Assembly (NCBI GenBank): GCA_002749535.1
Contig: MZZL01000391.1
Span: 201,061 to 265,060, forward strand
Direction: 5' to 3'
Source of the DNA: Apophysomyces variabilis
Taxonomy: Eukaryota > Mucoromycota > Mucoromycetes > Mucorales > Mucoraceae
DNA: 64,000 bases
Positions within the stretch are counted from its first letter, which is position 1, and each line of letters opens with the position of its first letter. Below the pieces are notes generated by a model. It did not search any database. It worked only from the letters and a program-made list of their open reading frames with translations, and was not told the origin of the DNA. A program made the position numbers and the translations under genes. This document shows positions 1 through 64,000 of this stretch, piece by piece.

Positions 1-1290
1 TAACATTAGCTGGGAGGTACTGTAGAATTGGTTCACTTCGTTAGTGTCCAAATCTTAGAGCCTGATTAATTCCTCTGAATGGCTTTGGGTGCTTTTTGCC
101 CAGGAGTTGCCCACTGTCTCTCCTGTGCTAAATGTTAGTTAGGGCCATAGTCAGCTGCATAATAGAATATCCTACCTCTCGAGACCATACTTCCTCAGAT
201 CAAAGCACTGATTAAAGAAATTGAAGTTTGTTTCATACTTGATAGTTGGTTCATGGTTATTGCTGCGTCAATGAACTGATGAAAGTGCTTGCAGTGCGTT
301 ACCGTTGATCATTACAGAGCTCCAGCCGAACGATGGAAGAGGGACCAGAGAAAACAGGCTTGGCGGAGTGATGCTTTGTTGATCATCATCTTGAATTCCT
401 GCCAAACCTATGAGAGCTGAAGCCGCCTCGGCTTTTCGATGCGTTAAACCTGAATCTTTGTAGTATAAAGCGGAGCACAGGAGTGTTTGAACCAGGCGAG
501 GCAGACAAATCAGTGGGACGACAAGGACCGTGTATGCGATGACAGAGCTCATCCAACACTATGTTCGCAGCATTCACTGCACGAATATATACTATACTTA
601 CTGATGTTATCATCCATTGCAGCTCATCTTCAACGATGGCTTCAACTACATAATCCCAACAGATTGCTTTCGTTGCGCTTTGGTAAGCTCTACTTAGGAC
701 GCAACGCATTTATAGAATTCATACTGGAACAAGCTGCGCGAATCGATGTATTCAACAAGCAGAAATGCTGTTATTGAAGTTATCGGCTATATGGTTCGTG
801 TAAGCGGTCTCTAACGTGGTGCATGCGGCTGTAAGAGCGTCGCTGTCTCCGATAAATCCTTATAGAGCATAAATAATTTCTGGATGCTGTTGGCTGAATG
901 TTTCCGAATATACACGCACGCTGGAGGAGATTTGTATTCTTGTTTGAGACACCTTTCCCAAGTATTAACTGGCAGGCACTGTACCAGAAGCTTTACTAGA
1001 ATATGTAAACCAGAACCTCTGTTTCAGCGTTGCTAATGATATATCTCTTTACAAAGGTCTGCGCTCGGCAAAGCACTTCTCGAACAAAGCTAGATAACTT
1101 ATTAATTTTGCGGTGGTCACGGTGTTCGGCACGGACAATCGAATCAAATGCGATACCCGTTGTATGCATTTCGCTACCAGAAGCGAAAGCTTCTCGAACC
1201 CTTTTCCTTGATAGAGGGAAGATGATTGTCGCACTTAACCGATCTTGCTGCTGTGTGTCCCGTCTGGCCATAAGAACTACACACCACTGA
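1..1290 (-). pseudogene. Fanzor nuclease remnant (N-terminal and middle part)
   Basis: Minus-strand peptide pieces align, in order, with the Fanzor protein of copies A and B. REVLCRAQTFVKRYIISN (near 1,050) matches REVIFRSQLLVNSYIIAN. TKAICWDYVVEAIVEDELQW matches AKAIERDYIYELLARGDLHW. LSASPGSNTPVLRFIL (near 440) matches LSVSPGSYIPVFVYIL, SLFSLVPLPSFGW matches RLFSLSPSPSTHW, and FDLRKYGLER (near 178-210) matches FDFHKLGFDR. Directly after the last piece an AG/GTAGG donor sits at the same place as an intron in the intact copies. Pieces lie in different frames and are split by stops, so this is not a working gene. The RuvC part would lie left of the window. Confidence 0.8.
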
Positions 1291-3071
1291 AGAAGTTGAT
1301 GTCTTTGTTTTTGCCGATCGCACTCGGTTCTTCCACGCTTCTTTTCCCTGTTAACTTCAATGTTGTCATCAATAGCATTTCTCTTTCCCGTTAGAAATTA
1401 TGCGATTAGGACTTTGATAACGATTAATCCGGCTTTTTATACCATATACCTTTTACAAGGGGCATTCGCGATTTCTCTTTGTCTTGTGTCCAAGGGCCTG
1501 GCAATCTCGACATATGGCTATGGATCGCCATGTGAGATAAATGAATCCCATATATCAACAACATACCTTGTTGTTTTTTCGGTTTCCTCCACGTTTCGCT
1601 AATATTTTCCTATTACTCTTTTGATAAACGTATTCAAAATAAAAGGGCAAAGGGGCAAACCAAGCGAAACTAAAATTGTTGACAAGAGAAATAACGAATC
1701 TGTTATTAAGAGTGCGTAAGAAAACTGAAAGAAATAGCTGCATAAGGGGGGTGGGAAGGGAAAAGCATCTAAGTTTTGACAACTCTCGGAATCCGATTAC
1801 GAGTCACTTCGATTATTGTTCAATTGACAACATCTTCATAAGAATGTCATTTAAGCCGTTGGAGAAAATGCGTAAACATCGTTTCTTCAAATAATATACA
1901 GGTACCAAATCTATGAATTATTTTGACTTATAATGGATTATTTCGTTTACAGCATAAATATAGATATGAGTAAAGGCATTCATTAAGTTGAATTTATTTG
2001 GCCTGAAATAGAATGACGATATGTATAGGAAACCTACCAATCCTACTAACTGCAAAATACATAGCACACTTATTCTTTATCCTTTCGCTATGTAAAAAGG
2101 TCAAGGAAAGAACAGTTACAGAACGCTGGATAACCTGAAACAATCCCATTACAAAGCGTAATTGGACTTCGGCACACGGCTCTTTAAATATATATGTTAC
2201 TCATTTCTGTTCCTCAAGTCTTTTTTTGATATGACAGGTTGCTTTGAGAGTACCCGCAAGTATTTATTACAGTTGACTGGGATATGGCGCACTTTATGAC
2301 CACTTTTACATACAATTTTTTGTTGGTTTGGTGCGCTCATTCCGTTGTTTCCATCACAAATAATACTGTATTGAGACCTTCTTTGATAAGTGAGCTGGAT
2401 CTCATTTCAAGAATGAAATGGAGTGATATATTTTGGGCTCACAATCTTCCATTTCTCTAATTGTCTTCTACCTCCTCCTTCTAAATGATTATGGGCATGA
2501 TTAGCATTTCTAGGTATGAATTGACTCCTCTAATTAGTTCAACACAACAGGCGGTTATGGATGACACCTTATGTAATGCAGAAGCAGATATAGTGAAATA
2601 CTCAAAAGCTTCGCTACTTTGTTCTTGAGGTAATCCCCAAGACATTGAGAACAAGGATCAGCATGTTGCGAACCATGGCTTCTTTTAAGTAGCATGTAAG
2701 TTCCCCCGTATGTGTTAATACTCAGTTTTTCAAGTAATTTACGCTGATAATTAACCATTGAATTTCTTTTGTTACTGTAAATGGTATGTTTGATAAGGTT
2801 TAGCCATTAATTATTCACTTTCTATACATCATACAGGTACTGGCATTTTGCATGAAATAAACAGAATCGCCTACATCAATTCTCTGCTAATTTTTCTTTA
2901 TCTTCGACTGTTTTAAAGCATAGAATTATTTACGATTTTCTTTGAATTAGTGGGATAACTATCCATGACTTGGTGATGTAGTTACGCTTGCACCTGAACT
3001 AGAACACGCTTCTGTTTCAAAATCTCTGCATGGAATATTTATGGTTTGACTAGATGATTGTGCAAGCTTTG

Positions 3072-3119
3072 CCTCTCCAAAACTTCAAGTGGGATTTTCA
3101 AAAACTTGTAAAAATATAG
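3072..3119 (-). repeat. Decayed terminal repeat of the remnant element
   Basis: The end of the remnant reads AAACTTCAAGTGGGATTTTC and runs on to ATATAG, followed by TA at 3,120-3,121. It resembles the outer end of copies A and B (a block like GGTGGAATCTTCAAAAAC and an end in CTAG/TA). It faces the left end of copy A head to head, with only about 26 bp between the two. Confidence 0.6.
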
Positions 3120-3147
3120 TATTTCCCAAAAATAATTTCGCAAACTA

Positions 3148-3195
3148 ATGGTTTATCAAAAGTTTTTGAAGATTCCACCCAAAATTGTTTTAAGT
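3148..3195 (+). repeat. Left terminal inverted repeat, copy A
   Basis: Starts TGGTTTATCAAAAGTTTTTG and continues with GAAGATTCCACCCAAAATTG. It matches the complement of the right end of the same element with few changes. A TA lies immediately outside, at 3,146-3,147. Confidence 0.75.
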
Positions 3196-5517
3196 TTCGA
3201 AAGAGTCAAATTTTGCAGAATCATCCAATCAAACCATGAAGATTCCATTAAGAGATTTTGAATCAAAATCGTGTGCTCGTTCAGGGGCAAGCGTAACTCC
3301 ATCAGGAAGACATAGATACCCATCTCACTAATTAGAAGATAATTCTAAACGACCCAGTGGTTAAAACAGTTGAGGATACTGGAAAATATCATCAAAAACA
3401 GTGTAGCCGATTGTGTTTGTGTAATGCAAAACGCCAGATGTCTGTATGATGTATGGAAAGACAGTAAGTAAAGGTTGAACCTTATCAAATATATCAATTA
3501 CAATAACAAAACAAAGTCAGTAGTAGTTTTCAACGTAAATAGTTTGAATTACTGAGTATTACGTCGAGAAATACTGTTTATTGACTACTAGATTAGGATC
3601 GTAGTAGAGGATAATAGGGCTACAATTCCAGGGTCAGAATGGATACAGCTGAAAAAGAGTTCTTTATTCTTCTAAGCGCAGACTAATTAAATAGCTGGCT
3701 GTCAATTCTACTTCTACTTTCTACTTTCGGTTAATTCTATAACACATCTCATGGAGGCTTACGTGATATTTAAAACAAGCCATGGTTCCCCAACCGTCTG
3801 ACCCTTGTTCTCAATATCTTGTAAATTCTCTCACGAACAAAATGATCACGGAACTTTTGTTTATTCTATCATATCAGCTTCCTCAATACGTGAGGTCTCA
3901 TCCATAGCTGCCCCGCTGTGTTCAACAAATGAGAGTAGCACTTCCTATTTAGAACCGCTATTTATGGCGTAATCAGTCATTACAACAATGTGACAGAAAA
4001 TTAGAAAATGAAAGACTTAAAAAATTCCACTACATATGATCATGTTTTTGTTTATAAAGTGGGATCCAGAATGCATATCAAGGAAAGTTTGATCGTCCTT
4101 TCTAATGGAAACAACGATGAATTCATATTTTAGTGGTAAAGTTAACAATGAGTGTATAAAGAATAGTATCAATGGCCCTTCTTTGAGCGGACGATGACCA
4201 CGAATTACACGTTGTACCTGTATCATCTCTAGATCAATTCATTGATCTCATACACACTGGTCCATCCTCGTAAATCAGGTAAATGAGACCTTACTGACAG
4301 TGGCCGTCAAATGATCGCTCCCTTCTCTTTGACAGTTAAGCAATTGTTGACGACACGAGGTATCACATACCGCACCTTCCTATTCTCTTTCTCTAGGTTT
4401 AATGATTATATAGATTTTATTTGAATCCATCCTCACCGCTTGTGTAATGGACGAAATTTGGCAAAGTTGTAGAATCCAGATCATAGGTTCGCGTGAACCG
4501 GGTGCGAAACAAAAAATTAAATGCAAAACCTAGTTCGGATCCAGCCAGGGAAGACACTTATTTTGACAAGCACAAATATTATACTCCCTCTCTTTCTTAC
4601 GTCCACTTTCCCTTGGTTTTTCCTTCAGTGGTTATCATCAATGACTGATTCCGTATTACACGGTTCAATAAACCTCCTATTGACCCTTTTTGTTTCCATC
4701 AGTTTATTAGTCTATTCACCTTTGCTCTTTGCATGATTTAAGGAAAACAGAAAAGCTTCAAATAGTAGAGGAGGCCACAAACAAAGGTTTGTCATAAAGG
4801 CTTATCTCCTTGACCTACAAGTGTCTTTGTATACATTTCAGAATTAGATATTGTAATTTTCTTTGACAGAAATATGAGTATCGTAGAATATAGCAGTATA
4901 CTGTACGATTTAAACATACGCGACATTTGGCACGACTCACCTGTCAAGTATGTGATATCGGCTTGTAACTTACAATTTCGGAAAACCAGTTAGGCCTACA
5001 CATCTTAAAAGTCCTGTTTATCGGGGCTTGTATGGTGTTGTTAACCTTGATTTAGTAGCGCAGCGTAGACCCTGAAGTTTAATTTGACATTCTTGTTTCA
5101 AGCATGATGCCTCTCTGTTTAATAAAAGTTGTCCAACCTACTAGCTTAAAAGATTTAATAGAATTTTCTTTTGTTAGAAAATGAAAAAATCAGTCTTAAA
5201 CTTTCAAAGGTCTTATTTATGAATGTCGAGGAATAGATCATCGAATGGCATAATGGAAAATGTTGTTTCCACGTAAAGACGACGAATATATAGTCTGGAT
5301 ACACCGTCATTAATACGTGAAGAGCAAAAGTTGTCCAATTACGCATGTGACGGTTTCGGATTACCGTCGTACCTTAAAAGAGACAACAGAAGTAGCAAGA
5401 ACATTCTATCACATATCTTTTGCACTGTCTTCTCTCATCATGCTTCAAGCCGTTTTTGAGTGGTGCTGCTCAAAACTGACAGCTTTGATTCCGCGTTCCG
5501 ATGAATGAAACTGGCAA
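3196..5517. other. Non-coding left arm of element copy A
   Basis: About 2.3 kb of AT-rich DNA between the left terminal repeat and the Fanzor gene. Short ORFs at 4,017-4,226 (minus), 4,521-4,736 and 5,317-5,508 (plus) reappear in copy B, but that only reflects the near identity of the two copies. None shows a recognisable domain. A short perfect hairpin (GGTTC-GCGT-GAACC) lies near 4,487-4,500. The arm could hold the promoter of the Fanzor gene or a decayed transposase gene; I cannot tell which. Confidence 0.5.
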
Positions 5518-8317
5518 GATATCGTCTGCCTTTGCAAAATCAGAAAATATTTCCAACAAGAAGCAGAACGATTAAAACAAGAAGAAGGTGAGTCTTACAG
5601 AGGGGACAAGTTACTCTTGATCAGTAGCCTTTATTTATCATTTCACACATATCATGTTCAGCCTTTTGCAAAGACTGCGGCCTGAGTAGCCATCCAAATA
5701 AACGATACAAAGCATGTCCATTGAACGCGCGCCATGGAAAGAAACCTGGTAAGCTAATACAGTTTTTAATCCGCAAGGTGTCTCTGATAACGTCTCTTCC
5801 TGTGTAAGTTGGACTAAAGAGAAAATTGAATGCTACAGAGGAGGCAGAGGTTTCAGAGGCAAAAAAAACGTGGAAGACAACTTAAAGCGGAGGAGACATC
5901 GAATCCAAATAAATTCAACAAACCATGCCAGAGCTGCGGCGGTATCGATCATTCGAAATCTTCTTCTAAGAATTGCAGGAAACCCTCCAAAACGAAAAAG
6001 AGCGTTATTGCGGAGAAACTAAATGACAATCATTACGAAACTTTTACTCGAAAGTTACCAGCTTCATCTGTGCTGCGTCCAGAATTTCGAGAGATTTTCC
6101 AGGAGAATAGCGTTCGATCATCGGCCTTCCTTAGGGAAGTTATCTTCCGTTCTCAGCTACTTGTCAACTCGTACATTATTGCGAACTGTGAGAGGCCGGT
6201 GCCTTCTTATAGTAATACTCAAAACTTCTGGTATTCGGCGTGCCCGCTTATCATGGGCATCAATATTAGCAACAACAACCCCAATTTTCCTCAAGACCTA
6301 CGTGATCACAGGAGAGCTTTCTTGGATAACCATCCAAATGCTCTTTATCCTGTTAGGAATATTTCGGGTTACAGTGATGCCCTTTTCGCGGCCTGTGTCA
6401 CGTTGGCCACCATGTATTCCAACAATGTCGCTGAAAACTTTGAAAGCCGCCTAAAGGTTTATATCTTGAGACGGCTTACAAAGCTAATGCCTGTAAAATG
6501 AAAGCATACATAGTCCATAGCTCTCAACTAACTACATATGTATAGGGCTTATCCCAAAAATATGCAAAAGCCATTGAAAGAGACTATATTTATGAACTCC
6601 TTGCTAGAGGTGATCTTCACTGGCCTTTCGAAGATGAACTTGCCGTCTCGGACTTTGATCAGGCTGTAGAAACTATTTGTGGCGAGTTTACGACACTAAT
6701 GCCCGAATGGCAAACAAATGCGGAAAAACTATCTGTTTCTCCAGGCAGCTACATTCCAGTATTTGTATATATACTCACCGAATACAATCAAGAACATGAA
6801 GAAGCCAAACAAAAACAAAACGCGCCAAAAACCCAAGAAGCCGAAAAGGCAAAAGATAGTTTTAAGGATCTACCGCGATTGTTTTCTCTGTCTCCATCTC
6901 CTTCAACTCATTGGAGATTTATCTGCGTTAATTCCAGGACACTTCAACAGTTAACGAACATCAGTCATCGAAAAGACTATGAGGACCAGCTTGCCCAGTT
7001 TTATCAAGTTTTTGATTTCCACAAGCTGGGATTTGACAGGTATTTACTATGATTATTTGTAGCTAAATTTCTCAAGAATATCCGTTAGTCTGGAGCAGTT
7101 TCAAAATTTCGGTAACAGTGGACGAATCGCTTTCAAAAATGTTATCTTCACCGATGGCTACGCGCTTGACTTCCAGTTCGCTTGCGCACGAAAGACAGAG
7201 TCAGTGGTCAGGGACGTCAGCCTTTCTGTTGAACACATTGACGGTAGCCATATCTATGACAATTTTGCACCATGTGCGATTGAGCCGGGCATCAATAAAG
7301 TCTTTACTGTTTCTTATGGCTGTGGATCAGGACCTCATGAAATAAGGAGATGCTCAACCAAAGAATACTATGTGTATACCGGTTCGCCGAATAGACAGAA
7401 TAAAATGGAGAAGGAAAAAAAGCAGCAAGGTATACAGGACATTGAAACCTCATTGCAGTCTGGAAAAACAGCGCATATCGAAGCCTACGACGGTTATCTA
7501 AGATCTATATTCGGCAATATGGGCGTGCTTTTCCAGTTTTATGGTCCGCATCGAGTTGAAGCTCGATTTCGAGGATATCAAGGCGTGCAAAGAGCAAGAG
7601 AGGAAATGGTCAATATATTAGGATTTGGTGATAAAAAGTACAACTGTAGCAGACGGAAACGGACGAGATCGAACAGAAAAGCCCGGAAAAGGAAGCGAAA
7701 AAATCGAAAGAAGCAGGTCAATAAAGATTCAGAAGTTGGCAATCCGTTACACCAAAGGTTAGTATTTATCTGCACGACAGTTCGTTACCTGCAGTAATTA
7801 AAAGCTAATTGATAGCCTTCCCCAGCCAAATACATCTGCCGAACGCAGTACGCTTAACGAAACCAAGCGTTTACCTCACTGGAGGCAAAAGAAATCCACT
7901 GCTGAAAGAAAGTGTCACTCATTGTATTTGGGGACGGGATATTCAACAATCGATGCAACTACAAAGGATATAGATAGGGAGTTGTGAATATCCTATGGAG
8001 ATCGTCGAAACGGAGGGAAAAGCGCGAAGGATTATTGGTGCTCACGATAGATGAATACCTTTCTTCGCAAGTAAGTTGGAGCGATTGATAGTAATATAAT
8101 GCTCACAAACGTCGTTTAGGTGTGCCATAGCTGCAGATGCAGGTCCCTGCAAAAGCTTACCACAGCCGATTGCGTTTCTCACCATAGCATCTTGGTATGC
8201 AAAAACTGTAAGATGTTATGGGACCGAGACGTCTTGGCCAGTAAAATTTATTCGTTATTGTGGAGTCAATTTGGTCTGGGCAAGGAAGAGCAAGAGAGTT
8301 TGCCCGGCCCTCATTAG
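5518..8317 (+). pseudogene. Fanzor RNA-guided nuclease gene, copy A (two frame breaks)
   Basis: Eukaryotic TnpB homologue. A small exon at 5,662-5,748 encodes a zinc knuckle (FCKDCGLSSHPN...ACPLN); how it joins the next exon is unresolved. The main exons read 5,830-6,492 (second knuckle, PCQSCGGIDHSKSSSKNC), 6,546-7,039, 7,089-7,757, 7,816-8,070 and 8,120-8,317. Motifs in order: FTDGY (middle domain), RuvC-I as AIEPGIN at 7,279-7,299 (the family has Asp where this has Glu), LTIDEYLSSQ at 8,041-8,070, zinc ribbon CHSC...CKNC, and WDRDVLASK near 8,219-8,245. Around 7,985-7,987 the frame ends in TGA and the next motif block (ILWRSSKRREK) resumes one base off; copy B shares this break. Copy A alone lacks one A in the run after LASK (8,242 region), so the conserved Asn and the rest of the C-terminus are lost. 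Likely non-functional as read. Confidence 0.85.
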
Positions 8318-8345
8318 ATCAATATACTGCCGTTACGAATACGGT

Positions 8346-8575
8346 TGATCCCTCTGGGGACTTTTAGGTTTTTACGGTAAGTGTATTAGTCAATTTTTCT
8401 AGTTAGGATTGTTTTGCTTACGTTTATCTTTCGCAGGTGGTCACACCTATGAGCTCACTATCACATTTAACAGAGGATACTCACCAACAATTACTGGCAA
8501 ATGGTTTATAACTTTTATCTCTAAATCTTTAAACAATTTTGGATGAAATCTTCAAAAACTTTTGAATAAACCTAG
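8346..8575 (+). ncRNA. Candidate guide-RNA (omega-RNA) region at the 3' end of copy A
   Basis: TnpB and Fanzor proteins use a guide RNA made from the 3' end of their gene and the adjoining transposon end. Here about 230 bp lie between the end of the Fanzor reading frame and the right terminus. They are conserved between A and B (roughly 94 percent by eye). A GTAAGT...GCAG pair inside also allows an ordinary 3' intron. No fold was computed, so this is a positional suggestion only. Confidence 0.25.
8528..8575 (-). repeat. Right terminal inverted repeat, copy A
   Basis: Ends GATGAAATCTTCAAAAAC and TTTTGAATAAACC, followed by TAG and TA at 8,576-8,577. Read on the minus strand it matches the left terminal repeat of the same copy. 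Confidence 0.75.
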
Positions 8576-9763
8576 TACGAGCATGAAAGTCTCAGTCCAT
8601 CGGAATTTTAAATTTACATATGCATCTTGCATTGGCTTGGCAGGGAGATGGGTATGGCATCGTCAGTTTTTTGACAGGTATGTGAACTTCGTCAATCCAA
8701 GCTTTTATTAAATGACAATTAATATGAATTTATTAGCGTCAATCCCAGTTTTCAAAATGTGCCAAGTGTAATTGCTACATGCGACTTTCATTTTTGGAGA
8801 TAAAATACCAGTAGTTCACTTTGGCTGTTAAGTAAATTCAATGCCAGTTATGAACTATATATAAGCGAATCAATGATTCAGCTATCATGGTCGCATAGTC
8901 AAATAGCGAGTAGAGAGACAGACGCTCTGTGATGTGGACTGCTTTGCTAGTTGCTCTAGAGTTCAGGACTTTCAGCCAGATGTGGTGATATTAACCAATA
9001 TTACAATCGAGGAATTGGATAAGGGAAACACTCTGCAGAACAAGTGGATCAGACAACATAATAATAAGTTCCCATTAGATGCTCTGGCACAAGTAAAACA
9101 TCCTTAAAATGTTCTTACGTTATTTGGGGAGAATAGGCAAAAGTAGTCCTTTCTAGCTTTCAGAGCCGTTGTCATTCTTTATTTTATGTTGTGTGATCCG
9201 CCTCTGTAAATGTTTGGTTCTCCACCAGAGGTTTCTTGCTTAGCGATGTCAATTACTGTTGTTGTTCGTATCAATATATAAGCATAGAAATATGATCATG
9301 ATTTTTGCATACCTGTATTTAACATGTACGATCTAAAGATGGAAGCAGACATCTTCTGGTATATCAATGCATGTGTCCTACGTAAAACTTTTACACATTG
9401 CCAGTTTATATTTAGTGATGTTAAAATAATTCGGAGTAAAATCATTAGTTGCTATTATACACTTTGATACTGCAAGATAAATTAGACTTCCTTATTTTAT
9501 TTGTATTGATGCACTTTCCTTCAGTAGCATATAAGGTCTTTTTTAACCTATCGAGAAATACATAACGATGACCAATGGATTGTGGAAACCTGACTACTAT
9601 TTTGGTCGGAGCCACAACGTTATCCCCTTTCAACGTAGGTACACCAATAGAAAAGTATCGTGCACCTCTTCCTGGTTACAGTAGACCATTTTTCTTTTTC
9701 AAGCCACACCTGCAAAAAGTTCCAAAAGGACGAACAGACTTTCAATTAGACCACATTGCCCAT
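8576..9763. other. Spacer between Fanzor copy A and PWP2
   Basis: About 1.2 kb of AT-rich sequence with only short ORFs in clashing frames. I see no gene, repeat or RNA structure. The last part must hold the PWP2 promoter. Confidence 0.6.
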
Positions 9764-12725
9764 ATGAAATCAGCTTTTCAGGTTTATAAGAAGCACATTT
9801 TCAACTGACAACCGCTAACATTTTGTCCCTATGTAGTTCTCTAATCTTTGTGGTACAGTTTACTCGGCCGGCAACCTCATTTTTACGCCCGATGGCAATT
9901 CGGTTCTAAGTCCAGTTGGGAATCGGGTTTCCGTCTTTGACTTGGTGAAGTAAGCTTTCACCTGATCTATATAACATCGTACTAACTGTTAAATGAAAAC
10001 CACAGCAACAAGTCATATACGTTACCAATAGAAATGAGAAAAAATATTGTTCGTATGGCTTTATCTCCTCGGGCAACGCTGTTGATCACCGTAGACGAAG
10101 GTTCAGGATAAACAGGATAAATACGGGGAGCATGGGAAAGCTTATTTTGATTTTGTAGATGGTCAGGCATTGTTAGTCAATTTTCCACGACGAGCTTTAC
10201 TCCATCGATTCCATTTTAAGCATAAAGTAAAAGCGATCGAATTTAGCCCGGATGGCAAACACATTGCTGTCACCCATGGAAAGCAACTTCAGATATGGAA
10301 AGCACCAGGATTCAACAGAGAGTTTTCCCCGTTCGTTTTGCGTCGAACTTTGACTGGTCACTATGACGATCTCCTTAGTATCACATGGAGTCCGGATTCC
10401 AAGTACGTTCATTTTCTCTGAAATACTGTTGGCTGAACGTTTGCAGGTTTATTTTGACTACATCGAAGGATATGACCGCTCATATTTATGCAATCAATCC
10501 TGACAAAGACTTCGTATCGCCTACGCTGACTGGTCACCGTAATGATGTGATGGGTGCATGGTTTTCTGATGATATGCAGAATGTAAGGATAGTTTATTCT
10601 TGGTATTTTCGCTTATTCCTTTAAAGATCTACACTATTAGCAAAGATGGTGCTCTGTTTCAATGGCGATATACCACGTTGGCGGCGGTAAAGGGTGAAGA
10701 CTCGGACGAGGAAATGGAGGTTGATGGAGGAAACACACGCGCGGACAAAGTACGCTGGCGTATTCAAGCCAAGCATTATTTCAATCAAACGGGCGCCAAG
10801 GTGAAATCATGTGCATTTTTCAGTCCAAGTAATTTGGTTGTGGTTGGCTTTTCCAACGGAATCTTTGGTTTATACGAGGTGCCTAGTTTCACAAACATTC
10901 ATACGTTAAGGTAATTGTTCATCTGGTTTCTAATGTATCATTGATCGTTATTGCAGTATTTCGCAGAAGACAATTGATACAGTTGCTATTAATCGGACCG
11001 GGGAATGGTTAGCATTTGGATCCTCAAAGCTTGGCCAACTCTTGGTCTGGGAATGGCAATCAGAAACCTATGTTCTTAAGCAACAGGGCCATTTCTACGA
11101 TATGAATGCGGTATCGTATTCAGCAGACGGTCAGACATTGGCGACGGGTGGTGATGATGGCAAAGTGAAAGTATGGAATTCAGCGTCTGGTTTCTGCTTC
11201 GTCACTTTTAGTGACCACAAGAGTGGAGTAACCGCGGTTGAATTTGCGAAACAAGGACAGGTGCTATTTTCAGCGAGTCTTGATGGAACAGTTCGTGCTT
11301 TTGATTTAGTGCGCTATCGAAACTTTAGGACATTTACAAGCCCAAATCCTGTTCAATTTTCGTCGTTAGCCGTTGATCCCAGTGGTGAGATTATCTGCGC
11401 CGGAACTATTGACACGTTTGAGATCTATGTATGGAGTGTACAAACCGGGAAGTTGCTTGATATTTTAGCTGGACATGAAGGACCTGTAAGCTCTCTTGCG
11501 TTTTCCCCAACCGCGATGCTATTGCTCAGTGGCAGCTGGGATCGTACAGCAAAAGTTTGGGATGCGTTCGGACGTAACAAAGTTACTGAGACCCTTCAGC
11601 ATCAATCCGATGTACTTGCTGTGGCGTTCCGTCCAGATGGCAAACAGGTTGCAGCATCGACTTTAGATGGTCAGATTTCGTTTTGGGATGTACAACTTGC
11701 GAAACAAACATCTGTCATTGAAGGTCGTCAAGATATATCAGGAGGGCGCAAGGCCAACGACCGCACTACAGCCGAAAACTCGTCCTCTGGAAAATGTTTT
11801 ACCTCTCTTTGTTATACTGCTGATGGATCCAGTATCATCGGTGGCGGCAGCAGCATGTACATTTGCATTTACGATATTGAAACCAGCGTTCTTATGAAGA
11901 AGTTCCAAATTTCCCAAAATACCTCACTGGACGGAACCCAAGAATTCTTGAACTCCAAACACATGACAGAATTCGGAAGCAAAGAATTCATGGAAGCTGA
12001 TGAAGAATCTGATCTTGAAGATCGATTGGATAACACGTTGCCTGGTACTCAGTCTGGTGATCTGTCCGTAAGACGTACACGACCAGAAGCTAGATCAAAA
12101 GCAGTTCGTTTTTCTCCCACCGGACGCAGCTGGGCAGCAGCAACGACGGACGGATTGCTAATCTACACGTTGGATGATGCTATTTTATTCGATCCTTTTG
12201 ATCTAGAAATCGATATTACGCCGGAAACAGTTATGGAAACTTTGGAAGAAGCTGAGTATCTCAAAGCCCTGTGCATGGCGTTCAGGTTGAATGAGAAGAA
12301 AGTGACGCATGCTGTCTTTGAACGTATTCCCGTTGAATCAATCCCGTTAGTAGCCCGTGGACTTCCTGAAAAATATTTGGACAAGTTGCTACAGTTCGTC
12401 GGCACACAAATGGAAGTTACACCACACATTGAGTTCCATCTCCTATGGGTAACAAGCGTCATGACCGCACACGGAAGGTACCTGAAAGAGCATCGTGGAG
12501 AGTTTCAGGCCATATTCCGAGCACTACACAAAGGTGTCAATCGTATCCGGGACGATATCGGAAATCTGTAAGTTAGAAGTGAAAAGAAAATGGTTGATTC
12601 AGTTACTAATCAATCTCCTTCCATCACCTTCTTGTAGATGTGATACAAATAAATACACGCTCAAATACATCCTAAACCAACAAGCACTAGGTCACCGTCG
12701 AGGCGAAGATGTGAACATGGCATAA
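9764..12725 (+). CDS. PWP2: Periodic tryptophan protein 2 (UTP1), U3 snoRNP/SSU processome
   Basis: WD40-repeat scaffold of the small-subunit processome, acting in the nucleolus on 18S pre-rRNA. Eight exons join in frame to about 862 residues (yeast and human proteins are near 920): 9,764-9,781, 9,837-9,949, 10,006-10,100, 10,159-10,402, 10,447-10,582, 10,627-10,910, 10,957-12,567 and 12,638-12,725. The start MKSAFQFSNLCGTVY matches the family N-terminus, and the tiny first exon fixes it. Repeats include GHYDDLLSITWSPDS, GHRNDVMGAWF, GHFYDMNAVSYSADG and GHEGPVSSLAFSP; the acidic linker GEDSDEEMEVDGG sits between the two propellers. The C-terminal helical domain follows residue ~690. A damaged extra copy of part of this gene lies 2 kb downstream. 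Confidence 0.95.
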
Positions 12726-13019
12726 CTCTTAATTTCAGCGAGGTGGAACTGGGTGCTGTCTAAGAGCTAAACTCAAGAATTTCGCATGGAAAATTAGCAT
12801 AACGAATTCATCAATCTAAATGTAGAAAGAGGACTCTAACAATGAACAACTCAATGTCAAAAATAGAGTAGAAGCTATTCAAGTTTTAATCTTATATTCA
12901 TGTATCGTAAAGTTCGATCCTTTACAGTAGTATATCATTATACAGACATACCGTTTTTAATGAGTGTTGCTTAATTACTCCAGCATAATTCATGTTATGT
13001 AAGACCTTTGTTCCGTTGT

Positions 13020-13899
13020 TTCCACCTCTTCTCTGGGCCGACGTTCCGAAAACTTGGAGTTCTGAAGGTGACATCGCACAAGACACAGGTGCAGGGCAGG
13101 GTGATATTATTGTTGACCTTCAAATGGACAACGAAGCCGCTCGTCGACAGAAACTAGCGGAAGCGGAAGAAAAGAGATTGCAGAACGCGTTGCCTGTATG
13201 GCATCAGCGCAGTACTGTATCTGAGACACTGCGAGGATCAAGTGATCGTACAACTAGTGCTGTAATCGAAAGCGAGGATGAGGAACCAATGGAGGAAGTT
13301 GGAGCGGAAAATATTGATACCGCTAGATTTGACTGTAAGAGAGGCGGAAGACAAGCGTTCATCAGCTTATCCGCTTGTTAGATTATGACAAGTACTATGA
13401 CGCTTTAAATCAGGCTGTACCAGACGAGCAAGAGATGACAGAACGGTTTGAAGATGTGGAAGAGGAGGAAGAGGATGAGTTTGAAACTGTATTAAATGGA
13501 AGCGCCAAACGTGCGTACGAGGACGATGATGAGATGGATGAAAGGTATGTGTGGGTTATCATAACAATAGGATAAAAATGTAATTAATTCTCATTACTGA
13601 CAGTCGTAAGAGAATGAGAAATGAGTTTGAAGATGGTACTGTTGAGGATCTTGCAGAACCGGATGAGGAAATCCCGCTTGTTTCTGGTAAGCTCTGAAAC
13701 TAAAAGTACTTGGTACTTAATTTGATGACAGTTAATGGGAGAATGGTTCCTTTGAATGAGACCACAGAGGAGGATCAACATAACATGACAACGGAAGAAT
13801 ACAAGGTAAAGATCCAGTCAGACAGTTTGCGTTATGCGATGCTAAGTTTGTTTTGTCCAGGCTTATTATGAAGCATGGCAGAATTGGCAGAGTAGTTAG
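13020..13899 (+). pseudogene. TFIIE alpha, C-terminal half only
   Basis: Five exon pieces (about 13,030-13,334, 13,382-13,544, 13,604-13,686, 13,732-13,805, 13,861-13,899) join in phase to a tail typical of the TFIIE large subunit: ALPVWHQRSTVSETLR, an acidic stretch (EEEEEDEFE), then VNGRMVPLNE and MTTEEYKAYYEAWQNW before the stop. Human TFIIE alpha has the same order (STV motif, acidic block, VAGRPFSYSE, MTPEEKEAY). The N-terminal winged helix and zinc ribbon, needed for promoter melting with TFIIH, are absent upstream, where the sequence is non-coding. It is therefore a 5'-truncated gene copy, although its exon phases are still clean, which suggests recent origin. A misassembly or a distant missing exon is possible. 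Confidence 0.7.
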
Positions 13900-14149
13900 A
13901 TCAAAACCAAATAATACATGAAATAGGGCAACCTTCCCCCTTAGAACATTGACTCCACGGCTATGGTACTTAAACAAAGCAAAAAGGAATCTTCATCGAT
14001 TATTTTCCGAAGGGATTTGTTATCGTTGGATTTGCCAGTTCTGTGATGGTGTAGTGTCGTGCCCATTAATGGATAGATTTTCCATGTCCAAACATAGGTT
14101 TCTGTTATAAACCTTTTTAGTTGGCTTGCTGCTAACAGTTTCATGCTAC

Positions 14150-14486
14150 TTACTCAGCTTCCGCTTTGCGCCTGTCTTTATATTCAATACAAGCATCTTG
14201 AAACGCCGTGAGAGCTTTGGCATGTTCTGCATAAAACTTTGTTATGATTGTCAGTCATTGAGTTGTCCTATAAAGTGACCACACATTAACAAACCTTAAT
14301 GCCTTCTGTCAGATTCGTTTTTATCTCTTTGAATTTGTGATACGCTTGATTAAGGTTTTGCAACGCCTTTTCCCGTTTTGTAGATGTGGTATTTTGCTGT
14401 GTTGAGGTTGTATATCCTTGATGAACGTCTGTCATTTCCCTTAGTATTTGCGTTTGTCGCACTTCTTGATTATCGATTTCTATCAC
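14150..14486 (-). pseudogene. BRO1/ALIX/PalA-type protein, C-terminal fragment
   Basis: On the minus strand two exons (14,486-14,295 and 14,236-14,150) join as LTEGIK/FYAEHAKALTAFQDACIEY and end RRKAEAE. The NL-EG-KFY...L..F...C signature with a coiled stretch before it (LNQAYHKFKEIKTNL) is typical of the V domain end of BRO1/ALIX/PalA ESCRT-associated proteins. The BRO1 domain and the rest of the V domain are missing; upstream (14,490-14,535) the frame is closed and then the duplicated PWP2 fragment begins. It sits tail to tail with the TFIIE alpha fragment. The family call rests on a short stretch. Confidence 0.6.
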
Positions 14487-14536
14487 AAACTCATTACATT
14501 TTCGTTAATTTTTCCATAATTATCTCTTCATAAATG

Positions 14537-15084
14537 GTGATCTGGTTTTTAGTACTATTATTGCTCGTTATTGTAGTATTTCTCGGAAGACAATTGATAC
14601 AGTTCCTATTAATCGGACTGGAGAATGGTTAGCATTTTGATCCTCAAAACTCGGCCAACTCTTGGAGTAACCGCGGTTGAATTTGCGAAACAAGGACAAG
14701 TGCTATTTTCAGCGAGTCTTGATGGAACAATTCGGCTTTCGATTTAGTGCGCTATCAAAACTTTAGGACATTTACAAGCCCAAATCCTGTTCAATTTTCG
14801 TCGTTAGCCGTTGATCCCAGTGGTGAGATTATCTGCGCCGGAACTATTGACACGTTTGAGATCTATGTATGGAGTGTACAAACCGGGAAGTTGCTTGATA
14901 TTTTAGCTGGACATGAAGGACCTGTAAGCTCTCTTGCGTTTTCCCCAACCGCGATGCTATTGCTCAGTGGCAGCTGGGATCGTACAGCAAAAGTTTGGGA
15001 TGCGTTCGGACGTAACAAAGTTACTGAGACCCTTCAGCATCAATCCGATGTACTTGCTGTGGCGTTCCGTCCAGATGGCAAACG
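14537..15084 (+). pseudogene. Partial duplicated PWP2 fragment
   Basis: Near-identical to PWP2 positions about 10,915-11,648, starting inside an intron and stopping abruptly after GATGGCAAAC. The intron end is kept, so the copy was made from DNA, not mRNA. A segment of about 181 bp (PWP2 11,046-11,226) is deleted at 14,665, with a short TGG overlap at the junction. The copy also has a TGA where PWP2 reads Gly (LAFGS becomes LAF-stop) and a one-base loss near 14,735. It cannot encode a protein. Confidence 0.9.
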
Positions 15085-16766
15085 GCCTGTAGGGAAACAC
15101 AAGCTCAATAGAGGACAAATGTTAGTTTTATCGTTTAGCTATTACCACATTGTACTACTTACTTGAATGCTATAGACGTTACATTCTATCAGGAAGGCTC
15201 TTTTGTAGCCGGATCAGTATTTAAGAATAAAAGGGGTAAAAATGGATGGGACAGAAAGAGCTTGGGAGTCTGTGGGTGGACTTGAAAAATAAAAGAAAAT
15301 CGGAACGCACTGACCATCTGTACAATTTCCGATACATGCGATCCAGTGAAGTTAATCTATGCTAATGAAACATAGAGAATAAAAATCAAGCATTTTACTT
15401 GTAGTAAAAGTCTTTTAAGTCCAGACAAGTCATATCATTGAAAATGGGGAAAACGGCAGCGCCATATCCCGTTTAGTCTGAGATGTCGGTTGACTGTATT
15501 TATTCTTCTTCTTGTCTTTTTTTGGCACGAAAGAGATATACACACGGGCTATTTTTTGTGGCACTATCTCACGATTATTTTTGGTGGGAAAAAGAAATGT
15601 ACAAAAAGAACAAACACAGATCACTCCATTTGACAAGTTCCCCTATCCATCTATTTTTACACATATATTATATAGAGAGCGAGTTCAAGTATTCTATTAT
15701 GAATGACAAATGATCATGTGGATAAATTCAAACAGAAGAAAAGGCGCGTTTCTATTTTGGAGGGAAGGGGTCTGGGTGTTATTCTAGAGAGCGAATCGGA
15801 TTGGATAGCAGAGAGGGCAGGAAAGGTGTAAGAAGCAACAAGGGAAATCACACCATCCCCTTTTGATGGAAAAGAGCATGGGTGGAATGAGACATTCCGG
15901 AAGGTCGAGAGTGTTTTTTTTTTGGTCCTGTGCAACCGGAGTTTTCTTACTGCGCAACAAGCCATTACGGGTCCAGTTGTTGTCTGGGTGTCAAATGGAA
16001 CTAATCATGCAAATGAAAGGAAAGAGAAAAAAAACAGCAGATAGAAATACAGAGAAAGGTTATTGGATGATAGGGTTGAATTTTCGCTTATCTGCATATC
16101 AATGGTTATTCTCCCATATATGGACTTTTGCATAGTTCAGGAGAATGGTTTCATTGATCGACAAAAGACCGGGTGGGAATGGAGTGTATTGCTTATCGAT
16201 CTGAGGGAATTTCTTTTTTTGTAGCACGTTTTACATAAAGCTCTCATTCAATCTAGATGTTTTATGCTTTTCTGTCTTTCCATCGCACGTGCTAACAGTT
16301 CTTGGCCATGTTTTTGTTTGATATCTTTTCTGCTCTAATCAAAGAAACCATTCTAATATCAATACAGGTTCATTGTCACGCCATATTATATCCAATCAAA
16401 AAATTATATGGGCTGAGTCGGCAATGTTTCCGATAAGTAAGTCTACCAAGATACACTCATTAGATGTCAACCGAAAAAAAAAAATAGAACAGAGTGTAAC
16501 ACGGTCTGTGCATGAACGATGAAGGTGTGGGAAAAGGGTCGATCCGGAAAATCCCATTAGGAAAACAAGCCTGTGTTTCTCCATTTCAACAGCCCTGTTT
16601 ACGGCTATCGGACCAAAAAAAATGAACTCTTTTGCATGCGTGTGAATGGCCTGGATATAGATAGATATATATATATATATATCTACCAAAACAAACACGA
16701 ACAACTTATTCTCTCTCTCTCTTTCTACTTTGTTCACCTTTTCTTTTCTTTTCATATTTTTCCTAC
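15085..16766. other. AT-rich spacer with simple repeats
   Basis: About 1.7 kb. Only short ORFs in conflicting frames; none resembles a known family. An (AT)n tract lies at about 16,657-16,682 and pyrimidine-rich runs at 16,700-16,760, just before the next start codon, as is common in front of fungal genes. Confidence 0.6.
16657..16682. repeat. (AT)n microsatellite
   Basis: GATA-type units run into about ten AT dinucleotides. Simple sequence repeat 85 bp before the start of the DUF1752 gene. Confidence 0.8.
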
Positions 16767-17924
16767 ATGAAAGCTGGCGTATGCGTTGACTATCTCTCAC
16801 ACGATTGGAATAATGCCGACCTTATCCAATCTCATCGAGAAATCCGTCAACAGATTACAAAGTCAAACGTCAAACTATCTCTAGCCACAGATCCCAAAAT
16901 ATCAAAATCCATCCTCATCGAAAAACATAAATTGATTCGCTTCCAGAATGCCTTGTGGAGACAAATGGCTAGAACATGCACATCGCAATTAAGTAAGCAG
17001 AATCCCATGGTTCATCCATCCACTGTCAATTGGTAAGCTAAACTAAACTACACATCCGATCTCGTAAACCTTTCCCGTACTGGATTTTAATTTTTGCTCC
17101 TTCTTTTCCGTCTCATAGGCAGAAAGAATCCGATATCACATGTAAGTTGAAAAGAAAAACACGCGCTTTTTTTCTCTTTCTCTCTCTCTCTCTCTGTTTG
17201 CATTAAATAACAATATAATAATTCTTTATATATATTTATTCTAGGGCTCTATGGTCCACTGTATACGCAAGATGCACCAGTGACGAATATGAACACACCG
17301 CAGCATTTGCAACAAAAGGGCCTTAAACCGGTTCTTAAGAAAGGGACAGATCTGCACCAATTCTCACCGCCGGTTCCATCCGATGTTATCTTTGAACAGG
17401 ATCATTATCGGCCTTGGTCCAAATGCACATCCGAACCTGATACGCATACCTCCAACAACATCACTGTTCGTTTCAGTCCTGAAATTGTTCAATTCGAATA
17501 TCTACCAGAATCACCCGTCCATCAACCCTTTCCTATAAACGATGAACCGGTCAACCATTGGCATCTCTCTCTAGAGGACGACGCTGATGATGACGATGAC
17601 GAAGACGAAGACGGTGCCTTTTGGGACCTTGTCGTTGAATTCGGTAACTACATCAAGGAAGAGGGACAGTCTTATCTTTCCCGATATCTGCAACAACCTA
17701 AAATACCAAAGCTTGCATCCAAAGAGCTTCTCCATCGCCCTAGTCGACCCGAAACCCCACTAGATATTTTTGTCATCCTGGTGACCATGATGAAATCCAT
17801 GGCCTCCTTCACAGCAACCTGGCTTATCTACCAAAGTCTACTACCCTTTTCATGGATTATCAATCATGCTGCTCATCGTCAAAAATCATCCAAACATAAC
17901 GACAAACGCCATTTATCCCTGTAA
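16767..17924 (+). CDS. GATA-like (DUF1752) domain protein with C-terminal hydrophobic segment
   Basis: Three exons (16,767-17,032, 17,119-17,141, 17,245-17,924) give 322 residues. The N-terminus VDYLSHDWNNADLIQSHREI followed by RFQNALWRQMAR fits the DUF1752 'nitrogen regulatory areA, GATA-like' domain, whose core is a DW.E.DL..S...R..N..WR pattern found in Reg1-type regulators of protein phosphatase 1 in fungi. A second motif, NNITVRFSPEIVQFEYLPE, resembles the RVxF-type PP1-docking region of those proteins. An acidic run (DDDDDEDEDG) follows, then a hydrophobic stretch near residues 262-298 (IFVILVTMM...LLPFSWII) that may anchor the protein to a membrane, which Reg1 does not have. The PP1 link is inference. 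Confidence 0.75.
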
Positions 17925-18581
17925 GTCTAAGCCAAAGGAAAACCCAAAGAAACGAACATTCCTTGCTTTCTCTCTTGCTTTTTTTTACGTTGAACAAAGA
18001 GAACCATTTCCAACAAAAACAAACCAAGAACCTTGTATTATAGTAGCATTTTCAGTTTCTCAAACCCAAAAAAAGCCATTCCTTTGTTTATTTGTACTGT
18101 ACATAACACATAATAAAGTCTTTTAGTCACTAGGTTGTTTCCGATCCAATGTGCCACGTTGCATTTCCAAATTAGACATTTGTTTGCGGAGAACGGTGCC
18201 AAACCTTCTTTGTTTGTCGTTTGTAACCATTCCAACAACTATTCCTTTTCCGCACGCACACACACACTGTCTCTCTCTCTGTAGACAGATAGCCATTCAC
18301 ATTTTATACAGACAAACTAAAAGGTATACAAAGCTGTCCTCTTTTTTCTCTTTGTCTGTACACGCTCGATCATAGTAAAATCCTCCTTTTTTTTTTCTCC
18401 CTGCTCGGTAGAGCGACTTCCGACTGGATGGCGTAAAGAGCAGACAAAAAGACATCATTTCTTTCCTTTTTCTACATTCAAACATAATGCAAGCTATTTT
18501 TTTTCTTCTTTTTGTCATAGCAGAATGGTGAGTGTTCTATCTAATGTAATGTTTGATAAATACATCAAGTCTAGTTGTTTT
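17925..18581. other. Spacer between convergent genes
   Basis: About 650 bp holding the 3' ends of the DUF1752 gene and the isocitrate dehydrogenase gene, which point at each other. AT-rich with AATAAAG near 18,111 as a possible poly(A) signal. No gene seen. Confidence 0.6.
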
Positions 18582-20226
18582 TTAGTTTCTGAGCTTGTCA
18601 AGGTTGTTCTTGACATGTTCCATGAACTCAGCCGTCAAGACATAATGTTCCGGTCGAAGGCTAATAAAAGAGAGTTCAAATAAATATAAGCTAACCGAAC
18701 CTAGGCAATGGAATATGCTTAGTATGGCTACTTACTCTTTGCCATGGATAGCCAATGCCAAATCCTTCGTCATGATATTTTCACGCTGAACAGTGTCGAC
18801 GCATGCCTTCTCAAGGTCCTTTGTGAACTTAGCCAGAGCTTCATTGCTATCCAAACGAGCCCGATGCGCCAGACCACGCGACCAGGCAAAGATCGATGCA
18901 ATCGGATTGGTCGAAGTCGGGTTTCCCTTTTGATACTCGCGGTAGTGTCGGGTGACCGTACCGTGTGCAGCTTCTGCTTCTAATGTCTTGCCGTCAGGTG
19001 TAACCAAAACCGAAGTCATCAATCCGAGCGATCCATAGCCCTGAGCCAAGATATCCGATTGAACATCCCCATCGTAATTCTTGCATGCCCAGACAAAACC
19101 ACCCTTGGACTTCAATGCTTGGGCAACCATGTCATCAATCAGACGATGTTCGTACCACAGATTTTGCTTCTCAAACTCAGAACGGTAATCCTTGTCATAA
19201 ATCTCCTGGAACACGTCCTTGAACCGGCCATCATATTTCTTGAGAATCGTGTTCTTCGTACTCATATAAAGTGGCATGCCCTTGGTCAATGCCATTTGGA
19301 AACAGCTATGGGCAAATCCACGGATCGAGTCCTCTGTGTTGTACATCGCCATACCCACACCACCCTTTTCCGGATAATCAAAGATGGTCCATTTTTGAGG
19401 AGCCGAACCATCGGCCGGAGTAAAGCTCATTTCAAATTTACCAGCTTTATCTGTATAGAAATCTGTGGAACGGTACTAGACACCCCACAACACACACACA
19501 CAAACAAAGTATCACTTAGGATCTTCAACATGTTTCTCTCATCTATCCTACCTGATCACCAAACGCGTGACGGCCAATCACAATAGGTTCTTTCCATCCT
19601 GGGACAATGCGGGGAATGTTCTCCATGATGATCGGTTCACGGAAAACAGTGCCATTCAAGATATTACGGATAGTGCCATTGGGCGATTTCCACATCTTCT
19701 TCAAATTAAACTCTGTGTTTCAAACCTTTGCGCTTAATTTTGGACCTGGTTGGCTCCCCTACACTATTCATCATCCTCTTATTACCTTTGACGCGCGCTT
19801 CATCGGGTGTAATAGTGGCACACTTAATACCCACATTGTATTTCTTAATAGCCTCGGCAGCATCAATCGTCACTTGATCATCCGTCTGTCCATAAAAAGA
19901 AAAAAGCAAATGTCCTCCGTCAGTAATGCTATCTCAAAAAACGCAAAGCAAAGCAAAGGAAAAGAAAAACATCTTACCGCATCACGATGTTCCATACCAA
20001 GATCATAATATTTGATATCCAACTTAAGGTAAGGATGAATCAACTTTTCTTTGATATCCTGCCATATAATCCTGGTCATTTCGTCTCCGTCCAAGTCAAC
20101 CACCGGGTTCTCGACTTTAATACGCGAGTCGGTAGAATACTGTAAAGCGGCTGGACGAGCGGCACGACCCAAAGTAAATGCCGTCTGACGTAGTGCTCCT
20201 CTGGTGGTAATCGTAGCGAATGACAT
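18582..20226 (-). CDS. IDP1: Isocitrate dehydrogenase [NADP+], mitochondrial
   Basis: Converts isocitrate to 2-oxoglutarate and CO2 with NADP+, supplying NADPH. Five exons (20,226-19,978, 19,885-19,786, 19,712-19,552, 19,475-18,736, 18,660-18,582) give 442 residues, a normal length. The first ATG at 20,226 opens a presequence rich in Arg, Thr and Ala ([17 protein letters not shown]) before [18 protein letters not shown], so the product should go to mitochondria. Family landmarks are [19 protein letters not shown] (substrate loop), the NYDGDVQSD block with metal-binding Asp residues, and [14 protein letters not shown] (NADP-binding). The end [13 protein letters not shown]...KLRN lies on a separate last exon. 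Strong codon bias fits high expression. Confidence 0.95.
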
Positions 20227-21521
20227 GAAGCTCAAAGCAGAAAAAAGAACGAGTTTGAAAGATGCTCAGTGAAGACGCTTATTGAAAAAAAAAGCGATTG
20301 AACCAATGGCTGACGGCTGTCGCTTTTTGAAATAATGACGCAAAGTGTGTCCTTTCCCATACTATCAACTTTCCGCTTTCTGCCAGAAAACAAAAACGCT
20401 TTATCACCCAATGCAAAATTTAATACCACGTTTTCGCAACTAGAGATATTATACAACTAAGCGTTCTATGGCCCTACTTAGTCAACTTCTATCTAGCTTT
20501 CGCTTTTTACTATACCGTAATGGCCCGCCCTGCACAAGCATCGCTGATTTAATTCATCAGAGATCGCTCAAATGGACGATTGAGCCAATCAAAGTCTTTG
20601 CTTCGATTGTCTCCTTCCATCAGTCCGATCCACTGAGAACGACTAGCTAATCTTTGACATGGACACTCTCCTTCACAAATTATGATCGTAGGCATCCATA
20701 TTTTGGATAATAAGGTTCTATCAAAAATATAAGTAGTAGTTACCATTGGTTTACGACAGATTGAATCATTTACACCGTCAAGTTTTGGCAAATTAAGCGC
20801 GCTGAGTTCATGAGAGAAAAAGATGAACCTTATCATTGACCAGATAAGAGCTGATCTTAACTTCTTCCGAGCGATAACGTTTTTAAATGCTCAATTGGTT
20901 TTCTTCTTCTCGGGTCAATCATAGGCGAGTAGAGATATTGCAGAAGACCTGCTTAGCAGTTGGTTGCAAATGATTATATCACAGATTTATCTCTGGCACC
21001 TATGCCTTTGCATGAAATTTTGCTTATCGATAGCCATATTCCAGCTTTCATTGCCTCTTTACTGCACTTTTTCTCCTTTTCAAAAGCTGTGGACATAGTT
21101 TGATTGAAAGCACTTGTCCGATAAATAGGTTCTATCTATAGGCGACGATAACTAGATAGGAAACCCTCGAGTCACGTTTTCATGAGGTTATAGCAATGCT
21201 GTTCTTTGTTTTTTTTTTGCGTCACTGTACGTTAAAACATACATGATCCTAAAGGAAGACTGCGCTATTGGTTGGCTTGAGAAAGAAGGAGGAGAGAAAA
21301 CGTAGAGATACTTGAGTATCTCGAAGCAGCCTCAATTTCAGCGACAAAGAAGCAAACCCATGCTTGCCAGATCAGCCAGAGACACCCATCAAATAAAACT
21401 GCCTAGTGCAATTCGTCTTGGGAGATTAAAGAAAACAATGCGGCGAAACTTGTGTTTTTTTATTTCCGCTTTGTTCTTTATTTACTGTCGTATTTTTCTT
21501 TTTATTTCATTTCGATCCATC
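20227..21521. other. Divergent promoter region IDP1 / PHP-domain gene
   Basis: About 1.3 kb between two genes that are read away from each other. It must hold both promoters. A minus-strand ORF at 20,549-20,836 has no recognisable domain. No repeats seen. Confidence 0.55.
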
Positions 21522-23146
21522 ATGTCTTTTACGGATCAGTCCCGGCCAATTGTTGAGACACGTAGCACAAGCAGCGGAAAGCTCACACCAGCTTTCATAG
21601 AGAGTTCTACGATGGAAGCCGCTCATGGCAAGCGAACAGGGTGGTCATGGTTGTTCATGCATACACCATGGCATTCCCGTAGGGCCATGGCAAGTTATTC
21701 TTTGGGCTTACTAAGAAGAACACTCATTCTTGTTGTCATGGTCGCCGTCCTCATGGCTATTGGTTTCGGACTACAATACACGGAAGGCTTGCCCCGTTCA
21801 GAGGACTTTTCGAACCTGCACTTTGATTGGAAAATTGATCCTGGAAGCTACCTCACACCTTTCAATTCCTCTTTTCGTTACAACGTTTTGTTGGACGGTC
21901 ATTCTCATTCGACTTACAGTGACGGAAAGATGAATGTCCGCCAACTCTTGGAATGGCATATCGGTAAACTTCACTAAAAGAAGAAGTTTAGAAAAAAAAA
22001 AGGGAAAACAGTGTGGATGCCTATTACTTTGCTGACAGTACTGACTTTGTTACAGCCAATGGATACAATGCAGTGATCGTTAGGCAAGGCCCTTTTTCCT
22101 TTAGACAGAAGAAGTGATTCTGGTCGTGGATACTTACTAAAAGTTTTCGTACAGTGACCATAATACTGTAGCTGGTGGGCTGGCTGCAGAGAAATTGGCC
22201 TTAAAAGAGTATAAAGACAGGATTGTGGTTATTCCAGGAATGGAATATACGTAAGTAAAAGAACAAGTAAAACGAAACAATTAGGGTTGATTTTATTAGC
22301 CTTTATTGAAAGATGAAAGTGCGAAAATGACTATAGGTGTTGTAGAATACATATGAATTTCATAGACATTAACGAGACGGTACCCGTTGGTCCTCCAGTA
22401 CCGACAAACGATCAACTGAAAGAGGCCATTCGACGTGTCCACCAATTGGGTGGTCTAGTCATTGTCAATCATATCCCGTGGAGTAATACAACAGGTTTTT
22501 TTTCTGCTTTATTCAAAGCTCGCTATTTCTCTAGTTGCCCTATTAAACTTTCAAGTTAGAGACCTATTATCAACAACCACGGTTACCCAATCATCCCTCT
22601 GTTGCCGAGCTAATTGAATGGGGTGTGGATGGTTTTGAAATCATCAACCAGGACGTTTTTGATTTTAACACCTATCAAGTGTCTGGGCAGCATAACATGA
22701 TCCAGATGACGGGCACTGACGTCCACCATCCGTCTGTTGGGGCCAATGTATGGTTAACCATCCAGGCTGGTAATATGACCCGTCAATCGATCATGGAAGA
22801 GATCCGGTCGAGACGGACTTCCTTCCTATTTGACCCAGCTGGTACTCGCCCGCGGGTCTATGTTGATCCACCCAGCAGTTATAACATGCTCCAACCGTTG
22901 ACCAATCTGGCATCCTACTTCGGCATGTTTTTCACCGATATCACTGGCATGTACAGTTTCCAAGGGACGTTTTGTCATCCGAAGAAGTTATTGATTCATC
23001 GCGATATCATTGGATGGTTTGTTTTTTGGAACATCATTGGGCTGACGGTACTGGAGATTGTCCGAGGTCTACTTCTTCTTGGATGGGAACATTTTTACGA
23101 TTGGTGGAAAGCAAGAAAATGTCGCTGTAATCCTTCTATTATATAG
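21522..23146 (+). CDS. Membrane-anchored PHP-domain metal-dependent phosphoesterase
   Basis: Five exons (21,522-21,963, 22,056-22,083, 22,155-22,250, 22,337-22,494, 22,560-23,146) give 436 residues. A transmembrane segment (about residues 67-86, LILVVMVAVLMAIGFGL) precedes a PHP domain: DGHSHSTYSDGK (motif I), NGYNAVIVSDHNT (motif II), IVVIPGMEYT (motif III Glu) and GTDVHHPS near the end. These His, Asp and Glu residues bind the metal cluster in PHP enzymes such as histidinol phosphatase. Two further hydrophobic stretches lie near the C-terminus. The substrate is unknown. Intron 2 begins with GC instead of GT (V-S-D-H-N is restored only with GTTAG/gcaagg). I chose the ATG at 21,522; the frame is open upstream to 21,312, with other ATGs at about 21,360 and 21,438. 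Confidence 0.85.
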
Positions 23147-23762
23147 TATGGCCGCTAATAAACTGAAGCAAAAGTGACTCCTTCTTTTTTCTTTCTCGGT
23201 GCTTACTTCGGCAAGTGTAGGACGTGGAAAAGTGTTTCCTATCCCACAATGCAGTAACAGTAGACTGCATTAAGAGTACACAAGCGACGTAATCTGTGTC
23301 ATGGACAAGTAAAACAGAACTGGAAATAGTTATATACAGACCTTTCAGCAGGTATGGTAAATAAACTTTCTTTAGTGAACCCGTTTTTATACGAAAACGA
23401 TTGGTTATGGCATAATGGGATCAAGTTCAATGCCATTGTCTATTCGGAACCATGTATTTTTTCAATTTCCGCCGGATCCTTCGGACCTGCCTGTAATGTC
23501 CGGCGGTGCAGGAGGGGTGCCCTCAGAAAGGGGGAGAGATCATGGTCATGGCTTGCAACACTGAGGGGAACGGGGGAAATGCGTGCGGGCGGTGTCTGGT
23601 ATTTGGTGAGTCAGTGACCTTGTATTAGTTTCTTTCTTCCCTATATATTGAACAAGTGAGTATGCATAAAAGTCGATGGATGGATGGATGGATGGTGCGC
23701 GAAATGAACGTGAACAAGGAGATTAATCATTTATATATCTTTTTTCTTGTGCCTCGATTAGT
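23147..23762. other. Spacer with TGGA microsatellite upstream of RPS2
   Basis: About 600 bp. A (TGGA)n/(GATG)n tract lies at 23,674-23,695. The region must hold the promoter of the ribosomal protein gene. No gene seen. Confidence 0.6.
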
Positions 23763-24827
23763 ATGGCTGACTCTGCTCCGGCCGGTACTCGTGGTAAGAG
23801 CCACACCATGCGACAGCCTGCCCACACTTTGCCATGCATAACTAAACCTTTCTCGACACCTTGTCATTAGGACGTGGTGGTTTTGGACGTGGTCGCGGTC
23901 GTGGCGGTCGTGGACGTGGTGCCCGTCGTGGACGTGAAGAAAAGAACGAATGGTAATGACAACTGACACCGAGACCGTCAATATACGAAGAAGCGAAAAG
24001 AGAGAGAAAGACAAAAGAGAAGAGAGGGAGGGGGCTTATTGCGTTGTTTGCAAGCTATTGTCGACATCGAACCACGAGCATGTCGGTTGCAACCGAGAAG
24101 TGAAAGAGGAACAGGGGGATGATAGAGAGAGAATTATCTTTTGCTTATCGTATATTTTCCTTTGCATAGGGTCCCCATGACCAAGCTCGGCCGTCTTGTC
24201 AAGGCTGGCAAGATCAAGTCTATCGAGGAGATCTACTTGTTCTCGTTACCCATCAAGGAGTACCAAATCGTTGACTATTTCTTGCCTAAGCTGAAGGATG
24301 AGGTCATGAAGATCATGCCTGTCCAGAAGCAGACCCGTGCTGGTCAGCGTACCCGTTTCAAGGCTTTCGTTGTCATTGGTGACTACGATGGTCACGTTGG
24401 TTTGGGTGTCAAGTGCTCCAAGGAAGTGGCCACTGCCATCCGTGGTGCCATCATCTTGGCCAAGCTTGCTATTATCCCCGTTCGTCGCGGTTACTGGGGT
24501 TCTGCTCTTGGTGATCCCCACACTGTGCCTACCAAGGTCACCGGTAAGTGTGGTTCCACTCTCTGCCGTCTTGTGCCTGCTCCCCGTGGTACTGGCCTTG
24601 TCGCTGCTCCTACTTCCAAGAAGGTCCTTCAGCTCGCTGGTATTGCTGATTGTTACACCTCCTCGCGTGGTTGTACCCGTACCTTGGGTAACTTTGTCAA
24701 GGCTACCTTCGCTGCCATTGGTAACACCTATGGTTTCTTGACCCCCGATCTCTGGACCGAGACTGAGTTCACCAAGGCTCCTTACCAAGAATTCACTGAC
24801 TTCCTCTCCCAGAAGCAGAGAAAGTAG
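23763..24827 (+). CDS. RPS2: 40S ribosomal protein S2 (uS5)
   Basis: Component of the small ribosomal subunit that shapes the mRNA entry and decoding area. Three exons (23,763-23,793, 23,871-23,952, 24,170-24,827) give 256 residues, the usual eukaryotic length. After a short start ([11 protein letters not shown]) comes the Gly/Arg-rich stretch [16 protein letters not shown], a target of arginine methylation in this family, then the S5 core ([20 protein letters not shown]) and C-terminal fold ([14 protein letters not shown]). Codon use is strongly biased to C-ending codons, as expected for a highly expressed gene. The second intron is about 217 nt, much longer than most introns here. Confidence 0.97.
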
Positions 24828-25549
24828 ACAATTCAACTGTATTAACCATATATAAACTTGTCGACTTTCGAATTCCGTCCATATGTTTCTTAGTATTATC
24901 GTGCTTTATGCAGCGCAATGTATGCCATTTTGCGTATAACAAAATATAAGTTTGCTAGATTTCTCTGGTTTTGCTATTTGCAAAAATAATTACACGATTT
25001 TCCTACAGGACAACCACCATCGTGCGCTTTTCGCTTTTGCTTTGGTCAGAGGAAGACATTGTAAGCTAATGAAAAAGCATACTATATCAAATACATGCTG
25101 CTGTGAGACATTTATCTGTTCTCCAAGAACAGTATCTGACTCCCATTTTGCTAATAATTGGACACAGAATGCTTGTTTTGAAATCTCTTTTGACATAGTC
25201 AATCCACATTCCACAATGACAAGTATATCTAGATGCATGATCATACGTTGAGCCTTGCTAACGGCTCGTTGAAATGTTGCAAAATCTACATGGCTCACTG
25301 TCGTTGCAGGTCGTCGCAGGTCGTCGCATACCTCTCTCATCTTGTTCCATCAAAGTGCAATTGCTCGTGAGCAAATTGCTAGATAGACAAACATCGGCCA
25401 TCGTAATTCTATCTCAAGCAAGCTTTTTCTTTCTTTTGCTAACTTTATCTCAAATCGAAGTAGAGATATCCCTAGGAATCTGAACAATACCATGGGAAGA
25501 AACGGTGTCATTTTCGTTTAAAGCAAGTTTTTTTATTTTCACGACGCAT
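24828..25549. other. Spacer between convergent ribosomal protein genes
   Basis: About 720 bp between the 3' ends of RPS2 and RPL12. A short direct repeat (GGTCGTCGCA twice) lies at about 25,308-25,327. I see no gene or structured RNA. Confidence 0.6.
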
Positions 25550-26260
25550 TTATTTCTCCTAGAAATCGAAAACAAAAAACATGTCAGATATTTTGCTGTA
25601 ACCTTTCTCAAGCTCAGACTTACGGGAATCTCAACTTCACCAGCATCAATAGCATCGCAAAGATCCTTGGGGCTCTGACCGTCGACAGTGCAACCAACAG
25701 AGTTGGCAGTACCAAGAATCTCCTTGACAGTACCCTTGAGTTCACGAGCATAAGACTTGAAGCGCATGGTACGAGCGATCTCAATAACATCATCAAGAGA
25801 GATGTTGCCACTGTGCTTGACTAAACGAAACGTTTCAGCATGGTTTTTTTTCTTCGTCCGTTTCCTTAATTTAAGTACTTACTGTTCTTCTCCTTCTTGC
25901 GATCTCTTGGGGGCTCCTTCAAAGCCTTGATGACCAAAGAAGAGGCCGAAGGAACAACGGAAACTTGGGCCTGACGGTTCTGGATGGTCAACTGGACAGT
26001 CACGCGAAGACCCTTCCAGTCCTTGGTACCCTTGGCGATGTCTTCACCGACCTTCTTGGGGGAAAGACCCAAGGGACCAATCTTAGGTGCAAGAGCACTG
26101 GATGCACCCACTTCGCCACCTGTTATAATTGTACATCAAATTGGGGTATTTTTAGTTTGGGAATGCAGACGATACAATTTCAGTTTGGAAAGGACGAATC
26201 TTTACCAGTGGCGCGAAGGTAGATGATCTTCACCTCATTAGGGTCAAACTTGGGAGGCAT
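25550..26260 (-). CDS. RPL12: 60S ribosomal protein L12 (uL11)
   Basis: Builds the stalk base of the large subunit, where translation GTPases dock. Four exons (26,260-26,206, 26,119-25,883, 25,820-25,624, 25,558-25,550) give 165 residues, exactly the usual length. It starts [20 protein letters not shown], continues [20 protein letters not shown] (the conserved loop that binds 28S rRNA) and [15 protein letters not shown], and ends EVEIPEK. The last exon holds only two codons and the stop. The terminus of Fanzor transposon B lies about 240 bp upstream of the ATG, so the transposon now forms the outer part of the promoter region. Confidence 0.97.
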
Positions 26261-26499
26261 CTGATTTCATTATTTCAACGATGAATATACAAATGAGTCC
26301 TCTTGTCTCTTGTTTCTTCGAATGGATGGATGCAGATACACATACCTTTGGATTTGAAAAGGAGGGAACACGCGATGCTCGTTGGTCGATCCACAAAATG
26401 CGGTTCGGGATTGCTGAAGGCCGGCGGAAATTCAAATACCAAATACTCAGCCCCACATTTCTGACGACTGCTGGGCAAAAGGGAACATCATGCAAAATA

Positions 26500-26550
26500 C
26501 TGGTTTATTCAAAAGTCTTTGAAGATTTCATCCAAAATTGTTTGAAGATT
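26500..26550 (+). repeat. Right terminal inverted repeat, copy B
   Basis: CTGGTTTATTCAAAAG then TTTGAAGATTTCATCC and AAAATTGTTTGAAG. It is the inverted partner of 31,876-31,925 and matches the right end of copy A. Confidence 0.75.
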
Positions 26551-26706
26551 TAGAGATAAAAGTTATAAAGCATTTGCCAGTAATTGTTGGTGAGTATCCT
26601 CTGTTAAACGTGATAGTGAGCTTACCAATGTGATCACCTGCAAAAGATAAACGTTAGCAAAACAATCCTAACTAGAAAAATTGACTAATACACTTACCGT
26701 AAAAAC

Positions 26707-29350
26707 CTAAAAGTCCCCAGAGGGATCAACCGTATTCGTAACGGCAGTATATTGATCTAATGAGGGCCGGGCAAACTCTCTTGCTCTTCCTTGCCCAGAC
26801 CAAATTGACTCCACAATAACGAATAAATTTTTACTGGCCAAGACGTCTCGGTCCCATAACATCTTACAGTTTTTGCATACCAAGATGCTATGGTGAGAAA
26901 CGCAATCGGCTGTGGTAAGCTTTTGCAGGGACCTGCATCTGCAGCTATGGCACACCTAAACGACGTTTGTGAGCATTACATTACTATCAATCGCTCCAAC
27001 TTACTTGCGAAGAAAGGTATTCATCTATCGTGAGCACCAATAATTCTTCGCGCTTTTCCCTCCGTTTCGACGATCTCCATAGGATATTCACAACTCCCTA
27101 TCGGTGTCCTTTGTAGTTGCATCGATTGTTGAACATCCCGTCCCCAAATACAATGAGTGACACTTTCTTTCAGCAGTGGATTTCTTTTGCCTCCAGTGAG
27201 GTAAACGCTTGGTTTCGTTAAGCGTACTGCGTTCGGCAGATGTATTTGGCTGGGGAAGGCTATCAATTAGCTTTTAATTACTGCAGGTAACGAACTGTCG
27301 TGCAGATAAATACTAACCTTGGTGTAACGGATTGCCAACTTCTGAATCTTTATTGACCTGCTTCTTTCGATTTTTTCGCTTCCTTTTCCGGGCTTTTCTG
27401 TTCGATCTCGTCCGTTTCCGTCTGCTACAGTTGTACTTTTTATTACCAAATCCTAGTATATTGATCATTTCCTCTCTTGCTCTTTGCACGCCTTGATATC
27501 CTCGAAATCGAGCTTCAGCTCGATGCGGACCATAAAACTGGAAAAGCACGCCCATATTGCCGAATATAGATCTTAGATAACCGTCGTAGGCTTCGATATG
27601 CGCTGTTTTTCCAGACTCCAATGAGGTTTCAATGTCCTGTATACCTTGCTGCTTTTTTTCCTTCTCCATTTTATTCTGTCTATTCGGTGAACCGGTATAC
27701 ACATAGTATTCTTTGGTTGAGCATCTCCTTATTTCATGAGGTCCTGATCCACAGCCATAAGAAACAGTAACTTTATTGATGCCCGGCTCAATCGCACATG
27801 GTGCAAAATTGTCATAGATATGGCTACCGTCAATGTGTTCAACAGAAAGGCTGACGTCCCTGACCACTGACTCTGTCTTTCGTGCGCAAGCGAACTGGAA
27901 GTCAAGCGCGTAGCCATCGGTGAAGATAACATTTTTGAAAGCGATTCGTCCACTGTTACCGAAATTTTGAAGCTGCTCCAGACTAACGGATATTCTTGAG
28001 AAATTTAGCTACAAATAATCATAGTATATACCTGTCAAATCCCAGCTTGTGGAAATCAAAAACTTGATAAAACTGGGCAAGCTGGTCCTCATAGTCTTTT
28101 CGATGACTGATGTTCGTTAACTGTTGAAGTGTCCTGGAATTAACGCAGATAAATCTCCAATGAGTTGAAGGAGACGGAGACAGAGAAAACAATCGCGGTA
28201 GATCCTTAAAACTATCTTTTGCCTTTTCGGCTTCTTGGGTTTTTGGCGCGTTTTGTTTTTGTTTGGCTTTTTCATGTTCTTGATTGTATTCGGTGAGTAT
28301 ATATACAAATACTGGAATGTAGCTGCCTGGAGAAACGGATAGTTTTTCCGCATTTGTTTGCCATTCGGGCATTAGTGTCGTAAACTCGCCACAAATAGTT
28401 TCTACAGCCTGATCAAAGTCCGAGACGGCAAGTTCATCTCCGAAAGGCCAGTGAAGATCACCTCTAGCAAGGAGTTCATAAATATAGTCTCTTTCAATGG
28501 CTTTTGCATATTTTTGGGATAAGCCCTATACATATGTAGTTAGTTGAGAGCTATGGACTATGTATGCTTTCATTTTACAGGCATTAGCTTTGTAAGCCGT
28601 CTCAAGATATAAACCTTTAGGCGGCTTTCAAAGTTTTCAGCGACATTGTTGGAATACATGGTGGCCAACGTGACACAGGCCGCGAAAAGGGCATCACTGT
28701 AACCCGAAATATTCCTAACAGGATAAAGAGCATTTGGATGGTTATCCAAGAAAGCTCTCCTGTGATCACGTAGGTCTTGAGGAAAATTGGGGTTGTTGTT
28801 GCTAATATTGATGCCCATGATAAGCGGGCACGCCGAATACCAGAAGTTTTGAGTATTACTATAAGAAGGCACCGGCCTCTCACAGTTCGCAATAATGTAC
28901 GAGTTGACAAGTAGCTGAGAACGGAAGATAACTTCCCTAAGGAAGGCCGATGATCGAACGCTATTCTCCTGGAAAATCTCTCGAAATTCTGGACGCAGCA
29001 CAGATGAAGCTGGTAACTTTCGAGTAAAAGTTTCGTAATGATTGTCATTTAGTTTCTCCGCAATAACGCTCTTTTTCGTTTTGGAGGGTTTCCTGCAATT
29101 CTTAGAAGAAGATTTCGAATGATCGATACCGCCGCAGCTCTGGCATGGTTTGTTGAATTTATTTGGATTCGATGTCTCCTCCGCTTTAAGTTGTCTTCCA
29201 CGTTTTTTTTGCCTCTGAAACCTCTGCCTCCTCTGTAGCATTCAATTTTCTCTTTAGTCCAACTTACACAGGAAGAGACGTTATCAGAGACACCTTGCGG
29301 ATTAAAAACTGTATTAGCTTACCAGGTTTCTTTCCATGGCGCGCGTTCAA
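26707..29350 (-). pseudogene. Fanzor RNA-guided nuclease gene, copy B (one shared frame break, C-terminus intact)
   Basis: Same exon plan as copy A in reverse. From N to C: zinc knuckle PCQSCGGIDHSKSSSKNC (about 29,160-29,100), middle region, RuvC-I AIEPGIN (about 27,796-27,776), basic linker (RRKRTRSNRKARKRKRK), LTIDEYLSSQ, zinc ribbon CHSC...CKNC, and WDRDVLASKNLFVIVESIW. Unlike copy A it keeps the Asn after LASK and the family's C-terminal pattern (IWSGQGRAREFARP), ending NTVDPSGDF. It lacks one Phe codon after INKV that copy A has. The TGA at 27,090-27,088 interrupts the frame before ILWRSSKRREK exactly as in copy A. A 35-nt intron could in principle bypass it, but that is shorter than other introns here and would remove conserved sequence. 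Of the two, this copy is closest to a functional protein. Confidence 0.82.
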
Positions 29351-31875
29351 TGGACATGCTTTGTATCGTTTATTTGGATGGCTACTCAGGCCGCAGTCTT
29401 TGCAAAAGGCTGAACATGATATGTGTGAAATGATAAATAAAGGCTACTGATCAAGAGTAACTTGTCCCCTCTGTAAGACTCACCTTCTTCTTGTTTTAAT
29501 CGTTCTGCTTCTTGTTGGAAATATTTTCTGATTTTGCAAAGGCAGACGATATCTTGCCAGTTTCATTCATCGGAACGCGGAATCAAAGCTGTCAGTTTTG
29601 AGCAGCACCACTCAAAAACGGCTTGAAGCATGATGAGAGAAGACAGTGCAAAAGATATGTGATAGAATGTTCTTGCTACTTCTGTTGTCTCTTTTAAGGT
29701 ACGACGGTAATCCGAAACCGTCACATGCGTAATTGGACAACTTTTGCTCTTCACGTATTAATGACGGTGTATCCAGACTATATATTCGTCGTCTTTACGT
29801 GGAAACAACATTTTCCATTATGCCATTCGATGATCTATTCCTCGACATTCATAAATAAGACCTTTGAAAGTTTAAGACTGATTTTTTCATTTTCTAACAA
29901 AAGAAAATTCTATTAAATCTTTTAAGCTAGTAGGTTGGACAACTTTTATTAAACAGAGAGGCATCATGCTTGAAACAAGAATGTCAAATTAAACTTCAGG
30001 GTCTACGCTGCGCTACTAAATCAAGGTTAACAACACCATACAAGCCCCGATAAACAGGACTTTTAAGATGTGTAGGCCTAACTGGTTTTCCGAAATTGTA
30101 AGTTACAAGCCGATATCACATACTTGACAGGTGAGTCGTGCCAAATGTCGCGTATGTTTAAATCGTACAGTATACTGCTATATTCTACGATACTCATATT
30201 TCTGTCAAAGAAAATTACAATATCTAATTCTGAAATGTATACAAAGACACTTGTAGGTCAAGGAGATAAGCCTTTATGACAAACCTTTGTTTGTGGCCTC
30301 CTCTACTATTTGAAGCTTTTCTGTTTTCCTTAAATCATGCAAAGAGCAAAGGTGAATAGACTAATAAACTGATGGAAACAAAAAGGGTCAATAGGAGGTT
30401 TATTGAACCGTGTAATACGGAATCAGTCATTGATGATAACCACTGAAGGAAAAACCAAGGGAAAGTGGACGTAAGAAAGAGAGGGAGTATAATATTTGTG
30501 CTTGTCAAAATAAGTGTCTTCCCTGGCTGGATCCGAACTAGGTTTTGCATTTAATTTTTTGTTTCGCACCCGGTTCACGCGAACCTATGATCTGGATTCT
30601 ACAACTTTGCCAAATTTCGTCCATTACACAAGCGGTGAGGATGGATTCAAATAAAATCTATATAATCATTAAACCTAGAGAAAGAGAATAGGAAGGTGCG
30701 GTATGTGATACCTCGTGTCGTCAACAATTGCTTAACTGTCAAAGAGAAGGGAGCGATCATTTGACGGCCACTGTCAGTAAGGTCTCATTTACCTGATTTA
30801 CGAGGATGGACCAGTGTGTATGAGATCAATGAATTGATCTAGAGATGATACAGGTACAACGTGTAATTCGTGGTCATCGTCCGCTCAAAGAAGGGCCATT
30901 GATACTATTCTTTATACACTCATTGTTAACTTTACCACTAAAATATGAATTCATCGTTGTTTCCATTAGAAAGGACGATCAAACTTTCCTTGATATGCAT
31001 TCTGGATCCCACTTTATAAACAAAAACATGATCATTTGTAGTGGAATTTTTTAAGTCTTTCATTTTCTAATTTTCTGTCACATTGTTGTAATGACTGATT
31101 ACGCCATAAATAGCGGTTCTAAATAGGAAGTGCTACTCTCATTTGTTGAACACAGCGGGGCAGCTATGGATGAGACCTCACGTATTGAGGAAGCTGATAT
31201 GATAGAATAAACAAAAGTTCCGTGATCATTTTGTTCGTGAGAGAATTTACAAGATATTGAGAACAAGGGTCAGACGGTTGGGGAACCATGGCTTGTTTTA
31301 AATAATCACGTAAGCCTCCATGAGATGTGTTATAGAATTAACCGAAAGTAGAAAGTAGAAGTAGAATTGACAGCCAGCTATTTAATTAGTCTGCGCTTAG
31401 AAGAATAAAGAACTCTTTTTCAGCTGTATCCATTCTGACCCTGGAATTGTAGCCCTATTATCCTCTACTACGATCCTAATCTAGTAGTCAATAAACAGTA
31501 TTTCTCGACGTAATACTCAGTAATTCAAACTATTTACGTTGAAAACTACTACTGACTTTGTTTTGTTATTGTAATTGATATATTTGGTAAGGTTCAACCT
31601 TTACTTACTGTCTTTCCATACATCATACAGACATCTGGCGTTTTGCATTACACAAACACCATCGGCTACACTGTTTTTGGTGATATTTTCCAGTATCCTC
31701 AACTGTTTTAATCACTGGGTCGTTTAGAATTACCTTCTAATTAGTAGGATGGTTATCCATGACTTTGGGATGTAGTTGCACTTACCTCTGAACGAGCACA
31801 CGCTTTTGATTCAAAATCTCGTATTGCGAATTTTCATTGTTTGTTTAGATGATTCTTCAAAATTTGACTCTTCGA
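29351..31875. other. Non-coding left arm of element copy B
   Basis: Mirror image of 3,196-5,730, with the small upstream zinc-knuckle exon (CKDCGLSSHPN) at about 29,420-29,330. No transposase or other recognisable gene. Confidence 0.5.
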
Positions 31876-31925
31876 TACTTCAAACAATTTTGGGTGGAAT
31901 CTTCAAAAACTTTTGAAAAAACCAA
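31876..31925 (-). repeat. Left terminal inverted repeat, copy B
   Basis: Read on the minus strand it starts TTGGTTTTTTCAAAAG and continues TTTTTGAAGATTCCACCC. Matches the left terminal repeat of copy A. Confidence 0.75.
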
Positions 31926-32104
31926 TAGTTGCACCACCAGAAAAAAAAGGGGGATCATAAAATTATGCATTGGATGCTAAAACTATAAGCTTACTGTTTA
32001 CTGTTTATTGGCAGGAAAAAAATGAAAAGAAGTGCTATGCTGTACAATACACGTTGAGATAACGTTTACACGAACAAAAAAAAAATGATGAATGGAATAA
32101 TGCA

Positions 32105-35100
32105 TTATGGATAAGCCGCTGGTGCTGAGCGTCGTCGAGGTTGGCTTGGCCGCGACATGGAAGATGATGTAGGCTGAGAAGGTGCGACTGACTCTTTGTA
32201 GGATGGCAATTCGAGAGGATTAGGATCGTACTTCTTTTTGGAAGAATACTCGGAAGAAATATGGTCCTCCTCCGCTGGCGGCGCGGACGGTAACAAGGTC
32301 GGACAGATGCTTCTTTCATTTACCGCAATGTTAAAATTTCGCGGCCTATCCGTCCGTTCTTCCAATGTGGGGAAGATGTATATGGGTGGTGCAGAAGGCC
32401 AGTATAGGTCTACTGCCGTTTGGGTTAGCCTAAGTTATCCGGCTATTGCAGCTATTGTGCCTACCATCAATGAGGTCATTGTCGTCATCATTATCATCCC
32501 GGACTTCTTGAATATCACTGGTCGGAACTGCATAAAATTGTATTGATTCGTGATCGCTAAACAGTACGGTTGTTCGGGAAGAACTTCGATAATTGGGATT
32601 CATAGGAGAGGATTCATGGCGCTCCTCCGAATCAACGGGGACATGCGTTTCATTTTCCACTCTAACACCCACTAACTGCGTGTCTATCTGCGCATCGCCA
32701 TGCTCACCCATTTGATGTTGATAGACTTGCGATAAGAGATGTTTAACATCATCATGGATCATGGGACGTAGAAGCTTGCTATGTAGCGCAGGGTCAGAAT
32801 ACAGCCGGATAAAAGCGTCCTTAGGATCCTCTGAGACTCCATTCGGCACGGACTTTTCACTTCTGGACGAGGAAGAAGATGTGGAGGAGAGAAGGTCTTG
32901 TTCAGTCGACTCGGTGATTGGATGTCTGTGGCGCATCCTACGCGATTGAACATACTGGTAACAAAGGGTGAGCACCGGAAGTGGGATCAAAGCATAGGAG
33001 TGGCAGTCTCCGGATTTTAGCTGAAGCATGACAAACATAACTAGTTGAAAGAGAATCACAGAGGCCATGATTGTGTGGAATAAAACAGGCCACATCTTTC
33101 CTCCGCTTTCTACCTTGGTCACATAAACGTACATCAGCATGTACTTATACACCGTTGTCGCGATGATAAAGTAAAGCAATGCAAAAGGCAGAACAAGAGG
33201 TGCCATAGCTGAATACACCAGTGAAACTGTGAAAAAGAATAGTATGATGTTGTAGTTGCGAGGATAGTCAAAGGCAGGTGGCAGTGCTAATTGTCGCAGT
33301 TTCCGTGGACTTAATCGTTTCATAAGCTGCTGTAAGCTTAGGCTGATGAGAGGTAATACTTGGGCGATTTCCAACGTGGCTCCTGCGCTTTTGACACAAA
33401 CATAATTTATCCAAAAGGAAGAAACGTCGGCAATGTTCTTTGCCATCTGAGCAATGTGATGTGGGATATCGTGATCATACATTGCACCTTCCACGATTAG
33501 GCTTTTGGTCTGACCAAAAATGCCTATAAACATAGATGTGATAGTAAATGCAACGAAGTTGTTGAGGACGAAGAATATATAAAGCTTCATCAACACCTTC
33601 CGTTCTAGAGTCGTTTCGGAACAATAAGCTTGCCGTTTGCATATTTGTCGAAATAAAGGGGGAAGTGCGTAAAATAAAATAGCCATCAATATGGGTGTAA
33701 AATAACCTTGAATAAGGCACATCGCAAATGAGTAATCGGACAGAAAAGTGCCTGTGTCGGGTAATAATCGAATCAAATTGACGATGTTGGATAACGCTGA
33801 TAGGGCGCTTATCGGACCAAGCCAAAGAAACATGAGGGACCAAAACAGACCCCAGCCATACCATCGCTTGAGTCGTCGCGTTTTCTCGTCCACAGCTAGG
33901 TTCCTCCATTGTACATCCTTTGATAAAGGCGCAGGCTTTACTATGATTGCCTCATCTGATTCCTGGAGCAACGTTTTGGCTCTATAAGCCCATTCTATTC
34001 GTGCAAATCTTATCCATCCGTAGTTTGCTGTCTTTGATCTACTAGATCGTAATTTCTTGATCTTTGTTTCCAAGGCGATAATACGCTTCGTGTAGTAATC
34101 AATTGCATCCACTTTTTGACAGCCAATGAATGTAAAAACACCCCTTATCCGCTTCATAGGCCGATTGGGCGACACGCGTTTTCCATCTAAAATTGGTAAC
34201 AAATTATTCCAGATGCCAGTTGTAAGAAAAAAGTACTAAACGTAAATTAACGAGCACGACGAGAAAAGGGTATTACGTTACCATTAAGATAGGATGCAAG
34301 CGTGTTTTCTAACTGCCGTACTGTATTTTCGTACTCGGGCATTAGATTCGTCAATTGAGAATTATAGCGGCCTATGAGCGCTTGTTCGATCGGGTACTGA
34401 ATCAGGTTGTGCCCTTCCATCCATGATTCTAAATCTTTATCCGATCGTATATTTTCTGGAAGATTACAGATCAACAATGATTTGGAAGCTGTCTTATTGG
34501 CCCATTGTGTCAAATATTGCTGGCGTAGTCTCATATATTGCTGCCATTCTACGGACATAAAGAAAATGACAATAATAGAATAGATCCATGTAGCTACGAC
34601 AGGCGGCCAGTACCAGCGGAAATCAGGATCAGGTCGTAGTTTTCCATCCCGATAATTGATGCCTGACATAGATAGAAAATCGAGACCAGCGGCTGGTGGC
34701 CAATCTCTTTTGTGTCACCGTGGCGAGTGTGTGAGTGAGAAATGAATGGGAAACAAAATTTTGATGGAATTTACCCGGTAAATCGTGTTGCTGTAACATT
34801 GATGGGTATCAGAACACTCACACCGAGTATAGACATAAAAAATAGGAGTTTTCGGAGCAGGCGGGAAAATCGCAAGAAGACCACGGCATCCAGCCCAATC
34901 CGTTGGGCAAGGTAATCATCTGATACAGTGAAAAGCGGTTTAATCCAGTCAAACCAACCGGATCCAATCACTGGTGGGCGCTTTCTGCTGAAAGAAAAAG
35001 GGAAAGGGCGAGATGCGTTTTAGGGCATGCTGTGAACACATTGCATGGAAGACGTACTCTTCGGATGTATAATTCGATTTTGGGGCGTAAACCAATCTAT

Positions 35101-35239
35101 GTCTTGGCCGTAACCAACTGAAAGTTGCCAAGACAATACAAGAAATGGCTACGTTGATACCAAGCTGTATTGCCATGGATTTGATGCTAAGGTCTGCTTC
35201 CTCCGTCGTTTTGTCTTTAAAGGACGCATCCACACCCAT
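32105..35239 (-). CDS. CSC1/OSCA/TMEM63 (DUF221) family mechanosensitive cation channel
   Basis: Polytopic membrane protein of the calcium-permeable stress-gated channel family (CSC1, RSN1 and PHM7 in yeast). Five exons (35,239-35,058, 34,984-34,775, 34,706-34,282, 34,186-32,465, 32,412-32,105) give 948 residues, a usual length. Order: one N-terminal helix (IQLGINVAISCIVLATF), a cytosolic link ending in AAGLDFLSMSGI, two helices, the cytosolic RNA-recognition-like domain (SKSLLICNLPENIR ... RGVFTFIGC), then the channel core with repeated helices (FVLNNFVAFTITSMFIG, ALLYFIIATTVYKYMLMYVY). A Ser- and Asp-rich cytosolic tail of about 250 residues ends in SRPSQPRRRSAPAAYP. I chose the ATG at 35,239; homopolymer-rich sequence just upstream is probably 5' leader. 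Confidence 0.92.
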
Positions 35240-36848
35240 GAAAGTTTTACCACAGAAGAAATCGAAAAGGAAGAAAGGTCGGTGCCACACGCCTATTTTT
35301 TGTCGACTTTCAAACGTTTTTTTTTGGTCCCGACTTTTTTTTTTTGGGTGAGTTAAGCCAATGGTATCCTTGCAGAGTCCCATTGATCAATACCTTAGCA
35401 ATTCCCCGTTCAGCCAACCGCAGCTACCCAAAGCTGGATTTGAATGACTGGCACGGAAGCGCTTAGAAAGAGCTGTATCGTGCATTCAAAATGAAATTAC
35501 TTGCACCAGTTGCTTAACCTCAGTACACAAAGCGAAAGTTACCGAATAGCCGAATTAGCCCAGAAAACCTAGCAAAGGAATAACATAAGGTGACAATCAC
35601 GATTGCTGTGATTGAGATGCATTGCACAATGGCCCTTCCTATCATACTCTGACTGGGCTTTCTAGCGTTGCAATGACTTTCTGGAAGAGAACTTGTTCAC
35701 ATGGAGATTAAGTTGTCGGACATTTTATCATGAAGTAAAGATGAGCTGACCTCCCTGACTTTCTTTGATTCTGACGTTGAGTTACACTCTGGAATCTGAA
35801 TAATGCAATTTATCTTACTTCAGGTACCAAAAGCGTGCAAGAGTTAGTGTAAGAATATAAGGCAAAGTCGGGCAAAGAGAAGGAAAAACGCGTTCAAGGA
35901 ATGGAAAAAAAAGACTTTCAAATAGCGCTCAGGATCAGTGAGACAATTGATAAATGAAATATGCTCTTCAGCTAGGCGAGAAGCACATTACTCAGCATCA
36001 GTTATATCAGGTACAAAAGATACCATAGATTGTATAGGTGGAAGGCCATGTATGCGGTGACAAGTCAAAAGTAAATTTAAGAAATGATGTGAGAGACGGA
36101 GGGAATGGGTTGCTGAAAAATAGGTGACATGTTTCTTCTATGCTCTGTATTCATGCTTATGATCTATGTATGGATACATAACGCATGTTGTTCAAGGGAT
36201 CACATTAAACTGTGTAACTCGCTATGACCCGTTTGCTTTTGGCATGGGATATCGATACGCGCATTGCATTACGAAGTCTGTGTGGCAAGGGCTTAGACCT
36301 TCAATTGAAGGAGATCTCACCAATCAAACGATGTCGTCACTGTGAAGAAGACCTTGCATTTTTACCATGACCTTCCACTTGTTTCCAATCCCTACTTTTT
36401 TTTTGGATGACTTACTCTTCAGATAATCCGATGATCTAAGCTTACAAAGAATTCGTTTGGAGAGCAGTAAAGAAATCGATGTATTTTCATTCGTGTTCGC
36501 TAAATCATTTTAAGCGGCGCACATTTTCCTGCAAAACCCTCACTTGGGTATTCAAAACGCTGCTCTTTTTTCGTTTCTTTTTCCCTTTTCTTTTTCTTTT
36601 TTCTTTTCACTTCTTTCTTTCTTATGAGACGTCTATTTGGTCCTAAGGCCGATCAAATCCTATACAACAGTGGCAACGAACTTCTTCTGATTCATCTTCG
36701 AGTGCCGCAAAGCGTCTTCATTGCATAAACTCATCTCCATCGTAATCATATTCTTCTTCTACCTCTTCTTCCCTTATCGTCTATTTTTGTCTCTATACTT
36801 GTTTTGCTTATCTGGTATTCACACTCTGATACTATCAAGCCTTACGAA
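35240..36848. other. Divergent promoter region CSC1-like / PRL phosphatase
   Basis: About 1.6 kb between divergently read genes. A pyrimidine-rich tract (36,560-36,620) precedes an upstream reading frame of 34 codons (36,624-36,728, starting MRRLFGPKAD) that could act as an upstream ORF in the phosphatase leader. No other gene seen. Confidence 0.5.
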
Positions 36849-37581
36849 ATGGTTAACCTTCCGGAACGAAACCCTATTCCACGTACCGCGTCGCCTCTCG
36901 GCCGTATGCTGTCCGTCATTGACCCTCCAGAACCCTTTCTGCGCTTCTTAATCCTCGATTGTCCTACTGAATCCACCCTGGATTTCTATCTTGAGGAATT
37001 CGCTCACTTAAATGTTACCGCAGTGGTTCGATGCTGTCAACCAACCTATAATGCAAATAGACTGATCGATCGTCAGATCCAAGTCTTGGACCTCCCATTC
37101 AAAGATGGTGGCGTGGTAAGTATAAAAAATCCCTGAAGAACTTGGTTCGATCCAAAATATTAACTTATTTGTTGTATTTGCTAGCCTCCTCCTCAGGTTG
37201 TGCGTGCTTGGCTGGATCTGATAGAAAGGACAAAGATAGATCCGTCGACTCACCGTGACGATCTCCCGACTATTGCCGTACACTGCGTAGCCGGTCTCGG
37301 TCGAGCTCCCGTTTTGGTCGCCATTGCTCTAGTTGAAATGGGAATGCAACCTTTGGATGCAATTGAGTATATCAGAAGAAAAAGAAGAGGTGCTTTTAAT
37401 AAGCCCCAGATTGCTTTCTTGGTAAAGAAAAACGAGGTTGTTTTATGGTTCAAATCGTTTATGTATAATGGTCATATCTTAGGATCACTATAAGAGAACA
37501 ACAAAGCCCAAGTCTTCCGGAGGCACCTATTCCTTACGCTCATCTCTTGGTCGTATGTTCAAGATTGGAGGAGGTGATTAG
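36849..37581 (+). CDS. PTP4A/PRL-type protein tyrosine phosphatase
   Basis: Dual-specificity-like phosphatase. Three exons (36,849-37,115, 37,185-37,421, 37,483-37,581) give 200 residues. The signature P-loop is VHCVAGLGRAP, the CVAGLGRAP form typical of the PRL family, with catalytic Cys and Arg present. The general-acid loop reads LDLPFKDGG, where PRLs have WPFDDG. EYIRRKRRGAFNKPQIAFL completes the fold. In animals PRLs end in a prenylated CaaX box; here the tail is GRMFKIGGGD, with no cysteine, so membrane attachment by prenylation is not expected. Substrates are unknown. Confidence 0.9.
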
Positions 37582-37828
37582 ATTGCCTCATAATTTACTC
37601 GCTATATTATATAAACACCCCGGATACACCCTCAGTTGTCTCTCATTCTTGTAAATGTTCTTCTATGTTATGGTAGTTTATTCTATTTAATGGAGAACAA
37701 AACGCAGAAAAGGTTGGTCAAATTTGAATTGCCTGTGAGCCAAAGAGAAGAATAATCATAAAAGTGTTCAATAGATATATGGGTTATTATTTTGTTTAGA
37801 AAGAGGCAAAAAAAAGTGTTATTCTATA

Positions 37829-38254
37829 TTACGATTGGTACACTATGTAGGCAGGAGGGGGAATATCTAACAAGAAACATTCGTGACAATTTTGACATCC
37901 TGAGGAGGTTGCGAGATCCAGCACGTGTAAATCCTTAGCAGAAGGGGCGGACGGTGATGGAAATGAGACCTCTGCAGGTGATGGAGGCTGAAACTGGCTT
38001 GCACACCGAACCGAATCGTTTTTAGCTGGGCAATCCTCGTCGATATTTAGAGATTTCTCATCTGGAAGGTGTTTTCGTTGCCATTTGGATTGTCCATAAC
38101 AGCCCCAGTATATATAGATTCCAATGCCAAGTATGCACGAGAGCACAAGACCACCTGCTAAAGACAGTATGACAACTAATACTCGCAGCTCACGCTCATC
38201 TGTCCGTAAACTATGCAGAAGTATAGCATCGGGTGTCGAGGTGACAGATGCCAT
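37829..38254 (-). CDS. Small single-pass membrane protein with PPxY motif
   Basis: Intronless, 141 residues from the ATG at 38,254 (MASVTSTPDAILLHSL). The frame stays open further upstream, but without an ATG. One strong membrane segment (about residues 24-51, VLVVILSLAGGLVLSCILGIGIYIYW split here from the flanking charges) is followed by a basic start of the tail (KWQRKH). The tail is rich in Ser and Pro and ends SGCQNCHECFLLDIPPPAYI. PPAY fits the PPxY motif bound by WW domains of Rsp5/Nedd4 ubiquitin ligases, so this could be a ligase adaptor; that role is inference. CxxCxxC just before it may be lipid-modified or bind metal. I do not recognise a named family. Confidence 0.65.
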   Translation of the reverse strand: MASVTSTPDAILLHSLRTDERELRVLVVILSLAGGLVLSCILGIGIYIYWGCYGQSKWQRKHLPDEKSLNIDEDCPAKNDSVRCASQFQPPSPAEVSFPSPSAPSAKDLHVLDLATSSGCQNCHECFLLDIPPPAYIVYQS

Positions 38255-38429
38255 GAAGGAACGCCAGAAAAACAAGATGATGATGATGAAAAACGGAGTG
38301 TTCACTTTTTTTTTTCTTTACTAGGATATTATCCTCCTTTTTTTTGTGCTTTCAAATCCTTCCTGCATTGATAATTCACTAAGTTTTATGCAACAGCTCG
38401 ATTTTCAATGAGATTAAGATGAACGTAAT

Positions 38430-39508
<1,079 letters not shown>

Positions 39509-39928
39509 TGAGTAGGAGAAGAGTGAACCGTGACCGTTTGCCCTGTTGGTCTTGATTTTCTCACGGTGATTACATCTAACGAATCCTGCCGTAGGATTGG
39601 TCAAGCCCTATTCCTTGCATGATTCATCCAACGAACATTCGTATTCGAACATTCTCATATTTATCAAATTACTTGAAGACTATATCACTTTATTATGACC
39701 GTGATAAAATAGATTAACACCAACTTAAAACATACGTCTTGAAGATATCCGGCTTATCTTATTGTAACAAGAACACGGCATAGTTACAGATCCATAACAA
39801 AAGAGATTTCCTGTTTCAAGTGATAAAAGACAATACCATTCACATCTGCCAGGTTAAATTCTTTTCACTTAGACAAGCATTAAGAACAGAAAACAAAGGA
39901 ACCAGCCATTGTTTCCGGTTTGCTATGT
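39509..39928. other. Spacer between SPR and protease gene
   Basis: About 420 bp, AT-rich, holding the SPR promoter and the 3' end of the protease gene (both minus strand). Nothing else seen. Confidence 0.6.
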
Positions 39929-41523
39929 TTAAGCAGGCTGTCCAAGATCATGGTATGCGAGCAAATTGCTACTAGCGGTCGTATGTCTTGAACTGTTGAA
40001 CAGTAAGACGTCTTTCGTGGCTATTTTCATCAACGTGTCATACAGCTGTGCTGGATTTTCGAAATTGCGATGAGCCAGCAAAGCAGCCGCAATACCGGCA
40101 ACGTGAGGGTTGGACATGCTATAGGGTAAAACACAAAGGAAAACACCTCTTAAGAAATCGAAATATAGGATAAACAAGTTATGAATTACCTTGTACCATC
40201 TACAACTTTTATTGCATCAGTCCCTCCTATCCAGGCACTTGTAATCCGATGTCCCGGTGCATAGATCTGCACACAGCTACCGACATTGGAATAATAAGTG
40301 ACATGGTCATCCATATCCGAGGCGCCCACCGTAAAAACGTTGGGATTGGAAGAAGGTGACAAGAAGCATGCATCCATGCCACCATTGTTTCCAGCGGAAA
40401 CAAAAACTGGTATCTTGTATTCCGTCACCGCTTTGTCCAATATCTCATTCAGTACCCTCGATTTCGATCCACTGATGGAAAGGTTGATGACAGACTTTCC
40501 AGGCTCAGCGATGCTCATCACCTCTTTAATACCTAAAAAAAATCTGTCCATAAGTTGAATGACCCTTTTAGGGTAAATTCCTTTTTTTTTCTCTCTTTGC
40601 CTTTGATAATAGTAAGGGTGTTTCCCATCCCTTCTTGATCTAACACTTTCACCGAATGGATAGTCGCATTCTTAGCTATTCCATAGGTCTTTCCTGCAAT
40701 GGTTCCAGCTACATGAGTTCCTGGAAATCATATTATTTGGTTATTATCTCTTCCTCGCGATAAATACAGTTGAAATCTTACCATGGCCATTGAGATCATG
40801 GTCCTCTTCATCGTAAATAAAATTGCTCATAAGAGAAGCGCGGTTTTCAAAATCCCGATGGTTGACATGGATACCAGAATCCAAGACATAGACGTGGATA
40901 CCAGTGCTAATAACATCAAGAAAAATAAGCATAGACTCCTGAGGCTGTTTCCACACTATTTACCCTGCGCTCTCATCAAAGAAATATTCATCCAATGGCT
41001 GTTTCTGTCGTTGGGTAATTCGTGCAAGTCCCCAGTTAGCAGCCAGTCCTTTTTTTACGTTCTGGTATGGCGCCTCATCTCTTGGAAGAACAAGGGCAGT
41101 AGTATACACTTGATTGGCTTCCACGTATTCAATGTCCTCTTTCGTATGAAGATATTCGACAAAGTTCTCGTCGCCAAACACGCCAGCCACAGCCAAAAAG
41201 TCCCTGTCTACGGCGATGGATTCAAGAGAAAGTTTCTTGCTCAAACTATCTGCCCAGACCAGCATTTCATCTTCAGAGAGCGCTTTGCGACTTTTAGCGC
41301 TGATCTTCTGATGGTTCGCCAACAGATAGGCTCGATGCTGATTAAGAATAAGTGACCGCATCGTTTCTATTGCCTCGTTTAGCCTCGGGTCAGACAAATC
41401 TTATACTTATTATTTACCTGCTGTACTGTTGACGGATTCCTTGAACTTGATGATATGCGTAGGTGTTTTCAAAGCGTCAACAGCAATTGCTGCTATAATG
41501 ACAACCCACACGCCTGTCTTCAT
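39929..41523 (-). CDS. Secreted subtilisin-like serine protease (S8A, proteinase K type)
   Basis: Six exons (41,523-41,418, 41,366-40,964, 40,906-40,782, 40,720-40,601, 40,532-40,190, 40,118-39,929) give 428 residues. Signal peptide ([18 protein letters not shown]), then an I9-type propeptide (THIIKFKES ... [14 protein letters not shown]), then the catalytic domain with Asp in [13 protein letters not shown], His in [12 protein letters not shown], Asn in [10 protein letters not shown] and Ser in [11 protein letters not shown]. It should be exported and processed by removal of the propeptide. The intron after the His exon starts with GC (AAAG/gcaaag). The first intron is 51 nt and ends at CAATAG, which skips a stretch with in-frame stops. 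Confidence 0.93.
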
Positions 41524-41868
41524 AACGCTAGTTACGAAAGGAAGATAGAAAACACTTGGAGAAACGAGAAAAAGAAGACAAGGTCTATAACATTTATATC
41601 TACTCAAGGTCACCCTGATGAACAAACAGGTCCCTGTTTGTTTGGATGGAGACTGAGTCCTTGCAGTTCCGGGATTTCGGGCACTGCGTTGTGTCTCTTG
41701 TTTCTCCATCCGACTTGTTTCTCTTTCTTACAAAGAAATCCCCGAGCAAACAATACTAACGATGTGATACGTTCCTTCAAGGCAAAAAAAGATTTTTTTT
41801 CTTGTTGGAAAGAAATGCTAAGTATGAAAATGTACAAATCTATATATTCTACTTATGATTAATGGTAT

Positions 41869-42714
41869 TCATGCCGTTACTCTTTTCACAACAATAGCAT
41901 CATTCTCCAAACTAACGTTTACACTTTCATCAAACAGATTCTTCAACTTCTTCTCAGCATCCTTAGATTTCTCGAATTTCGTATGGGACTGGATCAACTT
42001 CAAAGTCTTCTTACGAGCATCCTTGAATGACAATGCCTTCTTCTGGAAAGGAAATAAAGATGTAACAGTTTTCTTTCTTAGTATACTGTGTTTCGGCAGC
42101 AAAGAGTCTAGCCAATTTACCTCATTCTTTAGGACGTGCCGTAAAGCCAACTCCATGCTCTTCTTTTCGTCTTTATGTAACTCTTTTTCGCTCCACTGGG
42201 ACAACTCTTCCTTCTTCTTCTTCTTCTTTTCCGATTCCTGTTTCTCCTCGTTCTTACGCTTATTGTTTGCCTTGTCCACGACAGGGGCAATGGCTGATGT
42301 GCTTTCCATCTCTTTTTGCTTAAGTTCGCTCACAAGGGACACAGGTTTAGTGGTCTGCGCACCGTTGTTGGGCTTTGCAGCACTAGATCCGTTGTTGTTT
42401 GTCTTGTTTTGCTTCTACATGGAACAAGGTTTTTTCATACTGAATCATTTTGAGGACTTAACGACGTACCTTGTTCTTGTAAAGCGATTTCTGATACTTT
42501 TCTGCTTCGGAAATACATGATGTATGAGATTGGAAAGCTGTACCTTGGAATGTGGTGGAACAATCGATGCAAGTGAAAGTGGCATGACAACGTTGTCGGT
42601 GTTGCATGAGTTTGGGTTTCTTCACAACATCGCTACAACCGTCGCACTGAAAACTGCATCGGATATCTGGATCAGCTCAACATCATTATTTGTTGGGCCT
42701 TCTTACCTAACCAT
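41869..42714 (-). CDS. LYAR-type nucleolar zinc-finger protein
   Basis: Four exons (42,714-42,707, 42,653-42,470, 42,414-42,121, 42,042-41,869) give 219 residues. The first exon has only eight bases (MVS). Two C2HC LYAR fingers follow: FQCDGCSDVVKKPKLMQHRQ with RCH, and FTCIDCSTTFQG with SHTSC. The middle is Lys-rich (EKKKKKKEE), typical of nucleolar proteins. The C-terminal part (FKDARKKTLKLIQ ... VNVSLENDAIVV) fits the conserved tail of fungal LYAR homologues. Probable role in ribosome biogenesis. Confidence 0.88.
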
Positions 42715-42852
42715 TATGTAAAATTCAAGAAGTGGGACAGAAAAAAAGTCTGAAGAGGCGACCCCTTTCTTTGCTGGCAAAGCCACACTCATGTGTTAAA
42801 AGCTCTCTGGCAAACTGGCCAAAACTTTCTTCTACGATTGGTAGGAATACAT

Positions 42853-43982
42853 TTATTGAGTAGTATCTGCTGCATTGCTATCACTTGCACTAGAGGAAGC
42901 AGCACTGTTTTCTTGGGATGTCTCTGGTGCTTTCTCATTTGTAGTAGATTTAGCTGCGATTTGCCATGCAGGAATTCCTGGGCGGGCGTTGGTATTGAAC
43001 ACAGTAGACAAGCGGGGCGATAATCCAGCAGGTGTTTCTGAGTTTGAGGTACTGGGTGTTGTGGCATTGGCACCCTGGTCAAGCAACGAGGATCCAGGGT
43101 TACCAGGACGACGACTGAACATGAGAGACTTTAAGGATTTGATTTCGTTCTGAAGATCGTTCAAGATCGCTGCCTGAGCGTCCCTGTTACGATCCAACAT
43201 CTATAGCAAACCCTTTAATAAGTCACCCTGTTTCTCTTTGGTCTCATTCTCTCTCGCCTTTGTTTTACCTTTGGTACATATTCTTTCAAAGATTCTATAT
43301 CTCCTTTTACATTCTTAAACTCTTCGTCTCGCACAGCATCCCCTTCCTTTAAGTCCTTCAACACAGCTTCCAGACTATTTAGTGACTCGTCCACTTTCTG
43401 GGATTGTTCGGTCACCGTTGCTAAGGCATCGGTAGTCTGATCTTTGATCTCTTTAAGTGCATCCTCCACTACGTACATTTAATTCAGCATGAGTTACCCC
43501 ATTAAAATCCCTGCATACCTGCTTGAAACTGAGCGTCTAGTTTTTCTTTGTCTTCTTCTAGCTCTTTCTGAGTAGGGACTTGGAACCACGGACCAAAGAG
43601 TCTCTTTAAAAACAGTTAGGGTATCGATAGCAATCCCAGACAAGTCTCTTACCTTAGCCAACGTCCACACACCATAACTCACACCACCGGCTAAAACGGC
43701 TGCAATGAAGATATCGCGCCAGTCGTATGAAGGTCTCGGTGGAACGTGGGGCGCTGGCACAACTGCTCCACCGGAATGTAACGGTGCAGTTGAAGCAGCA
43801 GTGGCTCCTGCTGGCGAGCCTGTCACGGTCGATTTACCATTTGACCTTGCCATGGCCTCCTCAATTTCTTCAGAAGTCATGCCCTTAGACTCCAAAAATG
43901 ACACCTTTTTCGCTAATGGGGCCGACTGCACCTTCGGGTCGGATAAGAACGATACAGCAGACTTAATGAGATCTTCACGCAT
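42853..43982 (-). CDS. PEX14: Peroxin 14, peroxisomal import docking protein
   Basis: Docks cargo-loaded PEX5 at the peroxisome membrane. Four exons (43,982-43,653, 43,603-43,519, 43,468-43,269, 43,200-42,853) give 320 residues. The N-terminal PEX14 domain MREDLIKSAVSFLSDPKVQS with FLESKGMTSEEIEEAM holds the Phe residues that bind PEX5 WxxxF motifs. A Pro-rich stretch (APHVPPRPSYDWRDI) leads into one membrane helix (IFIAAVLAGGVSYGVWTLA), then LFGPWFQVPTQKELEED, two coiled coils and a disordered Ser/Thr-rich tail. All parts are in the usual order. Confidence 0.93.
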
Positions 43983-44739
43983 GCTGAGGAACAAGGAAAA
44001 AGGAAAGAAAATAAAATGTGGGGTATTTGGACAATTCGGCTGACAAACGCTGTGTTTTCACATGGATGGTCTATAATTTGAAACACCGACCATCAGCGGG
44101 CAGTTAGGAAGGCACACCTTTCTTTAAATAAGGGAGTAGGAACCGCCATAAACAAAGCGTGAATCCTTGAGACTACATTTATATATTTATTTATTGTTTA
44201 TAAGAGGAGAGGAAGAAGCCGGTAGATGTATGCTTCACGGGCCATCGCCATTTTTTCGAGTAAAATAAGCAATCTCATTGGTCTAGGATTATCTAAGCAT
44301 AGTTCGTGTTGACTAACTCTGGTTTTTTACCTAACCAAATTTCATTACTATGGAATACAGCATCTATAAAGCAGTTCTAAACACAGAAGATGCGAAATTT
44401 CAGGTTAAGCCTGGCTCGATCGTGTTATTTTGGTCCGCACAACGTAGTCAACAACATTTGGTAGGAGGTACTGGTTTCGCTTCCTACAGATATCAAAGGA
44501 ATGCAGATCTTACTTAAACCCGCAAATAATCAAACCATATCAAGGATATCTGTTAGCTAAAGCTTATAGCTTGTCTGTCTGCTGGTTTTGCATCAATCGA
44601 GTAGTTGATCCCATATTACTTTCGCATTATGTGTAACCTGTCCCACTTCCTTCTGTGACTTGGACTTGAACCTAAATGACAATGATTGGTTAAAATGCGC
44701 GGGAATATCTCAGGATCGTGCCTTTCTCTTTCCCACACC
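43983..44739. other. Divergent promoter region PEX14 / SDR
   Basis: About 750 bp between divergently read genes. AT-rich. A short reading frame from 44,350 (MEYSIYKAV) has no support. Nothing else seen. Confidence 0.55.
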
Positions 44740-45972
44740 ATGTTGAAGACTCCATTTTTGCTCAAAAGCTGTCGTACCGCCTTGAACGTGTTGGGAAGAC
44801 GCTCATACTCAAACAGACGCCTTGAGGGAAAGAACGTACTCATGTAATATCAGGCAAATATGAGTTTATAAAGAGCGACAATCGAAAAATGGCAATCAAT
44901 TGACGTATTGCTTTTACATGTACAGTACAGGTGCGTCTGCCGGTATTGGCGAAGCATGCGCGAGAGAGTTTGCAAAGGAGGGATCCAATTTGGTACGTGC
45001 TTTTTGAACGAAAGAAATAAGTCCTAAGTTTGACTCTTCTTTTCCGCATGATATGTCTAGATTCTGGCCGCTCGTAGAGCTGACCGGTTGGAGTTGCTTA
45101 AACAAGAATTGTCGCAAAGACATGCAGGCATTCAGATTCATACTCTCTCTCTGGATGTCCGAGAAAAGAAAAATATCGACAAAGCCGTAGCTGAATTGCC
45201 TACCAAAGACGTTGATGTTCTGGTGAACAATGCTGGTCTAGTGATAGGCTTGGATCATCTCGATAAAGTGTCTGAGGAAGCATACGACACAATGTTTGAC
45301 ACAAATGTCAAAGGGCTTGTGTTCTTGACGCAAGCATTGCTACCTCATATGAAAGCCCGTCAAGCCGGACATATAATCAATCTTGGGTCAGTTGCTGGTA
45401 AGCGTTGAATAGAGCTACGTTATAGAGCTACGTTTAAAAACGTTTCTATATGCTTGATGCTATAGGCAAACAAAGCTATGCCGGTGGCGGAATTTACTGC
45501 GGTAGGCAATAAGAGCAACAAAATGAGAAAAGAGGATTTATTTTTGTTGCCAGCTTCAAAATTTGCTGTGGAAGCTATCACTAGAGCTCTTCTATATGAA
45601 TTGGTCGACACCCCTATCCGTGTCAGTCAGGTGTGCCCCGGTATGGTCAACACCGAATTCTCAACCATCCGTTTTGGGGGTGATAAAAAGAAAGCAGATG
45701 AAGTGTATAAAGGACTACAACCCTTGGTGGGCCAGGATATTGGTACGTCTTTATAGATATACATGGTGTGCGTGGACTGTACCTAACCGCAAACATATTC
45801 TCCTATGACAGCTGAGCTTGTGACATTTGTTGCCTCAAGACCGCCGCATGTAAACATATGTGATATGCTAGGTAAGTCAACGGCATTGTCTAATACCATT
45901 TATTAACTATTTTCCGCGATAGTATTCCCCACTAATCAAGCGGATGCACGAACGGTTCATCGTCGCACTTAA
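44740..45972 (+). CDS. Short-chain dehydrogenase/reductase with mitochondrial presequence
   Basis: Seven exons (44,740-44,843, 44,926-44,992, 45,061-45,397, 45,466-45,501, 45,554-45,742, 45,812-45,871, 45,923-45,972) give 280 residues. The first exon encodes a basic, hydroxylated leader (MLKTPFLLKSCRTALNVLG then RRSYSNRRL) that looks like a mitochondrial import signal; its end (GKNVLI) joins TGASAGIGEACARE of exon 2. LVNNAGL, LGSVAG and IYCASKFAV give the catalytic Ser-Tyr-Lys set; Tyr and Lys fall on different exons. The closest family is the YMR226C/YdfG type (NADP-dependent serine or 3-hydroxy acid dehydrogenase), judged by CPGMVNTEFSTIRF, though the yeast enzyme is cytosolic. Confidence 0.87.
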
Positions 45973-46068
45973 ATCTCTCCCAGAGATGTGTATCAGGAAT
46001 AAATCATTAGGAGGGTTTTTTATTTTAGCAATTAGGAGTCATTAAAACATTCCATAAATCCATATTGT

Positions 46069-48115
46069 TTACGCTTTATACAGAAGATCAATAAATCCTG
46101 CCGCTACATCTTCAATAATGGCTTTGTCAGGCACACTGGCAGCAGTACCATAAATTGCGGCCGTGCTACCCTTTGCGCTTTCCGGATTTGCTACCAAATC
46201 GGCAACTACCTCCTTCAGATCCCTTACAAATTCATCTGCACTCTTGACCCAGGGCAGGGTTACCGAGATATGAAGTGCAGCAGGTTCCTGCAGGGCACTG
46301 AGGTTCCAGCCCCGCTCCGACAATTTGTCACCGACATCATACACGTTCAACGGCTCATTCGCGCCAAATGCTACCACACTTGCAATAGGATCACCTTTAA
46401 CGTGAAGCTGAGGAATGGATTGAATGCTATAAAACCGAAGATTCTTAGTAACTGGATACTGTCCCAAATATCTACATTACCCTTCCTGGATTATCTTTCT
46501 TGCACCAACGATCTTCTTGCATGAATCTAAATAACCATCCTGTCCAAGCTTCATCAGTGCAGCCCAGCAACCTGCAATCAGAGCGCCTGGCCTGCGAGAT
46601 TTAGAAAAGTGAGTTAATGGCAAGTCATAAGATCCAATGAACCGCTAACCTTGACCCGGCAACGCTTGGAGATGCATAGATACCACCAGACCAATCTGCG
46701 CAAAGGAAATATTGATATTTGCGGATTGTCTTGTCACGATACATTACGATAGAAGAACCTTTAGCAGCAAAACCATACTGTCATAACTGTAAGCATAATT
46801 TTCTTTTCTGTATACGCGCATAAAGATATACCTTATGTGTGTCACATGAAATTGAGGTGACTCCCTCCACACGGAAGTCAAAGGGTGTCGTAGGAAATCC
46901 AGCCTTTTCCAGGAATGGCATTATAAAACTTCCCAAACAGCAATCGACGTGCAATCCGATGTTATGTTTCTTAGCAATCTTCCCAAGCGCCACAATGTCA
47001 TCGGCAATTCCATGAGGGAAATTTACAGCAGAACCAGCAATCTAAAAGAGAAAGTCATAATTAGTAACAATTACTTTGCTTTTTAGATTTAAAGTGACCT
47101 TACCATAACTGTGTTTCTGGTGATAGCTTTTTCTACACGGTTGATATCCACTTTGTATGTCACAGGATCCACAGGAACGATAATCAATTTGATATTGAAA
47201 TAGCCAGCTGCTTTCATAAATGCGGCATGAACTGTTTGTGGTACGATGCTAATGAGCCTCGGTTAATAATATGTAATATAGGAGGACGTATTATATTTGT
47301 ACATTTCTGGATAACGGATGCCTTTCAAGTCTTTGTACATATCGCGATAGGCCTTACATGCCATGACAATACTTTCTGTGCCACCACTGGTCATTACACC
47401 GCAACCTGTTTCGGGGGCATTGTACATGCTGAGGACCATGGCTACACACTCCGCTTCCATACGACGGACGCCAGGAAATACTTCCGGATGAAGGGGATTG
47501 GATACAGCGAACAATCTGTAAGCTTCGGCAAGCAGGTTGGTCAATTCTTCGCCACCATGATAGATTGTGCCTGATACTTTTCCTCCAGCCCAATCCTGCG
47601 CTTTCATATTTTGGAATCTACAGAGAGTTGAGCAAGTTTGCTATAGACAATCAATGAGTGTCGTACCCTCGAAGATTCTCCAAAATCTGCTCATCACTGA
47701 GTCCATGCTCAGGCAGTACGTGATTGTGCATAACATTTCCCTCTCTGGAAGACATCGAATGTTCCATTTCTTGCAAAGTCTTATTCAGTTCTGCATCGAT
47801 TTTGGCTTGCACAGAAGGAAGCCGACGGAGTTGCTTAAAGAATATCTGGTGCAAGAAATTCAATTATACCTGCTGAAATTGACGGGACAAAGCTGGCAGA
47901 CCACCCTTTACCTTTTTTATATAAGCTTTGAAATCTTTTGCTGTTCGTGTAGGTCCAGCGACGACGATTCTCGAGTAAAACTTGCACCAGTAATGGTACA
48001 ATACCAAAATGAACACGATGTTCTTGGCGCGCGTTAGCATGGGGCTGTCAAGAACAGCTTTGACTAGTTGTGTAAGTTGAAAATAGAACGCTGGTCTGGA
48101 TACAACGTTTGTCAT
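46069..48115 (-). CDS. DPL1: Sphingosine-1-phosphate lyase
   Basis: PLP enzyme of the endoplasmic reticulum that cleaves sphingoid base phosphates to hexadecenal and phosphoethanolamine. Eight exons give 549 residues, close to the usual 570-590: 48,115-47,912, 47,845-47,667, 47,617-47,303, 47,248-47,104, 47,041-46,832, 46,777-46,650, 46,591-46,481, 46,426-46,069. An N-terminal membrane helix ([15 protein letters not shown]) precedes [46 protein letters not shown] and [15 protein letters not shown]; the Lys of DTHKYG binds PLP, and an intron falls right after it. The junction between exons 1 and 2 is the least certain; I took the 66-nt intron in preference to 24- or 36-nt options. Confidence 0.92.
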
Positions 48116-48485
48116 GAGTTGTTATGAAGCTTTAGAAGAATAAGCAGAGAAAAATAGGAATGCAGTAAAACTCAGGTGACAAACCCGGAAAGACGGAAGG
48201 TCACACGTCTGGGTTTAATTCTCCGCGTCCGTAGTGTTTGGCTTATTGAGAAATCTGCATGCTGCTCCGCAACCAGAACGTTCACCCCATCTTCTATCAA
48301 TCAACAATGGCATCATGTATAACGGCGGTTCAAATATTTCATGTGCAAGAGAATAACAACGATAACCAATGAGTCCATTCCGATATCTGGAAAATATGGC
48401 ACTAGAGTTCCGATTGGCATTTACAGACCTTCCATTATAGTTCTTGTATGTACTCTATCAGGTTCTTTTTCAGGTTTATTACAAT

Positions 48486-49092
48486 CTAATCCAGTTTGTT
48501 CACGTCGACTTTGGAAATCCGCAATACAGTGTGTTTCTGTTTGTGTTCAATTGTACGCTTGTAGTTCTTTCTTCTCTTCTTCTTGACGATCCTGACAAGC
48601 TTACTCTTTGTCTGTTCGATCACGGTTGCTGCAATGTCGTAAAAGGATTCATTGACGTATGGAGATCCCTTTATCGTGTAGTCCTTGCTACCAAGTTCTC
48701 GTACGCGATCTAATCGGAGAACATCGCCGACCTTGACATCACGAAGACGATTAACAACGACCTTGTCATTCTTGGTGATCAAAAATGGTCGGCCAGCAAT
48801 CTCCGCAATGGCATAGTATCGAAGCTGTTCCCGTAGTTTTGAAAGCGATTCCTTTGTTGTTGCATCAACGGTAACTGTATCCGTTTGCATGCCACGGACA
48901 AAGTCTATACAGCCTCAAACTCAGTTACTGAATGATTCTAAACCGCCCTAGCTTACATTTATTAGGGGAAGCCAACGATGAGGTGACAGCTACCAGAAAA
49001 TTAGTTAGTCAACAGCTCCTCGTTCTTTGCTAATTACCTCTTGCTGTGCATGTTCTTAAGGTTGCAAAGCCTTTCAAAGCTGCCGAGAACAT
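48486..49092 (-). CDS. Mitochondrial ribosomal protein bL21m
   Basis: Large-subunit protein of the mitochondrial ribosome (MRPL49 in yeast, MRPL21 in animals). Three exons (49,092-49,038, 48,989-48,957, 48,904-48,486) give 168 residues. The basic presequence MFSAALKGFATLRTCTARAV fits mitochondrial import. The bL21 core is YAIAEIAGRPFLITKNDKVV, VGDVLRLDRV, GSPYVNE and the basic KKKRRKNYKRT loop with HKQKHTVLRI near the end. An in-frame ATG at 49,134 (MFSSQGNRLVFVRK) would lengthen the presequence by 14 residues and is an equally good start. Confidence 0.88.
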
Positions 49093-49134
49093 CTTGCGAA
49101 CGAAAACAAGGCGATTCCCTTGTGAGGAAAACAT

Positions 49135-49742
49135 TTTGGGTGAGGGCAGAAACAAGTCACAGTTCACCACCATGCGTCGATCTCCCTTGGCCAAGCATGT
49201 ACAGCATAAATGGAGCAATGCCCACCTACAAATGGCATATAGATCTTTCTTGCTATTAAGCTCAAATGAGTGTTTAGCTATCATTTTATGCACCATAGAA
49301 AAAGATGCGCCATAATTGCGATACAATTTCAGGCGTCTGCATGAGATGACCCGTCCGACGTCGGTCCTAGTCCTGTATTGCTTTTTTTAATGCCCAAGAA
49401 CTTTTATTTGATATACTAACAATTAAGGCTTACAAAAGGACAAAAGCTCTATATCAGCCTTTTACTGAGATAAGTTTGCAGAAGCGTAAACTGATGAGAC
49501 GGGTGGTTTCAATGTCTCTCAAGCCGAGCACACTTGAAACCTATTACATGATGTGGTAGTGTTCCTCTCCCTACATTAAGCATTAACGAAATGGTGCGTG
49601 TTAAGTCATTGAGACTAATTCCATTTAATGCAAACAAGAGCAAAAGAAAAGTTGTAACATTATTATTATGACGGAAAAAACTCTTGTGTAAAACGTGTAA
49701 GGCTTAAAGTTTGCAAAAGAATACACGCTATTTCATGAGAAT
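49135..49742. other. Spacer between bL21m and F-BAR gene
   Basis: About 600 bp, AT-rich; 5' side of bL21m and 3' end of the F-BAR gene (both minus strand). No gene or repeat seen. Confidence 0.55.
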
Positions 49743-52476
49743 TTATCCATCTGATAGAAGTGACACGTAGTTTGACGGAATCCGTCCGAGTCGTTCCTTG
49801 TCTTCTGCACTCTGGTGTTGAGCGATCCACCAGCCATCTTCATCCTTATGAATTATTCCAAGTACATCACCTTCTGCAAAAGAAAGCTCTTCATGGTCTT
49901 CCGCTACATAATCAAATAATGCGACCGCTATCAAGCGGAATCGTTAGATTTGCTTTCCAACAAGCAGAGAAAGAAGAAAAATGAATTACTTGCCATAATC
50001 AATGAATTTCCGCCTTGGATCCCGTTTCGGTTTTAGCGACGATAGGGGCGCGTTGTCGTGTTGCATCTGTCCATTCCGATTCATCATCGCATTGGCTTCT
50101 TGCGCTGTCCATTTGCCATTACTGCTCATACTGGAGCGGCTGACTGTAGATCCTAGACCTGTGCTGGATGAAAGCGTAGAAAATGGGTCGAAGAATTTGA
50201 TAGTTTCACTCGAAGTAGGTGCTGTTTGTAAATTAGATGAGCTAATAGTAGAAAAGCTTGGGTCACGCTTGCGCAGTCGTGTTCCAGAAAGCTTGACCCT
50301 CGTCGGTTTTCTTGCGGATAGCCTGCTCTGGCTCTCAAGCTGCCGAAGCATATTTTCAAGTTCCTCGTGGACTCCAGACACACTGTCTTGTTTTACGTCA
50401 TCCGAATAGTTACGATGACAAGATTGGGTTTGATCCAATTGCTGGTTTACTGAGGCCGCGTATTCAGACTCTTCCTTTTCCAGATCAATGGTTTCCGTCA
50501 TACTATCATCTAGATTTGTGCCGACAGTATCCAGCTGTGCGACATATTGCGGTCGCGTAGTGGTCTGCTGGAGTGTATTGCAAATTGGATCCTCCGTAGA
50601 CATAGGTGAATGTGCGTACAAATCATGATGTTCCTTATCCGATGGCATCATGCTTGCTTCATCCATTAACTTGGCTGCTGCAACGTCATTGTGTCTCATT
50701 TTGTGTTCATCTGCGGCATAGGCTCTGTTGTGTGCGGACTGATCTCGGTCTGATAGTCCATCCTGATGGAAGTCAGTTCTCTCGGTATTACTAACATCGT
50801 CCCATTCTACTCCTTGTATTATCTCAAGTTCAGCAGGATCTGATTTGTAAGAAGATGTGGACGAAGACTTAGATTGGCTATCCCCATCGTCATCGTCGTC
50901 CTCTTCTTCCTCGTCTTCCCATATCTCCATGCGTGCAATAGTGAAAACGGGCTTTTCTTGTTTGTTGTCCAAAATTTCAACCCTGAGTGGTAGTTCAGCC
51001 TGTGAGTGAATTGTGCCTTCTCTTATAGTAGAAGTAGCTGTCGCCAATTGGCCAGACGTATTCTCTGCTTCTTTGTCTTTCTGCTCTGTTTGTATTTCTT
51101 TATCACTAAGAGACTCTTGCTCATAGTTGGAAGAGGATTCTGCGCTCTCATTCATAGCATCGTATTTACGATGATGACCGCGTTGGATGTAGAAATTCAG
51201 GTAGTCGTTCGCGTCTGTCAGGCATACGTTTACTTCTCTTATTCAGTATTAAGTATGAACTTACTTGGTATTACGTTGCTACTGCCGTTTTCTTTAACAA
51301 AGACATCCAATTCTTGTACAGCATCAATATCTTTAGCCGTTGATCGCATGGTTTCCAGTGCCTAAATAAAAAAGATTGCGCCACTTAGTGATTGGCTTTA
51401 ATAGAGCAAAGATATACTTGTCTGGAAGGCTCACAGCAGCCTTCAGCTATACATGTGTACTGTAATAAACTCTTTTTTAGAAAAGCAATTCTTTCGGTTT
51501 CTAAGAGCTCAAATTGCTATTATACAATCAGACAACGATGCTGTGATGTTAAGAAAAACTCACATCACAAGTGTCGGACCATCCGTCGTTCCATTGACCG
51601 GAAACTATTTGCAGTTCTTTTATTGCCTCTTGATATGCATTATCTAACCAAGGAAATCAGCCACGTAGAGCTTGAGCAACCCATCCAATCTTACACAAGT
51701 TTTGGATAGTCGAATTGGCACGCATATAATGAGAACGTCGGTCTTTCGCTTGGCTCTTTTGTATCATGTCATTTGCTTTGGCACACTCTGCATTATATCT
51801 GTCGCGGGCCTGTATAAGAAATACGCGCACATTGTGAGTCGTTGTTATCCTTTGCTTAATAACAAACTCACGCGAAGAACGCAGTATGTCTATATCAGAT
51901 ACGTTAGTGACTTTTATGTATATCTTGTAATGACTTACTTGCAGTTGGCGAGATTTGTATAACCTTTGAATGTCATTTTGAAGCTAAACTAAGTCTAAGT
52001 TGTCTGTCATCAAATATGGAAGGATTACCTCTTTTCGCAATTGCTTTTGCTTGTGCAACAACTCAGCAAAGGGACTTGCCAGTTTGTTTTTAAGTCCATG
52101 CGATAGTTGTAAATGCTGCTGCGCAACTTCATTAAAATGATGCTGGATACAGACCAAAGATTCTCGAATACGACCGCTTTCACTGCCGGGCAATTTAAAC
52201 GTGCTTGCTATTTTGCATAGCCTCTTAGCATATTCCTCTTCTAGTAAAGCCCTACGCATGCCGAGTGAACATAACCGTCATAGGTTATAATGCTTATAAT
52301 ACCTCTCTTCATAGGCTTGTTTCACTATTTCACAAACAAGCTTAGCATCTCGCATACGTTCTACGAGGACACTAATGCCATTTCTCTCCTTGCTTTCCTA
52401 CAATGATATAAATACCGAGAAACCCAATGTCATAAAACTGTACCCAAAAATTATTAGCAAATGCTTTTGTAGACAT
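49743..52476 (-). CDS. F-BAR and SH3 domain protein (Cdc15/Imp2-like)
   Basis: Membrane-bending scaffold of the kind that organises actin rings and septation. Ten exons join in frame to 730 residues (52,476-52,444, 52,397-52,303, 52,251-52,029, 51,983-51,939, 51,809-51,695, 51,643-51,564, 51,516-51,418, 51,361-51,265, 51,214-49,994, 49,927-49,743). F-BAR domain, residues 1-270: MSTKAFANNFWESKERNGIS, ALLEEEYAKRLCKIA, NAYQEAIKELQ, QFELLETERIAFLKKSLLQY. A disordered, acidic, Ser-rich middle of about 390 residues follows (EDEEEEDDDDD), then a C-terminal SH3 (VALFDYVAEDHEELSF, GWWIA, GRIPSNYVSLL). The last intron starts with GC (TATG/gcaagt), needed to keep the SH3 in frame. The layout matches Cdc15/Imp2-type cytokinesis proteins; the role is inferred from that. 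Confidence 0.9.
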
Positions 52477-53764
52477 TAGAAATTGATGAACAAGATATAA
52501 AAGAAGCTGGTTAGTTACAAAGAGAGTCCCTGCTTATTTCGTTCTTATAGTTACCATAAACAGATCGGACGAAAACAACAGCATGACTTTAGGCGGAAAA
52601 GTCACAGAGATCCAAAAGGAGTAAAAAACAATTTGTTCCGAAACTTGTCTGTCGTAAGAATGCAATAGGACTTATAGGGCTAGTTAAGTGATGTGAGACT
52701 AGTTTTTATAATTTTCGAAACGAACTTGAAGGCACCAAGGCTATTTTTTGGTTTCTATTTCGTGACAAATAGCTTGAAATGTAGAGAGTATAATAAAATT
52801 TTGCTATGAGCGTGAAGCAAGAATGCAAAAGAGTGATAAAAAAAAACTAGAATAAGTCAATGCTAACTGCAACCGCTAGAACAGGCACCATCCAATTCAC
52901 GCTGATTAAGTTATACTCAGAAAGCTAGTTTTAGTAGTCTGATTTTCGAGCAGTATCTTTATCTTGTAACTAGCACAATGGACTTCAGGTTAAATTGTGC
53001 TCTCAGCGCATTATGGTCAAATATCTGGATCGCGTTTTAGGGTACACCTGTAGGCCAGAGAGTCTGTGCGACACGCAGCTTATTTCTTTTTTGGTAACGT
53101 GACTTTACTTGTACCCGAAAAAAATTTTTTTTGGCCAACTATTTAAAAATACACCGTCAACCTCTTTTCCACGCACTGAGTCTTCTTTTCATTTACTGTT
53201 TCGGTTTGTTCGGTAAGTAACTTACTTCTTCCCCTTTAATTTTTTCTTTCCTGTTTCTCTCTTGTAAGGGAACATGGGAATGGAGGTTGTTTTGTGATGA
53301 GTCTATAGTTATATCCATTCTATGATATGTGGCCCACATCTCTTTGGACACCGGGATCGCTGTTCTAGCCTCTTTAGGTTCTCTGAAGTGTGCCAAGAGT
53401 AGTGATTTCACCGTCTGGGAGATGGGGATGGAAGTGAATACCGTTGATGCAGACTGAGAAGAGCGAGGAACGTTTTTGTTTTAAGCCTTTTTCGAATTGC
53501 ATTGACGGACGGTAGCTTCCATCTTTCTGTTGGCTTCTAGGATTTAAAGTGACATGCTGAAAAAACTTGGGATTATAGAATTTTGGGGACATTGTTTTGA
53601 TATTCGAACAGTATGAACTAATTTTTGCTTTAGTGTTTTTATAGGCTTTTTGTTGTAGTATAGATAGTCTACGAAACGTAATAAAATAAATTAGGAAAAG
53701 ATAAACTTTTGTGTCTGCATGAAGTGCAAATAATTTTCATTTGACTGTGGGGTAAATGGTATGT
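52477..53764. other. Spacer between VPS54 and F-BAR gene
   Basis: About 1.3 kb. Minus-strand ORFs at 53,193-53,411 and 53,374-53,592 have no recognisable domain and no splice context. The right part is the 3' side of VPS54, the left part the promoter of the F-BAR gene. Confidence 0.5.
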
Positions 53765-56700
53765 TCATACAGGTGAGCGGGGGGATATGGCGTTTGCCGT
53801 GTCGATTACGATTGTAGAAGGAGCATCGATGCCTTGAAGCGAAGACAGTCGACGAGTGAAGAACTGAGCGTCTTTTACCACTCTGTAACCATATGAGCAT
53901 ACAATCTATAGCATTGAAGATTTACCTTGCTTTGCCTCGGTCGCTACCAATGGACAGCCCACTGAATTCTTGCGAAAGTTGAGTCGTAAAAGATTGAAAT
54001 ACTTGGGACATAATCGACTAATACAGGGATTAATGCTAGAGTGCATAAATCGCGTGCTAACCTGTAAATCTCGCTGTTTGAGATATCTGTTAAGTACTTT
54101 GTGCAATGTCATAGTTTCTCTCACAAGAGTCTCCATGTATCCGTTTGCAGATTTGTTTGGATCGTCTTCTTCTTCCCAAACAACCTCCTGTCCCATTCCG
54201 AATGAGGTAAGACAAACAGCTACGTCGTTAATTCCCATTAATGCTTACTTTCATTGCCGCGATATGCACAGAAAGACGTTCGTTCATGATACCCACTAAT
54301 TTTGCGTGGATTTCGCTCTGGTGGTCCTTGTAATCATTGACAATACGATCAAATTCGACGAGCAATACTACATGCTTGGCTGGCATACGACGACGTAAAC
54401 ATTCCTTCAGAGAAGGAATCAGTTCAACCATAACACCGAGTGATTGGAGTGCCAGTGCTATCCAGACGTCAGAATCAATTAGCTTACGGATATTTTAAGC
54501 TTATGGCAAATTACCCAGATGTTTAGCTGAAATGTTCTTTAAACCCGCCGAGCGCATGGCACCAGCGCCTAAAATTACTTGGCACACACGCGAGTTAAAC
54601 AGCTATATGGCATTGAAAGATAAATAAACAAAAACAAATTGGCGAAAACGTATGCCCGTAGAGATGGACGGATAATACCTTCAGTAATTCGACCAGTTTC
54701 TGCATGATATCAGTAGTCATCCCTTCAAGATTCAAAGCGCATCGAAGGTATTCCTCGAACATTTTGATAATCAAAAGAGTACATCCGACCACGAAGTAAC
54801 TAGATCCATTCACAAACAATGACTTGGTTCGCTCTTCCTCTTTCTTATCCTCGCTATGCATTTCCGCAAATGATGAAATTCCTCCGTCGCAGATACGATC
54901 CACAATTCGTTGGAAATCGGACGGAACCTCACTTGAGACCCACTGTTCGTTTTCGATCAACTGCGCTTCTTGCTTAATTCTCTCCATATGGAAATGATTT
55001 ACAAAGGATTTTTGCTAGAGTAATAATAAGAATCGTGCTTCTTAAGGTTTTAAAGCTACCCATTACCTGTGAAAGCACGGTTCCCCGTAATCCGAAACAG
55101 GTACGACCACAGTAAACTTCGCATTGTTGGATAAACATTTGCATGACGTTAGATAAACGGTAGAAATCTGTAGGGTTCAATACAGCATTTTGATCACTTC
55201 GGTAGCTGATCATTTTGCCGCATCGCACATGGGCAAGATCAGCCGCAGCAAATACTATATCCGATGATTCCTTTCTTATCGTGGCTCGAAGTTCCTGTAA
55301 GGATCCTTGCAGTCCATCTTTGGAAAGTCGATCCGCGCAGTCATCCGTCAAGCGGGATATGACTTGCTCATATACTGCAGCCCGTTGAATCATTTCCGTT
55401 AATACAGCGAAAAGATTAAGAAGCATCCGGAAAAACGAGTTGAACGGCATTGATTTGAGTAACTTGGCTAATTGGTTTTGGCTATACATGGTGCGTGCAT
55501 ACGCCCGATGAAGTTAATGTTTCGTGTCAGATACACTCGTTTCCTTTACCCAACATCCGCATCCTGAGCCGTGGGATATTGCTACAGTAAAGAGCAAAAG
55601 CCTGAGCATTTTTTTTACTTCCATGAATATCTTCCTACCTTCCTCACGAGGTCCTTTACTTCCATTAGGAGTCTTTCTTTGTATCCTTGCAACGTCGTCA
55701 TGATCATTCCTGTACGTAGCAACCCCATCGCGCTAGGCATTAACTTCTCCAGTAGTTCCTTCTCCTTGTCCAAGTCAACAGTCCATTCTCGGTCTATAGA
55801 TTCGTCACTGCTTTCCCCCACTAGCCTCTTTTCGGCTAGTTCCATGTCGATAGTTTCCATTTTATAGCTCAGGTCGGAGAGAAGAATGCTCAAAAAGTCA
55901 TGTTGCATCATGATTCCCACTGTCTTTTGTGTTTCTTCCAATTGGCTAGAAAAATTGACAAGTGCTCGGATGGCCTTGAAATCTACAGAGTCGTTTGATC
56001 CCTCTAGTGCCAAACGTGTCTCATCTATCAAATCCAACGCAGCAAAATAATCTCCTTGACCTAACAGTACTTGAATAGTAGATTGCACAGATCGGATATC
56101 ATGGATAGTTTTGATGGTATCATATAAATTTTCAAGGTTACGTCGCCGGACCTGTAATCGAATCACGTTCAGACCATCTTTGCATTCGGTATCTTGTATA
56201 TGCTTCATCTTTTGCCGGATACTATGAATTTGCGAGACGCAATCCACTGTCTGCTGATGCAGCGCTTGTAGATTGGACAAAGCTTCGAAAAAGGAAGAAG
56301 AACGGTTTTCAATTTCTCGGATTAAATGGACTTCGACTGTATCCAAATAATAAGAGAGCTTTTCTTGAAGAATACTATTGGTTGAAATCGGAGGATTGGG
56401 CCCACTGTTACCAATTATATCTGCACCTTCACACACTGCATCAAAGGTTCTCGGGTCTTCCAGATAGAATTCTGGCTCAAAAAAGATTGGAGGGACGTTC
56501 TCGAGCATAGGCAGTTCTCTTGGTGGTGGGGATGGACGATCATCCACGTCCAAAGCGAGACTTTCGGAGGACAGTACGTTTTGTGGAAGGCTGTATGGAT
56601 TGCGGCTGCTTCGACGTTGATGTGCTGGCAGAGACGATTCATCCACTGCCTCATGGAGATTGTGCAGTGATCCATACGGCGAATGAGTCGGCGACATAAG

Positions 56701-57305
56701 ATGATCTTCCTCATTCAGTTTATTACACTGATATCTTTCGAAGGCAGGTCCGATATGCTCAAGGTAACTCTCAAAATCAGATGGTTTAATTCGAGGTATG
56801 TAGGCATGACTGACAGGAGGGATATCGGCTTTACCAGGCTTGCTTGCTGCCTGTGTTCGCTTGGCTGGATCATTTAACACACCTACAATAGCATAAAATA
56901 AGGAGACCAAGACTTTTCAATGCGATTTTTAATACCTGAAATAGCGTTAAATCCGATGTCGCGAGTCGTCCATGGAAGTGATGTTTCGCTCATGGTGCTA
57001 AAGCTGGAATAGTTAGAATGCCGCCGGCTATGTTGTCCGTATATAAAGCGATGATTGATTTGTCGACCGAACGATGAAGCCGAACGAATGGATGGAGGTC
57101 GACTAGACGGAGCAGGAATGTAAACATCGTCGCGAGGCAGAGATCGGTCTCGTCCCATAGGTCGAGAAGTCAATGGCATTGTATTATTAGTTGACGGGAC
57201 GAGTGTGGCAAGCTTTGAGCCCACTTGACGCACATTGGGCGTTGGCAGGTCTCTTAGGCCATCACCGTTTTCCCCTGATGACGGCACGTTCGCTTGTTGC
57301 TGCAT
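53765..57305 (-). CDS. VPS54: VPS54, GARP tethering complex subunit
   Basis: Subunit of the Golgi-associated retrograde protein complex, which tethers endosome-derived vesicles at the trans-Golgi. Exons include 57,305-56,936, 56,882-55,639, about 55,478-55,030, about 54,990-54,600, 54,430-54,240, 54,220-54,064 and two short last exons. Landmarks: IPRIKPSDFESYLEHIGPAF, IFFEPEFYLEDPRTFDAV, LQEKLSYYLDTVEVHLI (coiled coil), RRNLENLYDTIKTIHDIRSV; then KLLKSMPFNSFFRMLLNLF, LRRRMPAKHVVLLVEFDRI and LVRETMTLHKVLNRYL of the C-terminal VPS54 domain; the end is KDAQFFTRRLSSLQGID. The N-terminal 120 residues are Ser/Arg-rich and not conserved. Not every internal exon edge was checked, and the start at 57,305 is the first ATG of that exon. 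Confidence 0.9.
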
Positions 57306-57748
57306 TGAAGACAACCGAGAGGGAAGCGAGTGCAAACCACTGATTTTTTAAAGTACCTTCATTTCTCGGATAGGGTCGGAGATTCCCAAAATGGATATGA
57401 CCCTTTTCGCTTTAAGTTTCGGCACAATGGCACTTCTCCAAATGATGAATACAAATTCCGTGTCGAAGACAGCCATATAGGTTTTGTTGATAAGTGAAAG
57501 GACTGAGGCGATAAATATTGCAAAGAACATATGCAGTAAATGTGCGGGAAACTAAGACCCAAAAATTGCAGACCTACAAACCGTTGATTTACACATGGCA
57601 TAAACCATTTCATTAAGGGTAAGCAAACGTGCTTTTCTTTTATATTTTTCTATGTTAGTTTTTATATAATTCCAATGCTCTGCTACTCTGCTGCAGGGAT
57701 GAAGAAATTTGAAAGCAGGAAACTAGGATTCCAGGCGTCGTATTCGCA

Positions 57749-59445
57749 TCAACCAAAACATCTTTCCACGTTTTTTGGACGACTTAACCATTTTAGAACG
57801 GGCATGAGACGTATAGCTTCATCCCAGAGACTACTTCCTGAAAACGTCGGCCTGTAGTTCTTGTGTTTGATGCGATTAAAATGTTTGAGACGTTCCATAT
57901 CGTCGTCAAGCGTGGCCGGAGACATGTCTTTATCACCTGTTGTTTTGGACGAATAATGCGGAAAGGTGCGACGACGGACCACATGATTATCTGTTGTTTT
58001 CCTTGTTAGCAGGCCATATAATGTCTGAGCCGCTGCAGGTGCAGACTCTGAACTTGTTCGGTTTGGGTGAGGAGGATCCACACTGAGCACATCTTCTGAT
58101 CCTTTTGAATTAAGAAGCCGCCCTAGGATCCTTTCCAGGTACAATAGTAATGCTTCGTTTGTGTCACGCAATACTGTGATCTCTTCATTAAGCTCTGGAG
58201 CAGGCATGATAAGTTGACATAGAAAAACGAACTGCGTCAGTACCTTGAATCGTTCTGTTTTTTCCGTCATTCGCTGCCAAACCAAGTTCAGTTGCCAGAT
58301 TAAGGCTGTTATCGCTAACAGTTCTCATCAACTGAACATCGGAATTGGAAGTCATGGGATGCCGTCCATCTTGCTCTTTGGCATACTTTCGCCAAATCAG
58401 TATCTGCTATGGCAAAAGAGAAAGCAAGAATTGATTACCTGTTGAGCTGAATTTGCCGCCCATGTTCCGTTAATTGTCTTCTCTTGTAATAAGATTTTGT
58501 ATCCTTCGTTTTCCTCCATTAAGGACTGATTGAGCTGATTTATACCAGTGATTTCTTCTTGTAACTGCTCAATTCTTTGGGACTGGACCTGGAGTTGTGA
58601 TGTCTGCTCAAATATTGTTCTGTTTTGTCTTTCCAGATCGTTTTTAAGATTGGCTATATACTTGCCATATGTCTTTGTTGATGGTTGCGCAAGTCTATTG
58701 CCCTGATAAGGAGATTCTTCCAGATAAGTAAAAGCACCATAGTGTTCATTTCAGTATTCAATTGCTTGTACTATTTTCGAATTCCGGATACCTGTGAGCA
58801 TATGGTCCACTATAGTAGGTGATCTTCCGACTTCTATAGTAGGCGATCTCCTGACTTCTCTACGCCGTACTATTCTTTGTGCTTGACTACTAGCATTTAA
58901 TGAACGAATTTCGTCATTAAGCTCAGCTTCGCGTTGTTGCCACTGTAACCGTTCGTTTTCGAACGCATAATGCTGTCATACTTCAATATTGGGCATGTAG
59001 CTAACGCTTTGTCGATAGAATTTACCTCTTGTTCCATTTTCTTTTCTACGTCTTTTTTGCCTTTCAAAGATTGCTGAAGTTCTTTCTGTAATCGCGTCAG
59101 TTCTTGTTCCTGTTCGTATATCTGGAGTTCTAGACGCTCTTGAGCAGCGTTGGAGATATTATTCTGATTTTTTATCGTCTGCTTTCACTCTGTTATTAAT
59201 GTCCGACACAGATGAACTTGCCTTTCGCAGGTAGTCATTATCTTTATCTTGCCGTTCTTCACGTTGACAGCTCTCTTCAACTTGTCTTTGTAACTAAGAA
59301 ATGTGAATTTGCCGAATAATTCTAGCGGTTTATAGTGACATAATCGGATGACACTCACTTCCAGATTCTCGTTATGTTTCTCCTCGAGCTGTTGTTTTAA
59401 TAATTGGATAACAGAGTACAAGTTGGCATCCGTATCGGTGCTCAT
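57749..59445 (-). CDS. Coiled-coil protein, function unknown
   Basis: A minus-strand gene of several exons. It starts MSTDTDANLYSVIQLLKQQL and runs through Gln/Glu-rich coiled-coil segments (for example near 59,150-58,990 and 58,680-58,500, LQVQSQRIEQLQEE) to a C-terminal exon 58,210-57,749 with MPAPELNEEITVLRDTNEAL, a Ser-rich link, and the conserved-looking end YRPTFSGSSLWDEAIRL, ending NVERCFG. I do not recognise the family. The length of coiled coil suggests a scaffold or c-terminally attached adaptor. Exon edges between 58,250 and 59,350 were not all fixed. It is tandem with VPS54 (same strand, 444 bp gap). Confidence 0.65.
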
Positions 59446-60260
59446 AAGGGGAAAGTCGAAGGAAATAGAAGGGATGAAAAAAGAAAAAAAACTGACATTG
59501 GCATGTAAGCCAGGTTGCAAGGGTAGATGCACTAAACCGACATGGAATAATTGGCTTTATCTATTTTAGGAATGGAATAGGAAAATTACCAGAGCAGTAC
59601 GAACCAACGTTCAAAACGCCATAACTGCATTGGATACTACTATATAGCTATTCCGGTTACAAAGAACGAGCATGCTCATCAGCGCAGACTGTCTGGAACT
59701 TCACATCACATAGACAGAAACTACTTGTTAATCGAATCGAGACTGAGCGTTATGAAAGCTGCTTCAACAAACGAGTCTTGCAGCTACAGAAACTATTGGT
59801 AATTTGCCTTACAGTGCTCTTATATTATTTTCAAGTTCGTCTCATTAGAAGAAAGAATGAGCATGCAATATTCAAAGATTGTTTGTCGACGAATTAGGTA
59901 TTGGACTAGTCCGATCTACTGTGTCAAAGCCTGATCGACTAGTTTCGAGAAAAGGGGCTTCAATCAAAGTATTCAAGGAAGATATTATAATCTTGTATTC
60001 TTTGATTTGTACATTTCAGCCAATAGAGGACATTTCAACTTTGTTGCTTCCCTATCATGCCAACTCGGTAGATTTTTCATTAGCACGCCAGTCGCAAGGG
60101 TTAAATATGTCAAAATACAAGAGGCGGTAATAGTGAACTGAACGAAAGATGGATCCACTTCATTGGTATTGGTTAACAAAATAATTTCATAGTTTTCTGA
60201 TTCAGCCAAATAGAATCGTGAAAGAAAAGACAACATACAATACTGATAATGGCATGTAAT
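59446..60260. other. Spacer
   Basis: About 800 bp. Overlapping ORFs on both strands at 59,879-60,236 have no recognisable domain. Contains the promoter of the coiled-coil gene and the 3' end of the next gene. Confidence 0.5.
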
Positions 60261-60912
60261 TCAAACACTACGTCTGTACAAAGACCTATCCGGGCCTTGC
60301 TCAGTCAATGCATTGTTCCCGAACATGTCTTCAATTTTAGCAGCAACAGTTTCAAACTTCTCGGCATCTAATTCATGCATGGCAGACAAGTCCCGTTTAG
60401 TCGCGTCCATGGCACTTTTGTTAAGTTTATACCCAAGTGCAAATAATGGATCGTCGTATGTTCTTGGACCTTTGGAGAAAGAGAATCCGCGCCCTTTGTC
60501 TACAGACTCTTGCTCTTTTTCTTGACTATGCGATTCTTGCTGCTGTTGTTGTGTGTGCCAATTGGATGATCCTGCGTGCCTCGCCTACGATTATATAGTT
60601 GGTTAGCTGATGCGCAGTGACTATCATTTGTTAAGAACATACCTTTTGCTCAACCGATTCCCAAAGTTCATTGAACGATTTCTTCAAATTTTCATGTCTT
60701 GTATTGTACTCAGATTGCATTTCAGCGTTAGATTCTGCTCGCATCGGATCAAGTCGATCAGTTGGCTGAAGTGCATCTTTCATTGATTTCTTTAGATTGT
60801 CATTTCTTTCCTCATACTCGGCTCTTAAATCTGAAAGTAGTACTTATATCAGCCTAAGTGATAGAAAGCGTTCTTCTGGCTAACACGTACCAGCATCTGT
60901 CTTTGACTCCAT
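60261..60912 (-). CDS. Small charged protein with two related helical units, unknown
   Basis: Three exons (60,912-60,891, 60,830-60,643, 60,584-60,261) join in phase to 177 residues. The N-terminal part holds two similar units, EYEERNDNLKKSMKDAL and EYNTRHENLKKSFNELW, about 38 residues apart, predicted to be helical. A polar Gln/Glu-rich link (TQQQQQESHSQEKEQE) leads to KGPRTYDDPLFALGYKLNK, AEKFETVAAKIEDMFG and the end DRSLYRRSV. No family recognised; the clean splice phases support it as a real gene. No signal peptide or membrane segment. The true start might lie further upstream on another exon. Confidence 0.6.
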
Positions 60913-62138
60913 ATTGTTTTTGATTTGCGCTATAAGCCGAACAAGCGTAATTGTCGTTTATATATAATGATAGCATAAATTGGTTTCACCTCTGACTTTG
61001 AGCTCAGCACCATTAGAGTTGCAAAGATATGCAGCCAGAGCGCTAAAAGAAACAGCTTCGCAAATGTACCAATTAGATTTACCGGTGATATGGTGTAGGT
61101 TTTGTGCATCACTTCAAAGGGTACTTTTGCGCCAACAAACAGAACATCCTTTTTGTTATGTAAAGTTTAGTTCTAACGTGGCACAACATGTCGGTGAAAA
61201 CTTTATTACTAGGAAAATAACCGGGAGTGCGGCATTATTAATATGTCCACTCTGGTTCGTTCCCGTAGCAAGAAACATTAAATTCTGCTAACAAGGGAAT
61301 GAAACGAAAGGAAATAAGTCAAACATTAAGGAAAAAGAGGGCGATAGAGAGAACGGGAAACGGAAGAAAAATAAAAACCAAAAAAGGGAAAAACAGAAAT
61401 GAAGATCAAGACACAAGCAGATAGGGAGAGAACGAAGTCTAGGAAAAGTAGGATGTAGTCTCAATGTTTGGGGCAATAGCCCGTAGGAAATTGCTGTCAG
61501 GAGTGCATCTGTTTAGTGTGGTGCTATAGAACTTTCACGGTGTATGGCAGAGGCAGTCCAATCGTAATAAGATGTCCCAAAGGTTTAGCCAAGTGATCTT
61601 CCAGTAAATAATGATGCGCGGCTGGTAAGGAGCGTAAAATGTGATTCAGTAAACAGTAGTTCAAGATGGTGTCCGAGACCCTCCTGATGGGAAAGTTGAC
61701 AAATCAACAAAGCTAACTGTAATGTAGCTATTCATATCGGCCCGATTATTTTATCAGCCAGATATAAACGAAACGACTGTTGCATGGACTGACGACCTTC
61801 TTAATTTCTGTTCAGTCTACTTTATCACTAAGACAAAATCAGATAAAACGCTCCGTTACTTTCCATGCACATCCTCTGGAGCCACTAATAACATTTCTAG
61901 ATCCTCTTACATGCCAAGCGTACGCAGCGTTGGCACTGTCTTGATTTTTCTGTGTCGTACGCAAATATAACAGTTGTCTCGTTTGCTTGGCTTATGTTTC
62001 TGCTTGATGCGCTTGCCAAAGAACTAGCGTGAAGGACACTTACATTAAGGAATTAAACGTTTATGCTATTGCCGCTTTATTAAAAAGTCACTTCCCTTTA
62101 GTATCAACTATACCTGGAAACTAAGGACTGCATCGAGC
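60913..62138. other. Divergent promoter region, purine-rich tract
   Basis: About 1.2 kb between divergently read genes. A purine-rich block (61,295-61,450, GAAA/GGGA-rich) gives a long low-complexity ORF on the minus strand that is not a gene. No repeats or RNA genes seen. Confidence 0.55.
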
Positions 62139-63333
62139 ATGTTGATGTCCATAATCGACCATGAGAAACTACTTAATGTCAATTGGATCTTAATGCATAA
62201 TCACATGTCAAACTACTATGTCAAGATCTACTTTGGATTCTCAGAATATCTCGTTTTAATCTCTGATCTTCGATCCGTCTGGTTTGAGCGCGGTGATGCA
62301 ACTAGAATCATGGAAAGAGCGCAAAGGTTACGCTTCGAAGTAGAAACTGCTGCTCAAGTATCATCTCTCCTGAGGCATTTAAGAAAGTTTTTTGATGACC
62401 CAAGTAAATGCCGTTTACAGATGGCAGATGGCAAGGTAGGTCTCACAATCCACAACTACTGCCGTTCCCTCTTACCATTTTTAGGTATCCATCCATTGCG
62501 ATAGTCTCACAGGTGTAATGGGGCTTTACTGGCCATTTTTGTGTGAACCCCTTGATAAGGAAACAGGAGATGAATCAACTCTTGGAGGACCTACGGTGTT
62601 GTACGAGCATTTCATTTTACCTATGATAACGGTGGCCAATGCGACTGCCAAGGTTATTGGTGCCAAATTGATAGGTGCAATCGAACGACGAGAAACGCTT
62701 CCGAGCTATACACAGAACACGCAGACACTTTCCGCATCTCAAATGACTCAATCTGCAGGTTTAGACCGACATTGCATGAATGCCTATGTAGCAATACTCA
62801 CTTAATATTTAGATAAAAATACCCAAGACAGTAGCATCGATGTCGAACGTCATATCGAAGAAAGTTTGTTAAAGGTACGGCATGGTTAGCTGCATTGTCC
62901 AGATCTAACGTTGTAATAAGACAGCGCCAGGCCATAGTGAGCGTCAACCACCAGCACTGGAACCATCGTGGTTGCGATGGCTTGGCATGGTTACGGGTGA
63001 AGCCGCTGATAAATACGAAGGTAAGTAGAAAAAGCGCTAGGTTCATGTCAGCTGATGAGAAAAAGCGGAGCCTACAATATCGGAAAGAATGAAACCAGAA
63101 CGACACGCGCGGTCAGGTAGCCCGTTAGGTTTGCTTGTGCATCACCCTTCTCCGTCACGTGTGGCCACGCAAGAAGCTGTAGAAGATCTATTAGTAAGCG
63201 GGAACTATTAGGTTTCTTTGTCTTATAGAATGTGCGTTAGGACGATGAAGAGAAGGAACGGTATAGGAAACAAGAAATGGAGCAAGAACTAGAAAGGAAA
63301 AGGAAAACTCAGAAAAGAAAGCGATTGTTTTAG
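62139..63333 (+). CDS. XLF/NHEJ1-like non-homologous end-joining factor
   Basis: Filament partner of XRCC4/Lig4 in double-strand break repair. Six exons (62,139-62,435, 62,485-62,758, 62,813-62,874, 62,921-63,020, 63,060-63,193, 63,241-63,333) give 319 residues, near the 299 of human XLF. The head domain reads YLVLISDLRSVWFERGD, QVSSLLRHLRKFFDD and, across an intron, VSIHCDSLTGVMGLYWPF, matching the SDL..VW.E and L...L.FPW.F pattern of XLF. A coiled stretch (HFILPMITVANATAKVIGAK) follows. The tail is disordered and ends in a basic block, RKRKTQKRKRLF, like the Ku-binding motif at the C-terminus of XLF (basic residues then LF). The family call rests on these short patterns. Confidence 0.75.
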
Positions 63334-63487
63334 CCAGTTTTTACTGTCTACTCATTTAATGATTAAGTAAGGTGTATGTAATGCAAATATAAATTGTGGA
63401 GAAGCAATAACAGGGAATATGAAATGAGGAAACTAGACTACAAGATGAAATAGATAGAGAAAATGACAGATGAGAGTAGAATATTTT

Positions 63488-64000
63488 CTAATAGCCATCT
63501 GCGACTAACGGTTGAGATGCATCTGTAAGCAAGGAAGGTATGTCATCGTCACAAACTGATTTAGTAGAAACTCGAGATAAGTTGTTTACGATAACGGATG
63601 GCGTGTAAAACTCATGCTGGCCAGATTTTGTTGTTAGACAATCAGAACTAGGTAACCGGAATGTCATGATATCTTCATCCAGATCCAGCCAATGATCCCG
63701 TTTGACGTCGGGCGATGGAGGCATGTAAATGCCTGAATCATCGATGGTCGATAGCTTATAGACTTCTTCTTTGGAGGCTTCCCTGAGGGCCACATTGGAG
63801 TATAGGTATTCTGTTGATACTGCCGGCTGTTTCTTGAAGTTAAAAGAAGGTGAAGGGATAAACAGTTTCCCAGGAGTCGGTTTCTTAGGAACTTCTTCTT
63901 CCTTAGCAGGGCTCGTAGCAAGTGGTTCCACCCCGGTCTTATTGTTCCGTTGCCAAAACCTGACAGGCTTGAGTAAGGATTTATACTTGGATTCTTGTTG
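63488..64000 (-). CDS. Unidentified protein, C-terminal part (cut by window edge)
   Basis: An open minus-strand frame enters from the right edge and ends at TAG 63,488. It covers about 171 residues with no intron: KYKSLLKPVRFWQRNNKT, a Glu/Lys/Pro-rich stretch, KLFIPSPSFNFKK, SGIYMPPSPDVKRDHWLDLD, and the end SLLTDASQPLVADGY. Short conserved-looking motifs in disordered sequence; several SP sites could be phosphorylated. No family recognised. It is tail to tail with the XLF gene (154 bp gap). Confidence 0.6.
   Translation of the reverse strand, partial: QQESKYKSLLKPVRFWQRNNKTGVEPLATSPAKEEEVPKKPTPGKLFIPSPSFNFKKQPAVSTEYLYSNVALREASKEEVYKLSTIDDSGIYMPPSPDVKRDHWLDLDEDIMTFRLPSSDCLTTKSGQHEFYTPSVIVNNLSRVSTKSVCDDDIPSLLTDASQPLVADGY

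Follow-up and report, generated by a model that had tools for sequence, protein, structure and literature searches.

An R-C-TA left flank and long-duplication scars as possible signs of Fanzor homing in a Tc1/mariner family of Apophysomyces variabilis

The biological role of Fanzor was stated as unknown in the 2023 nuclease paper (PMC10432273). According to the available part of that paper, a conserved CA precedes the left repeat both at the Spu-1 Fanzor of Spizellomyces punctatus and at its ghost loci, and SpuFz1 has a measured motif of CATA, the TA of which we infer to be the element start. Like Spu-1 (Saito 2023, PMC10432273), the family described here combined Fanzor1 and inverted repeats with a left dinucleotide matching the motif (predicted in our case), and the ghost copies of Spu-1 keep the right end, a further likeness. 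Unlike in Spu-1, the dinucleotide before TA was RC rather than CA; Spu-1 had, according to the authors, no transposase between its repeats, whereas transposase composites and Fanzor-free mariners occurred here; and long-duplication scars were present here, with no mention of them found for Spu-1 in the available text (PMC10432273).

Families PGv-1, PUl-1 and PUl-4, in the part of Bao and Jurka 2013 available (PMC3627910), likewise have Fanzor1 inside Tc1/mariner ends, TA duplication, and a transposase in some copies but not in others. The present family differed from them in its Mucorales host, in having several Fanzor cores per arm set, and in a composite with an internal third repeat; Mucorales Fanzor families were described in the same text as MuDR-, partial Crypton- and Harbinger-associated. 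MCi-2 of Mucor circinelloides resembles the present family in that its duplications measure 11-12 bp, its 3' part is conserved, its 5' end is fuzzy and variable 5' modules stand ahead of one Fanzor. It differs in lacking recognisable inverted repeats, in the partial Crypton transposase of one subfamily and in the pattern ATAATTNNNN(N), which, in the portion available, Bao and Jurka left unexplained (PMC3627910). The homing proposed below is like that of IS200/IS605 TnpB as given in the available text (PMC11870625), in that a proposed guide records the site, empty copies are cut and the element is copied back; it differs in involving a DDE cut-and-paste mariner instead of peel-and-paste transposition, a eukaryotic host, and a proposal made from sequence alone.

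In the window (the whole stretch of 64,000 nt that was analysed), the two predicted transposon copies A and B were both real, with exact ends and TA on both sides (Table 1). They formed an inverted pair, with arms of 3,535 nt at 100% identity and others at 95-99%. The first ~1.65 kb of the A left arm was ~88% identical to type X elements, which carry a different Fanzor core. A and B differed by 1 base over 3,644-6,393, but by 28/249 in the first bin and 12/183 in the last; this unevenness makes gene conversion a probable source of their similarity, at least in part, and the several ages of insertion originally suggested were corrected on that ground. A decayed third copy had been placed at 1-3,119; a decayed relative was indeed present, but it was recognisable over a shorter stretch and of the sister type, and a match to a right end, sought for that stretch, did not appear.

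Table 1. Positions of the elements and their parts in the window
Feature	Position	Strand	Basis or remark
Transposon copy A, type F	3,148-8,575	+	TA at 3,146-3,147 and 8,576-8,577
A left flank ACTA: predicted Fanzor motif (RC) plus TA duplicate	3,144-3,147	+	Sequence; 47-copy motif statistics
A left terminal inverted repeat	3,148-3,197	+	42 nt at 90%; genome repeat search
A left arm, 0 open frames >=150 aa	3,148-5,430	+	ORF scan
A Fanzor1 exons e3-e7 (those delimited)	5,830-8,364	+	ORF and motif reading
A e3; e4; e5	5,830-6,501; 6,546-7,052; 7,063-7,797	+	
A e6; e7	about 7,814-8,070; about 8,120-8,364	+	
A conserved non-coding right arm and right terminal repeat	8,420-8,575	+	Alignment of 21 right ends
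A right flank: TA duplicate, then presumed guide sequence	8,576-8,597	+	From position
Transposon copy B, type F	26,500-31,925	-	TA at 26,498-26,499 and 31,926-31,927
B left flank ACTA on minus strand	31,926-31,929	-	Sequence
B Fanzor1 exons e3-e7	26,710-29,241	-	ORF and motif reading
B e3; e4; e5	29,241-28,570; 28,525-28,019; 28,008-27,313	-	
B e6; e7	about 27,261-27,005; about 26,955-26,710	-	
B right arm (conserved) with its terminal repeat	26,500-26,656	-	Right-end alignment
B right flank: TA plus presumed guide sequence	26,478-26,499	-	From position
Decayed sister-type copy	963-3,113	-	77% identity to L120 (C94:170 kb)

In the 38.7-Mb genome the family was represented by 47 or more different left flanks, with element ends TA/CTGGTTT...AACCAG/TA. 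The terminal repeat of ~45 bp named in the original prediction was borne out genome-wide, its 28-base core giving 91 matches at <=3 mismatches and a reversed-pattern control 0. Terminal inverted repeats were present, as in Tc1/mariner elements, and they were unequal (left TTTTTTC..CCACCC, right TTTATTC..TTCATCC). The interior was modular, the same arms surrounding three diverged Fanzor cores. TA flanked both sides in 32 of 32 copies analysed, a set kept out of 37 rows after removal of two solos and of three rows that had lost the left end (C35, C94b and L027), and from which copies with a decayed TA were omitted (left TA in C78 and C89:612, right TA in L123 and L131). For 2 of the 32 joined flanks, those of L016 and L012, whose right flanks were both repeats, a search for the empty site gave no continuous match across the junction, and the TA duplication was therefore deduced by comparing the flanks of each copy with one another.

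Fanzor had been taken for the only recognisable content, which held for A and B (open frames >=150 aa were Fanzor exons exclusively, and a transposase was absent) but not for relatives with the same ends. A DD34E Tc1/mariner transposase of 466-473 aa (DDE_3 match E = 4e-21; catalytic spacing 34) was found inside composite copies and in solo elements sharing the family ends (C93, C79), with a 466-aa open frame between family terminal repeats at C94, C86, C89 and C95. This enzyme is likely the mobiliser of the family. Tc1/mariner-type mobilisation in trans, as first suggested, was supported as far as sequence can tell by TA on both sides and a transposase within the same ends, and the composites held transposase and Fanzor together in one set of ends, so that the case named at the outset as counting against it, an internal transposase with Fanzor unlinked to the ends, did not apply. 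Ten unrelated mariner loci were also searched for terminal repeats to widen the control, but yielded nothing usable.

The base before the left TA was C in 41 of 47 copies, compared with 18.2% of the 4,074 TA sites of the window (binomial p = 1.5e-24). Position -2 was a purine in 43 of 47 (A in 30, G in 13), position -3 was random, and no two of the 47 left-flank strings were alike. On the right, where bases were scored by eye before counting, the mirrored base was C in 8 of 55 flanks (left vs. right, Fisher p = 5e-14). The left count excluded L014 (internal junction); L027, C94b, C124, C100, C35, C30:441 and C77:83.9 kb (left end lost or decayed); C78 and C89:612 (decayed TA, C before both); C77:96 kb (partial mariner with C, right side unknown); C84s2 (C84 flank repeated); and C93Y and C87b (masked). 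Right ends L066, L099, L100, L111, L116-L118 and L126-L132 had no located left end. The right count consisted of the 47 copies of the left count and eight later ends; L123 and L131, which lacked TA, were left out of it, as were L019, L020 and C95d, whose right ends were lost. The original prediction had overlooked the asymmetry of the RCTA flank, the scars with long duplications and the fact that the window copies are dead.

The RCTA statistics are consistent with a target motif next to the left end, as in OMEGA/TnpB-like homing. RCTA is predicted to be the Fanzor target motif here because the CA to the left of the Spizellomyces element fits the measured motif of its Fanzor. The rule also held in shortened copies with little Fanzor gene (C94-170, C99). 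Firm type-specific motifs were rejected: position -3 differed between type F and other copies (p = 0.0009, with several comparisons made; among the 16 "other" copies the interior was read in C95-752, C94-170 and C99 only, and L018 was compared solely with A), but the distinction was dropped because of the multiple comparisons and because type Y, which has an F-type Fanzor, departed from F. G was found in 3 of 6 type X left flanks, and the difference between X and F+Y left flanks (p = 0.04) was suggestive only.

If Fanzor were passive cargo without a role in persistence, R-C-TA would reflect which targets the transposase prefers when working through two unequal ends. The unequal repeats make an asymmetric transposition complex conceivable, and A and B persist with dead Fanzors. 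The left repeat, however, is common to composites and solo mariners, and yet C preceded TA in 8 of 8 composites using the mariner's own left end (right end of C81 not read; two ends of C95e assumed to be one element) and in 0 of 3 mariners read without Fanzor, all with T (p = 0.006; a control of three mariners only, of which C84 was without a readable right end). IS630 elements prefer the palindromic target CTAG, which would place G on the right, as seen in only 8 of 55 flanks; such a preference was rejected. A conserved left dinucleotide fitting a measured Fanzor motif in Spizellomyces also argues against passive cargo, which was judged unlikely.

Under Fanzor homing, the DD34E transposase would excise elements and paste them at TA. 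An RNA from the right end, with the right flank as its 3' part, would guide Fanzor to RCTA plus right-flank sequence in the emptied sister site, which would be cut downstream of TA. The sister copy still holding the element would then template repair and restore it, a cut-and-copy homing as with bacterial TnpB. Restoration would be possible only for insertions with RCTA on the left, so that survivors would be enriched for RCTA. Where copying from the right halted in the left repeat, microhomology could join it to the motif-side stub, and such failed copy-back would leave TA+N6-11 duplicated and the left end overwritten.

Duplications of that form were found. The left junction and right flank overlapped by 8, 12, 12 and 13 bp in 4 of 32 copies and by 2-4 bp in the other 28; in 992 mismatched junction-flank pairs the overlap never exceeded 7. 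Each scar was an 8-13 bp repeat of TA and the initial bases of the presumed guide, and its left end was overwritten. The duplication started exactly at TA and the right end was complete in 4 of 4, the right ends being exact apart from a single base change in C94-170. In scar L012, the right flank was the end of another dispersed repeat. The joins lay 8-13 bases past the TA start, and 3 of 4 were within a T-rich stretch shared by target and repeat (C99 was T-rich, less clearly so). Published Fanzor1 cuts fall 14-21 bases after the motif (PMC10432273, available text), and trimming must therefore be assumed.

The bases ahead of the duplication were AC in three scars and CC in one. As they precede it despite the truncated left repeat, these bases are target DNA. 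The near fixation of C on the left could otherwise have been explained by R-C being part of the element end, but position -2 was mixed and position -3 random, and RC as element sequence was rejected on the scar evidence; it was considered highly improbable.

Fanzor-independent accidents of transposition or repair could also produce 8-13 bp duplications, either by one-ended transposition with a long stagger or by template switching through an empty sister at a transposase break. That 3 of 4 joins lie in a shared T-rich stretch is what template switching or end joining would predict, and scars in only 4 of 32 copies also speak for accidents. After a transposase break, however, the left stub ends at TA, and such a break alone cannot put guide bases there, so that a second break or third template would be needed. 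Duplication exactly from TA with a complete right end in all four is the polarity expected of Fanzor, and the 11-12 bp duplications and fuzzy 5' ends of the MCi-2 Fanzor family (PMC3627910) also speak against accidents, which were held to be a possible but rather doubtful source. The scars may offer a reading of MCi-2, likened here by description, not by sequence.

The A right arm is a candidate guide-RNA (omega RNA) scaffold. Folding of the right ends was weak: the consensus fold was -4 kcal/mol, 5 of its 20 pairs showing compensation, and among nine single right-end folds, one had z = -3.2, one -2.0 and seven -1.4 to +0.5. Rfam gave no match over window positions 1-32,500.

The Fanzor genes of A and B are pseudogenes, since EPG replaced DPG at RuvC-I and exon 6 had a frameshift and a stop in both; e7 of A had a further frameshift. 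Among 14 copies scanned, the RuvC-I motif was found in 12 and was DPG in 9, EPG in A and B, and HPG in L028. The Fanzor1 C-terminal features ([TS][TS]xx, C4 zinc finger, RD) were present, as in VCHSC...LTTADCVSHHSILVCKNCKMLWDRD (L012 exon 7). The Pfam PF07282 match (E = 7e-4) was under the cut-off (20.1 vs. 26.3 bits). Homology in the structure database was weak, to SpuFz1 8gkh (E = 3.6e-4) and GtFz1 9cer (E = 4e-4), the sole matches at E <= 1; a PDB search with one exon alone gave no match.

The reading of A- and B-type elements as non-autonomous Tc1/mariner elements with a Fanzor1 gene, together with the Fanzor homing explanation as a whole, was regarded as fairly probable. That a eukaryotic Fanzor serves a mariner in vivo as its RNA-guided homing nuclease, with an RCTA filter on insertions, action in trans on shortened and composite copies, a diagnostic TA+N6-11 scar where copy-back fails at the left end and MCi-2 as a second case, appears moderately probable from these patterns.

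Elements with and without Fanzor, sharing ends and a transposase family in one genome, amount to a controlled experiment set up by nature. Thanks to the left-flank motif and the scars, the homing hypothesis can be tested in vitro, with the predicted RCTA, and across strains, through empty sites and scars, and insertion flanks could yield target motifs for other Fanzor families too. The left-flank bias and the scars may be signs that Fanzor helps the element to copy itself back where it had been lost.

The window lay within contig C76 of a genome of 38.7 Mb in 126 contigs, probably that of an Apophysomyces, judging by a protein in the window with 96% identity to an Apophysomyces ossiformis protein. 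The original prediction of Fanzor transposons with TA-flanked inverted repeats proved real in its main part, and copies A and B were confirmed with both ends exact. DNA searches of the genome returned at least 57 stretches matching the left kilobase (40 of 136 candidates scored) and at least 48 matching the right end (40 of 118 candidates scored), and the 28-base core of the terminal repeat occurred 91 times at ≤3 mismatches (reversed control, 0). Across 20 loci of 8.5–9.6 kb, four further elements and short terminal pieces from many more, left ends, 5' of the Fanzor gene, read TA followed by CTGGTTTTTTCAAAAG, with the first base after TA variable, and right ends, on the presumed guide side, read CTTTTGAATAAACCAG followed by TA. 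Of 21 right ends aligned, six from types F, X and Y (L012, L013, L015, L017, L022 and L026) had a tandem duplication of about 23 bp of the right repeat.

Type F elements (A, B and others) combined a left arm of 2.3 kb with a Fanzor gene of several exons. Type X matched type F over the initial ~1.65 kb (at about 88%) and the final ~210 bases, around a different Fanzor with about 50% DNA identity to the F core; 11 loci matched the X core over at least 2,100 of its 2,401 bases. A third type (L119) had ends common at about 80% and a Fanzor diverged further, and two shortened copies (L120 and L121) kept Fanzor remnants. Type Y was a composite in which a full mariner unit, with its left repeat, transposase and right repeat, was joined to a body and right end of type F; copy L012 measured about 7.07 kb. 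The family is a new form within the already known Fanzor1-mariner elements. At locus L014, an X element and an F body were joined head to head via one common terminal repeat, at the same position as the mariner unit in the composite, as if repeats let modules recombine. A short repeat with AAATTTCCCCTTCGGAGTTGC, with three more copies in the genome, adjoined two Fanzor elements (right flank of L016, left end of L027).

Features and their coordinates (window positions unless a contig is named)
Feature	Location	Strand	Remark
Copy A, type F	3,148-8,575	+	
Copy B, type F	26,500-31,925	-	
Near-identical core in A	3,644-6,393		
Near-identical core in B	about 28,680-31,430		copy B inverted against copy A, the two copies about 18 kb apart
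WD-repeat-like frame	10,934-12,571		545 aa; a second, partial copy lies about 3.4-3.6 kb downstream
Direct repeats of 110, 72 and 300 nt	10,936-11,596 and 14,556-15,034		90-99% identity
Protein	32,430-34,235		96% identity to an Apophysomyces ossiformis protein
L014	C41:89,200-98,800		type X element and type F body

The Y unit encoded 466 aa with a DDE_3 domain (E = 4e-21) and D-34-E spacing, and 466-aa open frames occurred on contigs C94, C86, C89 and C95. Its best named relatives were Mucorales proteins with a Tc1-like domain, and the top-scoring matches were without a species name. Elements on C93 and C79 carried this unit at 93–95% with terminal repeats at both sides, and past their right ends, where roughly 175 bases were read, there was no Fanzor-element sequence. 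Because the transposase sits between the family's own terminal repeats, in these elements also, transposition of the family by the Y-unit enzyme would be the natural reading, and the predicted Tc1/mariner-type mobilisation was supported. Genome-wide, DDE_3 matches numbered at least 171 (150 of 411 candidates scored), some in open frames of >400 aa, a large Tc1/mariner population.

Among 47 copies with an intact left TA (17 F, 8 Y, 6 X and 16 others), the base before it was C in 41 (F 15/17, Y 8/8, X 3/6, others 15/16) and the next base outward was a purine in 43, the third being random; at the 4,074 TA sites of the window, C preceded TA in 18.2% and purine-C in 9.8%. The equivalent base at the right flank was C in only 8/55 (p = 5e-14). 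As TA is palindromic, any site preference that came from the transposase alone would be expected on both sides. The left base was T in all three Fanzor-free mariners (C93, C79 and C84), whose two readable right ends had C and G, that of C84 being unreadable. Composites use the mariners' left end, yet had C in 8/8 (p = 0.006 against the three mariners; two composites incompletely read). At Fanzor and ghost loci of Spizellomyces a CA dinucleotide precedes the left repeat, and SpuFz1 depends on the motif CATA (PMC10432273); PpFz1 depends on ATN (PMC11423790). Given the left-only C, the T in Fanzor-free mariners and the Spizellomyces precedent, RCTA is predicted as the Fanzor target motif of the family. 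Contrary to this, G occurred in three X left flanks; further exceptions were L028 (T; Fanzor decayed), C119 (A; ends damaged) and C62 (T).

In the 32 copies with both ends readable, the bases following the left TA were matched against the right flank. Common bases numbered 2–4 in 28/32, and duplications were longer in L012 (12 bases), L022 (12), C94-170 (13) and C99 (8, running on imperfectly), against a maximum of 7 in 992 mismatched pairs. In these four copies target sequence replaced the start of the left repeat, and the right end was complete bar one base change in C94-170. L012 was flanked on the right by the end of a further dispersed repeat, which begins CAGTATTTTGCA and has TA ahead of it in three of the four other copies read (L135–L138); it is perhaps another mariner-like element.

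A transposase break would leave a left stub at TA, and guide-side bases at the left therefore need a break further right in the empty site. To the right of TA is where Fanzor should cut; published cuts of SpuFz1 and GtFz1 lie 14–21 bases from the motif. Copying of the element from the right, early release and microhomology joining would then give the observed product. The switch point was a T-rich stretch common to target and repeat in three scar copies, the C94-170 target itself having TTTTCAAAAG as does the repeat, and was less clear in C99. The main rival to a Fanzor cut with copy-back is that template switching produced the scars. For the Mucor Fanzor family MCi-2, Bao and Jurka described 11–12 bp duplications and fuzzy 5' ends and offered no explanation (PMC3627910).

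The final ~150 bases were kept across types whose coding parts were not, which fits a common RNA scaffold and a putative guide RNA; the left arm was conserved to a similar degree, and folding support at the right end was weak. The read-through Fanzor had SpuFz1 (E = 3.6e-4) and GtFz1 (E = 4e-4) as sole PDB matches at E ≤ 1, and four matches in a large protein database, from Apophysomyces ossiformis (46% over 67%), Rhizopus microsporus (two) and Parasitella. Exons 3–7 were all open in one of 13 copies tested, the Y copy L013. Copies A and B had EPG at the site of DPG in nine other copies, and exon 6 of both was broken by a frameshift and a stop, so that their Fanzors should be inactive.

Over their near-identical core, A and B differed at a single base, but at 28/249 and 12/183 in the end bins (7–11%); their flanks also differed. 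The simplest reading would be that the two were inserted separately and later homogenised by gene conversion, and the suggested conversion tract may also have spread the EPG change.

No report of eukaryotic Fanzor homing footprints was found among the titles and abstract openings listed from the openly licensed literature, which is not proof of absence. RNA-guided homing by Fanzor is a fairly probable reading of these flanks and scars, indirectly supported with a small internal control in which one mariner and two composites were incompletely read. This indirect evidence for RNA-guided Fanzor homing, internal control included, would be the main value of the family.
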